A DNA stretch of 64,000 nt from Betaproteobacteria bacterium UKL13-2 (lineage in GTDB: Bacteria > Pseudomonadota > Gammaproteobacteria > Burkholderiales > Usitatibacteraceae): NCBI GenBank assembly GCA_001602455.1, contig CP012157.1, positions 1,483,733 through 1,547,732 of the forward strand. The letters are read 5' to 3'. The notes under the pieces were generated by a model that worked only from the letters and a program-made list of their open reading frames with translations, was not told the DNA's origin and searched no databases. Position numbers and translations under genes: made by a program. This document shows, one piece after another, positions 1 to 64,000 of this stretch. The stretch's first letter is position 1, and each line of letters opens with the position of its first letter.

Positions 1-172
1 CGCTTTCCATTGCATGATGTGTCATCAATGCGGCGGATGAAGAAATTTTCATTGGCGAGCAGGCGTGCATGGCCACAGCGAGCTGGCTTACGCTGAGCAG
101 CAATATGGTCAATGCGGCGATGAGCCGCTTGCCCTGCAAATGAAAGTGGAGACAGTGGAAAAGACGCTTCAT
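1..172 (-). CDS. Exported small Cys/His/Met-containing protein (3' end beyond window)
   Basis: Reverse-strand reading frame starting at ATG 170-172 and still open at the left edge (57 codons visible). The start MKRLF is followed by basic residues (QGKR), then a hydrophobic stretch LIAALTILLLSVSQLAVA, which is a good Sec signal peptide with a likely cut near AVA-MHA. The first mature residues contain Cys, Met and a His pair (HACSPM, then THHAMES). Small exported proteins of this style are often found with copper-handling genes, but that is only a resemblance; no family is recognised. Its neighbour, the M14 peptidase, is divergent, with about 135 bp between them that must hold both promoters. 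Confidence 0.5.
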   Translation of the reverse strand, partial: MKRLFHCLHFHLQGKRLIAALTILLLSVSQLAVAMHACSPMKISSSAALMTHHAMES

Positions 173-306
173 ATTGAAGTATGGGTACAAAAAACCGAAA
201 AAGTTCAGATATTGGAGCGGTCGGGTGTCAAAATGCTGTCATCAGGCGCGATTTTTGCACTTTTTAACGATGACCCCTAATGAGCCGACGAGCTGGAGTA
301 TGACTG

Positions 307-1989
307 ATGGATGTTAGGTTTGACCGATTTTATCGCTTTGCGGAGTTTTCTGAAATCTTGCAGTGGTACGCCGCAACCTACCCGGAAATTCTCTCTATTG
401 AGTCCATCGGCAAGAGTTTTGAAGGGCGCGATATTTGGGTGTTGACGGCCACCAACATCAAAACTGGCGCGGCTGCGGACAAACCCGCCTACTGGATTGA
501 CGGCAACATTCACGCCAGTGAGTTGGCGGCAACCACCGCCTCGTTGTATTTCATCAACACACTGGTCACGCAGTACGGCAAGCGCGACGACATTACCCGC
601 TGCCTCGATACTCGGGCCTACTACATTTGTCCGCGCATGAATCCAGATGGCGCGGAATGGGCGATGCGAGACTCACCGAAAATTGTTCGCTCATCAACGC
701 GCCCATATCCCTTCGACGAGGAGCCCGTTGATGGATTAGACATCGAAGATATCGATGGCGATGGACGTATCCTGTCGATGCGTATTCCTGATGCGAACGG
801 CAATTGGAAGTGCCATCCCGATAATCCACGCTTGATGATCGCGCGCGAACCGACAGAGTACGGTGGTCAGTATTACCGAATGCTGCCAGAGGGCAGTCTG
901 CGCGACTATGACGGCTATACGGTGAAGGTCAACAAGGACAAGGCGGGCCTCGACCTTAACCGCAACTTCCCGGCCGGCTGGCGCCAAGAGTTTGAACAAC
1001 TCGGTGCGGGCCCTTATCCGACCTCCGAGCCGGAAGTACGCGCCGTGGTGCAGTTCATCTGTGACCACACCAATATTACGGGCGGAACGACGTTTCACAC
1101 ATGGAGCGGAGTGCTGTTGCGGCCTTCCGGTACAACCCCCGATGATGATATGCCTGCCGAAGATTTGTGGGAGTACAAGCGGCAAGGTGAAAAAGGCACC
1201 GCGATTACGGGCTATCCCGCGATCAGCACCTATCACGAGTTTCGCTACCACCCCAAAGAGGTGATCACCGGCACGTTTAATTGGATTTATGACCACCTCG
1301 GGTTGTACGAATGGACAGTCGAAATTTGGTGTCCGATGCGTGAAGCGGGCATTACTAACTACAAGTACATCGACTGGTTCCGTTCACACCCTGTTGAAGA
1401 TGACGTGAAGATGCTGGCGTGGGCAGATCGCGAACTCAGCGGGCAGGGCTACGTGGATTGGTACAAGTTTGATCATCCACAGTTAGGGCCAGTCGAAATT
1501 GGCGGCTGGAATAAGCTTCTTGCGTTTCGTAATCCTCCGCCACACCTGCTCGAAAAGGAAGTGGCGAAGTTTCCCGATCTGTTGATCCATCAAGCGCTGA
1601 TCTCGCCAAAAATCGAGATTTACGACCTGAAGTCCGAACGGGTTGCCGAGGGTACTTTCCGCCTGACGCTGGTTGTGCAGAACACGGGCTACCTGCCGAG
1701 TTACGTTTCCAAGCGCGCCAAGTCGCGCGGACAATCGCGTGGCGTGATCGCAGAAATTACCTTGCCGACTGGGGCAGCGCTGGTGAGTGGGGATGTGCGT
1801 GACAACATGGGCGAGCTTGAGGGACGCGCCTACAAACCAACGCTCATGAGCTTCTGGACCGATCCCTGCCCCACCGCAGACCGTGCGGTCACCGAATGGG
1901 TGGTGGCGGCTAAAGTCGGCGAGAAAGTGGCGATTACGGTTCGACACGATAAGGCAGGAGTCAGCCGCGGAACGGTGATACTCAAATGA
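307..1989 (+). CDS. M14-family zinc carboxypeptidase
   Basis: 560 residues. Zinc ligands are visible as HASE (H69, E72) after DGNI and as H264 in TFHTWSG. The catalytic Glu is E339 in TVEIW, and GLDLNRNFP is the usual substrate-pocket stretch. This arrangement is that of peptidase family M14 (carboxypeptidase A/T-like). About 150 residues follow the catalytic domain and look like a beta-rich accessory domain (for example LTLVVQNTGYLPSYV). No signal peptide is seen, so it is predicted cytoplasmic. The ATG at 307 is the first in frame and follows a short spacer. The gene stands alone, facing the - strand rsgA operon, with a remnant of repeat family A in the 65-bp gap after its stop. Substrate is not predictable. 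Confidence 0.88.
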   Translation: MDVRFDRFYRFAEFSEILQWYAATYPEILSIESIGKSFEGRDIWVLTATNIKTGAAADKPAYWIDGNIHASELAATTASLYFINTLVTQYGKRDDITRCLDTRAYYICPRMNPDGAEWAMRDSPKIVRSSTRPYPFDEEPVDGLDIEDIDGDGRILSMRIPDANGNWKCHPDNPRLMIAREPTEYGGQYYRMLPEGSLRDYDGYTVKVNKDKAGLDLNRNFPAGWRQEFEQLGAGPYPTSEPEVRAVVQFICDHTNITGGTTFHTWSGVLLRPSGTTPDDDMPAEDLWEYKRQGEKGTAITGYPAISTYHEFRYHPKEVITGTFNWIYDHLGLYEWTVEIWCPMREAGITNYKYIDWFRSHPVEDDVKMLAWADRELSGQGYVDWYKFDHPQLGPVEIGGWNKLLAFRNPPPHLLEKEVAKFPDLLIHQALISPKIEIYDLKSERVAEGTFRLTLVVQNTGYLPSYVSKRAKSRGQSRGVIAEITLPTGAALVSGDVRDNMGELEGRAYKPTLMSFWTDPCPTADRAVTEWVVAAKVGEKVAITVRHDKAGVSRGTVILK

Positions 1990-2025
1990 TGATTACTCGC
2001 CGCAAGTTTTTGCCAAGACGGTAAA

Positions 2026-2058
2026 CGCCGCGGGCGACCTATGAAATATTCAGGCTAG
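2026..2058. repeat. Family A element, right-end fragment
   Basis: The sequence CCTATGAAATATTCAGGCTAG is split here as a GCGGGCGAC block followed by the A terminus ending in CTAG (2055-2058). CTA at 2055-2057 is the TAG stop codon of rsgA on the - strand. Only the right end of the element is recognisable. Confidence 0.7.
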
Positions 2059-2945
2059 CGCTTCCACTCGGGATGCGACTCGCGCAATTCGCGTTGCTGT
2101 TCCACCAGCGCTTGATAAAACGTCAGGCGCTGGGGTTCGATTTTTCCTGCTTCCGTGGCCGTGATGATGGCGCAGTTCGGCTCGTCCATGTGCGCACAGT
2201 CGTTGAATTTGCAATCGCCGAAATAGGTTCGGAACTCCGGCATCGCATAAGCGATATCGTCATCTTCGAGATGAAACAGCCCAAATGACTGCATGCCGGG
2301 CGAATCAATAATGGCCGTGTCTTTGTCGAGCCAGTAGAGACGGGTATAGGTTGTGGTGTGTTTACCCGAATCGAGTGCCTCCGAGAACTCGCTTTCCTTG
2401 GCGACCTCACGCATCACGAGGTTATTCACGGTGCGCGATTTACCCATGCCGGATTCACCGACGAGCAGCGTCTTTTTGTTGGCGAGGATGGGCCGGAGCG
2501 GTTCGATGTCGAATTTGGCTGAAATCGGCAGTATTTGATACCCAATTCGCTCGAGGTAGCGGATCGATTCGCGTGCGGCTTCGAATTCGGGCAGATCCTT
2601 TTTATTGAGCATGATCGTCGCGGGGATACCCGCCGCATCGCAAGCCACCAAGCAGAGATTCAAGAATGTCGGCGAGAAGGTGGGGCGCGGCGCGACGATG
2701 ATGATGGCTTGATCCAAGTTTGCTGCGAGTGTTTTCTCGCGCCAAGAGTCTTTGCGAAACAGCACATTTCGGCGTGGCAGCACCTCGTCGATGCGCGCGG
2801 CCTTCGACCCGGTCATCGACACGATGACTTCATCGCCACAGGTCACGTCTTGTTTCTTGCCTTTTCGGGAGGCGACGCATTCGGTACGGTCTGGCAACAT
2901 CACCAGATATTCGCGACCGAAATCTCCAGTGACCAGAGCATTCAT
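2055..2945 (-). CDS. rsgA: Ribosome small-subunit-dependent GTPase RsgA
   Basis: 296 residues, the usual RsgA length. It is a circularly permuted GTPase: N-terminal OB-fold (about 1-65), then the G4 motif NKKD (114-117), then the P-loop GESGMGKS (163-170), DSPG (G3) later, and a C-terminal zinc knuckle of the form C-x(n)-C-x-H-x5-C (FNDCAHMDEPNCAI). RsgA helps the late maturation of the 30S subunit. It is the last gene of a tight - strand group; its ATG overlaps the TGA of the dehydratase gene by 4 bp. Its stop codon is formed by the terminal CTAG of a family A repeat. Confidence 0.95.
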   Translation of the reverse strand: MNALVTGDFGREYLVMLPDRTECVASRKGKKQDVTCGDEVIVSMTGSKAARIDEVLPRRNVLFRKDSWREKTLAANLDQAIIIVAPRPTFSPTFLNLCLVACDAAGIPATIMLNKKDLPEFEAARESIRYLERIGYQILPISAKFDIEPLRPILANKKTLLVGESGMGKSRTVNNLVMREVAKESEFSEALDSGKHTTTYTRLYWLDKDTAIIDSPGMQSFGLFHLEDDDIAYAMPEFRTYFGDCKFNDCAHMDEPNCAIITATEAGKIEPQRLTFYQALVEQQRELRESHPEWKR

Positions 2946-3265
2946 GGATGAATCAACTTCTCAAGTTTTGCCGCGCAGATAAAGTCGTTAAGTGTGATAC
3001 CGCCCGCATCATGGGTGGAATAGGCGACAACACAGCGGTTGTAATGGACACTCATGTCGGGGTGGTGGTCTTGTTCGTGCGACACCCAAGCACTGGCATT
3101 CACAAATGCCATCGTTTCGTAGTAGTTCTTGAACGGATATGTTTTACGAATCTCATTGCCGACGCGAGCCCAGCCTGCGAGTGTTTTCAATTGAAGCTCG
3201 ATTGTCTGGTCGTCTAAGGCGGTGGCTTGTCCACCCGCAGCGCAGTGCATATCGGCCAGTGTCAT
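2942..3265 (-). CDS. Pterin-4a-carbinolamine dehydratase
   Basis: 107 residues. The DCoH/PCD signature is present: SHEQDHHPDMSVHYN followed by VVAYSTHDAGGITLNDF, giving the EQDHHP, Y and T-H...G-T..D positions of the active site. The family dehydrates 4a-hydroxytetrahydropterin, recycling cofactor for aromatic amino-acid hydroxylases; the bacterial form is often called PhhB. No hydroxylase gene is in the window. Both ends overlap neighbours by a few bases (M48 peptidase upstream, rsgA downstream), so the three are likely co-translated. The same gene triplet order is common in betaproteobacteria. Confidence 0.93.
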   Translation of the reverse strand: MTLADMHCAAGGQATALDDQTIELQLKTLAGWARVGNEIRKTYPFKNYYETMAFVNASAWVSHEQDHHPDMSVHYNRCVVAYSTHDAGGITLNDFICAAKLEKLIHP

Positions 3266-4560
3266 GATGATGTTGCCAGTGATTTTAGGTGAGCGATCCG
3301 AATCGATGCCGGTGGGTGAGAATCATACACAGCCGAATGCAGCGGGTCGGGAGTCAGGGTAGAGGCATTATCCCGATAAAGCTTCACCAGTGCCGAGATG
3401 AGATCGCGGGAATCGGTTTGCTCAGCGGCATATGCGTCTGCTTCAAACTCGTGTTTACGCGACACGAGGCTCGACAATGGTGTCATCCAGAACGTGAACA
3501 CCGGCAGAACGGTAAAGAATAGCACCAGTGATACCGCCACCGGAGCCACGCCGGAGGCCATCGCCGTTGTCATTGCCGTTGTCATTGCCATTGGCATGCC
3601 AAGTCCTTCATAGAACCACGGCTTGTCGATCACCCAGCCCATCAGTGCCAACATCACAAACGAACTTGCGAACATCGCCGCCAAGCGTTTGACGATATGG
3701 CGGCGTTTGAAGTGCCCCAACTCATGTGCCAGCACGGCTTCGATTTCTTCAACGGATAGTCGCGCCATCAGGGTATCGAAGAACACGATTTTTTTGGAAC
3801 GCCCAAGCCCGGTAAAGTAGGCGTTGCCGTGGGAGGAGCGCTTGGAGCCGTCCATCACAAACAGGCCCTTTGCATGAAAGCCGCATTTATTCAATAACGC
3901 CTCAATTCTCGCCCTAAGGTTGTCATCGTCGAGCGGCTTGAATTGATTAAAAAGTGGCGCGATGAATGTCGGGTAAACCGTGATCATGAGCAGTGAAAAT
4001 CCCGTCCAGACCAGCCAGACGTAGAGCCACCAAAGCGTCCCCATTTTGGCCATCAACCAAAAGGTCGCCAGCAGTAAGGGGGTGCCAATGGCCGCCATAA
4101 TCGCCCAGCCTTTGAGCGCATCCGTGATGTAGGTGCGAACGGTTGTTTTGTTAAAGCCGTGTCTGGCTTCAACGCCAAAGGTGCGATAAAGATCGAAGGG
4201 CAATCCGAGTGCGCCGCTCACCACCGCAAGCGCCGCCACGAAGGCCAAGCCATTTGCATAGTCGCTCGCGAAGAGGAGATTAGTCTCGGCAAACAACCAA
4301 GCCAAGCCACCACCAATTGTGAGCCACAACAATAGACCGGTATTGAAGACCTCCTCAGCTAGGCCAAGGCCTTGTTTGTCGAGGGTATAGGCGGCAGCGC
4401 GCTGGTGGGCGTCCAACGGAATCACGTCGGCGAATTCAACGGGTACGGCAGTACGGTTGACGTTCACATGGCGCATGTGGCGAACACTGAGCCATAGGCT
4501 AAAGGCGAAGCTTAGCGCAGTGAAACCCAAAAAAATGGCAGTAAAGGCAGAAGACGTCAT
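3262..4560 (-). CDS. M48-family membrane metalloprotease (Ste24-like)
   Basis: 432 residues from the ATG at 4558-4560. A longer frame back to 4635 would overlap the start region of orn and adds non-conserved sequence, so the internal ATG is preferred. Several membrane segments lie in the first 200 residues; the zinc site HELGH is at about 279-283 and the third ligand lies in RKHEFEADAYA. This is the CAAX-type prenyl-protease fold, in bacteria a membrane protein-quality protease. A loop near residue 340 contains an in-frame 12-bp tandem repeat (AMTTAMTTAMAS). It is divergent from orn and first in the operon with the dehydratase and rsgA. Confidence 0.92.
   Translation of the reverse strand: MTSSAFTAIFLGFTALSFAFSLWLSVRHMRHVNVNRTAVPVEFADVIPLDAHQRAAAYTLDKQGLGLAEEVFNTGLLLWLTIGGGLAWLFAETNLLFASDYANGLAFVAALAVVSGALGLPFDLYRTFGVEARHGFNKTTVRTYITDALKGWAIMAAIGTPLLLATFWLMAKMGTLWWLYVWLVWTGFSLLMITVYPTFIAPLFNQFKPLDDDNLRARIEALLNKCGFHAKGLFVMDGSKRSSHGNAYFTGLGRSKKIVFFDTLMARLSVEEIEAVLAHELGHFKRRHIVKRLAAMFASSFVMLALMGWVIDKPWFYEGLGMPMAMTTAMTTAMASGVAPVAVSLVLFFTVLPVFTFWMTPLSSLVSRKHEFEADAYAAEQTDSRDLISALVKLYRDNASTLTPDPLHSAVYDSHPPASIRIAHLKSLATSS
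3563..3598. repeat. 12-bp tandem repeat, 3 units (in the M48 gene)
   Basis: GCCGTTGTCATT occurs exactly twice (3563-3574, 3575-3586), then once in degenerate form (3587-3598). It encodes repeated MTTA residues in the membrane protease, so it expands in frame. Confidence 0.85.
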
Positions 4561-4660
4561 TGGGGCAGACCAGTAAGAAAGTGCAAATTCGTGCGACGCC
4601 CGACCGGGGATGCGCCGGTTCGTGAGAAACTTCACGTCAATCCCATTATTTTACGTTCCC

Positions 4661-5212
4661 ATGGCACAAGACCAAAACAATCTTATCTGGCTCGATATGG
4701 AGATGACCGGACTCAAACCGGAGTCAGATTGCATCATCGAGATCGCGATGGTGGTCACCGATGCCCAACTCAATACGGTCGCTGAGGCGCCCGTGCTAGT
4801 GCTACATCAGCCCGACTCTGTGTTGGATGCGATGGATGCGTGGAACAAATCGACGCACCGCAAATCGGGCCTGATTGATAAGGTCAAGGCATCGAGCTTG
4901 AGTGAGGCCATTGTTGAACGGCAGATGATTGATTTTTTGCGTGAATTTGTGCCGGCCAGCACCTCACCGATGTGCGGTAACTCTATCTGTCAGGATCGCC
5001 GCTTTATGGCGAAGTGGATGCCGCAGTTGGAAGCATATTTCCATTACCGCAATCTCGATGTCTCCACACTCAAAGAACTCGCCAAACGCTGGAAGCCAAC
5101 CATCATGTCGGGTCTGACAAAACACGGCAAACACGAGGCACTCGCAGACATCTATGAGTCGATCGAAGAGCTCAAGTACTATCGAGAGTATTTCCTCAAT
5201 TTAAACACCTAG
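4661..5212 (+). CDS. orn: Oligoribonuclease
   Basis: 183 residues from ATG 4661, which gives the typical start [18 protein letters not shown]. DEDDh exonuclease motifs: D12 and E14 in the first block, then DRRFM and a later H/D pair ([15 protein letters not shown]). Orn degrades 2-5 nt RNAs to mononucleotides, including the pGpG from c-di-GMP breakdown. An upstream in-frame ATG at 4610 exists but would add 17 residues absent from the family and overlap the divergent M48 promoter. It is divergent from the M48 gene with a 100-bp shared promoter region. Confidence 0.95.
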
Positions 5213-5277
5213 AGGCACCTATCGGCGGGGACCCAAGTTGACCGGCCCGCGCCGGGCGAGGACCGGATTTGCTGGGC

Positions 5278-6243
5278 TTAATCCAGCCAGCCCTTACGCT
5301 TGAAGTAGGCAAACGGCACCAACACCGAGACCACCATCAAGGCGATGGCGAACGGGTAGCCGTATTCCCAGTTGAGCTCGGGGAACCAGCCCTTGAAGTT
5401 CATGCCGTAGATCGAGGCGATTAGGGTGGGTGGCAGCAGGGCGACAGACGCCACCGAAAAGATCTTGATAATCTTGTTTTGGTTGATATTGATGAAGCCG
5501 ACCGTCGCATCCATCAAGAAGTTGATTTTGTCGAACAAGAATGCGGTATGCCCATCGAGCGAATCGATGTCGCGCAGGATTTGGCGCGCTTCTTCAACTT
5601 GATCGCCGTCGAGAAGCTTTTGTCGCATCAGGAACGATACCGCACGACGTGTATCCATCACGTTGCGTCGAATACGACCATTCAAATCTTCTTCATTTGC
5701 GATCCGTGCGAGCACCTTACCTGCCTCAGCGTCGGTCATTTTTTCGGTCAACACTGATTGCGAAATTTTTTCAAGTTCTGCATATACGCTTTCGAGCGCG
5801 TCGGCAGAATACTCGGCATCCGTCGCATACAGGTCCAGGAGCACTTCGCGTGCATCCTCGATATAGCCGGGGCGGGTTCGGGCACGCATCCGCACCAACC
5901 GGAACACCGGCAGGTCTTCCATGTGCAAGCTAAACAGCGTATTGCCCTTGAGGATAAACGCAACCGATACGTTGCGGGAATCGTCATCAACTTCAAGCAG
6001 AAAATCCGAGCGCAGGTTTAGCTCGCCAGCATCGCCTTCAAAAAACCGCGCAGACGCCTCAAGGTCGGCCATGTCCTCGGTGGTCGGGAGTTCGAGTTGA
6101 TAAAGCGTGCGAATCCACTCGCGCTCAGTCTCGGTCGGCGAGTCGAGATCGATCCAGATGGGATCGGAATTTTTGAGGTCGTCAATGGAATCAACCTGCA
6201 ATTGATTCAGACGACGATTGTTAAGGATGAATACGTTTAGCAC
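5278..6243 (-). CDS. corA: Magnesium/cobalt transporter CorA
   Basis: 321 residues. The large N-terminal cytoplasmic domain is followed by two C-terminal membrane helices (about 262-281 and 295-314) with the family signature GMN at 280-282 (IYGMNFKGWFPELNWEYGYP), which forms the pore mouth of the CorA pentamer. The C-terminus is short and basic (FKRKGWLD), as in the Mg2+/Co2+ transport members. It is convergent with orn, with only 65 bp between the stops. It appears to be a single-gene unit. Confidence 0.95.
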   Translation of the reverse strand: MLNVFILNNRRLNQLQVDSIDDLKNSDPIWIDLDSPTETEREWIRTLYQLELPTTEDMADLEASARFFEGDAGELNLRSDFLLEVDDDSRNVSVAFILKGNTLFSLHMEDLPVFRLVRMRARTRPGYIEDAREVLLDLYATDAEYSADALESVYAELEKISQSVLTEKMTDAEAGKVLARIANEEDLNGRIRRNVMDTRRAVSFLMRQKLLDGDQVEEARQILRDIDSLDGHTAFLFDKINFLMDATVGFININQNKIIKIFSVASVALLPPTLIASIYGMNFKGWFPELNWEYGYPFAIALMVVSVLVPFAYFKRKGWLD

Positions 6244-6520
6244 GGTAGCAGTCCCGGAAAGTTGGGCGATTGTAGGCCATCGCCCTCAGAAGCGCACGAA
6301 AAAAGTGGGTAAACACCCTTAAATGTCGCTATTCCGGCGGAAATAACACCCTCATGGCAATACAAGATTGCCTAATGGATTGCATGCCGGAAGTACCCGG
6401 AACTCATTTGTGCGTGGCGAATCGGGCTCAACACGAAACCATGTCTTGATTTGACATCCGCTCGCATCGGTCACTTGGGCGTCGTGTGTCATCATCGGCC
6501 GCGCCGCTCCGGACGATGTT

Positions 6521-6624
6521 GCATTTGGCAAACATGGATCGGCGATGCTGTGCTCGGTCAGGCAAAAAATCGCTCGCCTTCGCATCGGTCTTCGAACGTG
6601 TTCCCCATCAAATGTTCAGACTAC
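6521..6624. repeat. Family A element, degenerate
   Basis: Contains the A core GGTCAGGCAAAAAATCGCTC, then a degenerate CGAACGTGTTCCCCATCAAA and the end TTCAGACTAC in place of TTCAGGCTAG. CTA at 6621-6623 is the TAG stop of the patatin gene. The remaining stretch from 6244 to 6520 shows no gene. Confidence 0.65.
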
Positions 6625-8861
6625 GGTTGACCCAAGAAAAAGTAGAAGATCGATCCGCGTTCGCGCGAACGGCCATACCCCATGTATAGCGGCCCAAAGG
6701 CAGTGTCCGCGCCGAGGTAAACGCCAGCAGACGAGCGCGACTTTGGTGTAGTGTCTAACTGAAATGTGTCGTTGATTTTTCCTTGTTCAACCGAAAAACC
6801 TGCAAACACGCGGCTACCTACCACGCTTTGCGTGAGTGGTAGGCGCTGGTAATAACTCAGCCGTGCAAATGTCACGCGATTGCCGAGTAATTCGCCTGGA
6901 CGATAGCCTGAAAGCTGCAAGAAGCCACCGAGTGAAAATTGGTCAAACACCGGTAATGCGTTGCCGAAAGAGCGACCGTAGCGGTACGCTGCACTGATGG
7001 TATGTCGGCCAAATGAAATCTGATCGCCGTAGTTCAACTCGAGCCGACGGTAATTGCTTGATGCACCCAGTCCAGACATACTCGCCAGGTAATCAATGCT
7101 AAAGGTACGACCTTCTCGCGTAAAGTTCGGATCATCGAGATTGTCGTAAAGCCCGCGGATGCGAAAGCCCGCTTGCTTGGTCTTCAGATTGGGAAACACA
7201 TCAGGGCCGATCGCCAAACTGGCGTTGTTATTGCCGCCCACGAAGCCAACGCGCGCGATTGAATTGCGGTTGATATCTGCGCCGAAATCTAAGCTATACG
7301 CAGACGTACTGACGGCGTATTGTGCAACGCGTTTGCTCGCGAAGAACACATCAATTGGTCGCCGTGTCAGTTCTATGCCGGGTGACACACTCACAAAACT
7401 GCCGATACCAAATGGTTGAAAAAAGCGCGAGGCGAGCCGACGGTCACGACCGATCTGGATGTCGTTGCGCCACTCAGCGCCTGCTTCGTTGAATTGGGTC
7501 TGTTGTGAGCGGATGAGCAGGTTAAATCGCCCCTCACCGACGGTATCGGCCGCCATCGAAAGACCGACCCGTAAATAGTTAGGCCCCCATTGTTTTTCTC
7601 GTGCGTTCACACGCAATACTTGGAGATCGCTGTCATTGAGCAGTGAATAGTTCACACGCTCGAAATAGCCCATGCCAAAGACGCGGCTGATCCCCGAGTC
7701 TAGCTTTTTGAAATCGACCGGATCGCCTGGCTTGATGTCGAGGGTGCGCCTGAGTTCCTCCGCATTGGCACGCTCCAAGCCAGTCACTTCAATCTTGGCA
7801 ATCCGCTCGCCCTCAATGACCGGGCGACCACGAAGTGCGAGCAGGTCGGCACGATACTTCGTGTAGGCGACTTCGGGGATACTCAGTCGTGACAGTTGCG
7901 ACGTACTTGCGCGCGCGGCCGCCTCACCAATGTTGATAATCTCTGCGGCGCGATTGAAGTCGGTCGAGCCGATATTGTCGAGCGTGGGTGCGATAAGGAT
8001 GTCGGTAGACTTGAGTGACTCGATGGAGGTGCGGACGTTTTGCTCGGTCAAGATGTTGATCATTTGTAGTGATACACCCAGCACCGACTGCAACTCATCG
8101 CGTTTTAACAAGCCGGCGCCGATATTGACCGCGATGACGATGTCGGCCCCCAGCAGGCGTGCGACATCCACTGGCAAATTGCGGGTGAGGCCACCATCGA
8201 GAAAGATGCGGCTATTGATCTCGAATGGCGCGACTGCGCCTGGCACGGACATTGACGCACGCATGGCATCGGCGAGTCGGCCTTCATTGAACACAAACAT
8301 CTTGCCACTTTCGGCGTCGGTGCCAACGGCGCGGAAGGGAATGGGCAACTGATCGAAGTCGATAAACCCTGGCGCGTAGCGCGTGACCTGCGAGAACAAG
8401 CCATCGAGCTTTTGACCTGAAATCGCGCCGGCGGGCAGGCGGACGCTGTAGTCCTTCACGCCCATTTCAAGTTTTAGGAGGCGGACTTGGTCTTCCTCTT
8501 TTCGCAAAAAGCTACGGTCTTGACGCGGGCTCGCATCATTGAATACGTCGTTCCAATTGGTCGTCTTAAACCGTGTTTCAAGCTCACTGATCGGCGTGCC
8601 AGAGGCATACGCCGCGCCAACGAGCGCACCCATACTGGTTCCAGCGATGACGTCGATCGGGATGCGAAGCTCCTCGAGCAACTTGATGACGCCAACATGC
8701 GCCGCACCACGCGCACCACCACCCGATAGAACCAACGCAATTTTGGGTCGCTTGGTGGTGTTCGATTCGTCTGTTGGGGCAGTCTGCGCGTGAACCAGCG
8801 AGCCGACGCCGCCGATTATCGCGATAAACAGTACAAGTAAGGTACGGGTGCGGTGGCGCAT
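6621..8861 (-). CDS. Patatin-like phospholipase with BamA-type barrel (PlpD-like, type Vd)
   Basis: 746 residues. Signal peptide about 1-25 (VLFIAIIGGVGSLVHAQ). The patatin domain has the oxyanion GGGARG (47-52), the nucleophile Ser76 in GTSMG, and the Asp222 dyad partner in DGG. A POTRA-like segment follows (about 340-420: RIAKIEVTGLERANAEEL), then a surface-antigen/BamA-type beta-barrel ending in aromatic FYFFLGQP. This is the layout of type Vd autotransporters such as PlpD, where a lipase is delivered by its own barrel; RssA-like proteins lack the barrel. It is a single gene, and its TAG stop comes from a family A repeat terminus. Confidence in the fold is high; secretion is inferred. Confidence 0.9.
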   Translation of the reverse strand: MRHRTRTLLVLFIAIIGGVGSLVHAQTAPTDESNTTKRPKIALVLSGGGARGAAHVGVIKLLEELRIPIDVIAGTSMGALVGAAYASGTPISELETRFKTTNWNDVFNDASPRQDRSFLRKEEDQVRLLKLEMGVKDYSVRLPAGAISGQKLDGLFSQVTRYAPGFIDFDQLPIPFRAVGTDAESGKMFVFNEGRLADAMRASMSVPGAVAPFEINSRIFLDGGLTRNLPVDVARLLGADIVIAVNIGAGLLKRDELQSVLGVSLQMINILTEQNVRTSIESLKSTDILIAPTLDNIGSTDFNRAAEIINIGEAAARASTSQLSRLSIPEVAYTKYRADLLALRGRPVIEGERIAKIEVTGLERANAEELRRTLDIKPGDPVDFKKLDSGISRVFGMGYFERVNYSLLNDSDLQVLRVNAREKQWGPNYLRVGLSMAADTVGEGRFNLLIRSQQTQFNEAGAEWRNDIQIGRDRRLASRFFQPFGIGSFVSVSPGIELTRRPIDVFFASKRVAQYAVSTSAYSLDFGADINRNSIARVGFVGGNNNASLAIGPDVFPNLKTKQAGFRIRGLYDNLDDPNFTREGRTFSIDYLASMSGLGASSNYRRLELNYGDQISFGRHTISAAYRYGRSFGNALPVFDQFSLGGFLQLSGYRPGELLGNRVTFARLSYYQRLPLTQSVVGSRVFAGFSVEQGKINDTFQLDTTPKSRSSAGVYLGADTAFGPLYMGYGRSRERGSIFYFFLGQP

Positions 8862-8888
8862 AGCCGCATTCTAACCTCGGGGCATCGG

Positions 8889-9098
8889 CTAACCTGAATG
8901 TTTCATAGGTCGCCCGATGGGCTTGCGTCGGAGTGACAAGCGGGTGTTGGAATGACAAGAGGGGGCTAGGGTTTGCCGCCAGATATACCGACTCTCCCGC
9001 GAAGACAGCCGCCGAAAATTCCCCTCGATTGGTTTACCAATCGCCCAGAGGCAACATGCCGCTAAGCTGTGGGCACTCCTATGAAATACTCAGGCTAG
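8889..9098. repeat. Family A element, full length (210 bp)
   Basis: The left end is CTAACCTGAATGTTTCATAG, the right end CCTATGAAATACTCAGGCTA then G. The two ends are inverted repeats. CTA at 9095-9097 is the TAG stop codon of the last pilus gene. The left end lies just upstream of the patatin start, so this copy fills the whole intergenic gap and may carry the patatin promoter. Confidence 0.8.
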
Positions 9099-9583
9099 TA
9101 GTTGATGGTCAACACGACGCTTGCCGCATAAGCGCCGACCGGCACGTCTTGTCGTGGCGCAATACGTCCGTAGAGCGCATGGTTTGCGGTTCTGGTGCTG
9201 AAAGATGCATTAAGTGGACGAAGGCTCGCACTCAGCGTGATGGAGCCACCAGTCCCATCCCCCCAAACGCTGGCAGCGTCGCGGAGCGCGGTGGTATAGA
9301 GGTTATAGATCAGCGGAGTGGCACCCCTTAGCATGGTACGCGCTGAAAAGGTGCCGGTACCTGCTGACAGACTCAGCGAGTAACTGACGTTTTCCGTGCC
9401 GGTTGTAACGGTGCGTGAACAGGTGACGACGATATTGGTCGAGGAGTCGTTTGCGGTAAAGCTAAGGGGGTCATAGCTGCCGAAGTTAAGCGTTGGCGCA
9501 GAGACGGTGCAACTCGCGCTGAAGGCCGCGCTTGCGAATGTTGAGGCGACGAAAAAAGCGGCTTTAGTGAAATAGCGGATCAT
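9095..9583 (-). CDS. Spore coat U-domain (SCPU) pilin subunit, last gene of the Csu-type operon
   Basis: 162 residues. Signal peptide about 1-22 (FVASTFASAAFS), then CTVSAPTLNFGSYDPLS, the SCPU/Csu pilin start with a conserved Cys. The end YGRIAPRQDVPVGAYAASVVLTINY carries the typical C-terminal strand used for donor-strand exchange. Two-domain tip adhesins of the Csu system (CsuE) are about twice this size, so this single-domain protein is either a minor subunit or a minimal tip. The ATG overlaps the usher stop by 4 bp, which suggests coupling. The stop is provided by family A repeat DNA. Confidence 0.85.
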   Translation of the reverse strand: MIRYFTKAAFFVASTFASAAFSASCTVSAPTLNFGSYDPLSFTANDSSTNIVVTCSRTVTTGTENVSYSLSLSAGTGTFSARTMLRGATPLIYNLYTTALRDAASVWGDGTGGSITLSASLRPLNASFSTRTANHALYGRIAPRQDVPVGAYAASVVLTINY

Positions 9584-12039
9584 TTTTCTAGCCTACATTT
9601 GAAAACACCCAGCATGGGTTGTGGGTCATCAGTGCGCTGGTAGTTGATCGTGATACTACAGCTTTTGCCACCAAACGTAATACGAATTTGGTTCTGCGCC
9701 GCTAGCCCCGTGAGATATGCTTCGCCGCGTTCCGCGATAGGTACCCGTTCCGAAGACCCGTTGATGCTGAGTGTGGAGCCGGTCGGAATTGGTACGCCTA
9801 ATTCATCAACAAACTGGGCAATACCACTTAGCGATTCGCGGACGGCGAAGCGCACGACGAGGCCACTCCGCAGAAACGGTGTTGCGTCTATTTTTAACGC
9901 CGATACCTCGGCGCTCATCGGTAAATCCTGCTGGTCGATGCTGATTTGGTTAGATTCATACGGGCGAAGTCGTGGCACAAAAATGTTACCGCGTGCGTTT
10001 GTCTGACCCACTTCTTGATTGTTGAGTGAGACGCGCACGTTGGCAAAACCGGGTACGGACACCAGTGCAAATGCGGATTCTGCGCGCCGCCCAGCCACCA
10101 ATTCTTCACCGAGGTAGACGAGTGACCCCGAGGCGCCGAGCCTCGTCGTGGTCGTGTCATTGATTGTTGAAACGTCTAACTGATAAACGCCCACCCTGTT
10201 TTGCGCGGTAAGTCCTGCAATTAAGTCGCTGCGGTCGGTGGCGAGTAGTCGATAACCGTAACCATCACCTGGTGGCAGGTTGCGTTGTAGCGTGACATTG
10301 CTGCTCACGCGTGAGTAGCCACTCGAGGTGGCTCGCGTGGCGGATACCCCTGTGCTAGAGGTGACACCGAGCGGCAAAAAGTATCCAATTGACACCGAGT
10401 GGTTTGTTGACCCACTGAGCGAAGAGAAACCATTTAGCGATAGCTGCCCCCATTTGCCCAACCCCTTGGACCACGAAATTTGACCAAGTTTGGTTTCGGC
10501 TTGGTTAGTCCGGGCGATCTGCGTTAGCCCCAATGCGACCGAGCCCCAATCGGTGCTGACACTACCGAATAGGCTTATTTCTCGGCGGGGCCGTTCGAGA
10601 TCAAGGCCGTTCCCAATCGAACGAAATCCAGATGTCGTGATTTTGAATTGGCTACCGATGGTCACTTGAGACGAACGCCAGTCCCAACGCGCCGCGAGCA
10701 AGCGTCCGCTACGTGCGGCGACCGGCGGCGATGATGAGCGTGGTGCCGCCGAACTATTACTTGCCTCGGCCACGATGGTGGTCGCTTCTTGTTGGCTATG
10801 CGCCGCCGACGCCGTAACCTCACCGAAGGTACCTACGAGCCAGCTTGCGCCAGCACCCACTAACCGACGCCCGCGTGCGATTTCGAATCCCGACTCCGTC
10901 GTAAAGCCAGCAGTGATGCCGCGCCGCCAGACGCCTGAGGCAAAGCCTCGACCATAGTCGTTGCTGGTGATGCCGTAGTTTTCGCGCAGTGTGCCTGCTT
11001 GCAGCGAAAAATCATTGAGCCCCGCGCGAAGCAACTGTGTGCTGCCATAGAGAGACTGGACAATCGCTTGCTCCCGACCTAGAAAGTCACGTACGATCAA
11101 ACGAATTTCGCCACGGCCGTTGATGTTGGGAAGATCGTTGAGCGTGAACGGTCCTTGCGGCACCCGCTGCGTTGCGGTCAGAACATTGTTGACGTAAACG
11201 TCGACAACAGAGGGGAGCGCGGTTTGCCCCGACAGTGAATTGAGCGGGTAGGTGACGAAGCCGGGCTGCGTGCCAAAGTTGGTGGTGTATTGGATGCCGC
11301 CAAAGAGTGCTGGCGTTCCCCACGAAGCGTTTTGTGTCACGGTGTCGCCGATTCGGATGCTCGCGAGTGCGTCTGGCATATCAATGGTGAACAATGAATC
11401 GAGGCGGCTTGTTTGTCGTGAGGTCTCGGTATGGTTGGTGAAAAACGTGTTGCTGAAGACGCCAACGGGCGTAAACACACCCCATTCAAATTGCCCGCCG
11501 CTCGCTCTAGTGTGTGCGCCGCTGGCGCTACGCTGTGTATAGAGGTCATATGATAGAAAACTGCCGACACTGGCGGACGGGATCGGTTGTTTTCGCGTCG
11601 GTACCAGCGCGACGGTCGCTGGTTGAAACATCGTTGCCGCGGCTTCGATCCACAAGACTTGCGACATCTCGTCGAAGCGCAGTGTGAAGCCGTCGATATT
11701 GTTCAGCAGAAAGAATGATTGGTCGTCAAACTCAGTGGGCATTAAGGTCTTAGGAAGGGCAAACCGAAACGTCGTTACTTCCTTCTGCGCTAAATAGAAT
11801 AATTCACCCGCGCTGCCGCCGCGAAGCACGAGGGTGCTCTCGGTCGCGACGTCACCATTGATGCGAATGCCAACGTAAGTCGGGAAGGGCGGCACCACAC
11901 GATTTGACGTGAGCGATGCGGTTGAGGTCGCGGGCGTGGGCGCGACGACTTCTGCGTATCCGGTTGTACTCAATGCACCGCACATACAGCCGGCGAAAAA
12001 AAGCATGGCGCGATGGCTATGCATGATGAGGCGAGGCAC
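9580..12039 (-). CDS. Fimbrial outer-membrane usher (CsuD-like)
   Basis: 819 residues with a signal peptide (LFFAGCMCGALSTTGYA). It has the N-terminal periplasmic domain, the long beta-barrel rich in Gly/Ser/Thr, a plug region, and usher signatures such as GPFTLNDLPNINGRGEI and VRDFLGRE, then C-terminal domains ending with SCSITINYQRTDDPQP. The usher exports and assembles pilin subunits brought by the chaperone. Its position between the chaperone (gap of 40 bp) and an SCPU pilin (4-bp overlap) defines a Csu-type chaperone-usher operon. Confidence 0.93.
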   Translation of the reverse strand: MPRLIMHSHRAMLFFAGCMCGALSTTGYAEVVAPTPATSTASLTSNRVVPPFPTYVGIRINGDVATESTLVLRGGSAGELFYLAQKEVTTFRFALPKTLMPTEFDDQSFFLLNNIDGFTLRFDEMSQVLWIEAAATMFQPATVALVPTRKQPIPSASVGSFLSYDLYTQRSASGAHTRASGGQFEWGVFTPVGVFSNTFFTNHTETSRQTSRLDSLFTIDMPDALASIRIGDTVTQNASWGTPALFGGIQYTTNFGTQPGFVTYPLNSLSGQTALPSVVDVYVNNVLTATQRVPQGPFTLNDLPNINGRGEIRLIVRDFLGREQAIVQSLYGSTQLLRAGLNDFSLQAGTLRENYGITSNDYGRGFASGVWRRGITAGFTTESGFEIARGRRLVGAGASWLVGTFGEVTASAAHSQQEATTIVAEASNSSAAPRSSSPPVAARSGRLLAARWDWRSSQVTIGSQFKITTSGFRSIGNGLDLERPRREISLFGSVSTDWGSVALGLTQIARTNQAETKLGQISWSKGLGKWGQLSLNGFSSLSGSTNHSVSIGYFLPLGVTSSTGVSATRATSSGYSRVSSNVTLQRNLPPGDGYGYRLLATDRSDLIAGLTAQNRVGVYQLDVSTINDTTTTRLGASGSLVYLGEELVAGRRAESAFALVSVPGFANVRVSLNNQEVGQTNARGNIFVPRLRPYESNQISIDQQDLPMSAEVSALKIDATPFLRSGLVVRFAVRESLSGIAQFVDELGVPIPTGSTLSINGSSERVPIAERGEAYLTGLAAQNQIRITFGGKSCSITINYQRTDDPQPMLGVFKCRLEK

Positions 12040-12079
12040 ACGAGAAGAGACGACGAGCGTAATCCTGGGCGCGACTTTG

Positions 12080-12814
12080 TTACGGGGCCGCCGTCAGATT
12101 GACCTTGGCCTCGATGTTACCGCCGTCGGTACTGATCGCCAGACGAAGCATGCCAACCGGATTGCGCTTGAGCGCGAGTTGCCAGCGCGTGGTTTGGTTG
12201 GCGAGGATATACCGCGGTTCCGTGAGAGCCGCCACGGTGATACTGTCGTTCTCATCATAGATTTGGACGTCTAGTATTTGAACGTGACTATTTGAGGCGT
12301 TGGTCGCACTCAACGCAAGTTTGCCGTCAGACGTTAGGGCCGCACGCCAGACCGGGGGCGTACCCGTTAACGACTTTGGTGCGACGAAGATCGGGATACC
12401 GATATTGAGTGCGACCTGCAATCCTTGGAAGCTTTCCTTCGGCGCGGGTGGTACTTCGGTTAAGTAGAGCCTAAACGTCTGCTGAATACCCGTTTGCACC
12501 GTCTTGCGTAAACCGACGCGGACTGTCTGCGTACCGCCAGGCGGAATGGTGAAAATGGGTGGTGTGGCGATCAAATCTACACTCGCGGTGTACACATCCT
12601 CGCCCGCCTCCTGCTTCCAATCCATGGCACGGAGTTGAAGCAACACGCCATCGGTTGGCGATTCATTTCGCACGTTGATCGCGGCCGTCGGCGACGACGG
12701 CGTCAATTGCACGCGGACTGGACTCACCTGGAATGAACCGGCCGACGTGGTCAACGGAAGAACCGCCAAAAATACGGCGCACCAAAAAACACTACGTTTC
12801 AGGATCGTGATCAT
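12080..12814 (-). CDS. Periplasmic pilus-assembly chaperone (CsuC/PapD-like)
   Basis: 244 residues from the ATG at 12812-12814 (MITILKRS), followed by a signal peptide ending near TSAGSF. The first Ig-like domain shows FQVSPVRVQLTPSSPTAAI and the chaperone signature GGTQTVRVGLRK ... QTFRLYLTEVP. A longer frame starts at 12913 but its first 33 residues come from the 12-bp tandem repeat (SLIV repeats), so it is rejected as the start. The family caps pilin subunits by donor-strand complementation. The gene is followed by the usher. Confidence 0.9.
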   Translation of the reverse strand: MITILKRSVFWCAVFLAVLPLTTSAGSFQVSPVRVQLTPSSPTAAINVRNESPTDGVLLQLRAMDWKQEAGEDVYTASVDLIATPPIFTIPPGGTQTVRVGLRKTVQTGIQQTFRLYLTEVPPAPKESFQGLQVALNIGIPIFVAPKSLTGTPPVWRAALTSDGKLALSATNASNSHVQILDVQIYDENDSITVAALTEPRYILANQTTRWQLALKRNPVGMLRLAISTDGGNIEAKVNLTAAP

Positions 12815-12841
12815 GCGGATTTTGTGTTGGCAGCCGTTAAC

Positions 12842-12886
12842 AAGGGAAACAATAAGGGAAACAATAAGGGAAACAATAAGGGAAAT
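12842..12886. repeat. 12-bp tandem repeat, about 3.7 units upstream of the chaperone gene
   Basis: AAGGGAAACAAT repeats at 12842, 12854 and 12866 with a partial fourth unit. It sits about 30 bp before the chaperone start. Copy-number changes would alter the spacing between the upstream pilin gene and the chaperone start, or any promoter there. Confidence 0.9.
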
Positions 12887-12971
12887 AGGGTTGCCGCAAT
12901 GACAAAGCGGCAAATCATGCGTTGAATGAATGTATAGACTTCTGCTGTCTCACTCGAATCCCATAAGACCC

Positions 12972-13012
12972 AAAAATAAACGCCCGGTTCGGATGGCTCG
13001 CAAACCGGGCGG
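12972..13012 (-). terminator. Hairpin after the major pilin gene (partial terminator)
   Basis: The stem CGCCCGGTT (12981-12989) pairs with AACCGGGCG (13003-13011). Read on the - strand it is followed by TTTATTTTT. It lies between the pilin gene ending at 13074 and the chaperone. A leaky terminator here would give more pilin than chaperone and usher, as in many pilus operons; that role is inferred. Confidence 0.75.
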
Positions 13013-13073
13013 TATTTTCAGCCCTTGCGGGCCAAGACTGCGGTCTGACATGATCGCAGACAGCGCGACAAAC

Positions 13074-13598
13074 TTAGAACGTGATCGTCGCGGTCAGCGT
13101 GTCAGAGTAGCTACCAACAGCAGACGATTGACCCGCCGTGATGCGGCCGCACACGTTATAGGCACGCGCCGAGGTGTTTGGTGCAGCCGTCAAGATGAAC
13201 GGCGTGCCTGAAGCCCAAGCGGTGCCCGCGCCTACTGCGGGACAGGCTGCACCTGCGGCATTGCTCGTTGGCTGGAACACGCTGTAGCCCAAGAAATTCG
13301 CACCGGACGACATACGACGCGTGACGGAAAAGTTCGAGCCGTTGCTAATGTCGACCTTAGGCACCGCACCGGTGGTACAAGCCAACTGAACCTGACCTGG
13401 CGTTGATGCATTTAGGTCGGTCGCCGACGTTGGGTCATAGACACCAAAGGCCATGTTGGCCGTGGTGACGATACAGGTCGAACCGATGGTGGCGGAAACG
13501 CCCAACGTGGTTTGAGCCTGTGCGCTTTGACTTGCCGTGATGACACATACGGCAGCAGCGGCAGAAAGTACGACTTTGTTTTTGAGTAGTTTGATCAT
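13074..13598 (-). CDS. SCPU-domain pilin, probable major subunit
   Basis: 174 residues. Signal peptide about 1-28 (VVLSAAAAVCVITASQSAQA). The mature part starts TTLGVSATIGSTCIVTTANM, with the GVYDPTSATDL block, and ends VCGRITAGQSSAVGSYSDTLTATITF. This matches Csu-type pilins (SCPU domain). A strong ribosome site, AGGAGACACAA, precedes the ATG. The hairpin just downstream suggests it is expressed above the assembly genes, hence the major-subunit call. It forms an operon with the SCPU gene upstream, chaperone, usher and a last SCPU gene. Confidence 0.88.
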   Translation of the reverse strand: MIKLLKNKVVLSAAAAVCVITASQSAQAQTTLGVSATIGSTCIVTTANMAFGVYDPTSATDLNASTPGQVQLACTTGAVPKVDISNGSNFSVTRRMSSGANFLGYSVFQPTSNAAGAACPAVGAGTAWASGTPFILTAAPNTSARAYNVCGRITAGQSSAVGSYSDTLTATITF

Positions 13599-13734
13599 TT
13601 GTGTCTCCTAGTTTGGGACTTCGGTGTTGCCAACGGAGCGGTTGCTCGATTGGTTTAGTGCATACATCTGTTTTTACTCGTTGTGGATGGTTAAGTTTGG
13701 GGGTGGATCCGGGTGTTGATCTTAAGGGTGGAAC

Positions 13735-14289
13735 TCAAAAACTGATGGTTGCCAGTACCGTGTCAGCGTAGCTTCCGATCGGTGCGCTGATGCCGCTGGC
13801 AATTTTTCCGCACACGGTAAATGTTCTTGGGGCAAAACTTGGTGCCGGCGTGAGCGTAAAGCCCGGTGCAACCGTCGGGTAGTCGGTGGTGGCCCCCGTA
13901 CAAGTGGCATCAGGACCAGGCGACGTTGGTGTCAAGATGCTGTAGGGCAACACGCCGCCGCCTGATGCGGTCATACGCCGAACACCGCCGCTTGGATTTG
14001 CCCCTAAACCGATGGCGACACTCGGCGTCGCTTCTTGCGTGCAGATGAGTGTCAATGTACCTACCGCCATCAAGGGCTGCGGATCAAACGGGTTGTAGTT
14101 TCCAAACGCAATGGGCGTCGAGGTCGAGATACAGTTCGCGACTACATTGGCCACAATTGCGACATTTGTATCTGCGGTATCGGCGACCGTGAGTGCCGGA
14201 ATCACTGCGCCTAGCGCAAGCGCGGCGACGCGAGGAACAATGTAGCGTTCGCGCGGGCTTAACTTGTCATGTGTGAGCGGCAACGTCAT
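13735..14289 (-). CDS. SCPU-domain pilin, first gene of the Csu-type operon
   Basis: 184 residues. The N-terminus MTLPLTHDKLSPRERY is followed by a hydrophobic segment (VAALALGAVIPALTVA), a slightly long signal peptide. The mature part has NCISTSTPIAFGNYNPFDPQ, two further Cys positions, and the C-terminus VCGKIASGISAPIGSYADTV, all as in the neighbouring pilin. It is about 135 bp upstream of the next pilin and reads the same way. The AT-rich region upstream (14380-14530) probably holds the operon promoter. Confidence 0.85.
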   Translation of the reverse strand: MTLPLTHDKLSPRERYIVPRVAALALGAVIPALTVADTADTNVAIVANVVANCISTSTPIAFGNYNPFDPQPLMAVGTLTLICTQEATPSVAIGLGANPSGGVRRMTASGGGVLPYSILTPTSPGPDATCTGATTDYPTVAPGFTLTPAPSFAPRTFTVCGKIASGISAPIGSYADTVLATISF

Positions 14290-14348
14290 GATGGGTTGGG
14301 TGTGACATCCGTTGGGTTTGGCGGTGCGTGGTAGTGGTGGGCGGTGGC

Positions 14349-14372
14349 GATTGACTTAGAGATTGACTTAGA
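14349..14372. repeat. 12-bp tandem duplication (2 units)
   Basis: GATTGACTTAGA occurs twice without a gap, in the leader of the pilus operon. Confidence 0.85.
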
Positions 14373-14374
14373 AG

Positions 14375-14530
14375 GAATAAGAGAATTTCCCAATCATTAA
14401 GTAGGTGAATTATCTATATTTATTGATGTGGGAACAATAGCAGGGGCAGGGCGGATCATGTTTGATATACATCACAATCGATGTAAACATTTGTAAAACG
14501 TTGATTATCAAATGCTTTTTTAATCAATAC
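14375..14530 (-). promoter_or_regulatory. AT-rich control region of the pilus operon
   Basis: This stretch is far richer in A/T than its surroundings. It holds two inverted repeats: TACAT and ATGTA flanking CACAATCG (14468-14485), and CATTTG/CAAATG (14488-14493 and 14509-14514). They are candidate operators for the pilus genes starting at 14289. No clear -35/-10 pair could be fixed. The part from 14531 to 14660 shows nothing recognisable. Confidence 0.35.
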
Positions 14531-14664
14531 CGATGCGTATGGTCGGTTGGATCATGATCGGGCGGCGGAAGCCGTAGTCGGCTAAGATTCGCGCTTCGGA
14601 ACGATGATCTAAGTGAATCCCTTGCGAATCTTAGTCGTATGGCGGGCTGCGTACAGTTCGCTAT

Positions 14665-14889
14665 CTAACACAGCAGATTCGTCAAGCCGATCACGGTCGT
14701 TGATATCGCGCCCGGATTGTTAATGGTAATCGTCAGCTTCGATGTAGCACCCGACACAATAGGACTAGATAGAAACCCTATTGAAATCGTGGGCGGCTGC
14801 GCGGTGACCGTGAGGTTAACGCTTTTCGATTGTTCGCTGGCGGGTGCTTCGTTGCTGAAAACGGCGCTCGCAGTGGCGCATCGCTGCAA
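14665..14889 (-). pseudogene. Fragment of a bacterial surface repeat (DUF11/DUF7933-like)
   Basis: An open stretch of 74 codons including PPTISIGFLSSPIVSGATSK and LTITINNPGA. This is the beginning of the repeat type found in large surface proteins (F-P-x-I-x-x-G-x-x-S-x-L-T-I-T-I-x-N). The repeat stops at GLTNLLC, where the family continues for some 60 residues, and there is no signal peptide. It is best read as a remnant of a large adhesin or pilus-tip gene. Confidence 0.4.
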
Positions 14890-14930
14890 GCTGAACCGAA
14901 GCTGAAACCCTCAATCAATCCCCCTGTCCC

Positions 14931-14993
14931 CGACTGCCCATCCGGCTGATGTGCTCGCTGCTGTACCTCAAGCACGCCTTCACCCTATCCGAT
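14931..14993 (+). mobile_element. Relic of an IS5-type transposase
   Basis: The + strand frame from 14934 reads LPIRLMCSLLYLKHAFTLSD followed by E. The motif PIRLM-x-x-L-x-YLKHAF-x-LSDE is the start of the N-terminal domain (DUF772) of IS5-family transposases. The coding sense is lost immediately after it, so only about 20 codons remain. No terminal repeats are visible nearby. The surrounding 14890-15100 has no gene. Confidence 0.55.
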
Positions 14994-15190
14994 GAGGCAC
15001 TCCGCCAAAGCTTTCTGCCGATTTCGCACGTTTTCAACGGTTTTTGCTGTCAATTCAGAAATAGGCAAGTTTTGCCGATATCAGTACATCGCCCCGTTTG
15101 ACCGGGGCTCAATGGTCGGCGCTTATGTCTATCTTTCTGCGGGGGAAGCCGGGTGATGTGGGGTTCGCGCTATTCGGGTGGTCAATTCCA

Positions 15191-15529
15191 ATGCGTTGTA
15201 TTGCTGTCGGGCTGGGCACTATGTTGACAGCAATCACCTCCGCTGGCGGCGCGGCCCAGCCTGCTAAGGTCGGCGTATCCGCGACCATCCTGCCTTCGTG
15301 TCGAATACAGAGCACGCCTTCCGCAGAGCCGACCGCTAGGCGCGGCGGCGGAAGTACATCCCCGCTGAAAATCGACTCGGCTTGCAATGGTGCGACGCGA
15401 GTGAAGGCCTACGTCCTGCCGGTGATTGCCGCCGGTCGTATTGAACATCCAAGTATTGGCGCGGGGGCACCGGTTCACCGAAGCCGCAACACTGCCTCGC
15501 GTGTCGTGCATTACGTACTTGATTACTAG
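15191..15529 (+). CDS. Short exported protein with SCPU-like start, probably decayed
   Basis: 112 residues from ATG 15191 (MRCIAVGLGTMLTAITSAGG as signal peptide). The next residues AKVGVSATILPSCRIQSTPS closely match the mature start of the Csu pilins, but the rest lacks the second half of the domain. A frame back to 15098 adds residues with no family support. The TAG stop (15527-15529) is the end of a family A repeat, so the present C-terminus is probably a truncation caused by the insertion. It faces the RND permease gene. Confidence 0.5.
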   Translation: MRCIAVGLGTMLTAITSAGGAAQPAKVGVSATILPSCRIQSTPSAEPTARRGGGSTSPLKIDSACNGATRVKAYVLPVIAAGRIEHPSIGAGAPVHRSRNTASRVVHYVLDY

Positions 15530-15642
15530 CCTGAACATTTCATGGGGGCGCGTTCGAAAGCGGGTGAGTGGGTGAACGGGCGAGTGATTTAGAGGCAACC
15601 TCCTTGGACCCGGCGGGCGACCCATGAAATATTCATGGCTAG
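15526..15642. repeat. Family A element, compact copy (117 bp) with perfect CTAG ends
   Basis: The left end is CTAGCCTGAACATTTCATGG (15526-15545) and the right end is CCCATGAAATATTCATGGC then TAG (to 15642). The left CTAG gives TAG for the + strand gene ending at 15529. The right CTAG gives TAG for the - strand permease gene ending at 15639. Confidence 0.9.
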
Positions 15643-18600
15643 GCAGCGCGAGGCAATTCGGGTTTCCGCTTGATACCAAACCAAGTCGCGTACAACGCCG
15701 GCAAGAAGAATAATGTCAGCAACGTCGCGACCAACAAGCCGCCCATGATCGCTACCGCCATCGGCCCAAAAAACGCAGAACGTACCAGCGGAATCATCGC
15801 CAATACCGCCGTCATCGCGGTCAACACAATCGGGCGTAAACGGCGCACCGTCGCGTCGATCACGGCGTGGAAACGGTCGTGCCCGGCAGCGATATCTTGC
15901 TCGATTTGGTCGATCAGAATCACCGAGTTACGCATGATCATGCCGAACAGGGCAATGGTGCCCAGCATGGCGACAAAACCAAACGGCTTGTTTAGTACGA
16001 TCAAGAACAAGGTGACACCGATCAGCCCGAGTGGCGCGGTCAAGACGACAATGATGACGCGCTGGAAACTCTTGAGCTGCAACATCAGCACGGTGAGCAC
16101 CACGAGCAGGAACAGCGGCATACCAGCGGCGATTGACGCGGCGCCTTTTGCGCTTTCTTCCACGGCGCCGCCGGTATCGAGTCGGTAGTCCAGATCGAGT
16201 TTTTCGCGCAGTTTTGCCATTGGTGGCTCAAGTTGTGCCACCACCGTTGCCGCTTGTAGGGAGGGCACGTAGATATCGGCCTTGATGGTGATGGTCGGCA
16301 AACGGTCGCGCCGCCAGATGACTGGATCTTCAAACTCATAACGCAGTTTTGCGATCTGGCTTAACGGCACCGAGCGGCCCGAATGTGTCGGTATGGAGAG
16401 GCTATCGAGCAGCGAAATCTTGGCACGCTCAGTCAACGGGCTGCGTAACAGAATTTCGATTTGTTTATCACCTTCGCGCAGGAAAGTGACCTGTGTACCG
16501 TTGAGCGAGCCGCTAAGGAAGCCCGCCAACTCGGCTGAGGAAATACCGAGCAAGCGTGCTTTGTCTTGATCGATATCGAGCTTGATGACCTTCGATTTCT
16601 CAAACCAATCTGTCTGAATGTTTGAAAGGTTGCCATTCACGCGCAGGATATCGGCGATCTCGGTTGCGTAGACACGTAACTTTTCGGTGTCTTGGCCAGA
16701 GATACGGTACTGGATCGGGAAGCCTACCGGCGGGCCATTCTCCAAGCGTGAAATCCGCCCGCGAATTTCCGGAAAATCTTTGTCAAACAGATCGATCAGC
16801 TTAAGTCTTAGTGCCTCGCGGGTGACCGGGCTCTTGGTGGTGATCACACACTGGCCGAACGCAGGATTGGGTAACTGCTGGTCCAACGTGAGATAGAAGC
16901 GCGGTGCGCCTGTGCCGATGTAACAGGAATAACTCTCGAAGCTGTCGTGCTGTTTGTCGAGGAACGCCTCCAGCAGTTTGATCTGCCGATCTGTTGCGGC
17001 AATTGAGGATCCTTCGGCCAGACGTACGTCAACGATTAATTCGACACGCGTCGATGATGGGAAAAACTGTTGCTGCACAAAACGGAAACAAAGCAACGAC
17101 ACGATGAACAGCGTCACGGTTGCCACAAGCACGGTCTTTTTGTTCTCAACACACCAAGCGACCGCGCGTCGGAAGCGGCGGTAGAACGCGGTGTCATAGG
17201 CGTCATGCTCGTCGTGATGGCTATCAATGGAGGTTGCAACCTCTGCGCCACTGTGCGCTGAATGTGTGGAACCGTCCGGAACGAGGCGTTTTGCGAGGCG
17301 TTCGCCAACAAGCGGAAGCATGCTGATCCAGCCCGCGATTCGACGTGTGCGCGGTGTGATGACTGGCTTGCCATTCACGTAGTCGGGCAGAAAGTGGTAA
17401 CCGAGATACGGAATAAAAATTACCGCAGCAAACCAAGACAGAATCAGCGCCACGGTCGTCACCTGAAAAATTGCGATGGTGTATTCACCCGTGCTGGATT
17501 TTGCGGTCGCAATGGGCAAGAAGCCTGCTGCGGTCACCAAGGTACCGGACAACATCGGAAAGGCAGTCGAGGTGTAGGCAAAACTCGCCGCTTTCATGCG
17601 GTCCCAGCCTTGTTCCATCTTGATGGCCATCATTTCCACCGCGATGATGGCGTCGTCAACTAACAGCCCTAGCGCGAGAATCAGCGCACCAAGTGAAATC
17701 TTGTGCAGGCCGACGTTAAACATATTCATACAAACAAACGTCGCGGCGAGCACCAGCGGGATCGAAAGTGCCACAACAAAGCCGGAGCGCATGCCCAAGC
17801 TGAAGAAGGTGACAGCCAGTACGATGATGACCGCTTCGGCCAGTGAACGTACAAACTCGCCAACACTGGCACGAACCGCGCGTGGCTGGTCGTTTACGCG
17901 GTGTAACTCAATACCGACCGGCAGGGTTTTTTCGATACGTTCGAAGGCGGCGTCAAGATTGTGACCTAGTGTCACAATATCGCCGCCTGCACGCATGGCA
18001 ATACCCAAGCCCATCGCTTCTTTGCCGACGTAACGCATCTTGGTAAACGCCGGGTCGATGTAGTCACGCTTAACGGTTGCCACATCGCCAATCTTGATGA
18101 CACGGCCGTTGGCACGTAACGTGAAGTTGCGGATCGCATCGATGTCGGCAAAGGCACCGGAGGAGCGTACATAAATTTTGTCAGTGGCGGTCTCAAACAC
18201 GCCGCCCGGCGTGACGGCGTTTTGCGCCTGCATCGCCGCGATGATGGTTGCACCGGTGATGCCCAAATTGGCAAGTTTGACGTTCGATAGCTCAATAAAA
18301 ATCTTCTCGTCTTGTTCGCCAAATATCTCGACCTTGGTAACATCCGGCACGCGGAGTAGTTCGCGGCGAATGCGGTCAACATATACCTTCTTGTCGGCGT
18401 AGCCGTAACCTTCGCCCGTCAAGGCAAATATGTTGCCGAAGGTGTCACCAAATTCATCATTGAAGAACGGGCCAACCACACCTTGCGGCAGTGTGCCGCG
18501 AATATCCCCGACCCGTTTGCGTACTTGGTATTGTGTCTCTGGCACGGCAGAGGCCGGTGCTGCGTCATCGACAAAAAACAAGATGGTCGATTCACCCGGT

Positions 18601-18863
18601 CGCGAATAACTGCGGATGAAACGGAGGTTGGGAATTTCTTGCAGTTTTTTCTCGATACGATCGGTGACTTGTTGGTCCACTTCCGCGACCGAGGCACCGG
18701 GCCAGATGGTGCGAATGGTCATCACTTTGAAGGTGAATGGCGGGTCTTCGGATTGACCCAGCCTTCCGTATGAGAAGATGCCGGCGATACCGATGATGAC
18801 GATGAGGTAGAGCACCAGCGACTGGTTCTTTAGCGCCCATTCGGACAGATTGGTCTTGGTCAT
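15639..18863 (-). CDS. RND efflux transporter, inner-membrane permease
   Basis: 1074 residues, the size of the HAE1-type RND pumps. N-terminal membrane helix (LVLYLIVIIGIAGIFSYGRL) followed by the porter domain; the membrane helix cluster near 390-420 contains LILALGLLVDDAIIAVEMMA, whose paired Asp residues relay protons in RND pumps. A second membrane group ends near residue 1060. The sequence is closest in style to the TriC/MexK-like branch with long porter loops. It lies 9 bp after the adaptor gene, so the two are an operon. No outer-membrane channel gene is present. The stop codon comes from a family A repeat end. Confidence 0.95.
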   Translation of the reverse strand: MTKTNLSEWALKNQSLVLYLIVIIGIAGIFSYGRLGQSEDPPFTFKVMTIRTIWPGASVAEVDQQVTDRIEKKLQEIPNLRFIRSYSRPGESTILFFVDDAAPASAVPETQYQVRKRVGDIRGTLPQGVVGPFFNDEFGDTFGNIFALTGEGYGYADKKVYVDRIRRELLRVPDVTKVEIFGEQDEKIFIELSNVKLANLGITGATIIAAMQAQNAVTPGGVFETATDKIYVRSSGAFADIDAIRNFTLRANGRVIKIGDVATVKRDYIDPAFTKMRYVGKEAMGLGIAMRAGGDIVTLGHNLDAAFERIEKTLPVGIELHRVNDQPRAVRASVGEFVRSLAEAVIIVLAVTFFSLGMRSGFVVALSIPLVLAATFVCMNMFNVGLHKISLGALILALGLLVDDAIIAVEMMAIKMEQGWDRMKAASFAYTSTAFPMLSGTLVTAAGFLPIATAKSSTGEYTIAIFQVTTVALILSWFAAVIFIPYLGYHFLPDYVNGKPVITPRTRRIAGWISMLPLVGERLAKRLVPDGSTHSAHSGAEVATSIDSHHDEHDAYDTAFYRRFRRAVAWCVENKKTVLVATVTLFIVSLLCFRFVQQQFFPSSTRVELIVDVRLAEGSSIAATDRQIKLLEAFLDKQHDSFESYSCYIGTGAPRFYLTLDQQLPNPAFGQCVITTKSPVTREALRLKLIDLFDKDFPEIRGRISRLENGPPVGFPIQYRISGQDTEKLRVYATEIADILRVNGNLSNIQTDWFEKSKVIKLDIDQDKARLLGISSAELAGFLSGSLNGTQVTFLREGDKQIEILLRSPLTERAKISLLDSLSIPTHSGRSVPLSQIAKLRYEFEDPVIWRRDRLPTITIKADIYVPSLQAATVVAQLEPPMAKLREKLDLDYRLDTGGAVEESAKGAASIAAGMPLFLLVVLTVLMLQLKSFQRVIIVVLTAPLGLIGVTLFLIVLNKPFGFVAMLGTIALFGMIMRNSVILIDQIEQDIAAGHDRFHAVIDATVRRLRPIVLTAMTAVLAMIPLVRSAFFGPMAVAIMGGLLVATLLTLFFLPALYATWFGIKRKPELPRAA

Positions 18864-18872
18864 GGCTGCCTG

Positions 18873-20129
18873 CTATCGGGTTGCCGTTTCGGTGGCGCTT
18901 GCCAGTCGCGGCGCACCGGGCGCGGTTGGCGTCGAATTTGGGTAATACGCCACTTTTCCGTCGCCCTTCACCGCTGGGTCGATGAGAGGTTTGACGATTT
19001 CACCGTCACGCAGTTTTTGCACACCCGCCGCGACAATCATATCTCCCGGCTTGATTTGAGCAGAAGTCACCAACGCATTGGTTTCGCGATACTGAATTAC
19101 CGTTACCGACTTCAGCGCCACTTTGCCGTCTGTGGCAATCTGCCACACACCGACTTCGCTGCCCTTGGCATACAAGGCGGATAAGGGAACGGCAAAAGCG
19201 CCTGGCGCATCACTGCCTACAAAAGCTGCGAAGGCTGACATTCCCAGCCCGATGAGGTCTTTCTCGTCTTTGCCCACGCTGATGGCGATACGAACAGCGT
19301 AAGTGCGGGAGACAGCGTCTGCTGCGCCAGAGACTTCGCGCACCTTGCCCGCGTAAAAGATTTCGGGTTTGGACCACAGGTGAACACGGATTGGTCGCTT
19401 CAGATTGGCTCCTCGGAAGTCACCGATGCGTGACTCTGGAATGGCGATGGCGAGCTCAAGTTCGCTTGGATTGGCGACCTTAAGCACCGCCTGCCCTTGC
19501 GCGACAACCTGACCCGCTTCCGCAGTGACTTGTGTGACCACACCATCGGTTTGTGCGACGAGGGTGGCATATCCAGCTTGGTTCACCGAGAGGTTGGCAG
19601 TTGCCTTTTGTGCGTCGAGTCTGGCGCGGGCTGCGTTAGCCACATTGATCTTTTGATCGAGCGCCGATTGACTGATGAACCCCTTGGTGAACAAATCACG
19701 ATAACGCTTTAACTCGGCATCGGCGAAGTCGGCTTCGGTTTGTTGTGCCGTGACTTGTGAACGTGCGGCATCCGCAGCAAGCTTCACATCCTGCGGATCC
19801 AATTCAGCAAGTGGCTGGCCGCGTTTGACGGTCGCGCCCGCGTCCACCAGACGCCGCGCGATCTTGCCGCCAACACGAAAGGCATGGTCGACCTCATAGC
19901 GAGCGTGTATGTCGCCGGAATACACGTCGATATCCGTGCCGCCGCCGGGGGTAATTTTGTAGGCCAACGCGAGCCGTATGGTCGGTGCGGCAACGTCTGC
20001 TTTGCCACATCCTGCCAGTACGCTGGCCAATACTAGCGTTGCGATCGTTGCGCCTGGCAATCGGCGATAGTGGCTAAAGCGGATGTTGGTTGGTGCAGAT
20101 TGATTTGTCGCAGTGGGTGGAGGAAACAT
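18873..20129 (-). CDS. RND efflux periplasmic adaptor lipoprotein
   Basis: 418 residues from ATG 20127-20129 (MFPPPTATNQ). The lipobox LAGC-GK follows a hydrophobic stretch (ATIATLVLASVLAGC). Next come a barrel-sandwich hybrid domain (YEVDHAFRVGGKIARRLVD ... GATVKRGQPLAELDP), a coiled-coil hairpin (about 115-170), and the second half of the lipoyl-like domain (AGYATLVAQTDGVVTQVTA). This is the membrane-fusion protein of a tripartite pump. The longer frame reaching 20375 is rejected because it crosses a 12-bp tandem repeat and has no family match. Confidence 0.92.
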   Translation of the reverse strand: MFPPPTATNQSAPTNIRFSHYRRLPGATIATLVLASVLAGCGKADVAAPTIRLALAYKITPGGGTDIDVYSGDIHARYEVDHAFRVGGKIARRLVDAGATVKRGQPLAELDPQDVKLAADAARSQVTAQQTEADFADAELKRYRDLFTKGFISQSALDQKINVANAARARLDAQKATANLSVNQAGYATLVAQTDGVVTQVTAEAGQVVAQGQAVLKVANPSELELAIAIPESRIGDFRGANLKRPIRVHLWSKPEIFYAGKVREVSGAADAVSRTYAVRIAISVGKDEKDLIGLGMSAFAAFVGSDAPGAFAVPLSALYAKGSEVGVWQIATDGKVALKSVTVIQYRETNALVTSAQIKPGDMIVAAGVQKLRDGEIVKPLIDPAVKGDGKVAYYPNSTPTAPGAPRLASATETATR

Positions 20130-20167
20130 AGCGATGTCCTGAATGCGGGGTGTTTGGGCGTTTGAAA

Positions 20168-20203
20168 GTGCGTAGAAAGGTGCGTAGAAAGGTGCTGAGA
20201 ACG
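20168..20203. repeat. 12-bp tandem repeat upstream of the adaptor gene
   Basis: GTGCGTAGAAAG occurs twice exactly (20168-20179, 20180-20191) and a third time with changes. It is 40 bp upstream of the adaptor start, in the leader of the pump operon. Confidence 0.8.
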
Positions 20204-20430
20204 CACGGCAAAGCAGGCGGTGTTGGAAAGGAGGTAACTGACTGGCCGGTAAGTTACTAGCATCACTGGTGACTGTCAACCAGTTTTTATCTTGGTTATC
20301 CCGGTGTTTGCCGGGGTCACTTGCGGATATTCGGCCAGAGAGGATTCGCTCAAGCCCGCAAAGTGCGCGGTGCAAGGCACACAGCGCAACGTATGAAGTG
20401 TGAAGGGAGCTTCAAACAATCTCTAGTGAC

Positions 20431-20571
20431 CTCTAGTAACCGACTGCGCGGGCGAGTTTGCGCGTTGCCGAGTGGGTCAAATTCGTCGCCGTACACTGGG
20501 TACGGGTTCCGCGTTTGCCAACCCCATCACCGCCAACTTCCCCCGCTCGTGACGGTTTTTAGAAGTTTCCC
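20431..20571. repeat. Family B element, copy 1
   Basis: Contains the B landmarks: ACTGCGCGGGCGA, then GCCGTACACTGGGTACG, then CGTTTGCCAACCCC, then CCGCTCGTGACGG, and the right terminus GGTTTTTAGAAGTTTCCC. The left terminus is degraded (CTCTAGTAACC). It lies between the divergent-looking pump operon and the 20.6-kb small frame; the whole gap from 20204 to 20595 has no gene. Confidence 0.75.
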
Positions 20572-20595
20572 GAAATGAACAATGCTTCGGTGCGA

Positions 20596-20793
20596 TCACC
20601 GCGTTTGTGGCGTGGCGGTTTGTGTTGCGGCCAACGACGCGAACAAAAGAATAAGCTCGGCTCGTCCTGACTTGGCTTGGTAGAAAATGTAATCGGCTTG
20701 GTAATTCACGATTTCTTTTTTACTTGTCGCATCAACAAAAACCTCAAAATTGGCGTCATTCCAGCGAGCAACCACAACCGCTGCGCCGCCCAA
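20596..20793 (-). CDS. Small hypothetical protein (uncertain)
   Basis: Open frame of 65 codons downstream of the adenosyltransferase gene on the same strand. It contains WNDANFEVFVDATSKKEI and ends in a hydrophobic, Ala/Thr-rich tail (ELILLFASLAATQTATPQT). No family is recognised, and no good ribosome site was identified. It may be coding by chance. Confidence 0.3.
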   Translation of the reverse strand: MGGAAVVVARWNDANFEVFVDATSKKEIVNYQADYIFYQAKSGRAELILLFASLAATQTATPQTR

Positions 20794-20841
20794 GCCCGAG
20801 GCGCGTCATGTCGCGCTCGATGTTGTTGGTTTGGCCGGCGT

Positions 20842-21465
20842 TTACGGTGTGAGTGGGGTGTTCGGAGTATTCGGCACGGGGTCGCGGGACCAAAATACGT
20901 CGGGCTGACCGCATTCCCGGTTAAACACCCGCGCCAAAATGAAGAGTAAATCCGATAAACGATTCAGATAATGCAATGCGAGCGGCGAAACGTCGTCGCC
21001 TGCTGCCATTAGCGCAGCAACACTGCGCTCGGCACGGCGGGCCACCGTCCTCGCGACGTGGCAATGGGCGGCGGCCAATGAACCCCCGGGCAAAATGAAT
21101 TCCTTTAATGGCGGCAACGATGTATTGGCATCGCTGATGGCGTTGTCGAGCACCAGCAAGTGTGCGTCGGTGATGGCGCGGTAGGTGGGGATACAAAGCT
21201 CCCCACCGAGATCGAATAAGCCGTTTTGAATGCGCGCCAGCAGGCCATCGTGGCCTGATGCGCCGACCGCACCAGTGGTCTGCGACGGGCTGCCGTCCCC
21301 CGCCTTGCATACTGAGCGCAACACGCCCAGTTGGCTGTTTAACTCATCGACATCCCCCAAGGCTTGTACGCGCAGGTGCGATTTGTGGATGCGTGAACCG
21401 TCGCCGAGACCGGTGGTTCCATCGTCACCCGTGCGGGTGGTGACCTTCGAGATGCGGTTTGCCAT
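20842..21465 (-). CDS. Cob(I)alamin adenosyltransferase, PduO type
   Basis: 207 residues from ATG 21463-21465, giving [20 protein letters not shown], the typical family start where the TRTGDxGTT segment binds ATP. Later motifs [33 protein letters not shown] and [10 protein letters not shown], then [16 protein letters not shown], complete the PduO-type trimer fold. It converts cob(I)alamin and ATP to adenosylcobalamin. The start lies 92 bp from the accA start, in divergent orientation. No other cobalamin gene is in the window. Confidence 0.94.
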
Positions 21466-21557
21466 ACATCGCCCAATATCGAGATGAAACAATTATAGGG
21501 GCGCAACTTGGTATGATGCGGGCTTGCGTCATTATTTGGCACCCCATAAACGAACAC

Positions 21558-22541
21558 ATGACGGCCACTACCCCAACAAAACTGACCTTTCTGGATTTTG
21601 AGCATCCCATCGCGGAACTCGAGACCAAGATCGAAGAACTGCGCTACGTGCAGGACGATTCCGCCGTTGACATTTCAGCCGAAATCGACAAGCTCGCGAA
21701 AAAAAGCCAGACACTAACCAAAGATATTTACGCCAAACTGTCGGCATGGCAGATTTCGCAGGTGGCGCGCCACCCGCAGCGCCCCTACACAATCGATTAC
21801 ATCAAGGCGCTGACGACTGAATTCGAAGAGCTGCACGGTGATCGCACCTACGCCGATGACCCCGCAATTGTGGGCGGCTTGGCGCGATTCAACGGCCAGA
21901 CGGTGATGGTTCTTGGCCACCAGAAGGGACGCGATACCAAAGAGCGGCAGTACCGTAATTTTGGGATGCCGCGCCCCGAAGGATACCGAAAGGCGCTGCG
22001 CTTGATGCGGCTCGCCGAGAAGTTTGGCGTGCCACTCATCACATTCATTGATACGCCAGGCGCGTATCCAGGCGTGGGCGCGGAAGAACGCGGCCAATCC
22101 GAAGCCATCGGCCACAACCTCTATGTGTTGGCGGGGCTTAAGGTTCCGGTGGTCTGCACCATCATCGGCGAAGGCGGCTCGGGCGGTGCGCTTGCGATCG
22201 CCGTCGGTGACGTGACCTATATGCTGCAGTATTCGACCTACTCGGTGATTACGCCCGAAGGGTGTGCGGCGATTTTATGGAAAGATCAAGCGAAAGCGTC
22301 AGATGCGGCAGAAGCACTTTGTATTACGGCGCCTAAGTTGAAGTCGCTCGGCTTGGTTGATAAGGTGTTGAGCGAGCCGCTTGGCGGTGCGCATCGCGAC
22401 CATAAAGCCATGGCAGCGACGGTAAAGAAAGCGATTGCGGAATCGCTCAAAGAGCTCAAAGAACTGTCGCCAGCCAAGCTGGTACAAGAACGCCAGAAAA
22501 AATTGCTGCAGCTTGGTAAATTCAAAGAGATTACCGAGTAG
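21558..22541 (+). CDS. accA: Acetyl-CoA carboxylase carboxyltransferase, alpha subunit
   Basis: 327 residues from ATG 21558 ([20 protein letters not shown]), the conserved AccA start; the frame is open further upstream but without family similarity. It has the N-terminal helical segment, then the crotonase-type fold with [20 protein letters not shown] and [16 protein letters not shown], which form the oxyanion holes for the carboxybiotin/acetyl-CoA transfer. It works with AccD in malonyl-CoA formation for fatty acid synthesis. tilS follows 32 bp later on the same strand, the usual accA-tilS pair of betaproteobacteria. Confidence 0.97.
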
Positions 22542-22573
22542 CGAGTGCGACGCCACCGTAGCGCCTTTCTTCG

Positions 22574-23650
22574 ATGACGATGAACACCATCGAGCAAGCC
22601 ATCGTTGACGGCTTGACGCGACACCCGCCAAGGTCTGGTGCCGCACTGCGCACCACCATTGCGCTGTCTGGCGGCGTGGATTCGATGGTGCTCCTGCATG
22701 GGATGTACCGCATCCAGCAAGGCGTTTCGAGCAAAAATGCCCCGAACTACCCGCCAATAGTTGAGTTTGATGCGCTGCACATCCATCATGGCCTAAGCCC
22801 GAATGCGGATCAATGGGCTGCGTTTTGTCAGCGCGAGTGTGATGCGCGCGAGGTTCCTCTGACGATCGTGCGGGTCGCCGTTGATCGATCCAACACCGAT
22901 GGGCAAGGCATTGAAGGTGCGGCGCGCGCGGCGCGTTATCAGGCGTTCCAGCGACACGCCGGTTCAAGGATCGTCGCGGCACAGCACGCTGACGACCAAG
23001 CGGAGACGGTGTTACATCAGATGCTGCGAGGCACTGGTATTGCGGGGCTTGCCGCGATGGGCGAGGTACGTCTCGTGTCACCGGGGCAAGTTTTGCTACG
23101 ACCGCTGCTGTCCATTTCGCGTGCTGAGATTGAAGCCTATGCGGCGTTACATGAGGTTGGTTGGATTCACGATGAATCGAACGACGACACGGCGATCACC
23201 CGTAACTTCATTCGGCACGAGGCATTGCCATTGCTGGCAACACGTTTTCCCCATGTGGCGGCGTCGCTGACCCGAATTGCGCGACACGCCGCCGAAAGCA
23301 CGGAAATGCTGGACGCATTGGCGAGGATCGATCTTGGCTGGGACGGCGTCGAGAGCACAGACGGAGCGGAGGCCGTCGAGGGGGCGGAGGCGGTAGAAGC
23401 GGCGGAGGAAACAGCGACGGCAACGGCGGCGGCGCTGGATGGATTACCGCTGAGCCGCCAGACCAATGCACTCTATCATTGGCTGAAGTGGCAGGGGGTG
23501 GCGACCCCCTCACGGTCTCAACTTGAGTCATGGGCGGCGCAGCTATTTCGCCCGTCGCCCAGCGATAAACCGCACCAGGCAGGCGGCCATGACTTTGTCA
23601 TTCGACGCCAGCGCGGAAAACTCACCTTACTGCGACGCAGCTCGCCTTAA
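22574..23650 (+). CDS. tilS: tRNA(Ile)-lysidine synthetase
   Basis: 358 residues. The PP-loop SGGVDS (32-37) marks the N-type ATP pyrophosphatase. Further motifs are HIHHGLSPNADQWAAFC, AQHADDQAETVLHQMLRGTG and the R-x-L/P-L-x3-R strand (LLRPLLSISRAEIEAYA). TilS makes lysidine at the wobble C of tRNA-Ile(CAU). The C-terminal part is short compared with E. coli TilS and includes an acidic Ala/Glu/Val repeat (about 252-286) not seen in the family. The TAA stop runs directly into family A repeat DNA. Confidence 0.93.
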   Translation: MTMNTIEQAIVDGLTRHPPRSGAALRTTIALSGGVDSMVLLHGMYRIQQGVSSKNAPNYPPIVEFDALHIHHGLSPNADQWAAFCQRECDAREVPLTIVRVAVDRSNTDGQGIEGAARAARYQAFQRHAGSRIVAAQHADDQAETVLHQMLRGTGIAGLAAMGEVRLVSPGQVLLRPLLSISRAEIEAYAALHEVGWIHDESNDDTAITRNFIRHEALPLLATRFPHVAASLTRIARHAAESTEMLDALARIDLGWDGVESTDGAEAVEGAEAVEAAEETATATAAALDGLPLSRQTNALYHWLKWQGVATPSRSQLESWAAQLFRPSPSDKPHQAGGHDFVIRRQRGKLTLLRRSSP

Positions 23651-23918
23651 TGTTTCATGGGTCGCCCAATGTGTCGAAGGAGATTGCCGCTGAAGAAGTG
23701 AACAACCAATTTGGTTCGTTCCACTTTTGCCGCAGATGCAAGCTGCACGTTCGCTCTCGGGCGCTTCGATGGTCACGTGTTTGACAAACACGCGCCTTCC
23801 TCCTGTACGTATTTGGCAAACACGGCCCGCGATGCTGTGGTCGGTCAGGCAAAAAATCGCTCGCCCGTTCACCTACTGACCCGCTCTCAAACGCGCCCCC
23901 ATGAAATGTTCAGGCGAG
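23643..23918. repeat. Family A element, full length (276 bp)
   Basis: Left end CTCGCCTTAATGTTTCATGG, right end CCATGAAATGTTCAGGCGA then G. The interior contains TATTTGGCAAACACGGCCCG and CGGTCAGGCAAAAAATCGCT, nearly identical to the copy at 44857. The left terminus overlaps the tilS stop codon. The rest of 23919-24056 is the ndk leader. Confidence 0.88.
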
Positions 23919-23978
23919 GCGCAGCCGGTTCGATAGGGGTGGGGGTGAGTGTCCCACATCGGCGAGGGCACGCCATGC

Positions 23979-23984
23979 TATAAT
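23979..23984 (+). promoter_or_regulatory. Probable -10 box of ndk (TATAAT)
   Basis: A perfect TATAAT about 72 bp upstream of the ndk ATG. No matching -35 is clear, so the site is tentative. Confidence 0.4.
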
Positions 23985-24056
23985 TTTGGGCGCATTGAAG
24001 CGGGTTTTTTCTGCACAAAATCATCAACTTAAGTCTATTTCTTTACGGAGTTTCAA

Positions 24057-24482
24057 ATGGCGGTCGAACGTACAATTTCCATCATCAAACCTGACGCAGT
24101 CGCGAAAAACGTGATCGGTCAAATCTATGCGCGCTTTGAAGGGGCGGGATTGAAGATCGTCGCCGCACGTATGACACAGCTCTCGCAGAAAACGGCGGAA
24201 GAGTTCTACGGCATTCATCGTGAGCGTCCTTTCTTCAAAGACCTCGTGTCGTTCATGATCTCGGGTCCGGTGATGATTCAAGTGCTTGAGGGCGACAATG
24301 CGATTACCAAAAACCGTGACCTGATGGGCGCGACCGACCCGAAGAAAGCGGCACCCGGCACCATCCGCGCAGACTTCGCGGATTCCATCGACGCCAACGC
24401 CGTTCACGGCTCTGATGGCCCCGACACCGCCAAGCACGAAATCGGCTTTTTCTTCCCCGGCATGGATGTGTTGTCCCGCTAA
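24057..24482 (+). CDS. ndk: Nucleoside-diphosphate kinase
   Basis: 141 residues, complete. The phospho-accepting His117 is in NAVHGSD, the family signature, and the start [20 protein letters not shown] is typical. It balances NTP and dNTP pools by transferring gamma-phosphate. A GGAG ribosome site (ACGGAGTTTCAA) precedes the ATG. It begins the long conserved + strand run; rlmN follows 22 bp later. Confidence 0.98.
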
Positions 24483-24504
24483 GGCGGCGCATACCTGTTG
24501 ATCT

Positions 24505-25653
24505 ATGGCAGTCCCCCAATCCGCCATCGGCGATAAGCCCAATCTCCTCGGCATGACATTGCCGGAGATGACGGTTTTTTTCGCCGCAATGGGGGAGAAG
24601 CCATTTCGCGCGAAACAGGTGTTTCGCTGGATTCATCACGGGGGCGTGGATAACTTCGATGCGATGACGGATCTCGCTAAGTCGCTGCGCGAAAAACTGC
24701 CGCAAGTCGCAGTGATTCAAGCCCCGAAATTGATGACCGAGCAAAAGTCAAAGGACGGCACCCGCAAGTGGTTGCTCGATGTGGGCACCGGCAATGGCAT
24801 TGAAGTGGTTTTTATTCCCGAGGCAGACCGTGGCACGCTATGTGTGTCCTCGCAAGTCGGCTGTGCATTGGATTGCACGTTTTGCTCGACCGGCAAACAA
24901 GGCTTCAACCGCAACCTCACAACGGCGGAGATCATCGGCCAGTTGTGGTGGGCAAATAAAGCGATGGGTCGCGACCCAAAGGGTGAGCGCATCGTCTCAA
25001 ACGTGGTCATGATGGGCATGGGCGAGCCGCTCGCCAATTTTGACAATGTCACCAGCGCGATGGACATCATGCTCGACGACCACGCCTATGGGCTGTCGCG
25101 TCGTCGTGTCACACTTTCGACCTCCGGCGTGGTGCCGAACCTGAAACGCTTGAAAGAGCGTTGTCCCGTGGCACTCGCGGTATCGCTGCACGCACCGAAT
25201 GACGCGCTGCGTGATGTATTGGTGCCGATCAACCAGAAGTACCCACTGGCTGAGTTGCTGGCTTCGATCAGGGACTACCTGCAAGCTGCGCCGCGTGATT
25301 TTGTGACTTTCGAGTATGTGATGCTCGACGGGGTTAATGACACCGCGCAGCATGCCCATGAATTAGTGAAGCTGGTCGAGGGCATCGAATGCAAATTCAA
25401 TTTGATCCCTTGGAACCCCTTCCCAGACGCACCCTATGCGCGCTCGAGCAACAATGCGATTCATCGTTTCCGCGACGTTTTGCAGCAGGCTGGGTTGATT
25501 GTCACCGTACGGAAAACGCGGGGTGATGATATTGATGCTGCCTGCGGCCAACTCGCGGGTCAGGTGGTCGACAAATCGCAACGAACGCAGCAAACTAAGC
25601 TCAGCGCGCTCACCATTCCCATTGCGATTCATTCTGCGGGCGCGACTGCATAA
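24505..25653 (+). CDS. rlmN: 23S rRNA (A2503-C2)/tRNA (A37-C2) methyltransferase RlmN
   Basis: 382 residues. Radical SAM cluster CxxxCxxC at C120, C124, C127 ([20 protein letters not shown]). The N-terminal helical part has [20 protein letters not shown], and the catalytic Cys lies near the C-terminus in [12 protein letters not shown]. It methylates C2 of an adenine in the ribosomal peptidyl-transferase centre and in certain tRNAs. In order with ndk and the pilus lipoprotein gene. Confidence 0.97.
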
Positions 25654-25698
25654 TGTGTTTCGACGACTGTCTGACTCTTGATTAAGGCGGCACCCCCT

Positions 25699-26484
25699 AT
25701 GCAATCGATTGCGTTACGCTTGGTTCCGATTTTTTTTGTCGTGTGGTTGGTCGGTTGCACCACTACCACCACGACTCAGCAAAAACCGGCGGACATGCCG
25801 GGTAAGACAGACGCGACGCAGCGTGCCCAAATCCACACCGAGCGCGCGGCGGAATACTACCGACTCGGATCGATGTCAGTCGCCTTGGAGGCTGCCCAGC
25901 AAGCCATCTCCGCACAAAGCAACCATGCACCTGCGCACAATATGCTGGCGCTGGTCTACATGGAGTTGCGTGAGGACAGCAAGGCGCAGGCGTCGTTTGA
26001 ACAAGCAATCCGTCTTGCGCCAAATGAATCTGACTTTCTCAACAACTACGGCTGGTTCATCTGCCAGCGGCAAAACGCACAACGCTCGTTGCCATACTTC
26101 GAGCAGGCAGTCCGCAATCCGTTGTACACCACCCCGCACCGCGCCTTGAATAACGCCGGTATCTGTGCACGAAAAGCTGGTGACGTGAAGGCGGCTGAAG
26201 TCAATTTACGGGCTTCTCTGCAGCGTGCGCCGGAATTTGCTGCAGCGCTGTATGAACTCGCTGACCTTCTCTACGCACAGGGCCGCCTAAAAGAAGCCGA
26301 CGGTGTTTTTGTACGCTATTCCATGTCGGTGCGCGACCCTGATGCCAATGGCCTCTTGCTCGGCGCACGTATTGCGCGGGCAACGGGGGACCGAAACGCT
26401 GAGGCGGGGTACATCTCGCAGTTGCGCCGGCGTTTCCCCGACGCGCCGCAGACACGCGAAGCAAACAGTGCATTGCCGAACTAA
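25699..26484 (+). CDS. pilW: Type IV pilus biogenesis lipoprotein PilW/PilF
   Basis: 261 residues from ATG 25699 (MQSIALRLVPIFF). A TTG at 25678 is open in frame but adds a polar stretch before the signal peptide. Lipobox VGCTTTTTT. The rest is TPR repeats (AEYYRLGSMSVALEAAQQAI, NHAPAHNMLALVYMELREDS, NNYGWFICQRQNAQRSLPYF and more). PilW/PilF helps assemble the PilQ secretin in the outer membrane. Located between rlmN and rodZ as in most betaproteobacteria. Confidence 0.92.
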   Translation: MQSIALRLVPIFFVVWLVGCTTTTTTQQKPADMPGKTDATQRAQIHTERAAEYYRLGSMSVALEAAQQAISAQSNHAPAHNMLALVYMELREDSKAQASFEQAIRLAPNESDFLNNYGWFICQRQNAQRSLPYFEQAVRNPLYTTPHRALNNAGICARKAGDVKAAEVNLRASLQRAPEFAAALYELADLLYAQGRLKEADGVFVRYSMSVRDPDANGLLLGARIARATGDRNAEAGYISQLRRRFPDAPQTREANSALPN

Positions 26485-26534
26485 GCGGCACGCCACCGGA
26501 CAAACAATGAATGCGACGGCTGAAGGAGACAGGT

Positions 26535-27614
26535 TTGAGTAACACAGAAGGCGGCGAAGGATTTGTTCTGACTAATCCGGTTCCGCAGCCGATGGAGCCG
26601 GCATCGGTGGGCGAATTTTTAGCGGCGGCGCGCGAGCATGCAGGGCTGTCATCGAGCGACGTTGCAACGCGCCTACGCATGAGCGCCAAACAAATCGATG
26701 CAATTGAACGCGCTGACTATGCCAATTTGCCGTCCGGTACGTTCCTGCGCGGATTTGTGCGCAACTATGCAAAGGCAGTCGGCGCCAACATCGATGAAGC
26801 GCTCGGTATTCTGGAGCGAACACACACCGATGCGCTTGCATTGAAGGCGACAGCGGTTGTTGCACCTATGTTCGCCGCCGCCCCTATCGATTACCCAGCG
26901 CGTGGTGAAGCCTTGGTCAAGCCGAAGTCCCGTGCGTTGATCGCACTCTTGCTCGTCGCGTGTTTGGCCGCCGTGGTTTGGTACTGGTGGAACTTTGTTC
27001 GCCCCCACCGTGCAGACGGTGGTCTTCTGCGTGAAGTGCCGGTTGTGGTCCAGCCGGAGCTTGCATCGGTGCCAGTGCCAACCGTGCCGGTATCGTCGGC
27101 TGCCGATACGCCGTCTGCGGACGCGAAGGGAGCGCTCGACACCGTGCCGGGTATTGGTTCGGTTGTCGCGCCTGAGGTCAAGCCGGGGCAGCCAGCGTTG
27201 TCAGTTGCGGCCTCGCCAGTGTCCACGCCGATCCCGTCACCGATGCCATCACCGATGCCATCGCCGCCTACAGTGCCTGTTACCCCACCCGCCAAATTGT
27301 CGCCGATGTCCAATGCGAAGTCGGATCAAGATGCGGCTGATCGCGCACAGAAGAAGAAGCTAACGGAGGCAGGTGCAAATGACGTGTTGGGCTTTACCTT
27401 CACCGCTGAGTCTTGGATCGAAGTCGTCGATGTGACGGGTAAGACCGTCGTTTCGCGGCGCTACAAAGCCGGCGAGGCCGATGAGGTAAGCGGACGTGGG
27501 CCGTTTTCAGTGGTGGTTGGCAACGCCCAAGCGACCCGTATGACGTTTAATGGACAAGAGTTTGATTTGAAACCGCACACGAGCGCGACCGTGGCACGGG
27601 CCACGGTGAAATAG
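26535..27614 (+). CDS. rodZ: Cytoskeleton/cell-shape protein RodZ
   Basis: 359 residues from TTG 26535, chosen because AAGGAG at 26523-26528 is well spaced from it; the ATG at 26511 is the alternative. An N-terminal HTH domain (VGEFLAAAREHAGLSSSDVA ... LRMSAKQIDAIE) is followed by a membrane helix (ALIALLLVACLAAVVWYW), a Pro/Ala-rich periplasmic linker with SPMPSPMPSP repeats and a C-terminal beta domain (DUF4115: FTAESWIEVVDVTGKTVVSR). RodZ links MreB to the cell-wall elongation machinery. ispG follows. Confidence 0.92.
   Translation: MSNTEGGEGFVLTNPVPQPMEPASVGEFLAAAREHAGLSSSDVATRLRMSAKQIDAIERADYANLPSGTFLRGFVRNYAKAVGANIDEALGILERTHTDALALKATAVVAPMFAAAPIDYPARGEALVKPKSRALIALLLVACLAAVVWYWWNFVRPHRADGGLLREVPVVVQPELASVPVPTVPVSSAADTPSADAKGALDTVPGIGSVVAPEVKPGQPALSVAASPVSTPIPSPMPSPMPSPPTVPVTPPAKLSPMSNAKSDQDAADRAQKKKLTEAGANDVLGFTFTAESWIEVVDVTGKTVVSRRYKAGEADEVSGRGPFSVVVGNAQATRMTFNGQEFDLKPHTSATVARATVK
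27229..27264. repeat. 12-bp tandem repeat, 3 units (in rodZ)
   Basis: CGATGCCATCAC type units at 27229, 27241 and 27253; they encode the PSPM repeats of the RodZ linker and stay in frame. Confidence 0.85.
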
Positions 27615-27664
27615 CTAATCGTGTGGTGAACAATTTTCGGTGATCTTTTTCTAGGTTAGTTTGT

Positions 27665-28942
27665 ATGATGAACAACATCGTGCGTCGTCAGTCTCGTCAA
27701 GTCAAAATTGGTCACGTTCTCGTGGGGGGAGATGCGCCCATCATGGTGCAATCGATGACCAATACGGATACCGAAGATGTGGTGGCCACCGTCGCCCAAG
27801 TGGCGGCGCTGGCGCGAGCCGGATCCGAGGTGGTGCGAATTACCGTCAACACCATGCAAGCCGCACGCGCAGTGCCACAAATTCGTGCGCAGCTCGACCA
27901 AATGGGCGTTAACGTGCCCTTGGTAGGCGATTTTCATTTCAACGGACACAAACTTCTGACCGAAGTGCCAGGTTGTGCCGAAGCACTCGCCAAGTTGCGT
28001 ATCAACCCAGGCAACGTGGGGCATGGCGCAAAGCGCGATGATCAATTCGCCGCCATGATCGAAGCGGCGGTCAAGTATCGCAAGCCAGTGCGTATTGGCG
28101 TGAACTGGGGCTCGCTCGACCCGGAGCTCATCGCTCGCATGATGGACGATAACGCGCGTCTGCCACAGCCAAAAGAGGCAGATGAAGTAATGCGTGAGGC
28201 GCTTATTTTCTCGGCGCTCGATAGCGCAGCGAAGGCGGAGGCGCTGGGCTTGGGCGGTGACATGATCTGTTTGTCGTGCAAAGTTAGCGCAGTACAGGAT
28301 TTGATCGCGGTCTATCGTGACCTCGCCGCTCGTTGCGACTACCCATTGCACCTAGGCCTAACCGAGGCCGGCATGGGCTCGAAAGGGATCGTCGCATCGA
28401 CAGCCGCACTGGCGGTGCTGCTGCAAGAAGGCATCGGTGACACCATTCGTATCTCACTCACCCCTGAACCGGGAGGGGATCGCACCAAAGAAGTCATTGT
28501 CGCCCAAGAAATTTTGCAGACGATGGGGCTGCGTTCATTCACACCCATGGTCGCGGCCTGTCCGGGCTGTGGGCGAACCACCAGCACTTACTTCCAAGAG
28601 CTTGCGGAGAGTATTCAGTCGTACTTACGCAATCAAATGCCGATTTGGAAAACGCAGTATCCCGGTGTCGAAGAGATGCACGTTGCGGTGATGGGCTGTG
28701 TGGTCAATGGGCCGGGTGAGTCGAAGCTCGCCAACATCGGCATTTCCTTGCCCGGTTCGGGCGAGCGTCCGGTGGCGCCCGTTTATATCGACGGTGAAAA
28801 GGCGGTTACATTGAAGGGCGACCATATCGCCAAAGAGTTCCAAGCGCTCGTGGATAAATATGTCGAGACCACTTACGCGCCAGGCGCAGCCAGAAAATCG
28901 CAGCAGCGTCGTAAAGACATCCCCATTAAGCAAGTGGCTTGA
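27665..28942 (+). CDS. ispG: 4-hydroxy-3-methylbut-2-enyl diphosphate synthase IspG
   Basis: 425 residues. TIM barrel with [20 protein letters not shown] and [12 protein letters not shown], then NPGNVG, and the C-terminal 4Fe-4S domain with [10 protein letters not shown] and GCVVNGPGE, which supply the three cluster cysteines. Penultimate-but-one step of the MEP isoprenoid pathway. It has the extended bacterial form of about 420 residues. In line with rodZ and hisS; hisS is displaced by 3.6 kb containing B/C repeats and the protease gene. Confidence 0.97.
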
Positions 28943-29076
28943 GGCTTAAGACCCGAGGGCTTGAGGTTCCACGCGCTGCGCCGGGGACGGGCACCGACAA
29001 GCAAAATGCGTTGAGATGTCCGCCCGACCGTGACTTTTGTACTGGGATGATGGATTTTTTAGAACCCGCATTTTCT

Positions 29077-29212
29077 GGGAACTTCTAAAGACCGTCGCGA
29101 GCGGGGCAAGTTGGCGGTGACAGGGTTGGCAAACGCGGGACACCTACCCGGTGTACGGCAACGAATTTGACCAATGTGGGAACGGACAAATTCGCCCGCG
29201 CAGTAGGTTGTT
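29077..29212. repeat. Family B element, copy 2
   Basis: Begins GGGAACTTCTAAAGACCGTC, runs in the inverse order to copy 1 (CGGGACACC...GTGTACGG), and ends near CGCGCAGTAGGTTG; the right terminus is degraded. Together with the C hairpin at 29272 it forms the same pair seen at 52874-53070. The preceding stretch 28943-29076 shows no gene. Confidence 0.7.
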
Positions 29213-29271
29213 ATGGATGCGGCAACTAAAACGTGCCGGATGAATAGACGTTCCATTTTTGCAAAACACGC

Positions 29272-29332
29272 CATTCCACGGGCGTTTCCAGACATAATTG
29301 TCTCGAAATGGCCGTCTTTATTAGAGTTTTTA
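29272..29332. repeat. Hairpin sequence C, copy 1
   Basis: CGGGCGTTTCC ... TCGAAATGGCCGTC followed by TTTATTAGAGTTTTTAA. The same imperfect hairpin is found at 45233 and 53009, each time next to a B element. The T-rich flank could terminate transcription. Confidence 0.55.
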
Positions 29333-29337
29333 ATTTA

Positions 29338-29459
29338 GGGAACTTCTAAAAACCTACTGCGCGGGCGAATCTGTCAGTTCCGGTGCTCGCCGTACACTGG
29401 GTACGTGTCCGCTCCTCACTGCCAACTTCACCCGCTCGTGACGGTTTTTAGAAGTTCCC
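29338..29459. repeat. Family B element, copy 3 (122 bp, perfect ends, TTTA duplication)
   Basis: GGGAACTTCTAAAAACC at the left and GGTTTTTAGAAGTTCCC at the right are perfect inverted repeats of 17 bp. It is flanked directly by TTTA on both sides (29334-29337 and 29460-29463). Inner landmarks CGTACACTGGGTACGTG and CCGCTCGTGACGG match copy 1. Confidence 0.88.
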
Positions 29460-29463
29460 TTTA

Positions 29464-29589
29464 GGAAGAAACCGTCGCGAGCGGGCGAAGTTCGTGGCGA
29501 CGGGTTTGGCAAACACGGGACACGTACCCAGTGTACGGCGAGCACCGCAGGCGCGAAATTCGCCCACGCAGCAGGTTTATAGAAGTGCC
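29464..29589. repeat. Family B element, copy 4
   Basis: Inverse orientation to copy 3. Starts GGAAGAAACCGTCGCGAGCG (left terminus shortened), contains ACGTACCCAGTGTACGG, and ends CAGGTTTATAGAAGTGCCC. It abuts copy 3. Confidence 0.8.
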
Positions 29590-29605
29590 CATTTTTAAGG
29601 TGGAA

Positions 29606-29634
29606 TAAAAAAGCGCACCTTTGGGTGCGCTTTT
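29606..29634 (-). terminator. Rho-independent terminator of the protease gene
   Basis: Stem AAGCGCACC / GGTGCGCTT with short loop CAAA and a run of T on the - strand, beginning about 20 bp past the stop codon at 29653. The T-run is present on both strands, so it may also work for transcripts coming from ispG. Confidence 0.9.
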
Positions 29635-29652
29635 TGTTGGTGCGATACAACC

Positions 29653-32178
29653 TTATTGCAGCGGGAAGGCGCTGAAGTTTGCCGGTGCAGTGCCGGCGTT
29701 GAAGACGGTTGGCTGCGCACCATTTGCGCCCATTTTCCACATCGTCAGGGTGCGGTCGGGCTGCATAAATACGATATCAAAAATGCCGTCGCCGTCGAAG
29801 TCGCCGGTGGCAAAAATCGACCATGATGGGTTGGATGTAAAGGTGTACGTCGCCGTCTGGGTGACGCTCAGGCTGCTCGCCGTGCAGGAGGCGTTCGGGT
29901 CGTCCGGCGCACCGGTATAGGCGGGGAGGGTCAACCCGACTCCGCTGAGCGAAATGATGGTGATGGCACCGGTTGTGCTGTTCCGTGCCAAGATGTCGCC
30001 GCGGCGGTTGCCGGTAAAGTCGGCGAGTTTGATGGCGGTCGCGCCTGCCGGGATGGTGCCGCCACTCAAGTTAGCGCAGGTGCGTGGAGCGGCGAGCGTA
30101 CCGGTTGCCATCAAAACCCGCACCGCGTTTTCTGGGCTCACGTAGATCATATCGGCGGCGTTGTCGCCATTTAGATCTGCCGCGCCGAGCAACTTCCAAG
30201 TCAGTGGTGCGCCGCCGCGTTTGCGAACTTGGGCGACGCCGTTGCCATCGGTGAACCAGATATAGGAAACGCCTTGGTCATCGATATTCGGCGACTGGCC
30301 TTGGAACCGCCACACCAGATCGCCAAACCCATCACCGTCGAGGTCGCCCACTGCTTGCACATCCCATGCGGGTTTGACCAAACGCAACGATGAGCCACCG
30401 CCGACAATATCAAAGTTACGATACAACCTTGCGTCACCTTGGCCAGACGCGTTTAGCGACGCGGTCTGTAACGCGGCGAGGTCGGATTTTCCGGTGCCGG
30501 CGAAGTCAACCGCACCCAATGTGCGGAAGCTCTGACCGGGGTTAAGAATCGGCGTACTCGACCAGACAAAGGAGTTGTTAGTCAAACGTCCCGCCTGCGT
30601 GACCCCTGCTGTCGAGGTGACAAGCAGCACGCTCTTGTTGTTGCCGTCCAAATCGATACCACCGCGTTTGGATAGTGGTGGCAAGGTAACCGGTGTTGGG
30701 TCGAGCCATTGTTTCAATAGCGGATAGGCTTGATCAAACCGCGAATACCAGTCGCGATTAAGCGGGTTGCTCACGCTACCTGTGTTGTTGCAAAGTGCGT
30801 TGCCGCCAAGCAGGCCGCCGCGCAAGAAATAATTGCCGCCACTGGTGCTAAAGAGCCCGCTTCCAGAGCTTCCTCCCTCCGTGGAACTGGACAAATAGCC
30901 AAAGTTGATAAAACTGCCGATACCAGGGTTCATCTGGATATTGATAAATGGTGACGCAATCGTGACGCCGGAGGAGACTTTCTTTGGGTCGCCGCCGGGG
31001 TGGTGGAAAACAGTTGCTGACACGCTTCCACCAATGGTCGAAGAATCCCAGCCGGCAAAGAAGGCCGAGGCGGGGACGGTGCCGCGAAGTTGCAGCAGCA
31101 AGACATCCGAAGGCTCATCCGCGTATAGCAGCGTCGCGCCACCCTGAACTGCTTTCACCGCCACGTTCGTACGCGAAATGTTTGGTGCGCCGCAGGTGGC
31201 GTTTTCGTAGTTCCAGTAAGTGCTTAAGGTATTGGCTTCGGCCTGTGTGCCAATGCAGTGATTCGCCGAGTAGAAATATGGAATTTGCGAGCTCGAAACG
31301 GTGTCGTTAAGCAGCGTACCGGTGCAAACGTATGAGCTTCCCCCCGACTGCCACAGCATATGCGCTGTTGCATTTTTGGTGTCGACGGAAGCCTGTGTTT
31401 GGCTGGTACAAACGGGGTCGACGTAGCAGGCGTACTCAGCTTTGGTGGCAATCGCGCCCTTAAATGCGTTGCGCGGCGAGGCAAAGATGTGCGAGATCGC
31501 ATCCACCGTAACGGCTGGTGCGATGCGGTTTGCCGGCGGGATAACGATTTCGATCAGTTGGGTATCGCCTTCGCTGAGTGGGGTCCAGTAGCGACCGACA
31601 TCGTCGAAAGACGACAGGACTTCATTGGTGCTCGCGGCGTGCACGAGATTAGTGGGGTCGTCTGAACCGGCGACACGGATGAATGCGCCGCTCGGTAAGC
31701 CCGTTAGTTTGAGTCCGACACGTGTTGCCACCGCGCCGGGGGAGCGTACTTTGAATTGCGCGACGATATTGCCGCTCGCCGCCGTACGCCACTGTAAATT
31801 GAGGTTGGCGGCGTCAAATGTCTCATCGGTGCCCGACTGCAGCAGGCCGATTTGCGTCGCCTTCCGAAACTTGCCAGCGTTGGATGACTTCACTTTTTCG
31901 ATTCGTGCGGGATTCATCGCGAAGAAGTTAATGGTTGGCGTCGCCGTGTCAAATCGACCCTCAAATGACTGATCTAGTGCCGTGGTCTCAGACTTATAAG
32001 CAAGCGGCTTGGCAGGCTCACCGATAACGCGAGTTGCGGCGAATGTCGTGGTCGCGCAAAGTGACGTAAGCGCAACCAGTAACCCGACGCAGACATGGCC
32101 GACCCTTCGCGGTCGATCTTGCCAACGGCGCGGGTTCACGGCGGGTGTTGATGTTGGGTTGGGATGGTTCAAGAACAT
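29653..32178 (-). CDS. Exported trypsin-like protease (lysyl-endopeptidase type) with FG-GAP repeats
   Basis: 841 residues. Signal peptide ends near TTTFAATR. An N-terminal prosequence is followed by the protease: CTGTLLNDT, catalytic His in YFYSANHCIG, Asp in PSDVLLLQL, and the Ser in EGGSSGSGL. This order and the Cys-rich context resemble Achromobacter-type lysyl endopeptidases. The region after about residue 500 has repeated FG-GAP/VCBS units (DLDGDGFGDLVWRF, DLNGDNAADMIYV, DFDGDGIFDIVF), likely calcium-binding propeller blades. A good terminator follows. It lies against the direction of the conserved run, between ispG and hisS, and so interrupts the usual order. Confidence 0.88.
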   Translation of the reverse strand: MFLNHPNPTSTPAVNPRRWQDRPRRVGHVCVGLLVALTSLCATTTFAATRVIGEPAKPLAYKSETTALDQSFEGRFDTATPTINFFAMNPARIEKVKSSNAGKFRKATQIGLLQSGTDETFDAANLNLQWRTAASGNIVAQFKVRSPGAVATRVGLKLTGLPSGAFIRVAGSDDPTNLVHAASTNEVLSSFDDVGRYWTPLSEGDTQLIEIVIPPANRIAPAVTVDAISHIFASPRNAFKGAIATKAEYACYVDPVCTSQTQASVDTKNATAHMLWQSGGSSYVCTGTLLNDTVSSSQIPYFYSANHCIGTQAEANTLSTYWNYENATCGAPNISRTNVAVKAVQGGATLLYADEPSDVLLLQLRGTVPASAFFAGWDSSTIGGSVSATVFHHPGGDPKKVSSGVTIASPFINIQMNPGIGSFINFGYLSSSTEGGSSGSGLFSTSGGNYFLRGGLLGGNALCNNTGSVSNPLNRDWYSRFDQAYPLLKQWLDPTPVTLPPLSKRGGIDLDGNNKSVLLVTSTAGVTQAGRLTNNSFVWSSTPILNPGQSFRTLGAVDFAGTGKSDLAALQTASLNASGQGDARLYRNFDIVGGGSSLRLVKPAWDVQAVGDLDGDGFGDLVWRFQGQSPNIDDQGVSYIWFTDGNGVAQVRKRGGAPLTWKLLGAADLNGDNAADMIYVSPENAVRVLMATGTLAAPRTCANLSGGTIPAGATAIKLADFTGNRRGDILARNSTTGAITIISLSGVGLTLPAYTGAPDDPNASCTASSLSVTQTATYTFTSNPSWSIFATGDFDGDGIFDIVFMQPDRTLTMWKMGANGAQPTVFNAGTAPANFSAFPLQ

Positions 32179-32567
32179 TCAAAGGGCTCCGATGGCGTGT
32201 GTAGTCGGTTGCTTGAGACAATATTGATGGGGGTGTTGTGATCACTTGGATCGATTGTATTGGGTTTTGAGAGCCAAACGGTCTATTCGTCAAAATGGCC
32301 GAACAGAGTCTGTAACAAAATACAAGTGGCGCGGCGTGTTGATGTCGATGGGATGTCGATGGGATGTCGATTGAATTGCACGAAAGACGCAAATGCGGCT
32401 CGAATTTAGGACAAAAGCCCTGTAAAATCACGGGTTTGCATCCGAGGCTCTGCGGCGTGCGTGGGGCAGGGAACACGCTAGCGTGGGCGCTGCGTCACCA
32501 ACATACCGCGATTGTGTCGCCCATTTTTTCAGTGCCCGCCGCCACTGACGCTTAATTTCAAATTCTC
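32179..32567. other. Leader region between the protease gene and hisS
   Basis: Holds both divergent promoters but no gene. An 11-bp tandem repeat, GATGTCGATGG (three units from 32341), is present. CTGTAAAATCA near 32420 resembles a -10 for hisS. No other structure was recognised. Confidence 0.45.
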
Positions 32568-33851
32568 ATGAAAACCCTGCAAGCCGTGCGCGGCATGAAT
32601 GATTTATTGCCGCAAGATGCGTTGCGTTGGCAGTACTTCGAGGACACGGTTCGCGCTGTGTTCGAGCAATACGGCTATCGACTGATGCGTACACCTGTCG
32701 TCGAGCCGACTGGGCTGTTTGTGCGTTCCATCGGTGAGGTGACGGATATTGTCGAAAAGGAAATGTATTCCTTTGAAGACAGCATGAACGGCGACAAGCT
32801 CACGCTTCGACCAGAGGCGACTGCGGGCTTGGTTCGCGCCGCCATTGAGCACAACCTACTTTACGAAGGTCCCAAGCGGGTGTGGACGTGGGGGCCGATG
32901 TTTCGCCATGAGCGGCCACAGAAGGGGCGCTACCGCCAATTCCACCAATTTGACGTCGAGGCGATGGGTTTTGCCGGGCCGGACGTCGATGCAGAACAGA
33001 TCGTGCTGCTGAAACGGTTATGGGATCGGTTGGGTTTTAAGAGCGTTCGGCTGGCGATTAACTCCATCGGTGATGCACCTGCACGGGCGGCTCACCGCGA
33101 GGCGCTGGTGCAGTATTTTGAACACCACAAGGATGCACTCGATGCCGACGCGACGCGTAGGCTCTACACCAACCCACTGCGTACCTTGGACACCAAGAAC
33201 CCGGCCATGCAGGCGATCGTCAACGGCGCACCAAAGTTGGCTGACTACCTAGGCGAGGTAGAGCGTCAACACTTTGAGGGTGTGCTTGCGTTGCTGGATG
33301 CGGCTGGCGTTGCCTATAGTGTCGATCAGCGCCTCGTGCGCGGCTTTGATTACTACAACCGTACTGTTTTTGAGTGGATCGCAAAAACCGACGAATGGGA
33401 GCTCACCATTGCCGGTGGTGGTCGATATGACGGGCTGATTGAGCAGTTGGGCGGCAAATCGGCACCGGCCTGCGGCTTTGGCTTAGGGGTTGAGCGCGTG
33501 ATGCTGCTGATCGAGAAGACGCTAGGCGAGAAAGCGGATACCTTGCCAGCACCACTCGACGCCTACGCGGTCTATGGTGAGGGCCAGCGGCACGATGCGT
33601 GGCAAATTGCCGAGATTTTGCGTGACGCCGGGCTTAAAGTTGCAGTTCACGGCGGCTCGGAGCAAGCCGTTGCCAGCTTTAAGTCACAGATGAAGAAGGC
33701 AGACGCCAGTGGCGCACGCTTTGCTATCATCTTAGGTTCGGATGAAGTGGCACAGCAAAAAGTCACCCTGAAAGATATGCGTGGTGGAGAACAATGCACC
33801 GTGCCGATCGGTGAAGCGATCGAAAGGCTGACGGTGGCATCGTCGTTTTAA
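32568..33851 (+). CDS. hisS: Histidyl-tRNA synthetase
   Basis: 427 residues. Class II motifs are evident: LRPEATAGLVRAAIEHNLLY (motif 2 area with FRHERPQKGRYRQFHQFD), the histidine-A box LVRGFDYYNRTVFEW, GGGRYDGLIEQLGG, and motif 3 ACGFGLGVERVMLL. The anticodon-binding domain forms the C-terminal 100 residues. The ATG gives the typical start MKTLQAVRGMNDLLPQD. Followed by the YfgM-like gene. Confidence 0.98.
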   Translation: MKTLQAVRGMNDLLPQDALRWQYFEDTVRAVFEQYGYRLMRTPVVEPTGLFVRSIGEVTDIVEKEMYSFEDSMNGDKLTLRPEATAGLVRAAIEHNLLYEGPKRVWTWGPMFRHERPQKGRYRQFHQFDVEAMGFAGPDVDAEQIVLLKRLWDRLGFKSVRLAINSIGDAPARAAHREALVQYFEHHKDALDADATRRLYTNPLRTLDTKNPAMQAIVNGAPKLADYLGEVERQHFEGVLALLDAAGVAYSVDQRLVRGFDYYNRTVFEWIAKTDEWELTIAGGGRYDGLIEQLGGKSAPACGFGLGVERVMLLIEKTLGEKADTLPAPLDAYAVYGEGQRHDAWQIAEILRDAGLKVAVHGGSEQAVASFKSQMKKADASGARFAIILGSDEVAQQKVTLKDMRGGEQCTVPIGEAIERLTVASSF

Positions 33852-33959
33852 GCTTGCGGGCGTGAGTAGGTTGTGTGAGCGACGCACATATTGGCGCGGC
33901 GAAAATAAGCGCGAAATATCAATAAATATCAATGAGTAACTTTAGAGGGTAGTGTTGAA

Positions 33960-34649
33960 ATGGCCGTTTACGATTCAGAAGAAGCAGAACGCATCGCCGC
34001 ACTGAAAGACTGGTGGGCAAAATGGGGCAATTTGGTATTGGCCATCACAATTTTGTTTTTGCTCGCCATTGCCGGTGCTCAAGGGTGGCGCTACTACCAG
34101 AAGCAGCAAATCGTCGAGGCAGAGACACTTTTTGTTAGTGTGCAAAAAGTGGCTCAAGAAGCATTAGTCAGCAAGGACTGGAAGAAGCTTTCCTCTGCTG
34201 CGACCGCATTGGCCGATAAGTACCCCTCAACGTTCTATGCCACTGATGCGCAATTGATGGCGGCCAAAGCCGCGTTCGATGCGGATGCGTTGACGGAAAC
34301 CAAAGCGCATCTTCAGTGGGTGGTCGATCGGGGATTGGCGACGCATCAAATGGTGGCGCGCGTCCGTCTGGCAGCGGTACTGTTTGATGAGAAAAAATAT
34401 GATGACGCGTTGAAGACCTTGGACGCGATCAAGGCTGACACATTTACGTCGCTCGCTGCGGATCTGAAAGGCGACATTCTTGCCGCCCAGGGGCGACGCG
34501 ACGAAGCGCGCGCCGCTTATCAACTGGCCGTGGATAAAGCGGATGCACGCAGCCCGCTCAAACCAATATCGCAAGACAAACTTGATGCCTTCGGCGGAGC
34601 CGCCGAGAAAGTGGCGGAAGCCAAGACCGATGCGGGAGCCAAGAAGTGA
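33960..34649 (+). CDS. YfgM-like TPR membrane protein (SecYEG-associated)
   Basis: 229 residues. The N-terminal MAVYDSEEAERIAALKDWWA precedes a membrane helix (LVLAITILFLLAIAGAQGW) and a periplasmic helical part with TPR-like repeats (LYKQLV-type helices, e.g. DDALKTLDAIKADTFTSLAA, DILAAQGRRDEARAAYQLAV). This matches the YfgM/ancillary SecYEG translocon subunit family, which links the translocon to periplasmic chaperones. The stop overlaps the bamB ATG by 4 bp, typical for this pair. Ribosome site AGGGTAGTG is modest. Confidence 0.9.
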   Translation: MAVYDSEEAERIAALKDWWAKWGNLVLAITILFLLAIAGAQGWRYYQKQQIVEAETLFVSVQKVAQEALVSKDWKKLSSAATALADKYPSTFYATDAQLMAAKAAFDADALTETKAHLQWVVDRGLATHQMVARVRLAAVLFDEKKYDDALKTLDAIKADTFTSLAADLKGDILAAQGRRDEARAAYQLAVDKADARSPLKPISQDKLDAFGGAAEKVAEAKTDAGAKK

Positions 34650-35854
34650 TGCCAACATTGGTCGATAGCCGAACCAGCAGGCGATTGGGCGCACTGGTGG
34701 CGTTCATGGCTCTGTGTGCGCTGAGTGGCTGCGCTTCGTTTCCATCCATGCCTACGCCCTCATCACTGACGAGTTGGTGGCCGCCGTTCGGATGGTTTGG
34801 TGGCGATAGGAAGCTGCCTCCATTACCGGAGATTCGCGACTCGGTGATCACGGTTCAATGGTCTGCGGGGGTGGGTAATCCTAAGCTATTCACGTTCTCG
34901 CCGTCAGTGAGCGACAAAGTCATTTTTGCCGCAGCCAACGACGGCACGATTAGCGCGATAGATGAGCAGGGTGGCAAAAGCGTATCCAAAATCGACGCCA
35001 AAGCCAAGTTGACGGCAGGTGTTGGCGCGGCGGAGAACATCGTCGTGGTTGCCGACAATGGCGGCAATGTGTTGGCCTTTGATGCGGCGGGTCGTGCCCT
35101 CTGGAAGACGCCGCTGGAAGGCGAAATTCTCGCCTCGCCGGTGGTGGTGCAGTCTGCTGTGGTCGTGCGGACGGCGGATGGCCGGATATACGCGCTGAAT
35201 CGGGCCGACGGCAAGCGCAAATGGGTGTTCACCCGTTCTGCGCCACCACTGACCTTGCGGACATCGGCAGGTGTGGCCATCAATCGCGGCATTGTCTACG
35301 CGGGTTTTCCGGCCGGTAAGATTGTGGCCGTTGAGCTCGATAGCGGGCGCCCCGTGTGGGAAGCCACGCTTTCGCTCCCACGCGGCACCACCGAACTTGA
35401 ACGGGTGGCTGATGTGGCGGGCGTGCCGATACTAGACGATACGCGGGTCTGCGCGGCGGTGTACCAAGGTCGTACCGGCTGCGTAGAAACGTTGAATGGA
35501 AACGCACTTTGGACCCGCGATATTTCGAGTGCCGACGGTGTCATGGTTGACGCCAAGAACCTATATGTGGCAGATGTTGAAGGCAATCTGAACGCGCTCG
35601 ACAAGACCTCCGGCGCGACTGTTTGGAAGCAAGACAAACTCGCCAAGCGAGACTTGGGTACGCCTATTTTGGTGAAAGGCCGCTTGTTGGTCGGCGACCG
35701 CACGGGCATGATTCACGCACTCGCCCCTGAAACAGGTGAATTGATCGGGCGAGTCACCACGAATAGCGGTCGCATCGTGGCGTTGCACGCTAACGGTGAT
35801 CGCGCGATCGCCCAAACTGGTCGGGGAAGTGTGTACGCGATTTCGGTTCGATAA
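34646..35854 (+). CDS. bamB: Outer-membrane assembly lipoprotein BamB
   Basis: 402 residues. Signal peptide and lipobox LSGCAS (about 25-30), then a beta-propeller of PQQ-like repeats (FAAANDGTISAIDEQGG, VVADNGGNVLAFDAAGRALW, VRTADGRIYALNRADGKRKW, LYVADVEGNLNALDKTSG). BamB is part of the BAM complex that inserts barrel proteins. It overlaps the YfgM-like gene by ATGA. der follows after 370 bp of leader with a family A remnant. Confidence 0.95.
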   Translation: MMPTLVDSRTSRRLGALVAFMALCALSGCASFPSMPTPSSLTSWWPPFGWFGGDRKLPPLPEIRDSVITVQWSAGVGNPKLFTFSPSVSDKVIFAAANDGTISAIDEQGGKSVSKIDAKAKLTAGVGAAENIVVVADNGGNVLAFDAAGRALWKTPLEGEILASPVVVQSAVVVRTADGRIYALNRADGKRKWVFTRSAPPLTLRTSAGVAINRGIVYAGFPAGKIVAVELDSGRPVWEATLSLPRGTTELERVADVAGVPILDDTRVCAAVYQGRTGCVETLNGNALWTRDISSADGVMVDAKNLYVADVEGNLNALDKTSGATVWKQDKLAKRDLGTPILVKGRLLVGDRTGMIHALAPETGELIGRVTTNSGRIVALHANGDRAIAQTGRGSVYAISVR

Positions 35855-35960
35855 CGGCCATTGATATAACGGTCCCGGCGGCGCCGTGCTTTGCCGTCGT
35901 ATTTTGTTTTGGACCTTGAGGCATTGTCGGCAACTCGACAGGTTTAGCGCCAGTTGACCG

Positions 35961-36005
35961 CTAAGCTGAACATTTAATGGGGCACGTTTGAACGCGAGAA
36001 TCGCC
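35961..36005. repeat. Family A element, left-end fragment
   Basis: CTAAGCTGAACATTTAATGG then GGCACGTTTGAACGCGAG corresponds to the A left end and its first internal block. The remainder of 35855-36228 has no gene. Confidence 0.5.
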
Positions 36006-36228
36006 TGAAACACCGCGTCCTTCCTAGGGTTTGGCGGTTTGCCACATTCGCCAATCTGGTGACGAAGGCTCCGGGTGCGATGGCACGTTGGCAAGGCTCG
36101 CCGACGGCGTTGCTGTTCCCCGCCGCATACAGCCTGCTTTGTCTGCATTGTGATTACCGCCCGTGTGGCTCGCCCGCAAACCTGAAAAAAAATGCACTCA
36201 CAGCCGTTCCACTGCCGTTTATAGGATT

Positions 36229-37656
36229 ATGAAACCCACCATTGTCATCGTCGGCCGGCCCAATGTCGGCAAATCCATGTTGTTCAATCGACTCACCAAG
36301 TCGAGGGACGCGTTGGTCGCCGACTTGCCGGGGCTGACCCGCGATCGACACTACGGACACGGACGCGGTGCCTCGAAGCCTTTCCTCGTTGTCGATACCG
36401 GCGGCTTTGAGCCGAAAGTCACCGACGGCATTTTGCACGAGATGGCCAAACAGACCCTACAGGCGGTGTCAGAAGCCGATGCACTGCTGTTTGTGGTCGA
36501 CGGCCGTCAGGGCTTAACCCCGCAGGACAAAATCATCGCCGAGAAGCTGCGGCAGACCATGGGGCGCGAGAGCGGCCCGGCTGCAGGTAAGCGCGTGCCG
36601 GTGATGGTCGCGGTCAATAAGGCCGAAGGCATGGATGAGCAAATCGTCACGGCCGAATTTCATGAGCTGGGCCTCGGCGTGCCGGTGGCGATCTCGGCTG
36701 CTCACGGCGAGGGGGTACGACAGCTCGTCGAGGACATGCTGGCGAATTTTCCCGAGGTGGTGGACGAGCCAGAACCGCAACATCCGAAGGTTGCCATTAT
36801 CGGGCGTCCGAATGTCGGGAAGTCAACGCTGGTTAACAAGCTGCTGGGCGAAGAACGGGTCATCGCGTTTGACCAGCCCGGGACCACACGCGACTCGATC
36901 TTCATCCCACTGCACCGTAACGGCAAGGACTACACACTGATCGATACGGCAGGCATAAGACGCCGTGGCAAGGTCTTCGAGGCGGTCGAAAAGTTTTCCG
37001 TAATCAAGACCTTACAAGCAATTGCTGACTGCCATGTGGTGGTGTTGGTGCTCGACGCACGGCAGGAAGTGTCTGAGCAAGACGCGCATATTGCCGGATT
37101 TATCGTCGAGTCCGGGCGGGCGCTCGTCGTTGCAATCAATAAATGGGACAACCTAGATGACTACACGCGCGATCGCGTCAAGACCGACTTCGACCGGAAG
37201 CTTCATTTTTTGAGCTTTGCCCATATGCACACCATCTCGGCTAAGGATGGCATGGGCTTGAATCCATTGTTTAGATCCGTCGACGACGCCTTTGCGGCGG
37301 CAATGGCAAAGCTGTCGACGCCGAAGTTGACACGTGCGCTGATCGCCGCAACGGCGGCACATCAGCCGCCGATGAGCGGTCAGCATCGGCCCAAAATGCG
37401 CTATGCCCATCAGGGCGGACACAACCCGCCGCTCGTGATTGTTCACGGAAGTGGCTTGGACGGCGTGCACGAGAGCTACATTCGTTATCTCGAAGGTCGG
37501 TTCATGGAGACCTTCAAGCTGCGTGGCACACCGCTCAGGGTAGAGCTGAAAGCGGGTGCTAATCCCTACCGTGACAAAAAACCCCCGGCACTCACCAAGG
37601 GCCAGGAAGACAAGCGCCGCCGCGGACGCATTCGCATGAAGCGCAAGTATGGCTAG
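36229..37656 (+). CDS. der: Double-GTPase ribosome assembly factor Der (EngA)
   Basis: 475 residues from ATG 36229 ([18 protein letters not shown]); a longer frame from 36163 lacks family support. Two GTPase domains: first P-loop GRPNVGKS with DTGG, second [17 protein letters not shown] with DTAG, both with NKxD-type motifs, and a C-terminal KH-like domain ending in basic residues ([18 protein letters not shown]). Essential for 50S maturation. Its TAG stop is the left CTAG of a family A element. Confidence 0.97.
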
Positions 37657-37728
37657 ACTGAACGTTTCATCGGGGGCGCGTTCGAAAGCGGGTTAGTGGG
37701 CGAGCGGGGCGTGAAAGATTCAGGCTAG
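37653..37728. repeat. Family A element, shortest complete copy (76 bp)
   Basis: CTAGACTGAACGTTTCATCG at the left (its TAG is the der stop, 37654-37656) and GTGAAAGATTCAGGCTAG at the right. Inside only GGGGGCGCGTTCGAAAGCGG and a short GTGGGCGAGCGG remain. It shows that both termini persist with a deleted centre. Confidence 0.85.
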
Positions 37729-37985
37729 TCTTGTAAGTCGATATGCTGCCCCCATGTAATGTCCCCGTAAGAAGTACGGCACGAAACTTGTCTTACAGCA
37801 GTACGGAACAAAAGCGCGTCAGCCCTGTCCCTATAAAGCAGCAAACTTGGCGGCGCGTTTTTTCGATAAAGTACATAATCTAAACCGCGTGAGTCGTTTT
37901 TTGTCCCCGTTACCGAGTTTGAATAATTTTGTTCAGGCGCTATTGAACAGGGCGATTCCGTCACAATCCAGTTGGAGTACATAAG
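37729..37985 (+). other. Leader region of hfq
   Basis: No gene is seen. GTTGGAGTACATAAG just before the ATG is the ribosome site. Direct copies of GTCCCCGT and several AT-rich boxes (CGATAAAGTACATAAT) might include a promoter, but none is convincing. Confidence 0.35.
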
Positions 37986-38228
37986 ATGAGTGCAAAAGGG
38001 CAACTGTTACAAGACCCGTTCCTGAATGTTTTGCGTAAGGAACACGTTCCCGTTTCAATCTACCTCGTAAACGGCATCAAGCTGCAGGGTCAGATCGAAT
38101 CATTCGATCAATACGTCGTGCTGCTCAAGAATACCGTCACCCAAATGGTTTACAAGCACGCGATATCGACTGTCGTTCCGGCGCGTGCCGTTTCTATTCC
38201 GTTCGACGCACCTGCTGGCGACAATTAA
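37986..38228 (+). CDS. hfq: RNA chaperone Hfq
   Basis: 80 residues. Sm1 motif [20 protein letters not shown] and [20 protein letters not shown], Sm2 motif [20 protein letters not shown], with the YKHAIST signature. Hfq hexamers anneal small RNAs with mRNAs. It leads the hfq-hflX-hflK-hflC set, as in most betaproteobacteria. The C-terminal tail is very short (FDAPAGDN). Confidence 0.98.
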
Positions 38229-38461
38229 GCCGCAGCGCGAACGACGCCGTCGCTTGGAACCGTCTACCGTCACTGACGGTAACAAGTGGTGCCATTGGCC
38301 GATGCCTATGCTGAGCGTCGGTGAGCCTGAGCGCGTGATGGCGTGGCGCCTAAGCACTGTTGTCCGATGAGTGCTGTTCGCAACGCTTGCGTTTCACCAG
38401 TGGGGCAGCCTTCTGCGATGTTTTCCCCACAGCCTGATGTCGCCTCCCTCGGAAATTTGAT

Positions 38462-39748
38462 TTGAAACCTCCTTTTCCCGCAACGACTGAACGGCGCACG
38501 ACCGCGGTGGCGCTTTTGCTCGATTTTGGCGAGGGGCAGACCGACCTGCGGCTGGCCGAGATTCGCGAGCTCATTAACACCGCGGGTGCGGATGTCGCGG
38601 GCCATGTCACGGGAAAACGACAAAAACCAGATGCGGCGACGTTTGCCGGGAGCGGAAAAGTTGACGAACTGAAGCTGTTGGTGGACAGCACCGGTGCGAC
38701 GTTGGTCGTGGTGGATCACCAGCTTGCGCCGATTCAAATTCGCAATTTGGCGTCGATTCTCGGCGCAGATCGCGTGCGGGTGATGGACCGAACCGATTTG
38801 ATTTTGGAAATTTTCGCCCAACGCGCACGCTCTGCGGAGGGCAAATTGCAAGTCGAGCTTGCGCAAATGCAGCACTTGTTGATGCGCCTCGTGAAAGGCT
38901 GGACTCATTTGGAACGGCAGCGCGGTGGTATCGGTGTGCGTGGCGGGCCAGGGGAGACACAGTTGGAAATTGACCGCCGCCTCGTCGGCGAGCGCATCAA
39001 AAAACTCAAAGATCGACTGGCAAAGCTCGAACGGCAGCGCACCACACAGCGGGCAGGGCGTCGACGTGCCGGGGCGTTCAGTGTCTCGATTGTGGGCTAT
39101 ACCAACGCCGGAAAATCGACCCTGTTTAATCGGCTGACGCGCGCCGAAACCTATGTCGCGGATCAGTTGTTCGCGACGCTTGACACCACCACGCGGCGTA
39201 TTTTCTTAGCCCCTTCCTATAACGTCGCGCTATCGGACACCGTCGGATTCATCCGCGAGTTACCGCATGGATTGGTCGCTGCTTTCCACGCTACGCTGAC
39301 CGAGGCGCTAGAGGCCGACGTACTCTTGCATGTGATTGACGCATCTAACCCAGCGCGCGAGCAGCAAATTGCAGACGTGGAATCGGTGCTCGCAGAAATT
39401 GGTGCTGCCGACATTCCGCACATACGCGTGCTCAATAAAATCGACCGGCTCGATGGTGCCGACCTGCCAACGGCTCTGCGAGATGAGAGTGGTAAAATTT
39501 GCGAAGTCAGAGTGAGTGCCGTGACAGGTGCTGGCTTTGATCTGCTAAGAAGTGCGTTGGCCGAATACGCGTCGCAACAAGCGTCTGCCGGTAATTACCC
39601 CGGAGATGTTCAAGCGAGCAGCGTCGATCATGCACCGCATGAGCGATCAGAGTTGACAGAGCCAGAACCTTTCGCAGCGCCAGAGAACCAATCAAACAAT
39701 CGCTCGGCGACGTACGACACAGTCGCTCAAGCCCCTACCTACCATTGA
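38462..39748 (+). CDS. hflX: Ribosome-associated GTPase HflX
   Basis: 428 residues. The frame is open only back to 38438 without ATG or GTG, so TTG 38462 is the start (MKPPFPATTERRTTAVAL). HflX N-domain with RVMDRTDLILEIFAQRARS, then the glycine-rich RGGIGVRGGPGETQLE, then the G domain P-loop GYTNAGKST, DTVGF and NKID. HflX splits stalled ribosomes. The C-terminal tail after about residue 370 is acidic and poorly conserved. hflK starts 20 bp after the stop. Confidence 0.95.
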   Translation: MKPPFPATTERRTTAVALLLDFGEGQTDLRLAEIRELINTAGADVAGHVTGKRQKPDAATFAGSGKVDELKLLVDSTGATLVVVDHQLAPIQIRNLASILGADRVRVMDRTDLILEIFAQRARSAEGKLQVELAQMQHLLMRLVKGWTHLERQRGGIGVRGGPGETQLEIDRRLVGERIKKLKDRLAKLERQRTTQRAGRRRAGAFSVSIVGYTNAGKSTLFNRLTRAETYVADQLFATLDTTTRRIFLAPSYNVALSDTVGFIRELPHGLVAAFHATLTEALEADVLLHVIDASNPAREQQIADVESVLAEIGAADIPHIRVLNKIDRLDGADLPTALRDESGKICEVRVSAVTGAGFDLLRSALAEYASQQASAGNYPGDVQASSVDHAPHERSELTEPEPFAAPENQSNNRSATYDTVAQAPTYH

Positions 39749-39768
39749 ATTTGCCTCGGAGTCTTTGT

Positions 39769-41133
39769 ATGCGGTCGAATACACGATCGTTGGTGATTAA
39801 AGTTTTATCGGTCGCGATAGCGGTGCTGAGCTATCCTTTTTTGCGCGTGCGCTACACCCTTTCAACTTGGCGTGGCCGACGCAGCGGGCTGGCGAACGCC
39901 GGTGATGGCGTCAGTGAAATGTCATTAAACGACCCGCAGTGGGGCAAGCGCGGCAGCAACAACGGCGGTGGTGGTGGTAGCAATGACGGCCCGCCCGACC
40001 TCGATCAAATTATCAAGAAGCTCAATCAAAAGATTGTGGGTTTGTTCGGCATGAAACCCGGGAGCGGCGGGGGGGGCGGAAACAATGCTCCATCAAATGC
40101 GGCCATCGGCGGGGGGTTCGCGCTCGCGGCGAGTCTGGCGCTCGCCGTCTGGTTGGCGACCGGCTTCTACATCGTTGAAGAAGGCAGCCGCGGTATCGAG
40201 TTGCGTCTCGGCAAGTATTCCCAGACAACAGGCCCCGGGCCACGCTGGCATTGGCCGTATCCGATTGAGACGGTCGAGCAAGTCAATATCAGCCAAGTCC
40301 GCGCAATTGAAGTCGGACATCGCAATAACCAAAAATCCAAGATGAAAGAAGAAGCGCTAATGCTCACCCAAGATCAGAACATCGTCGATGTTCAGTTCGC
40401 GGTGCAATACACACTCAAGAGCCCAGAAGAGTATTTGTTTAACAACCGTATGCCGGATGAAGCAGTGCGTCAGGTCGCGGAGACAGCAATGCGTGAAATT
40501 GTCGGCCGCAGCAAGATGGACTATGTTTTGTATGAAGGCCGTGGCGAGATCGCCTCACGCGCCAAGATATTGATGCAGAAGATTCTGGACCGGTACACCA
40601 CGGGCATTGCGATATCGACGGTTAATCTTCAAAATGCACAGCCACCAGAGCAGGTTCAGGGCAGCTTCGATGACGCAGTGCGCGCCAAGCAGGATAAGGA
40701 GCGCCTCAAGAATGAAGGCGAAGCCTACGCAAATGATATCTTGCCGAAGGCACGCGGCCTCGCGGCGCGGCTGCTGGAAGAAGCCAGCGGACACAAACAG
40801 CGGGTGGTGTCGAATGCGCAGGGTGATTCGTCGCGCTTCTCGGCGGTTGTTGCTGAATACGAGAAGGCACCGCAAGTCACTCGTGAGCGGATGTACCTGG
40901 AAACCATCCAGCAAGTTATGCAAAGCACAAGCAAGGTGCTGGTGGATCAAAAGGGCGGGCAAAACTTACTCTATTTGCCGCTGGACAAAATCATGCAAAT
41001 GGCCAGTCCATCGCAGCAATCGACTGGCGCTGATCCTGTTGCCAAGTCTGTGACGCTAACTGACCCGCCCGCCACGGCGGCACCCGACCCCGTCCCGGCG
41101 CGCCGCGATTTGCGCTCGCGTGACGGCCGTTAA
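39769..41133 (+). CDS. hflK: FtsH protease modulator HflK
   Basis: 454 residues from ATG 39769, which has a GGAG site 7 bp before it. The common family start MSLNDPQWGKRGSNNGGGGG is at internal ATG 39919, so either is possible; the extra 50 residues contain a basic, hydrophobic segment (LVIKVLSVAIAVLSYPFLRV). The mature part has a Gly-rich leader, one membrane helix (about 126-146) and a SPFH/band 7 domain (TTGFYIVEEGSRGIELRLG onward). HflK and HflC form a cage around FtsH. Next to hflC. Confidence 0.94.
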   Translation: MRSNTRSLVIKVLSVAIAVLSYPFLRVRYTLSTWRGRRSGLANAGDGVSEMSLNDPQWGKRGSNNGGGGGSNDGPPDLDQIIKKLNQKIVGLFGMKPGSGGGGGNNAPSNAAIGGGFALAASLALAVWLATGFYIVEEGSRGIELRLGKYSQTTGPGPRWHWPYPIETVEQVNISQVRAIEVGHRNNQKSKMKEEALMLTQDQNIVDVQFAVQYTLKSPEEYLFNNRMPDEAVRQVAETAMREIVGRSKMDYVLYEGRGEIASRAKILMQKILDRYTTGIAISTVNLQNAQPPEQVQGSFDDAVRAKQDKERLKNEGEAYANDILPKARGLAARLLEEASGHKQRVVSNAQGDSSRFSAVVAEYEKAPQVTRERMYLETIQQVMQSTSKVLVDQKGGQNLLYLPLDKIMQMASPSQQSTGADPVAKSVTLTDPPATAAPDPVPARRDLRSRDGR

Positions 41134-41147
41134 GCGAGGATCACAAT

Positions 41148-42023
41148 ATGAACAAGAATGTTCCACTGATTATCTTTATCAGCCTCGTGGCGTTAGTCAC
41201 GATGGTATTGACGGCTTTTACCGTCGATCAGCGTCAAGCAGCCATCCGTTTTCGTTTGGGTGAAGTGGTTGATGTGCATATCAAACCGGGTTTGTATTTC
41301 CGCGTTCCGCTAATCGAAAACATCCGTATCTATGACACGCGTATCCAGACGCTTGACACCAAGGATGCGGAACGTATCCAGACCAGCGAAAAGAACAACG
41401 TATTGGTCGATTCGTTTGTGAAGTATCGCATTATCGATGTGAAGCAATTCTTTGTGTCGACGCGTGGCGATATCACGGCGGCTGAAGTGCGGCTCGCACA
41501 GTCGATTAACAACGACTTGCGCGATGAATTCAGCCAACGAACGCTCGCAGAAGTGATTTCGGGTGAGCGCGACAAGATCATGGATAGCCTGCGAACCAAA
41601 GCCGACCGCGATGCGCGCAGCATTGGCATCGAGGTGCTTGACGTTCGCCTAAAGCGTGTCGATCTGGTGCCCGAAATTTCCGCCGATGTCTATAAGCGGA
41701 TGGAATCGGAGCGTAAGCGGGTGGCCAATGAGCTGCGCGCGACCGGCGCTGGTGAAGCGGATAAGATCAAGGCCGATGCAGAGCGTCAGCGCACGGTGAT
41801 CTTGGCCGAAGCCTATCGTGAAGCGCAGAAAACCAAGGGTGAGGGTGACGCGCAGGCGGCGCGCATTTATGCGCAGGCGTTCGGCAAAAATCCAGAGTTC
41901 TATTCGTTCTATCGCAGCATGGAAGCCTACCGCGAGAGCTTCCGCAACAAGTCGGACGTGATGGTGCTCGACCCGAGTTCAGACTTCTTCAAGTACATGC
42001 GAAATCCGGGTCGGGGTAAGTAG
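41148..42023 (+). CDS. hflC: FtsH protease modulator HflC
   Basis: 291 residues. Membrane anchor near the start (LIIFISLVALVTMVLTAFTV), SPFH domain DQRQAAIRFRLGEVVDVHIK, and the C-terminal region with SERKRVANELRATGAGEADK and FYSFYRSMEAYRESF. It is the partner of HflK, 14 bp downstream of it. A hairpin terminator follows. Confidence 0.97.
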   Translation: MNKNVPLIIFISLVALVTMVLTAFTVDQRQAAIRFRLGEVVDVHIKPGLYFRVPLIENIRIYDTRIQTLDTKDAERIQTSEKNNVLVDSFVKYRIIDVKQFFVSTRGDITAAEVRLAQSINNDLRDEFSQRTLAEVISGERDKIMDSLRTKADRDARSIGIEVLDVRLKRVDLVPEISADVYKRMESERKRVANELRATGAGEADKIKADAERQRTVILAEAYREAQKTKGEGDAQAARIYAQAFGKNPEFYSFYRSMEAYRESFRNKSDVMVLDPSSDFFKYMRNPGRGK

Positions 42024-42080
42024 CAAGGGTAGGCTGCTGGAAAAATAGCCTGTGCGGCGGCAGGCGGTCACCGAAGTGCG

Positions 42081-42086
42081 TATAAT
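42081..42086 (+). promoter_or_regulatory. Possible -10 box (TATAAT) before the DUF2065-hisZ-purA genes
   Basis: A perfect TATAAT just before the terminator hairpin. No -35 is clear, and transcription from it would have to pass the hairpin, so the call is weak. Confidence 0.25.
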
Positions 42087-42091
42087 TGACC

Positions 42092-42125
42092 AACGGCGCG
42101 TTCTGAAAAGAGCGCGCCGTTTTTG
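42092..42125 (+). terminator. Rho-independent terminator after hflC
   Basis: AACGGCGCGTTCT (42092-42104), loop GAAA, AGAGCGCGCCGTT (42109-42121), then TTTTGTTG. It separates hflC from the DUF2065 gene. Confidence 0.9.
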
Positions 42126-42157
42126 TTGTCTGCCACGAATGGAATTGGCGCGTCGAA

Positions 42158-42349
42158 ATGGAATTTTGGGAAGTACTGCTCGCTGGCGGCGCACTGATGC
42201 TGATATTTGAAGGCATTGTTCCGTTTGTTTCGCCCAACGCGTGGAAGAATACGATGCGTCAGGCACTCGCCTTGTCTAATGGCCAGTTGCGCTTTTTAGG
42301 GCTGCTGGCCATTTTGGTAGGATTATTTTTGTTGTTGTCACTCAATTGA
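42158..42349 (+). CDS. DUF2065-family membrane protein
   Basis: 63 residues with two membrane helices (LAGGALMLIFEGIVPFVS and LRFLGLLAILVGLFLLLSL). This is the small DUF2065 (YjeT-like) protein found between hflC and hisZ/purA in betaproteobacteria and gammaproteobacteria. Function unknown. It follows the hflC terminator and precedes hisZ by 9 bp. Confidence 0.9.
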   Translation: MEFWEVLLAGGALMLIFEGIVPFVSPNAWKNTMRQALALSNGQLRFLGLLAILVGLFLLLSLN

Positions 42350-42358
42350 TCAACTGAC

Positions 42359-44853
<2,495 letters not shown>

Positions 44854-44856
44854 CGC

Positions 44857-45230
44857 CTCGCCCAAATATTTCATGGGCCGCCCGCAGCGTCGAAGGACGT
44901 TGCCGCTGGGCGATTAGACGGCAAACTGGACGGCACCGTGTTTGCCATCGCAGTTGATAAAAACGCGCCTTCCTCCCGTACGTATTTGGCAAACGCGGCT
45001 CGCGCTGCTGTGGTCGGTCAGGCAAAAAATCGCTCACCCGTTCACCTACTGACCCGCTTTCGAACGCGCCCCCATAAAATGGGAACTTCTATAAACCTGC
45101 TGCGTGGGCGAATTTCGCGCCTGCGGTGCTCGCCGTACACTGGGTACGTGTCCCGTGTTTGCCAAACCCGTCGGCACGAACTTCGCCCGCTCGCGACGGT
45201 TTCGAGAAGTTCCCAAATGTTCAGGGCTAG
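44857..45230. repeat. Family A element interrupted by a B element
   Basis: Left end CTCGCCCAAATATTTCATGG just after purA, the A body as in the copy at 23643, then CCATAAAAT at 45072-45080. After the B element the A terminus resumes with AAATGTTCAGGGCTAG (45215-45230). Without the insert and its duplicated AAAT it would be about 236 bp. Confidence 0.9.
45081..45214. repeat. Family B element, copy 5 (134 bp, inside an A element)
   Basis: GGGAACTTCTATAAACC at the left, GGTTTCGAGAAGTTCCC at the right; flanked by AAAT on both sides (45077-45080 and 45215-45218). It is the clearest evidence that B elements move and are younger than this A copy. Confidence 0.9.
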
Positions 45231-45232
45231 AA

Positions 45233-45305
45233 TTGACGGGCGTTTTCAGGCGCTTTGGCTTGTAAACGCCCGCCGATAGGGGAGCTACTCTTTTTAGAAG
45301 TTCCC
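45233..45305. repeat. Hairpin sequence C, copy 2, and B-terminus fragment
   Basis: CGGGCGTTT (45237-45245) pairs with AAACGCCCG (45264-45272). It is followed by TTTTTAGAAGTTCCC at 45291-45305, a lone B terminus. The same C hairpin is next to B at 29272 and 53009. Confidence 0.6.
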
Positions 45306-45368
45306 TTTTTTGTGCACTTGCCAGTGATAGGACTACGATAAAGCGGCAGACACAACCCAGATAAGATC

Positions 45369-45440
45369 GTTGCCGCTATTGTTGCCGCTATTGTTGCCGC
45401 TATTGTTGCCGCTATTGTTGCTGCTATTGTTGCCGCTATC
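45369..45440. repeat. 12-bp tandem array, 6 units
   Basis: GTTGCCGCTATT repeated six times (one unit has GTTGCTGC, the last ends ATC). It is intergenic, between the A/B/C repeats and the low-GC genes. No spacers, so not a CRISPR. Confidence 0.93.
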
Positions 45441-45529
45441 GCGCCAGTATTTCGTGCGGAAAGACAAGATTTGTGTTGATCAATAGTGTTAAACCACGAT
45501 CAAATTTTTGGTGGGCGCTCGTGTCGCCT

Positions 45530-46108
45530 CTAAATATTTTTCAGGTTGTCTTCAATGATGGAGTGAATTTTAATGAACTCTTCAGTTTGACTATGAATTA
45601 ATTTTGGTTCTGCCATTTTTGTAATTCTGGCAAGAAATAAAGAAGTCTCTAAGGGGGTATAAATTCCATACTCCTGTTCATCGTGAAAAAAAGTGGCGAT
45701 TTCCATTAATCTCTCTGGTTCTTCTTCATCGTCGATATCATCAAATTCCAAATTGAAGATTGTTGATTCATCTTTGTTAGGCAACTCACCTGCCACAGTC
45801 AAGACGTAAGGAGTATCCTTTAGAATCAGATTTTTCTCAGAAAGCACAGCTTGAGCAGTGCCGAAAATATTGGCTATGATTTCCCCTTCGACTAAAACAG
45901 CCTCATCTTCATCTTCTCCAGCAGCTTGCCAACTGTAAATCTCTATTGTTGCATCTACTGGCTCCACTAGAGCATATTTCTGCCCCTCTACTGAAATTAG
46001 AGTTTCATTTAGAATACGACATTCTAATCTCCTGTTAAAATGGTCGGTTACAGTAACAACACTTTCGGAGTCGTGATCGCTGTCTTCGGAAATTTTAGAT
46101 GAAATCAT
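45530..46108 (-). CDS. DUF3727-like protein, cyanobacterial in style
   Basis: 192 residues, low GC compared with the neighbours. The features VVTVTDHFNRRLECRI, VEGQKYALVEPVDATIEIYS, AQAVLSEKNLILKDTPYVLT, VAGELPNKDESTIFNLEFD, ATFFHDEQEYGIYTPLETSL and LARITKMAEPKLI match, in order, the DUF3727 proteins of cyanobacteria as I remember them. Acidic segments (EDEDEA, DDIDDEEEPER) are also typical. No signal peptide or membrane helix. Function unknown. Horizontal transfer is likely but not shown. The gene ends in the region with the 12-bp array, and a small membrane protein gene lies upstream. Confidence 0.75.
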   Translation of the reverse strand: MISSKISEDSDHDSESVVTVTDHFNRRLECRILNETLISVEGQKYALVEPVDATIEIYSWQAAGEDEDEAVLVEGEIIANIFGTAQAVLSEKNLILKDTPYVLTVAGELPNKDESTIFNLEFDDIDDEEEPERLMEIATFFHDEQEYGIYTPLETSLFLARITKMAEPKLIHSQTEEFIKIHSIIEDNLKNI

Positions 46109-46216
46109 AGTTTTATTGTGAAATGTGGAAATAACTTAAATACTAAAAGATAGCCGCCTATTTGATGTGGAGCTGGGGTTGTGCTATAAAATTAGGCTTA
46201 CCCCTTCGATGTTCGC

Positions 46217-46531
46217 TTAAGGCATATCGAAAGCAAATCTTAACATAAATAAGCACCATGAATAAATAAGTGGAATGCAAGCAAACATAATGCTCATCTT
46301 GTTAAAGCCGTAAAACTTCATTATCAATGAGGCAGCTAAAGAAACTAGCACTGCAATTGAGAGGATAATATAGGATATTTCTAAATGCTCATATAATCTC
46401 CCTGTTGGGGTATTTGGGTTGTCGTATGTCAGAACGATAAAAAACATAGCTCCAAAATAAGTCACAACCCCAGATAGGGTAAGCAACGTTAAGCCAATAT
46501 AGGGAAGTAATTTGTCAATAGTGCTGATCAT
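46217..46531 (-). CDS. Small membrane protein of unknown family
   Basis: 104 residues, four hydrophobic segments: YIGLTLLTLSGVVTYFGAMF, a short polar loop, then YIILSIAVLVSLAASLIM and IMFACIPLIYSWCLFML. Low GC, like the DUF3727-like gene 108 bp downstream, and on the same strand. No family recognised. It starts about 90 bp from the family A copy at 46623. The space between the two genes (46109-46216) shows nothing. Confidence 0.6.
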   Translation of the reverse strand: MISTIDKLLPYIGLTLLTLSGVVTYFGAMFFIVLTYDNPNTPTGRLYEHLEISYIILSIAVLVSLAASLIMKFYGFNKMSIMFACIPLIYSWCLFMLRFAFDMP

Positions 46532-46622
46532 GTAATGCTTTCGTGATAAGTAGGGTAATTTATGGGGGCGCTTATATTGCTGAGGGGCGGGTTGACGTTG
46601 ATTGACGGCGATTGTAGCCGTT

Positions 46623-46900
46623 CTAGCCGGAATATTTTATGGGGGCGGGTTCGAAAGCGGCTGAGTGAGTGGACGGGTGAGCGACTTTTCGCCTGACCGA
46701 CCACAGCATAGCTGGCCGTGTTTGGCAAATGCGTAAGGGGGAAGGCGCGTGTTTGTCAAACTCGGATCCATCGAAGCGCCCGCGAGCGAACGTGCAGCCC
46801 GCATCCACCGCAAAAGAGGAACGAGCCAAATCGGTTAACCACTCATTCAGAGGCAACCTCCTTAGACGCAGCAGGCGACCCGTGAAATATTCACGGCTAG
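46623..46900. repeat. Family A element, full length (278 bp)
   Basis: CTAGCCGGAATATTTTATGG at the left; CCGTGAAATATTCACGGCTA then G at the right. Inside it has CGCCTGACCGACCACAGCAT and CGCCCGCGAGCGAACGTGCA. The final CTA (46897-46899) is the TAG stop of the sensor kinase gene. With the copy at 44857 it brackets the low-GC genes. Confidence 0.9.
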
Positions 46901-49326
46901 TTACTGCGGCTGCGGTGCAAAACTTGGCTCGACGATTCACCTGCTGGCGAAAACAGTAAATCAGCAACCGCGTTCAAGATTGAGTCCTTCACAAATGGTT
47001 TTAGCACCACGCCGTCATAGGCGTTGGCGTCGCTAATCGGTGATTCACTTGCCAGCAAGACTGTTGGCGGACGGCGGCCTTCACCAATGTGCGACCTTAG
47101 CGTGTTCACGATATCGGCCCCCTCGGCAAATCCGACGCCCTTGGGGTCGACCACAATCACATCAAATTGCTCTTGAACCATGGCTTCAAAGGCTTCTTGC
47201 GCACTGCCAACCAGTACCGTGCGGTAGTCTTTTCGTTTCAGTGTCGCCGCGACAAAACTAATCTTGTTGCGGCTCGCATCGATGATCAGGACGGCTGCTT
47301 TCTTCTGTTCACGTAACGAGTGGCGTGTGATTAGTGTCGATGTCATTTCTGCATCGTCTTGTGCGCCGATCACCGCAGTGATCGCCTCACTGAGCTGCTG
47401 CGGGAGTGCTGGCTGTCGTAGATACGCGCTGATGCCATTTTCGCGGCAGCTCACCGCATCGCCTGGTTTACCTTCTGTGGCGAGCATGATGACGCTGGTT
47501 TGGCGCAAGGCCGGATGATGCTTAATGCGGAATGCCAGCAAAAAGCCGTCTTGTGTCGGCAAGCGATTGGAGGTAATGACGAGGGGCAGCGTGCTGCCGT
47601 CTTGGGCAAACCGGGAAAGGAGCTGTATCGCGACATCCGCGTTGTCGGCTTCCCTCGGCATCATGCGCCAGCGCTTTGTTAGCGCCGCGAGCGCACGTCG
47701 CTCCGCCGTGCTTTCACTGACAATCAGCACCGGCAAACCCGTCAGCGCGATGTAGTAAGGCCGCTGGTGGTGCAGCTTGGTGTTATCGAACGGAAATGTC
47801 GCCGTAAATTGATAACTCACACCGAGCTTGCGCTGTTGTACTTTCAAGTGGTCTGCCGACTTTTGATCTCCTACGAGGGCGCGCACGATTTGGCGTGACA
47901 AGGCGAGTTGCATGGATGCAGACGGTGGAAGTGCGGTGTCCTTCACGGTGCCGGACCGCACCATCTGCTCGACGGAAAACGTCAAGTGGGTGTGGCCATT
48001 GGCGCTGTATTGCGATGAGACCGTCAATACAATTTCGGTCGCACCTTCAGACATCACGGCGTCAGCAGTCGGCGCGGCTGCAATGGCGCAGTCGAGAAGA
48101 TGACGTAGCGCCTGCATCAGCCTCGCTCCGTCGCCCGTTAACCGCTCAGGCACATCTTGTTCGACACGGACACGGAGCTGTGCGCGACGTTGCTGGGCGC
48201 ATCCGGCTATTCCCGCGATCATCATCGCCACATTTTCACGCAGCTTGAATGGTGCGATTTCAAGCGTAAGCGACGTGTGGTGTGACGTGTGGTGTGACGT
48301 GTGGTGTGACGTGTTGTCTGGCATGCGATCAACAGGTGAAAATTGGAGTAAACCTGCGACCGCATCAAATGCGCTCAATGAGGCGGTTTCAACACGCCGA
48401 AATTGTTCGAGCAGTTGGCTGGGTAAGTCGAGTTGCTCTGCGCGGTAAAGCGCTTGGCTAGCCGATTCACGCGCGAGGGTGAGTTCATGCGTAATCTTGT
48501 CGATCAGAAACATTTGGTTTGTGATCATCCCTGCCGAGGGCGTCTCGCTCGGCGCATCTGTGCGATGTGCCGTCAGATGGAACAAATGTAGCCGCCCTGC
48601 AACGCCGTTGTTACCGTCTACCGCGATGGATGTCTGCGTAACGGCTTCGCCAGTGGCGAGCAAGAACTTCAGCTCATCACGTTGCTTGCTGCCTTTGGCG
48701 GTATCAAGCGAGCGGTAAAGGGGACCAACCTGTTTGACAGTTGCCAGAGAAGCGGCCGCGAATAGTGTCGCGCAACTGGTGCCGATCAAGGATTGAGGTG
48801 CCGCGCGAATCGCGAATAAGCGGCAGAAAGTCGCGTTGAGTATTTCGATACGGCCATCCGTATTTTCGACAACACAGGGCACAGCCACATTCTCGACCAA
48901 GTCAAGCAAGTACGTGCCCTGAACGGTTGCGGCGGTTTCATTGGCTTTTTCAATCGACAGATCGCGTAGCCACAAGGCCACGCTGCTCGGCTTGCTCAGC
49001 GCCGCCCGAACTGCGCCGATCTTCACTTCTGTGGGCAAGACCGCTTGGTTGCCGTTGGCAAACGCAATAATGTCAAGCTCTAATCGCTGCGTATTGGTGA
49101 TGCCATCGGCAACACGTTTGAAGACCTTCGCAAATCGGGCGCGGTCATGCATCGCAACGACCGAGGCGAACTCCCAATCACCGAGCACATCAAGCGCCTC
49201 TGGCGAGCGGATGGTATCGCCGACAAGTGCCCGCGCCGCGTTCGTTGCGGAGATTACTTTGCCGTCGAGGTTTAGCTCGAAGAGCGGTTCATCCAACGCA
49301 TTGATGAGGCCAGCCGGATCTTTCAC
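46897..49326 (-). CDS. Degenerate hybrid sensor kinase (PAS - kinase-like - two receiver domains)
   Basis: 809 residues from GTG 49326, whose GTGA overlaps the pgi stop; an ATG frame back to 49425 lies inside pgi and is rejected. A first PAS-like domain (DEPLFELNLDGKVISATNAA), a second (VENTDGRIEILNATFCRLFA), a His segment KITHELTLARE and a kinase-like part with a SHHTSHHTSHHTS insertion follow. The nucleotide site looks eroded: no clear N box or DxGxG motif. Two receiver-like domains end the protein; in the second, DPKGVG stands in place of D-x-x-M-P but retains the acceptor-like Asp, while the first has SNRLPTQDG. It may be a signal-binding pseudo-kinase. Confidence 0.8.
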   Translation of the reverse strand: MKDPAGLINALDEPLFELNLDGKVISATNAARALVGDTIRSPEALDVLGDWEFASVVAMHDRARFAKVFKRVADGITNTQRLELDIIAFANGNQAVLPTEVKIGAVRAALSKPSSVALWLRDLSIEKANETAATVQGTYLLDLVENVAVPCVVENTDGRIEILNATFCRLFAIRAAPQSLIGTSCATLFAAASLATVKQVGPLYRSLDTAKGSKQRDELKFLLATGEAVTQTSIAVDGNNGVAGRLHLFHLTAHRTDAPSETPSAGMITNQMFLIDKITHELTLARESASQALYRAEQLDLPSQLLEQFRRVETASLSAFDAVAGLLQFSPVDRMPDNTSHHTSHHTSHHTSLTLEIAPFKLRENVAMMIAGIAGCAQQRRAQLRVRVEQDVPERLTGDGARLMQALRHLLDCAIAAAPTADAVMSEGATEIVLTVSSQYSANGHTHLTFSVEQMVRSGTVKDTALPPSASMQLALSRQIVRALVGDQKSADHLKVQQRKLGVSYQFTATFPFDNTKLHHQRPYYIALTGLPVLIVSESTAERRALAALTKRWRMMPREADNADVAIQLLSRFAQDGSTLPLVITSNRLPTQDGFLLAFRIKHHPALRQTSVIMLATEGKPGDAVSCRENGISAYLRQPALPQQLSEAITAVIGAQDDAEMTSTLITRHSLREQKKAAVLIIDASRNKISFVAATLKRKDYRTVLVGSAQEAFEAMVQEQFDVIVVDPKGVGFAEGADIVNTLRSHIGEGRRPPTVLLASESPISDANAYDGVVLKPFVKDSILNAVADLLFSPAGESSSQVLHRSRSN
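48272..48319. repeat. 12-bp tandem array, 4 units (in the sensor kinase gene)
   Basis: GACGTGTGGTGT three times exactly (48272, 48284, 48296), with a fourth altered unit. Encodes SHHT repeats on the - strand, so it lengthens in frame. Confidence 0.9.
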
Positions 49327-50843
49327 GGGGCCGCGCTGAAAAGCGGGGTGAGCGGCATATCGGTGGTTTGCGGTACTGAGGCCAATAGGGTCTTGGCGAT
49401 CATTTTGCCGAGCTCCACGCCCCATTGGTCAAAGCTATTGATGTGCCAAAGTACACCTTGTGCAAAGACTTTGTTTTCATACAATGCAATTAGGGCGCCG
49501 AGGTGGAATGGGTCAAGGCGCGTCAGTTCGATGATGGATACGGGCCGGCCGCCCATGTGGATGCGCCACGGTGCCAGCCCCGCAGTGTGATTGCCGCGCC
49601 AAAGCGCATTCGCTTGCGCAAATGCATTCGCGAGCAGGCGCTGGTGTTGTGATGCCGAGCGGCCTTCACGTTCGCGCACGATGATGACGTCACTTGAGAT
49701 CGCATCCGTGCCCTGGTGCAATAGCTGATGGAAAGAATGCTGTCCATTGGTGCCGGCTTCACCAAAAATCACCGGACAAGTTGCATAGGTAACAGGCTCA
49801 CCGTCGAGGTCCACCGACTTACCGTTGGACTCCATCTCAAGTTGCTGTAAATGCTTTGGCAGCAAGCTGAGGCGTTCGGCATAAGGCAACACGGCGTGCG
49901 CGGTGAGCGCTTGGAAGTTGCGATTCCAAACACCGTAGGCCGCCAGTTGCATGGGCAGGTTCGATTCAAATGGGGCAGATGCAAAATGCTGGTCCATTGC
50001 AAACGCGCCGTCGAGCATTTCACGAAACCGATCAAATCCTACCGCGAGCGCGATGGGTAAGCCCACGGTCGACCACATTGAAAATCTTCCGCCAACGCCG
50101 ACCGGAAACGTGAATGTCGTCTCAGGGCGATAGCCGCGTGCCACGGCCTCGGCGGGGTTCGCGGTGACCGCGACGAATTGAGCTGGGAATGCCTCGCTAC
50201 CCACATTGGCGGCAAGCCATGCACGCGCCGCATCCGCGTTGATGGTGGTCTCTTCAGTAGTGAATGTTTTTGAAATCACGACCACCAGCGTCATGGCCGG
50301 CGATAGTGTTGCCGTGATGTCGTCGAAAGAGGCGCCATCGATATTGCTCAAAAAGTGGATTTTTGGGCCGTCCGCAAAACGGGTGAGGGCATTAACCGCT
50401 AACTGCGGTCCGAGTGCCGACCCACCGATACCAATCACAAGCACATCGGTATAGCGATGGTCGGCGACACTTCGCGCACTGGCGTGGCCGGTGCGGACGG
50501 CATCCACAAAACCATGCATCGCATTGAGCGATTGTCGGATCGAGGTGTCCGTTGCCGGAGTGGGCTGGCGCAATAGGGGGTGCAGAACCGGTCGATCCTC
50601 AGTGCGATTCATGACGAGGCCTGCCACTAATTCCATCGCTTTCTGAGGCAAGTCTACTTCGTCGCAGAGTGCCGCCAGCGCCTGCCGCGTTAAGACGGTG
50701 ACGCGCTGCCTCGACAGGTCAAGCGTGATGCCACAGGCAGTGACCGGGGAAAGAGTGGAGCCCGATGTCGGCTCAAGGCGGAAGCCCTCAGACGCGAGTT
50801 GTGCGAGCTTTTGCCAAGCAGCGGTTTGTTGGGGTTTTTTCAT
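49323..50843 (-). CDS. pgi: Glucose-6-phosphate isomerase
   Basis: 506 residues. Motifs: VIGIGGSALGPQLAVNAL, SKTFTTEETTINADAARAWL, GVGGRFSMWSTVGLPIALAV (signature 1) and GTNGQHSFHQLLHQGT, with FGEAGTN and the final FDQWGVELGKMIAK. Interconverts glucose-6-P and fructose-6-P. Its stop overlaps the GTG of the sensor gene, an unusual pairing. Upstream (50844-51043) is intergenic, with the promoters for pgi and the divergent ATPase gene. Confidence 0.97.
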   Translation of the reverse strand: MKKPQQTAAWQKLAQLASEGFRLEPTSGSTLSPVTACGITLDLSRQRVTVLTRQALAALCDEVDLPQKAMELVAGLVMNRTEDRPVLHPLLRQPTPATDTSIRQSLNAMHGFVDAVRTGHASARSVADHRYTDVLVIGIGGSALGPQLAVNALTRFADGPKIHFLSNIDGASFDDITATLSPAMTLVVVISKTFTTEETTINADAARAWLAANVGSEAFPAQFVAVTANPAEAVARGYRPETTFTFPVGVGGRFSMWSTVGLPIALAVGFDRFREMLDGAFAMDQHFASAPFESNLPMQLAAYGVWNRNFQALTAHAVLPYAERLSLLPKHLQQLEMESNGKSVDLDGEPVTYATCPVIFGEAGTNGQHSFHQLLHQGTDAISSDVIIVREREGRSASQHQRLLANAFAQANALWRGNHTAGLAPWRIHMGGRPVSIIELTRLDPFHLGALIALYENKVFAQGVLWHINSFDQWGVELGKMIAKTLLASVPQTTDMPLTPLFSAAP

Positions 50844-51043
50844 TAACGAGCCGGAGAAGTTATGCAGAGGGAGAAATTTTATGCACGATTATAGTGATGC
50901 CGACACGCAGCGTGGGGGGAGGGTGGTGCGGCGGCGGGCGGCGGGCGGTGTGGTGGTGTGGTGTGATGGTATGGCATTACCGCAACAATCTCTTGTGGGT
51001 GTCGAAAATGCACTCGGTTAAACTAGCAAAAACCTGAGACGCC

Positions 51044-52873
51044 ATGGCCACCCCCGCAACCAAAATCGAAGCGCCAACGTTGATCCCTGTCTCCCAGCGC
51101 GGTTCAGCGCCGGATCGGCGTCTGACCTTCCAAGAATTGATTGATGCACTGGTTCAAGATGGCTATGTCGGCACTCTTGAGGCTGAGCGCATCTTCAAGG
51201 AGTACCGGGCGAGTGGTGTTGACGTGCATCCCCTCGTGGCGTTGTCACTCGCCAAAATCAAGTCGGAAAAGCCGCCGCATCGTCTGCTCGATATCGGCAC
51301 ACTCACGGAGTGGTTAGCGGGCCGCTTGGGGCTGCCTTACTACCGTATCGATCCGCTCAAGGTCGATATGCGCGCCGTGACGGACGTGATGTCGTCCGAT
51401 TATGCGACCAAGCGCAACATCCTGCCCGTCGAGGTACATGGCAAGACGGCGGTCATTGCCACTGCTGAGCCCTACATCACCGCGTGGCAAAAAGACTTGG
51501 GCGAAATGTTGCGGCTTTCGTTTACCGTGGTGTTCGCCAATCCGCAGGATATTTCACGGTACGTCGGCGAGTTTTATAACTTAGCGCGCTCGGTCAAGCG
51601 CGCTGAAAAATCGGGTATTGGCAACGCTGGGATCAATAATTTCGAGCAACTTGTGGAGATGGGCAAGAGCGGTCGCATGCTCGACGCCAACGATCACCAT
51701 ATTGTTGTGCTGGTTGATTGGTTGTGGCAATACGCCTTCGATCAGCGCGCATCGGATATTCACTTGGAGCCGCGGCGTGAAACCGCGACGGTACGGTTCC
51801 GTATCGACGGCGTGTTGCATGATGTTTACCAGATGCCAGTGTCGGTGGCCTCGGCGGTAACAGCACGTATTAAGATTTTGGGTCGAATGGATGTCGTCGA
51901 AAAACGGCGTCCGCAAGATGGCCGTATCAAAACCCGTACGCAGGATGGATTAGAGATTGAACTGCGACTATCGACGCTGCCTACCGCGCATGGCGAGAAA
52001 CTCGTCATGCGCGTGTTTGACCCGGAAGTATTGGTCCGCAATTTTTCCGAGCTGGGCTTCACACCGGAAGACGATAGCAAATGGCAGGACCTGATCAAGA
52101 ACCCCGGCGGCATCATTTTTGTGACCGGACCGACTGGTTCTGGTAAGACGACCACGCTCTACACCACGCTCAAACAACTGGCCACGCCAGAGGTGAATGT
52201 TTGCACCATCGAGGACCCCATTGAGATGGTCGAGCCCGCATTTAATCAAATGCAAGTACAGACCAATATCGATTTGGGGTTTGCCGAAGGTGTGCGTGCG
52301 CTGATGCGGCAAGATCCAGACATCATCATGGTCGGCGAGGTGCGTGATTTGCCGACCGCTGAGATGGCGATTCAATCCGCGCTGACGGGGCATTTGGTGC
52401 TGTCGACGTTGCATACCAATGACGCGCCGACGGCAGTCACCCGCTTGTTGGATTTAGGCGTTCCCGCATACTTATTCAATTCAACCGTCTTGGGTGTGAT
52501 GGCGCAACGCTTGGTACGAACCCTGTGCCCCCACTGCAAGGAAAAAGTGCCATTCAACAAACCAAATGACCATCCGTTATGGCATTCCTTAGTGTCGCCG
52601 TGGAAAGGCGAGCCACCGAAAGAAGTCTATCGCCCGGTGGGTTGTCTCGAGTGCCGCAACACCGGGTACATCGGGCGTGTCGGGATATACGAAATCTTGT
52701 TGATGAATAATGAGCTAAAGCGCCTCGTCAACGAACACGCCGATATTGTCGCCATCACCGAACAGGCGTACAAATCGGGCATGAAGCCCTTGCGGCTGTC
52801 AGGCGCGATGAAAGTCGCGCAAGGGCTCACGACCATTGATGAAGTAATGAAGGTGGCACCGCTCGCGAGCTAG
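51044..52873 (+). CDS. GspE/PulE/PilB-type secretion ATPase, orphan
   Basis: 609 residues. N-terminal domain (RRLTFQELIDALVQDGYVG, LLDIGTLTEWLAGRLGLPYY), the linker with DIHLEPRRETATVRFRIDGV, Walker A GPTGSGKT at 362-369, the Asp box (CTIEDPIEMVEPAFNQMQV) and Walker B (DPDIIMVGEVRDLPTAEMAI), then a zinc site (LCPHCKEKV ... CLECRNTGYIGRVGIYEILL). This is the energy ATPase of type II secretion or type IV pili. Usual partners (pilC, pilD or gsp genes) are not adjacent. Its 3' end runs into a family B element. Confidence 0.93.
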   Translation: MATPATKIEAPTLIPVSQRGSAPDRRLTFQELIDALVQDGYVGTLEAERIFKEYRASGVDVHPLVALSLAKIKSEKPPHRLLDIGTLTEWLAGRLGLPYYRIDPLKVDMRAVTDVMSSDYATKRNILPVEVHGKTAVIATAEPYITAWQKDLGEMLRLSFTVVFANPQDISRYVGEFYNLARSVKRAEKSGIGNAGINNFEQLVEMGKSGRMLDANDHHIVVLVDWLWQYAFDQRASDIHLEPRRETATVRFRIDGVLHDVYQMPVSVASAVTARIKILGRMDVVEKRRPQDGRIKTRTQDGLEIELRLSTLPTAHGEKLVMRVFDPEVLVRNFSELGFTPEDDSKWQDLIKNPGGIIFVTGPTGSGKTTTLYTTLKQLATPEVNVCTIEDPIEMVEPAFNQMQVQTNIDLGFAEGVRALMRQDPDIIMVGEVRDLPTAEMAIQSALTGHLVLSTLHTNDAPTAVTRLLDLGVPAYLFNSTVLGVMAQRLVRTLCPHCKEKVPFNKPNDHPLWHSLVSPWKGEPPKEVYRPVGCLECRNTGYIGRVGIYEILLMNNELKRLVNEHADIVAITEQAYKSGMKPLRLSGAMKVAQGLTTIDEVMKVAPLAS

Positions 52874-52990
52874 CGCGGGGCAAGTTGGCGGTGATGGGGT
52901 TGGAAAACGCGGGACAAGTACCCCGTGAACGGCGACCAATTTGACAAACTCGGGAACGGACAGATTCGCCCGTGCAGTAGGTGATTAGAA
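52874..52990. repeat. Family B element, copy 6
   Basis: GCGCGGGGCAAGTTGGCGG, GGGACAAGTACCCCGTGAAC and CGCCCGTGCAGTAGG mirror the block order of copy 2 at 29077. Both ends have lost the perfect terminal repeats. It begins directly after the ATPase stop. Confidence 0.65.
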
Positions 52991-53008
52991 TCTACCGAAA
53001 ACAAAACT

Positions 53009-53070
53009 CGCCTATCGGCGGGTGTTTCCACGGTATTTCGCTCCGAAACGCCCGTCTTTAATAGGGTTTT
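53009..53070. repeat. Hairpin sequence C, copy 3
   Basis: CGGGTGTTTC ... GAAACGCCCG, then TCTTTAATAGGGTTTTTG. It follows the B element as at 29272. It could end the ATPase transcript on the + strand. Confidence 0.55.
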
Positions 53071-53109
53071 TGTCTTAAAACACTTACTTTTCCGTATTCA
53101 GTTGCTGCA

Positions 53110-54282
53110 TCAGTTGGCGTTCCTGTTGGGGCGCAACAGTATCAACTTGTGAACGTCTACCCCGATGGCGTAGCCAACGAGACCGTCCGCTGATGGGATC
53201 AAGCGGATTTTATTCACGGCGCGGCCCATGTTTACGCGTGTCCAAGTTGCCCCGCCGTCGGTTGTTTGAAAGCCGCTGGTCGTGGTGCCCACCCAGCCGA
53301 GGTTTTCCGTCGCAAACGCAATGCCAAATTCGCGCACCGCGAAGTCGTCAACGAGGTCAATTTCGCGCCAAGTGTTGCCGCCGTCGGTGGTCTTCGCCAC
53401 GACACGTTTGGATACGGCTTGATCCGGGTTATAGCTTTGAATCGTCGCGTAGCCGATATCGCGTGTCGGAAATGATGCCTTCCAAGTGAGTTCAAACGGC
53501 CGATTTGACTGATATACCTTTTTCCAAGTCACGCCACCGTCGCGAGTTTGTAGAATGAGCGCGTTCGATTTCTCGACATCCGCTGCCGTCGCGGCAAAAA
53601 CCATCCCGACGTTTTCGTCAAAAAACTTGACGTCGAGGATAGGGCCCACGAGGTGGCTCAGATCAAGCGTCTTCCAAGTTTCACCGCCGTCTAGCGAGCG
53701 CATCACAAATCCCGGCCCTCCCACACGCCCAGCGGCATGGATGATGGTGCGGTTCTGCAGGACGCCCTGGTAGATCGATTGTTTTTTTAAGATGTCGATG
53801 GCGCATAGCCCCTTCACGACCGGGCCCGTGATTCGGTTCATGGGAACGGGCGACCATGTCTCGCCACCGTCGCGCGTTTCATAGAGGGGGGTCGTGTCCG
53901 TCACGCCGGGGTAGTAATCTGTTCCGACATTGCCCATAAAACCGCGCTTGGCATCGACCATGCCGATGGTTCGCACAAAGGTGCCGGGGCGGTCAAGCTG
54001 CTCTTTCCACGTCGCGCCGCCGTCTCGCGTGTGGTAAATCTTTCCAGCACCATTGCCATACCAACCAGTATTGGCATCGATAAATGAGATGTCATCTTGC
54101 TTGCCGCGATAGGCTACGGTGTCCAATTTCTGCCAAGCCGTGGTGGCATCTACCTTGTAATCTGACTGTCCACGGCTCGTGTCCGTCGCGCATCCGACAA
54201 GCAGAGCAGACGTTGCCATTAGGCAGATGGCGACACCCATGTGTTGGATGAGGGGAATCAATGAGGGCGGGAACTTCAGCAT
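53110..54282 (-). CDS. Ycf48-like beta-propeller lipoprotein
   Basis: 390 residues from ATG 54280-54282; an ATG 15 bp earlier (54297) gives an extra MRSVA. Signal and lipobox LLVGCAT. The rest has the recurring DGG-x-T-W blades (HTRDGGATWKEQLDRPG, ETRDGGETWSPVPMN, RSLDGGETWKTLDLSH, QTRDGGVTWKKVYQ, TTDGGNTWREIDLV, QTTDGGATWTRVNMGR), as in Ycf48/YCF48-like proteins. In plants and cyanobacteria Ycf48 helps assemble photosystem II; bacterial relatives outside phototrophs have no known role. It is a single gene, downstream of Nudix on the same strand. Confidence 0.85.
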   Translation of the reverse strand: MLKFPPSLIPLIQHMGVAICLMATSALLVGCATDTSRGQSDYKVDATTAWQKLDTVAYRGKQDDISFIDANTGWYGNGAGKIYHTRDGGATWKEQLDRPGTFVRTIGMVDAKRGFMGNVGTDYYPGVTDTTPLYETRDGGETWSPVPMNRITGPVVKGLCAIDILKKQSIYQGVLQNRTIIHAAGRVGGPGFVMRSLDGGETWKTLDLSHLVGPILDVKFFDENVGMVFAATAADVEKSNALILQTRDGGVTWKKVYQSNRPFELTWKASFPTRDIGYATIQSYNPDQAVSKRVVAKTTDGGNTWREIDLVDDFAVREFGIAFATENLGWVGTTTSGFQTTDGGATWTRVNMGRAVNKIRLIPSADGLVGYAIGVDVHKLILLRPNRNAN

Positions 54283-54392
54283 GGCGACACTCCGCAAAAT
54301 AGACTGCGATGTATTTTGCAGTGATGCGCCTCAAAACGCGATAGCGAGGAGATAAAGCGGCGGAATAAGGTACGAACACACGGATTATTTGA

Positions 54393-54962
54393 CTAGCCTG
54401 CGACACCGCGCGCGGGGTGCCGCAAGATTTCATTGCGTACTGGAAATGCGCCAGAGGCGCAGTCTGCCAAATAGTGTTTGAGTGTCAGCGATATGGTGCG
54501 AAAGGCAAGCTCGTCCCAGGGAATTTCATCAGCGGCAAAAAGTCGAGCCTGCAAGCTCTCGCGTCCTGGCGCAAAGTCGAGGTCGCTCAAGTTTGCGCGA
54601 TACAGCATATAGACCTGCGAGATATCGGGCAGTGAAATGACCGTATAGAGGCCCGTCAGCACAATCCGCGCACCCGCTTCTTCGAGGGTCTCGCGCAAGG
54701 CACCTTCTTCGAGTGTCTCTTGCTCCTCCATAAAGCCTGCAGGAAGCGTCCACTTGCCATAGCGCGGCTCAATGGCACGCTTACAGAGAAGTATTTTTTC
54801 TTCCCAAATTGGCAGCGCGCCGACGACAATTTTTGGGTTGAAGTAGTGAATGTGGCCGCACGCGCCGCAAACATCGCGCAGATGGTCGTCCCCGTCGGGT
54901 ATGCGATTGACAATTTGATCGCTGCCGCACTGGCTGCAAAAGCGGGGTTCGATGTGCGACAT
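54393..54962 (-). CDS. Nudix hydrolase with zinc ribbon
   Basis: 189 residues from ATG 54960-54962 (MSHIEPRFCSQCGSDQIVNR); a frame back to 55085 crosses the intergenic start region and is rejected. An N-terminal zinc ribbon (CSQCG ... CGACG), then the Nudix box GFMEEQETLEEGALRETLEE then AGARI. NADH-pyrophosphatase-like proteins (NudC type) share the zinc ribbon plus Nudix layout, but the SQPWPFPxS tail of NudC is absent. The substrate is unknown. It is divergent from the propeller gene. Confidence 0.9.
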   Translation of the reverse strand: MSHIEPRFCSQCGSDQIVNRIPDGDDHLRDVCGACGHIHYFNPKIVVGALPIWEEKILLCKRAIEPRYGKWTLPAGFMEEQETLEEGALRETLEEAGARIVLTGLYTVISLPDISQVYMLYRANLSDLDFAPGRESLQARLFAADEIPWDELAFRTISLTLKHYLADCASGAFPVRNEILRHPARGVAG

Positions 54963-55103
54963 TAGGGCAGTTTCTTCGGGAACATGCGCGTGAAAAAAGT
55001 ATCCAATCGCGGGGCAACAGACGACAAGCATTGTGCGATTTTGATAGAGGCGCATGGTAGCATACGGCACTTTTTGAAGCGTCAACAGCGTAGGAATTTC
55101 TGA

Positions 55104-56063
55104 GTGAATGCAAGATCGTTTTTAGTCGCAATCATCGTCGCGGGATCGTCACTGATCCTCCCCACTTACGCGCAAGTGGCCATTGTTCTGAACTCCGGTG
55201 ACGGCACTGTTAGCATCATCGACAAAGCACAGAAAAAAGAACTCAAGCGCATCCCCGTGGGAAAAGAGCCCCACCACTTGATGGCCACACCGGACGATCA
55301 ATACCTGATCATTGCCAATGCCGCATCGAATGATCTTGTCCTGCTAGACCCCAAGACGGGCGACGTTAAACGCCGTATCGATAAAATTTCCGATCCGTAC
55401 CAAATCGGGTTTTCGCCTGACCGTAAATGGTTCGTGTCCGTATCGCTGCGACTCAATCGCACCGATATTTATGACGGCGATTTCAAACTCGTCAAGCGCC
55501 TCGCCACGCCGAAAGCGCCTTCGCACGTCGCCTTCACATCCGACAGCAAGCTGGCGCTGGTCACGTTGCAAGACTCCAATCAACTCGCCGCGATCGACTT
55601 GGCCACGCAGAGCATCAAGTGGATCATGCCAGTGGGTATGACCCCTGCGGGCGTTTGGGTCACGCCGGACGACAAATACGCGCTGGTCGGAATGACTGGC
55701 TCAGATTATGTGGAAGTCGTTGATTGGCGGGCGCAAAAGACGGTTAAGAAAATTAAGACCGGTAAGGGCGCACACAACTTCATCGCCATGGGTGATGGTC
55801 GCCGAGTGTTAGTAAGTAATCGAATCGCCAACACCATCAATATCATCGACCAAAAAACCTTGGAAGTGGTAGACACCATCAATGTGCCTGGCGGGCCGGA
55901 TTGCATGGAACTCACCGCCGACGGAAAAGAGTTATGGGTGACATCGCGCTGGGCGAAGAAAGTGACCATTATTGATATGGCCACCAAGCAAATCGCGATG
56001 CAGATTCCCGTCGGTAACTCGCCGCATGGTATTTATTTCATGGGCCATGCGGCACGCCGGTAG
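55104..56063 (+). CDS. YncE-like exported beta-propeller
   Basis: 319 residues from GTG 55104 (MNARSFLVAI). Signal peptide to about TYAQ. Repeats of the YVTN/YncE type: NSGDGTVSIIDKAQKKELKR, NAASNDLVLLDPKTGDVKRR, LVTLQDSNQLAAIDLATQSI, VGMTGSDYVEVVDWRAQKTV, LVSNRIANTINIIDQKTLEV, VTSRWAKKVTIIDMATKQIA. The whole propeller is present. The end overlaps the start of the next gene by 17 bp. Related proteins occur with PQQ-dependent alcohol dehydrogenases, but none is present here. Confidence 0.87.
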   Translation: MNARSFLVAIIVAGSSLILPTYAQVAIVLNSGDGTVSIIDKAQKKELKRIPVGKEPHHLMATPDDQYLIIANAASNDLVLLDPKTGDVKRRIDKISDPYQIGFSPDRKWFVSVSLRLNRTDIYDGDFKLVKRLATPKAPSHVAFTSDSKLALVTLQDSNQLAAIDLATQSIKWIMPVGMTPAGVWVTPDDKYALVGMTGSDYVEVVDWRAQKTVKKIKTGKGAHNFIAMGDGRRVLVSNRIANTINIIDQKTLEVVDTINVPGGPDCMELTADGKELWVTSRWAKKVTIIDMATKQIAMQIPVGNSPHGIYFMGHAARR

Positions 56064-56826
56064 CGCGGCGCTGGCGCTGGCCTATGCGCTGACGTTTGCC
56101 GGTGGCGCGAATGGATCGCAAACGCCCTCCGCCTGCAAGGCAACGGTCTATCTGACCATCGATACCGGCCACATGGGGCCGGCCGAGGCAATGGCGGCGA
56201 TTCTGAAAAAGCACAATGTCAACGCGACCTTCTTTCTGGCCAATGAGAAAACCGAGCGCGGCGACACCTCACTTGCCCCGACCTGGAGTGGCTTCTGGCA
56301 AGCGCGCGCCGCCGAAGGGCACGCTTTTGGTTCCCATACATGGCGGCATTGGTACTTTCGCAGCGACGTTGGACACGACAAAGTACGTTATGTGCCGTGG
56401 GGAAAAAATAGTGGTGAGACGATGACGCAGGCCGACGTTTGCGGCGAGATTCGTAAAAGTGATGAGGCGTTCAAGGCGATGACCGGTCGGGCGCTGGCGC
56501 CGATCTGGCGCGCTCCTGGTGGTAAGCTCACCCCAAACACGATTCGTTTTGCTGAAGCATGCGGTTATAAGCATGTGGCATGGTCGCCCGCCGGATTTTC
56601 TGGTGATGAACTGCCGAGCGAGAAATTTCCGAGCGATGCATTGCTGTCCAAACAACTCGCCAATATCCGCGATGGCGATATCTTGCTGTGGCACCTCGGC
56701 ATTTGGTCGCGCAAAGACCCGTTGTACCCGAAGCTCGACCCGCTGATTGCAGGCTTGAAGCAAAAGGGTTTTTGTTTTGCGACAATCACTGATCATCCTG
56801 ACTATCAAAAGACAAGACGACAATGA
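56047..56826 (+). CDS. Polysaccharide deacetylase-like protein, atypical motif 1
   Basis: 259 residues from ATG 56047, with a signal peptide (SAALALAYALTFAGGANG); a longer frame from 55972 lies inside the propeller gene. It is NodB-like: motif 2 SHTWRHWY with the two metal His, motif 3 WRAPGGK, motif 5 LLWHLG. Motif 1, normally TFDDG, is TIDTG (LTIDTGHMGPAEAM), so one Asp is kept and the other is Thr. This may affect metal binding. The gene overlaps the propeller stop and its stop overlaps the next ATG by 4 bp. Confidence 0.82.
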   Translation: MRHAGSAALALAYALTFAGGANGSQTPSACKATVYLTIDTGHMGPAEAMAAILKKHNVNATFFLANEKTERGDTSLAPTWSGFWQARAAEGHAFGSHTWRHWYFRSDVGHDKVRYVPWGKNSGETMTQADVCGEIRKSDEAFKAMTGRALAPIWRAPGGKLTPNTIRFAEACGYKHVAWSPAGFSGDELPSEKFPSDALLSKQLANIRDGDILLWHLGIWSRKDPLYPKLDPLIAGLKQKGFCFATITDHPDYQKTRRQ

Positions 56827-57767
56827 TTGACTGGATTCAGGATCTATTTTCAGCGTTACACCAGCACGTCTTTGAGACGGGTGTGCTACCGGTGCTCTAC
56901 GCACTCGATCTAGGTGGCGAAGCGGAGCGTGCCTTCAGTGCGACCGAGTTCTTCCTCATTGGTGCCATTGAGATTACCTTGCTCGCAATTGTATTGGGAG
57001 CCCTCGAACAGTGGCGACCCGTTGAAAGGCAAACGCATACCGATTGGAAGAAGACTGATGCGTCGTACACCATGCTGCATCGCTTGGGCTTTGTGCCGCT
57101 TTTATTGTTTTTTTTGTTGATGCCAGCGATAGATTGGATCGATGGCTCGCTCCGAATGCACGACATTATTCCACCCAGCCTCGAAGATTGGTTACCGTGG
57201 TTGAGCACTGAACCACTTTGGTCGTTTGTGTTCTATTTGGTCATCCTCGATTTTGCGGCCTATTGGTTGCATCGGTGGCAGCACCGCCTGAATTGGTGGT
57301 GGTCCCTGCATGCGCTTCATCATTCGCAACGCGAGATGAGTTTTTGGACGGATGATCGCAACCATCTGCTCGACAATGTTTTGATGGATAGCGCGCACGC
57401 AATATTGGCACTTCTCATTGGGGTTGCGCCGGCACAATTCATCGCACTCGTGGTCGCGTCGCGCGTCGTTGAAAGCCTCTCGCACGCCAATGTGCGGATA
57501 CACTTTGGGCGCATCGGCGAATACCTGCTGGTGAGTCCACGTTTCCACCGCGTTCACCATGCCATTGGTACAGGGCATGAGGGCGCGGTGCGCGGCTGCA
57601 ATTTCGCGGTACTGCTGCCGATTTGGGACGTGTTGTTCGGCACGGCCAATTTTGAAAAGACTTTCCCGCCGACCGGGATTCGAGACCAAGAAGAAGGGCG
57701 CCAATATGGCGACACTTTCTGGCAACAGCAGTGGTTAGGCGTGAAGCGCCTGTTTTCGAGGGCTTAA
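56823..57767 (+). CDS. Sterol desaturase-family membrane hydroxylase
   Basis: 314 residues. Membrane helices near 27-48 and 75-100, then the histidine boxes of the fatty-acid hydroxylase superfamily: HRWQHR, HALHHSQREMS and RFHRVHHAIGTG. These bind the di-iron centre. The substrate (a membrane lipid or hopanoid-like compound) is unknown. It forms an operon with the deacetylase and propeller genes, with ATGA overlap. A truncated family A element follows the stop. Confidence 0.9.
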   Translation: MIDWIQDLFSALHQHVFETGVLPVLYALDLGGEAERAFSATEFFLIGAIEITLLAIVLGALEQWRPVERQTHTDWKKTDASYTMLHRLGFVPLLLFFLLMPAIDWIDGSLRMHDIIPPSLEDWLPWLSTEPLWSFVFYLVILDFAAYWLHRWQHRLNWWWSLHALHHSQREMSFWTDDRNHLLDNVLMDSAHAILALLIGVAPAQFIALVVASRVVESLSHANVRIHFGRIGEYLLVSPRFHRVHHAIGTGHEGAVRGCNFAVLLPIWDVLFGTANFEKTFPPTGIRDQEEGRQYGDTFWQQQWLGVKRLFSRA

Positions 57768-57792
57768 TACATCTGCCCATGCGTTGGTTGAT

Positions 57793-57862
57793 ATTGGTTT
57801 GCCAATCGCCCAGCGGCAACGCGCTTCGAAGCAGCGGGCGAGCAGTGAACTATTCAGGCTCG
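57793..57862. repeat. Family A element, right-end fragment
   Basis: TTGGTTTGCCAATCGCCCAG, CGGCAACGCGCTTCGAAGCA, then GTGAACTATTCAGGCTCGG; matches the second half of the copy at 8889. Confidence 0.6.
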
Positions 57863-57863
57863 G

Positions 57864-58205
57864 TCAGTCTTGAAGGATGGTCAGAATCTCTGTTAACCAT
57901 TGTCGATAGGTGAGCCCCAGTCCGGGAGCGTAAATACAAGACAAAAGTTTATGATTTACTATTTCCCCCAAATCCCAATCATCTTCTAATGTCAGATGAT
58001 CTGCGATGAATTGTTCCAATTCTTGAGTTACTTGCGCCACAATTGCTTGAGAATTATTGGTTTTAAAGTCACGCACAACAACCTGAAATGATGGTGGCTC
58101 TCCCTGCCAGTTATAGATATAAGCCCAATCTTGGTGGAAGTAGCCACCGAAAAATTGTCTGAGTTCTGGATAAAGCTTTTCATAATGATCGTGGTCAAAA
58201 TCCAT
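57864..58205 (-). CDS. CdiI-like immunity protein, orphan
   Basis: 113 residues from ATG 58203-58205, with a strong AAGGAGAG site 7 bp upstream; a longer frame would overlap tdk. The start MDFDHDHYEKLYPELRQFFG then GYFHQDW is the mark of the CdiI contact-dependent-inhibition immunity family (FPELxQFFGxYFHQDW). Low GC. It starts 20 bp after tdk. No CdiA/CdiB or toxin gene is near, so it is an orphan, either a scavenged immunity gene or an unrelated use of the fold. Confidence 0.75.
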   Translation of the reverse strand: MDFDHDHYEKLYPELRQFFGGYFHQDWAYIYNWQGEPPSFQVVVRDFKTNNSQAIVAQVTQELEQFIADHLTLEDDWDLGEIVNHKLLSCIYAPGLGLTYRQWLTEILTILQD

Positions 58206-58225
58206 CGAATTACTCTCCTTCGACA

Positions 58226-58792
58226 CTAGCATTGGCCGGTATAAAACCTGCGTGCACAAACGGCTTCATAGCGTGGGTTCCCACCGATTTCAACTTGCGC
58301 ACCTTCCGTGACGCGATTGCCGTTTTCGTCCAGCCGCACATTCATGGTCGCTTTGCGACCGCAACGACAGATGGTTTTCATTTCCTCGAGGTCATCCGCA
58401 AGCGTCAACAGTGCTTTCGACCCCGGGAAAGGCTGACCCCGGAAATCGCTGCGCAAGCCATAGCAAATGACCGGCGTGCTTGATGTATGCGCAAGTCGAT
58501 GTAGCTGCACAACATGTGCCTCAGATAGAAACTGCGCTTCGTCAATCAAGATACACGACGGCTTCGAGCGAGACGCATAAATGGATTCGAAGTTGGTGGC
58601 GTCATTAAACGTTTCGGCTTCTCGGGTGACGCCGAGACGGGAGGTCACATTACCAACGCCGTAGCGATCATCCACATGCGCGGTGAACAAGTCGACTGTC
58701 TGGCCACGCTCTTCATAGTTGTGTGCAATTTGCAACAGCGCGGTGGACTTACCCGCGTTCATGGCTGCGAAACGAAAATACAGTTTTGCCAA
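58226..58792 (-). CDS. tdk: Thymidine kinase
   Basis: 188 residues. P-loop NAGKST at about 13-18 (RFAAMNAGKSTALLQIAHNY), DEAQFL (the D-E-x-Q-F motif), and the zinc site CRCGRKA ... YEAVCARRFYTGQC. Type II thymidine kinase, salvage of thymidine to dTMP. The CdiI-like gene follows on the same strand. The upstream region to lexA (58793-58943) carries a family A left end. Confidence 0.97.
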   Translation of the reverse strand: MAKLYFRFAAMNAGKSTALLQIAHNYEERGQTVDLFTAHVDDRYGVGNVTSRLGVTREAETFNDATNFESIYASRSKPSCILIDEAQFLSEAHVVQLHRLAHTSSTPVICYGLRSDFRGQPFPGSKALLTLADDLEEMKTICRCGRKATMNVRLDENGNRVTEGAQVEIGGNPRYEAVCARRFYTGQC

Positions 58793-58880
58793 GTTCAGAT
58801 TCGCTCGATTGAAAAAGTGCTAACGCCAGCATGGCAGCAGCGTCTAAGATAAAAGCCCCATAAAAGCCCCAAGCAGTAGT

Positions 58881-58934
58881 CTAGCCTAAATATCTCATGG
58901 GTCGCCCACTCCCCGCTGTCGAACGGTTGGACGC
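58881..58934. repeat. Family A element, left-end fragment
   Basis: CTAGCCTAAATATCTCATGG then GTCGCCCACTCCCCGCTGTC; the right half is missing. It lies between the lexA stop and tdk. Confidence 0.6.
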
Positions 58935-58943
58935 ATGACGACG

Positions 58944-59561
58944 CTACATCGTGCGGACCACGCCGACGACGAGTCCCTCGATATCCAAGTTTTCTTTGGA
59001 GAGGTCCACAACAATTGGGAGAAAGTCGGGGTTCTCGGCAACCAAGAATGCTTGTTTGCCTTTGACCTTGAGACGCTTGACGGTCGCATCCCCTTCGACA
59101 CGCGCAACAACGATCTGCCCGTTGCGTGCGTGTTGCGTTTTGTGTACTGCAAGCCAGTCGCCATCCATGATGCCGACATCTTTCATGCTCATTCCCTTAA
59201 CTTGCAACAAATAGTCTGCGCGTGGTTGGAACATCAGCGGACTGACCGGATATCGACCCACGATATTTTCTTGCGCCAAGATCGGCGCACCCGCTGCGAC
59301 GTTGCCGATCAAGGGCAGCCCGTACTCTTCATCATTTGCCGCGTTATCGTCGCCGAGGATGCGAATGCCTCTTGATGAACCAGGCAGCATCTCAATGGCG
59401 CCTTTGCGCTCCAGCGTGCGCAGATGTTCCTCAGCGGCGTTTGGCGACCGGAAGCCCAGCGCGGCGCAAATCTCAGCTCGCGTTGGGGGCATCCCGTTCT
59501 CCGCGATCCATTGTTTGAGGAAGTCGAGGATTTCTTGCTGGCGGACAGTTAAATTTTCCAT
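58944..59561 (-). CDS. lexA: SOS repressor LexA
   Basis: 205 residues from ATG 59559-59561 ([20 protein letters not shown]). Winged HTH ([20 protein letters not shown]), self-cleavage site Ala90-Gly91 in VAAGAP, Ser125 in KGMSM and Lys162 in GDATVKRL. RecA-stimulated self-cleavage releases the SOS genes. Its promoter contains a LexA box. A frame back to 59597 is rejected as it would run through that box. It is divergent from the PhoD-like gene. Confidence 0.97.
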
Positions 59562-59563
59562 AA

Positions 59564-59579
59564 CTGAGTTTTTATACAG
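59564..59579. promoter_or_regulatory. LexA (SOS) box between lexA and the PhoD-like gene
   Basis: On the - strand CTGTATAAAAACTCAG, matching CTGT-N8-ACAG with one change (TCAG for ACAG). It ends 3 bp before the lexA ATG side, so LexA would control its own gene. Whether it also affects the divergent phosphatase gene is unknown. Confidence 0.75.
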
Positions 59580-59723
59580 TTTTGCGCGACTTTGCAAGCA
59601 ATTTTCTTACGGCGCACACATTTTGGTGCCACGGTACGGGTTTTTTTAGCGATGTTGAGAACGGGTTGTCATTTTCTTGGGCTATGCTCGCCGCTCATTC
59701 GACTCGCTTACTGGAGCCCCTAT

Positions 59724-61136
59724 ATGCCTTGGCTGCGCAATTTATTTTTTCGCCAATCACTCTTGGCCGCTGCATTTTCCATGATGCTGATGACCTCATC
59801 GCTTGCGGCAGAACTCACGGCGGGACCAATGGTGGGCGCAACCGCGATGCGTCAGGTCAAGATTTGGCTCCAAGCGAATGGCCCCGGCAAGGCGCAGATC
59901 GAGTATTGGGAAGTCGCGCCGGCGAATACCGCCACGATGGCGATGAACATCTCGCCGAAGCGAGCGATGTCACACACGGTGGCACTTGAGGCTGACACTG
60001 ACTTCGTCGCGCAGTTTAATGTAGGCTTGATCGAGCCGGGTCGAACCTATGAATACCGCGTCCTGATTGACAACAAAGAACAAAAAATTCCACAGCCGCT
60101 GCGCTTCAAGTCGCAATCATTTTGGCAATGGCATACCGATGCCCCGGATTGGAAGATGCTCTTGGGTAGTTGTTCATTTACCAATGACCCGACATACGAT
60201 CGACCGGGGCGCCCGTACGGGGGCGCGCCTTCCGAGCGGCGCATTTACGACAGCATGGCGGCGCAAAAGCCCGACCTGACCGTCTGGAATGGCGATTACC
60301 TCTACTACCGTGAAGCGGATGAAGATAGCGAACTCGGTATGCGATATCGGTGGCGCTACGATCGAGGGCAGGCCGATCACCAGTCGCTTCTGCGCACGGG
60401 CTCCCATGTGGCGCTTTGGGATGATCATGACTATGGCCCCAACGACAGCAACAGCAGTTTTCGCTTAAAGGGCGAAGCGCTCGCCTTGTTCAAGCGGTAT
60501 TGGGCAAATCCAAGTTTTGGGTTGCCGGAGCTGCCAGGCGCATTTACGACTTACCGTTTCAACGACGCCGAGCTGTTTATGTTGGATGACCGCTACTACC
60601 GCGATAGCGACAAGCTACAAGCGGCAGATAAATCGAAGATTGGCGCGGCTCAACTCAGGTGGCTCAAAAATGCGCTGCTAATGTCGGTCTCACCGATTAA
60701 GTTGATTGTGACTGGTGGTCAAGTGACCGATGACACAAGTGCATACGAGGGCTGGCACAATTTCCCGGAAGAGCGTGCCGACTTCTTAAAGTTTCTGGCC
60801 GACCACAAGCTAAATGGTGTCATATTGCTCACCGGTGACCGGCACTTTACGCAGGTGCTGAAGACCGAGCGACAGGGCCTCTACCCGCTCTATGAGTTGA
60901 CCTGCTCACCAACGCTTTCGGGGCCCGCGTCGGGGCTTGTGGCCGAGGGCCTGAACAAGAAAATGGTGCCGGGTACTTTTGTGCGGACACGAAATTTCTG
61001 TTCGCTTGATTTTAGCGGGCCGAAGAATGATCGTCGGATCACGCTGCGCAGTTTTGCGGTGAACGGTGACAAAAACTGGGAACGAGAAATTCGCCTCACT
61101 GAACTGCAAGTGCCGAGTGCGGCGAAAGTTCAGTGA
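59724..61136 (+). CDS. PhoD-like alkaline phosphatase
   Basis: 470 residues from ATG 59724 (MPWLRNLFFRQSLLAAAFSM), a Sec-type signal peptide ending near SLAAEL; a frame from 59592 adds sequence upstream of it. The N-terminal part is an Ig-like domain, then the metallophosphatase: GSCSFTNDP, NGDYLYYREADED, WDDHDYGPNDS, and GDRHFTQVL, with the metal-binding Asp, Asn and His residues of PhoD. It is exported and probably hydrolyses phosphodiesters or monoesters. Divergent from lexA. Confidence 0.9.
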   Translation: MPWLRNLFFRQSLLAAAFSMMLMTSSLAAELTAGPMVGATAMRQVKIWLQANGPGKAQIEYWEVAPANTATMAMNISPKRAMSHTVALEADTDFVAQFNVGLIEPGRTYEYRVLIDNKEQKIPQPLRFKSQSFWQWHTDAPDWKMLLGSCSFTNDPTYDRPGRPYGGAPSERRIYDSMAAQKPDLTVWNGDYLYYREADEDSELGMRYRWRYDRGQADHQSLLRTGSHVALWDDHDYGPNDSNSSFRLKGEALALFKRYWANPSFGLPELPGAFTTYRFNDAELFMLDDRYYRDSDKLQAADKSKIGAAQLRWLKNALLMSVSPIKLIVTGGQVTDDTSAYEGWHNFPEERADFLKFLADHKLNGVILLTGDRHFTQVLKTERQGLYPLYELTCSPTLSGPASGLVAEGLNKKMVPGTFVRTRNFCSLDFSGPKNDRRITLRSFAVNGDKNWEREIRLTELQVPSAAKVQ

Positions 61137-61265
61137 GGCGGCTTTCTATCTTTTGTGACAACACCACCGCCACGCCACAGCAGGCCATCAAACATTCACG
61201 GGCGAGACTTTGCAAAGGTATGTTCGCGCAGTCTCTTACGACTAAAAGGTTGGCACGATAGGCAT

Positions 61266-61679
61266 TTAGTTAGTGATATCTTTTGCATAATCAAGGACTG
61301 CATCGCGGGGAATGGAGCAAAACCGCTTGATCGCAAGGACAATTGCCTTTGGGGTGATGCCGCCAGCAATTGGTATATCCCAACTGAATTGGAGATTGTC
61401 ATTTTCGATGCTAGTTGCTCTCACGATCGCATACTTTTCATTGATGTTGTTTACGGCTTGAAGTCGTGATAACTCTGAAGCCTCTGGCTTGAAGCCGAAC
61501 TGCGTCAACAAGCGAATTTTGTTTTTCCGTTTTGCGTCCACCACTAAAAAGCAGGTTATATCTTCTCTCACCTTAACGTCGCCATCACTGTCATAAGACG
61601 TATCCATATACGCTGCGTCCAGAATGGACTTGAGGAGTTCATTCGTTAAATTCTCTGGTGTGATGAGATCTGGTGTCAT
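61266..61679 (-). CDS. YbjN-like protein
   Basis: 137 residues, lower GC than the flanking genes. It has SYDSDGDVKVREDITCFLVV, LSRLQAVNNINEKYAIVRAT and the end TPKAIVLAIKRFCSIPRDAV. The N-N-I-N core and the final helix match the YbjN family (PF10722), which has a chaperone-like fold similar to type III secretion chaperones. No membrane segment. Function unknown. Next to a family A element; 61137-61265 is empty. Confidence 0.65.
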   Translation of the reverse strand: MTPDLITPENLTNELLKSILDAAYMDTSYDSDGDVKVREDITCFLVVDAKRKNKIRLLTQFGFKPEASELSRLQAVNNINEKYAIVRATSIENDNLQFSWDIPIAGGITPKAIVLAIKRFCSIPRDAVLDYAKDITN

Positions 61680-61770
61680 GTTTACTTTTCTCCTGTGTTG
61701 TTAAACGTTGAACTGCGTCAATTGTTGCTGCAACTTTTTGTCGCCGAGCGCCTCTCTTGGCATTTCCAAG

Positions 61771-61985
61771 TCAGCCTGAACATTTCATTGGGGCGCGTTC
61801 GAAAGCGGGGCGGGTGGGTGAGGGAGGTTGAGGGGGAGGCGGGCGATTTTTCGCGAAGAGTATAACGCGGATTTGGTAAAGCCGGTCGCAAATGTGGTGG
61901 TAAATGTGGTGGTAAGTACAGTACCGTCCCATCGCCCGGAGGTGGTGCTTCGCTGCCAGGGGCGAGCGGTGTGATTTCAGGCGAG
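61771..61985. repeat. Family A element, full length but degenerate (215 bp)
   Basis: CAGCCTGAACATTTCATTGG at the left, GGCGCGTTCGAAAGCGGGGC inside, TTTCAGGCGAG at the right. The TCA of the right end (61977-61979) is the TGA stop of the GMC oxidoreductase gene. It contains a 12-bp tandem duplication, AAATGTGGTGGT (61890-61901 and 61902-61913). Confidence 0.75.
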
Positions 61986-63611
61986 CAGCGCGGCACCCCG
62001 TTCGGCGATCATCAGCGTCGGCGAGTTGGTATTGCCAGAGGTAATCGTCGGCATCACTGAGGCGTCGATGACACGCAGACTGCCAATGCCTCGGACGCGA
62101 AGTTCGCTGTCGACGACGGCTAAGGCATCGTCACGGTGCCCCATTTTGCAAGTGCCTACTGGGTGAAAGATCGTTGTACCGATATTGCCTGCCGCATCAA
62201 GCAGCTCTGCGTCCGTGTTGTATGCCGGGCCCGGCAAGAATTCTTTCGGCGCGAATTGCGCAAACGCACGAGCCGCCGCGATGCAGCGAGTAAGCCGAAT
62301 TGCTTCGAGAGCAACGCGCCGGTCCTCGTCTGTGGAGAGATAGTTCAAGGTGATGGCAGGTGCGTTGAAGGGTGTCTGGGATTTGATTCGTACGTGGCCA
62401 CGGGATGTTGGACGCAAATTGCACACGCTCATCGTCACCGCCGGAAATCGATGCAGCGGCTCCCCAAACTTGTCTAGTGACAGTGGCTGAATGTGATACT
62501 GCAAATTGGGTGTTTGGTGGCGTGCGCTGGATGTTGCAAATGCCCCCAACTGCGAAGGCGCCATGGACAAGGGGCCGGTGCGCCGTAGTGCGTACTGCGC
62601 GGCCATATCGAGTTTGCCCCACCAAGTGTGATACCACTCATTCAAGGTGCGCACGCCGCGGACTTGGTAGGCTAGGCGCAGTTGTAAATGGTCCTGAAGG
62701 TTCTCCCCCACGCCTGGCAACTCATGTATCACCGGAATATGGTGCTGCCTGAGAAGCGCTGGGCTGCCGATGCCTGAGAGTTGCAAAAGCTGAGGCGAGT
62801 TTATTGCGCCACCGGCGAGCAGAACTTCACCGCCGGGCGCGATGGGCGCAAACAGGCGTTCCTCGTTATGCAGAAATTCGATGCCCTCGGCACGGGTCAG
62901 GCCAGCCTGCACACGCAGGCGGATGCGATTCGCGTATGCCTGCGTGATCACGGTTAAGTTTGGGCGCGACATTGCTGAGCGCAGAAACGCTTTCGCCGTG
63001 TTCCAGCGCACGCCCATACGCTGGTTCACCTCAAAGCGCCCACTACCTACGTTATTGCCGGTATTGAAATCGCGTGTTGGCGGGATGCCGCATTCCGCCG
63101 CCGCGTGTTGCCATGCGTTTAGCACATCCCAGTCGAGCCGCTGCGGCTCGACGCGCCATTCACCGCTTGCACCATGAAACGCAGTGGCACCAGCGTAGTG
63201 GTTTTCGGTATGCTTGAAGATTGGCAGCACATTCTCCCAACGCCACGCCGGGTCGCCCGTCAGTTTGGCCCATTCGTCGTAGTCGCGCGACTGGCCCCGC
63301 ATATAAATCATGGCGTTGATCGAAGAGCACCCGCCAAGCGTTTTGCCACGCGCATACAGAATTGAACGGCCATTGAGGCCGGGTTCGGGTTCTGTGCGGT
63401 AGCACCAATCGGTTCGCGAATTACCGATGCAAAACAAGTACCCCACCGGAATGTTGATCCAGTGCCAGTCAGATTTGCCACCTGCTTCGAGCAGCAAGAC
63501 ACGTCGGGTAGGGTCGGCAGAGAGTCGGTTGGCCAGCAGGCAACCCGCAGTGCCGGCGCCGACGATGATGATGTCGAACGGCGGGATAGGGCGATGTTGG
63601 TCGGTAGGCAT
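61977..63611 (-). CDS. GMC-family oxidoreductase (choline dehydrogenase-like)
   Basis: 544 residues from ATG 63609-63611 (MPTDQHRPIPPFDIIIVGAG); a longer frame from 63701 adds 30 unconserved residues. FAD-binding GAGTAGCLLANRLS, RGKTLGGCSSINAMIYMRGQ (GMC signature 1), GAINSPQLLQLSGIGSP (signature 2), catalytic His in FHPVGTCKMG and Asn in SGNTNSPTL. Such enzymes oxidise alcohols; the substrate is not predictable. The gene is divergent from the thioesterase, with 108 bp between the starts. Confidence 0.93.
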   Translation of the reverse strand: MPTDQHRPIPPFDIIIVGAGTAGCLLANRLSADPTRRVLLLEAGGKSDWHWINIPVGYLFCIGNSRTDWCYRTEPEPGLNGRSILYARGKTLGGCSSINAMIYMRGQSRDYDEWAKLTGDPAWRWENVLPIFKHTENHYAGATAFHGASGEWRVEPQRLDWDVLNAWQHAAAECGIPPTRDFNTGNNVGSGRFEVNQRMGVRWNTAKAFLRSAMSRPNLTVITQAYANRIRLRVQAGLTRAEGIEFLHNEERLFAPIAPGGEVLLAGGAINSPQLLQLSGIGSPALLRQHHIPVIHELPGVGENLQDHLQLRLAYQVRGVRTLNEWYHTWWGKLDMAAQYALRRTGPLSMAPSQLGAFATSSARHQTPNLQYHIQPLSLDKFGEPLHRFPAVTMSVCNLRPTSRGHVRIKSQTPFNAPAITLNYLSTDEDRRVALEAIRLTRCIAAARAFAQFAPKEFLPGPAYNTDAELLDAAGNIGTTIFHPVGTCKMGHRDDALAVVDSELRVRGIGSLRVIDASVMPTITSGNTNSPTLMIAERGAALLA

Positions 63612-63661
63612 GAGGTTTAAACGAGATGGAGAAGTGGTCTTCGACTGACGCGACGAAGTGC

Positions 63662-63686
63662 TTAGCCCGAATGTTTCACGGCCGCG
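63662..63686. repeat. Family A left-end fragment
   Basis: TTAGCCCGAATGTTTCACGG then CCGCG, a degenerate A terminus in the gap between the GMC and thioesterase starts. Confidence 0.4.
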
Positions 63687-63719
63687 TTTAGAATAAAGCA
63701 ACTTGACGCGATTCCCAAG

Positions 63720-64000
63720 ATGACGACAAATTTAGCCATCCCCGTTGGTGTTTCAGGCCAGTCCACACTCATCGTTGGCGATGAGCACACCGCCACGCGG
63801 GTAGGTTCAGGCCGCATCCGCGTTCTCGCGACACCAGTCATGATTAACGTGATTGAGGCTGCGGCGCTGGCCGCTTGCGAAGCCTTGCTACCTGAGGGGC
63901 AGCAGAGCTTGGGGACGCACTTGAATATATCTCATATCGCGGCGACGCCAGTGGGCATGAAAATCGTCGCACGCGCAACCGTCGTGCGGGTCGAAGGCCG
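63720..64000 (+). CDS. FlK-like thioesterase (3' end beyond window)
   Basis: 93 codons are visible from ATG 63720 (MTTNLAIPVGVSGQSTLIVG). The features TPVMINVIEAAALAACEALL and TPVGMKIVARATVVRVEG with LGTHLNISH match the fluoroacetyl-CoA thioesterase-like (FlK) hot-dog family, where Thr, His and Glu act at the active site. Probably degrades acyl-CoA or similar thioesters; the real substrate is unknown. The gene runs off the right edge. Confidence 0.8.
   Translation, partial: MTTNLAIPVGVSGQSTLIVGDEHTATRVGSGRIRVLATPVMINVIEAAALAACEALLPEGQQSLGTHLNISHIAATPVGMKIVARATVVRVEG

Follow-up and report, generated by a model that had tools for sequence, protein, structure and literature searches.

A betaproteobacterial MITE family with YTAR duplications, an excess at gene stop codons and a probable IS1380-type transposase partner

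The enterobacterial RU repeats and QMITE2 of Coxiella are small mobile repeats that alter the carboxyl termini of genes and, in the accessible parts of the sources, are read in frame as protein (PMC2759123, PMC5896051). The repeats described here (family A) likewise alter gene ends, with the difference that their flank provides the stop codon and the protein is often unchanged. A further relative in organization is MITEPsy1 of Pseudomonas syringae, a 100-nt MITE with 18-nt ends and, like family A, a duplicated CTAG (or YTAA); its ends begin GGAAGG / GTATCC whereas those of family A begin CCTGAA, and the available text describes no stop-codon association for it (PMC3189936), while family A has one. 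Elements of the IS1380 family share with family A ends of the type CCyG.ATATTTCAy and a 4-bp YTAR duplication. They carry a transposase, whereas family A has neither a transposase gene nor interior similarity to the extant insertion sequence (IS) of this type in the genus. The eukaryotic counterpart of IS1380 is piggyBac, which duplicates TTAA and rarely TTAG or CTAA and for which IS1380 served as outgroup (PMC10813416, accessible text); IS1380 is reported to be enriched between co-oriented genes (PMC9208149, accessible text). MITEs inserted in stop codons through a duplicated CTAG are not described in the open-access literature searched, including the accessible parts of PMC3281130 and PMC4133298.

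The stretch of DNA analysed (the window, 64,000 nt) carries 12 copies or fragments of family A, which form one inverted-repeat family. The end CCTGAAYATTTCATGGG matches the window at 15 places with up to 3 mismatches (0.28 expected; 15 reached by none of 100 shuffles) and at 22 places with up to 4. Among the latter, the ends at 37708 and 57842 are parts of family A copies, and five others (25355, 37751, 39598, 61184, 63666) were excluded as possible chance matches. Extents of 11 copies or fragments come from BLAST; the twelfth (35961) was recognised by its end match alone. A reading of the window made earlier from the sequence only had claimed at least 12 copies or fragments with shared inverted ends, a common core and sizes of 76–278 bp. 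The number and the ends agree with these results, as does the size range for paired copies when the one split by another repeat is set aside: 76 bp (37653–37728) to 278 bp (23641–23918 and 46623–46900). The core CGGTCAGGCAAAAAATCGCT is present at 4 window places only and thus belongs to the longer copies.

TAG stops preceded by C lie at, or one base from, the element edge for six genes. On the minus strand, a fragment with one end (2025–2058; end match 2038–2054 plus BLAST extent) has as its CTAG (2055–2058) the stop of rsgA, whose product is a Pfam RsgA_GTPase. The copy with both ends at 8889–9098 (no strand assigned; flanks CTAA/CTAG) has as its right CTAG the stop (9095) of a gene with the Pfam SCPU domain (PF05229), earlier mislabelled as pilin. 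The 117-bp deletion copy at 15526–15642 (plus strand) lies between convergent ORFs and both of its CTAG flanks are stops, one of the RND permease gene (15639) and the other of a short ORF (15529) that has no Pfam match, against its former SCPU-like label, and was not called by a simple codon-usage gene finder. The left CTAG of the 76-bp copy (37653–37728, plus strand) is the stop of der (37656). The right CTAG of the full-length 278-bp copy at 46623–46900 (plus strand) ends a gene (46897) that was rightly placed at the element edge, though its product, called a sensor kinase before, is a response-regulator/PAS protein.

Other window copies depart from this pattern. A partial copy with the left arm (6521–6623, minus strand; end match and extent) lies at the stop of a patatin/Omp85-domain gene (6621); this is TAG as claimed, with G as the preceding base (GTAG) and not the C of CTAG. 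The second full-length 278-bp copy (23641–23918, minus strand; flanks CTCG/CGAG) is at the 3' end of tilS, which has TCG where TAG would lie, continues 2 codons into the element and stops within it at a TAA (23650). The diverged copy at 61771–61985 (plus strand; flanks TCAG/CGAG) supplies from its end the TGA of a GMC oxidoreductase gene (61977) that is about 15 codons shorter than its counterparts in two congeners (G007 and G009). The claimed overlaps of element and stop for rsgA, the RND permease gene, der and the GMC gene are confirmed by the coordinates of the element edges. The remaining pieces are an end fragment at 35961–35981 (plus strand, flank CTAA), a copy at 44857–45230 (minus strand; flanks CTCG and CTAG) split by an element of a second repeat family, family B (about 45081–45214), a right-arm fragment at 57793–57862 (plus strand, flank CTCG) and an end fragment at 58881–58908 (minus strand, flank CTAG; end match and extent).

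In the whole genome, 345 family A ends were counted with up to 3 mismatches, against 3 control matches. At 2 mismatches, two congeners have 69 and 38 ends and ten others 0–4; 48 genomes from outside the genus have 0–3, compared with 0–1 for the control. Paired copies (n=71) measure 50 to about 400 bp and have inverted 17-bp ends and no transposase gene; 11 copies from the genome studied and 4 from congeners have no clear arm orientation. A protein-coding interior was considered and rejected: on the reverse strand, the frame in register with the flanking TAG extends far (phase 0; 31 long copies have a median of 51 codons), but phase 1 of that strand is open to the same degree, and no conserved reading frame stands out among the 71 paired copies. 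A 321-bp query had no match in plasmid records. A 17-mer scan of a genome contig collection gave at least 74 matches; of the matches listed, 24 fall in two Rhodocyclaceae MAGs, and the majority of the rest resemble isolated 17-mers that match by chance. The same type of scan hit 4 viral contigs, with no end pair flanked by YTAR. A Desulfobulbaceae contig has two facing ends, with only a 21-bp match to family A.

The target of insertion is visible next to the ends. In 209 ends (a non-random sample, many of them retrieved for the exactness of their end), the bases at -4 to -1 are C171/T29, T168, A165 and G173/A28; 108 are CTAG and 137 YTAR. Among the 71 paired copies, 25 flank pairs agree as direct repeats and 25 as inverted repeats, with CTAG/CTAG accounting for 22 in either set. 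The pairs that discriminate between the two are 2 versus 2, so that the flanks by themselves are no proof of a direct duplication. The duplication is seen by comparison of filled and empty sites. Between G007 (locus L321, filled) and G009 (L320, empty) the matches of the two flanks have 4 bases in common, CTAG: the filled site reads CCCTAG, element, CTAGTGC and the empty one CCCTAGTGC. A second pair is formed by L021/L083 and locus L182 of the genome studied. CTAG had been proposed as the duplicated target and the MITE-like nature of the family had been suggested; both are sustained by these pairs, the latter also by the short length, inverted ends, lack of a transposase gene and copy number.

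Candidates for the mobilising enzyme were found in the IS1380 family. A search for at least 12 of 17 matching end bases with 3 of 4 equal flanking bases, in which YTAR was not required, identified 17 IS1380-type loci elsewhere in the order. Seven have exact 4-bp YTAR duplications and ends that agree with family A in as many as 14 of the 17 bases; two of their transposases belong to NCBIfam IS1380 (E 1e-124 and 1e-126). The non-YTAR flanks of one locus from this search (L387, four equal bases, GCGT) are taken as chance. Within the genus, the first 13 bases of a G009 IS end, CCTGAATATTTCACCAT, are identical to family A, whose end also matches that of a G006 IS1380-type piece at 13/17 and the other end of the G009 IS at 12/17; the G006 piece has an NCBIfam score of 169, below the whole-protein cut-off of 180. 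IS1380 is apparently multi-copy in G009, which also carries, between CTAG repeats, two internal-deletion derivatives (~278 bp) of this IS, and an IS1380 relic is present in the genome studied. No IS1380 element among those found has exactly the 17-bp ends of family A, and the family A interior does not match extant IS1380 of the genus beyond the ends. The ends, target, co-occurrence and congener deletion derivatives make it most likely that family A is moved by an IS1380-type transposase.

The sequence-only reading had instead suggested an IS5-type origin. ISPsy2 belongs to the IS5 family. An IS5-group transposase would also duplicate YTAR, which is an IS5 target (PMC10359306, accessible text), and MITEPsy1 possibly derives from ISPsy2 (PMC3189936, accessible text). 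That such an enzyme spread family A is nonetheless very unlikely. Among the matches listed (56 for PF01609 and 35 for PF13701), 42 transposase loci in 35 distinct places were read in the genome studied, G007 and G009 (30 from PF01609 and 12 from PF13701), and the family A ends (CCTGAAYATTTCAT) are not the own ends of any of them. Bracketing family A ends are absent from 38; the other four comprise three loci from two places, read as ISs nested in family A because other copies of the same ISs lack these ends, and one weak match. The matching ends (up to 14/17) and YTAR are found instead in IS1380 elements. The 50-aa ORF that had been taken for an IS5 relic (14949–15098) has no Pfam match, which speaks neither for nor against that label.

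The association with stop codons extends beyond the window. It was measured in 864 kb of the 3.387-Mb genome (the window plus 40 stretches of 20 kb placed on a grid, the last ten within the first 1.1 Mb only), using 675 genes called by a simple codon-usage script whose starts are unreliable. A predicted stop lies exactly at the edge of 27/78 insertions, while other non-coding CTAGs are stops in 39/336 (odds ratio 4.0, p 3.9e-6), which bears out the enrichment at gene ends proposed before; CTAG-type stops alone (23) give an odds ratio of 3.2 (p 3.0e-4). Ends of family B are at stops in 0/72 cases versus 27/101 for family A (p 1.4e-7). In this sample 27/675 predicted genes end exactly on a family A element.

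Comparison with element-free orthologs agrees with insertion into pre-existing stops. Seven genes stop at the same codon in such orthologs: der, rsgA, the patatin gene, the SCPU gene and a gene of L187 in the genome studied, plus the L021/L083 gene and a G007 gene. Empty orthologs of three carry CTAG at the stop. The der stop is CTAG in G009 and TTAG in G007; rsgA ends with TAG at the same codon in G009, G007 and G003, and one codon later in G011; the same patatin stop codon is TAA in G007 and G009, TGA in G003 and TAG in G008; and that of the SCPU gene is TGA in G007 and G009. For 10 of the 27 element-edge genes the fetched loci contain a homolog: the stop position is identical in 5, the RND-site insertion is shared with G009, where the element is longer, and one (L184_5903), which differs by 2 codons, was left out of the clean same-stop cases. 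The carboxyl termini of the 46897 gene product and its homolog do not align. Two further homologs are longer, running on for 99 codons in one case and 157 in the other (the latter at only 30% identity), and the corresponding genes are possible truncations. A few genes seem truncated by the insertion, and the GMC gene is cut short.

The reading that we consider probable is that of a genus-level family mobilised in trans by IS1380, with its excess at stops arising through survival. An IS1380-family transposase would cut and paste family A into YTAR, mostly CTAG, with duplication of the 4-bp target. YTAR always holds TAA or TAG in one phase and CTAG is palindromic, so that insertion would leave a complete stop on the near side; the second stop would face the opposite way and could serve a convergent gene. 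Insertions in stop codons, harmless to the protein, would survive, and those in CTAGs within genes or promoters would be lost to selection. The IS1380 partner, the cut-and-paste mechanism and the attribution of the excess to survival instead of targeting are inferences. Targeting is a less probable, tentative explanation, in which the transposase would actively seek out YTAR sites where translation stops or transcripts end, through terminator structure, supercoiling or a wider context that it recognises. The odds ratio of 4.0 over other non-coding CTAGs fits it, as do ends in L105, L184 and L193 that are also at a CTAG on the edge of another repeat; but the 209 ends show little base bias outside -4 to -1 (highest G75 at -5), and divergent gaps hold 8/75 insertions against 33.7 of 149 kb of gap length, as purging of promoter insertions predicts. 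It is quite unlikely that the stops are by-products of gene-shortening insertions. The shortened GMC gene with its element-derived TGA, the two homologs that run on and the end CTAGCCTGA, which has stops in 2/3 frames, would be expected from this, yet the same stop codon is used without the element in 5 of the 10 genes with a homolog and in both congener genes.

It is unlikely, too, that the elements are retained because they terminate transcription or act as another kind of RNA signal where genes end. A hairpin followed by a T-run can form in left arms, and terminator-like signals on one strand occur in 19/41 copies versus 7–13 in shuffles; the 30 of these 41 copies scored by folding exceed shuffles in stability (median z about -3), although inverted ends lift such scores without function. 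The other strand is at shuffle level (14/41 versus 9–15), stops adjoin 9 left and 8 right arms, about the same number, plus 10 of unassigned type (29/101 ends have no arm type), a terminator scan of 44800–47000 found none inside the two copies there and Rfam at gathering scores has no match in the window. The suggested two-way terminator is therefore not supported.

A bolder reading, which we hold to be doubtful, is that family A represents a class of YTAR transposons with the stop codon as preferred landing site, in which the duplicated target would give a stop back to the gene on either side. If true, the family would colonise gene ends genome-wide and move apart convergent genes whose stops formerly lay in a single CTAG. 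Annotators should be cautious when CCTGAA follows a TAG stop, since a transposon may begin there. The target of a mobile element can coincide with a codon and thereby allow insertion without cost to the gene, and family A provides figures for such coincidence (27/78 insertions versus 39/336 non-coding CTAGs and 0/72 family B ends). Together with the apparently multi-copy IS1380 of the congener, it offers a system for asking whether survival or targeting places mobile elements at the ends of genes.

The end sequence of family A, a MITE-like family of inverted-repeat elements, has 15 matches in the window at up to three mismatches (CCTGAAYATTTCATGGG; 0.28 expected). BLAST with long copies as query finds 11 copies or fragments, and the end match at 35965 raises the total to 12, in agreement with the at least 12 copies or fragments counted in the sequence-only reading. 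Paired copies in the window measure 76 to 278 bp; another copy (44857-45230) is interrupted by a member of a different repeat family. The longer copies feature two unlike arms, the left with …GGGGGCGCGTTCGAAAGCGGG…ATTTTTTGCC and the right with …GGGTCGCCCG…. The UKL13-2 genome (G000; one contig, 3.387 Mb) carries 345 ends at up to three mismatches, where the reversed pattern used as control gives 3, and 265 at up to two. At the latter threshold 69 ends are found in the congener G009, 38 in G007, 0-4 in each of the ten remaining congeners and 0-3 in 48 genomes outside the genus (control 0-1). Among the genomes searched, the expansion is seen in three species of one genus.

The four positions adjoining 209 ends from the three carriers read YTAR (C171/T29, T168, A165, G173/A28), with little bias in the bases farther outward. 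The flank is CTAG at 108 of these ends and YTAR at 137. A filled site in G007 (…AAACCCTAG-element-CTAGTGCTTGCG…) has an empty counterpart in G009 (…AAACCCTAGTGCTTGCG…), and the two flank alignments overlap by exactly 4 bases. Likewise, a gene ending …GGCTTCTAG bears an element in G009 and G007 and reads …GGCTTCTAGCCGCG… in G000, where the element is absent. Flank pairs by themselves cannot tell direct from inverted repeats (25 versus 25 among 71 paired copies, with two telling cases each). CTCG is common on one flank, an A to C change two bases outside the end (window 23641-23644, locus L184 4818, L188 222), while the other flank is CTAG; position -2 of the 209 ends holds 25 C, 11 G and 8 T, unlike positions inside the ends, and no direct CTCG/CTCG pair occurs among the 71 paired copies. 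At L007 1258-1738 (G000) two copies lie head to tail and share a single CCAG where they meet; one may have entered the flank of the other.

A transposase partner was sought at 42 loci (35 places) of the three carriers, found with PF01609 or PF13701. No family A-like ends surround the transposase at 38 of them. The four bracketed loci comprise a weak match and three loci from two places, which are read as IS copies nested in a family A copy rather than as carriers of such ends of their own. Insertion sequences abound in G000, with 51 matches to PF01609; they include five 312-aa transposase copies of equal score, four inside 18 kb (134-152 kb), and a 475-aa type whose three copies read have 5-bp YTCAW duplications. 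PF13701 leads to an IS1380 element in G006 and G009 with ends CCTGCATATTTCACCGT or CCCGCATATTTCACCGT, adjoining CTAA or CTAG; the G006 piece matches NCBIfam IS1380 at E 1e-49, with a score short of the threshold set for complete proteins. Of 17 IS1380-type loci from other members of the order, 7 have exact 4-bp YTAR duplications (TTAA, CTAA, CTAG, TTAG, CTAG, TTAA, CTAG); among these seven, the transposase at L376 has stops, and the ends at L381 resemble family A poorly. Two of the transposases match NCBIfam IS1380 at 1e-124 and 1e-126. The G009 ends read TAGCCCGCATATTTCACCGT or TAACCC… (4 exact) and TAGCCTGAATATTTCACCAT (5), and 7 of these 9 are found no more than about 515 bases from where a contig stops, the pattern expected of an unassembled multi-copy IS. 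G009 also has two internal-deletion derivatives of about 278 bp (L406 73-350; L407 438-716), joining the left 140-165 and right ~140 bases of this IS between CTAG repeats. They are a MITE family separate from family A, and show that IS1380 yields MITEs of such size here. An IS1380 relic in G000 has the end TTAG followed by CCCGAATATTTCACCAT. Since only the ends of family A are common to the G009 IS, its true parent may be a close cousin of that element. A family A copy in G009 (L162 1-546) has its left CTAG adjoining a decayed IS1380 transposase fragment, and a 51-bp element in G000 (L412 535-585; flanks TTAG/TTAT) has one family A end and one of IS1380 type. The kind of element is already known: MITEPsy1, like family A, duplicates CTAG (or YTAA) and may derive from ISPsy2 (PMC3189936), YTAR is described as the IS5 target (PMC10359306), and a study that took IS1380 as the outgroup for piggyBac gives TTAA as the piggyBac duplication (PMC10813416). 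A literature search found no report of family A, of an IS1380 link in this genus or of a measured stop-codon excess.

The overlap with stop codons noticed from the sequence alone is borne out in an 864-kb sample of G000, window included, with 675 genes called by our own gene finder. Its 101 family A ends represent 78 insertions, 4 of them within a predicted gene. A predicted stop falls exactly at the element edge in 27 of the 78 (25 with zero offset and 2 shifted by a single base; flanks CTAG 23, CTAA 3, GTAG 1). CTAG is scarce in the sample, with 920 occurrences where base composition predicts 3312 and trinucleotides 1149, and the 871 CTAGs elsewhere comprise 39 stops, 535 within genes and 297 intergenic or at edges. 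Compared with 39 of 336 non-coding CTAGs, the odds ratio is 4.0 (p 3.9e-6), or 3.2 (p 3.0e-4) for the 23 CTAG stops alone. A second repeat family, B, with ends GGGAACTTCTA and AT-rich flanks (window ~29072-29595, 20432-20575, 52875-53056, 45081-45214; nested once in family A), has none of its 72 ends in the 864 kb at a stop and 3 more 2 bases off, versus 27 of 101 for family A. A palindromic repeat (~ATTGRCGGGCGTTTTCAGG and its complement) lies 3' of a gene in several species (window 45231-45290; intergenic in G001, G002, G005 and G008), and at a few loci family A ends sit at a CTAG on the edge of such a repeat.

Homologs were present among the fetched loci for 10 of the 27 genes, and five (der, rsgA, patatin, SCPU and the 434-aa L187 gene) stop at the same codon position in the nearest element-free relatives. 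The der gene ends GGCTAG against the element in G000 and GGCTAG in G009; the stop is TAG in its nearest relatives (GGTTAG in G007; AGCTAG in G001, G002 and G008), TGA or TAA in G003, G004, G006 and G011, and the G012 gene is two codons longer. Orthologs of SCPU end in TGA, those of patatin in TAA, TGA or TAG. The stop is TAG for the L187 ortholog and for rsgA in G009, G007 and G003, the G011 rsgA being one codon longer. The RND insertion is common to G000 and G009, and the L184 gene differs from its homolog by 2 codons at the end; the C-termini of the 46897 gene and its homolog do not align. The L191 and L211 genes may both be truncations, as their homologs extend 99 and 157 codons farther (the latter 30% identical). 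The GMC gene, outside the 27, is a real truncation: it takes its TGA from the element and falls ~15 codons short of its G007 and G009 counterparts.

The two-way terminator proposed earlier is not supported. Of 41 copies, 19 show a terminator-like signal on one strand, where shuffles give 7-13, and the 14 on the opposite strand fall within the shuffle range of 9-15. Gene stops adjoin both arms about equally; a one-way contribution by the left arm is possible. Stops at element edges would follow from the target itself. YTAR contains TAA or TAG at fixed phase, so that after duplication a gene coming from the left would still end Y-TAR at the same codon. Both CTAG and TTAA read alike on the two strands, so a convergent gene on the right side would keep its stop too. 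The few insertions within genes and the paucity in divergent (promoter) gaps (8 of 75 insertions, yet 33.7 of 149 kb of gap) fit survival, while an odds ratio of 3 to 4 still leaves room for an active preference for stops. With the stop rebuilt by the duplication, family A could occupy a stop codon without harm to the protein.
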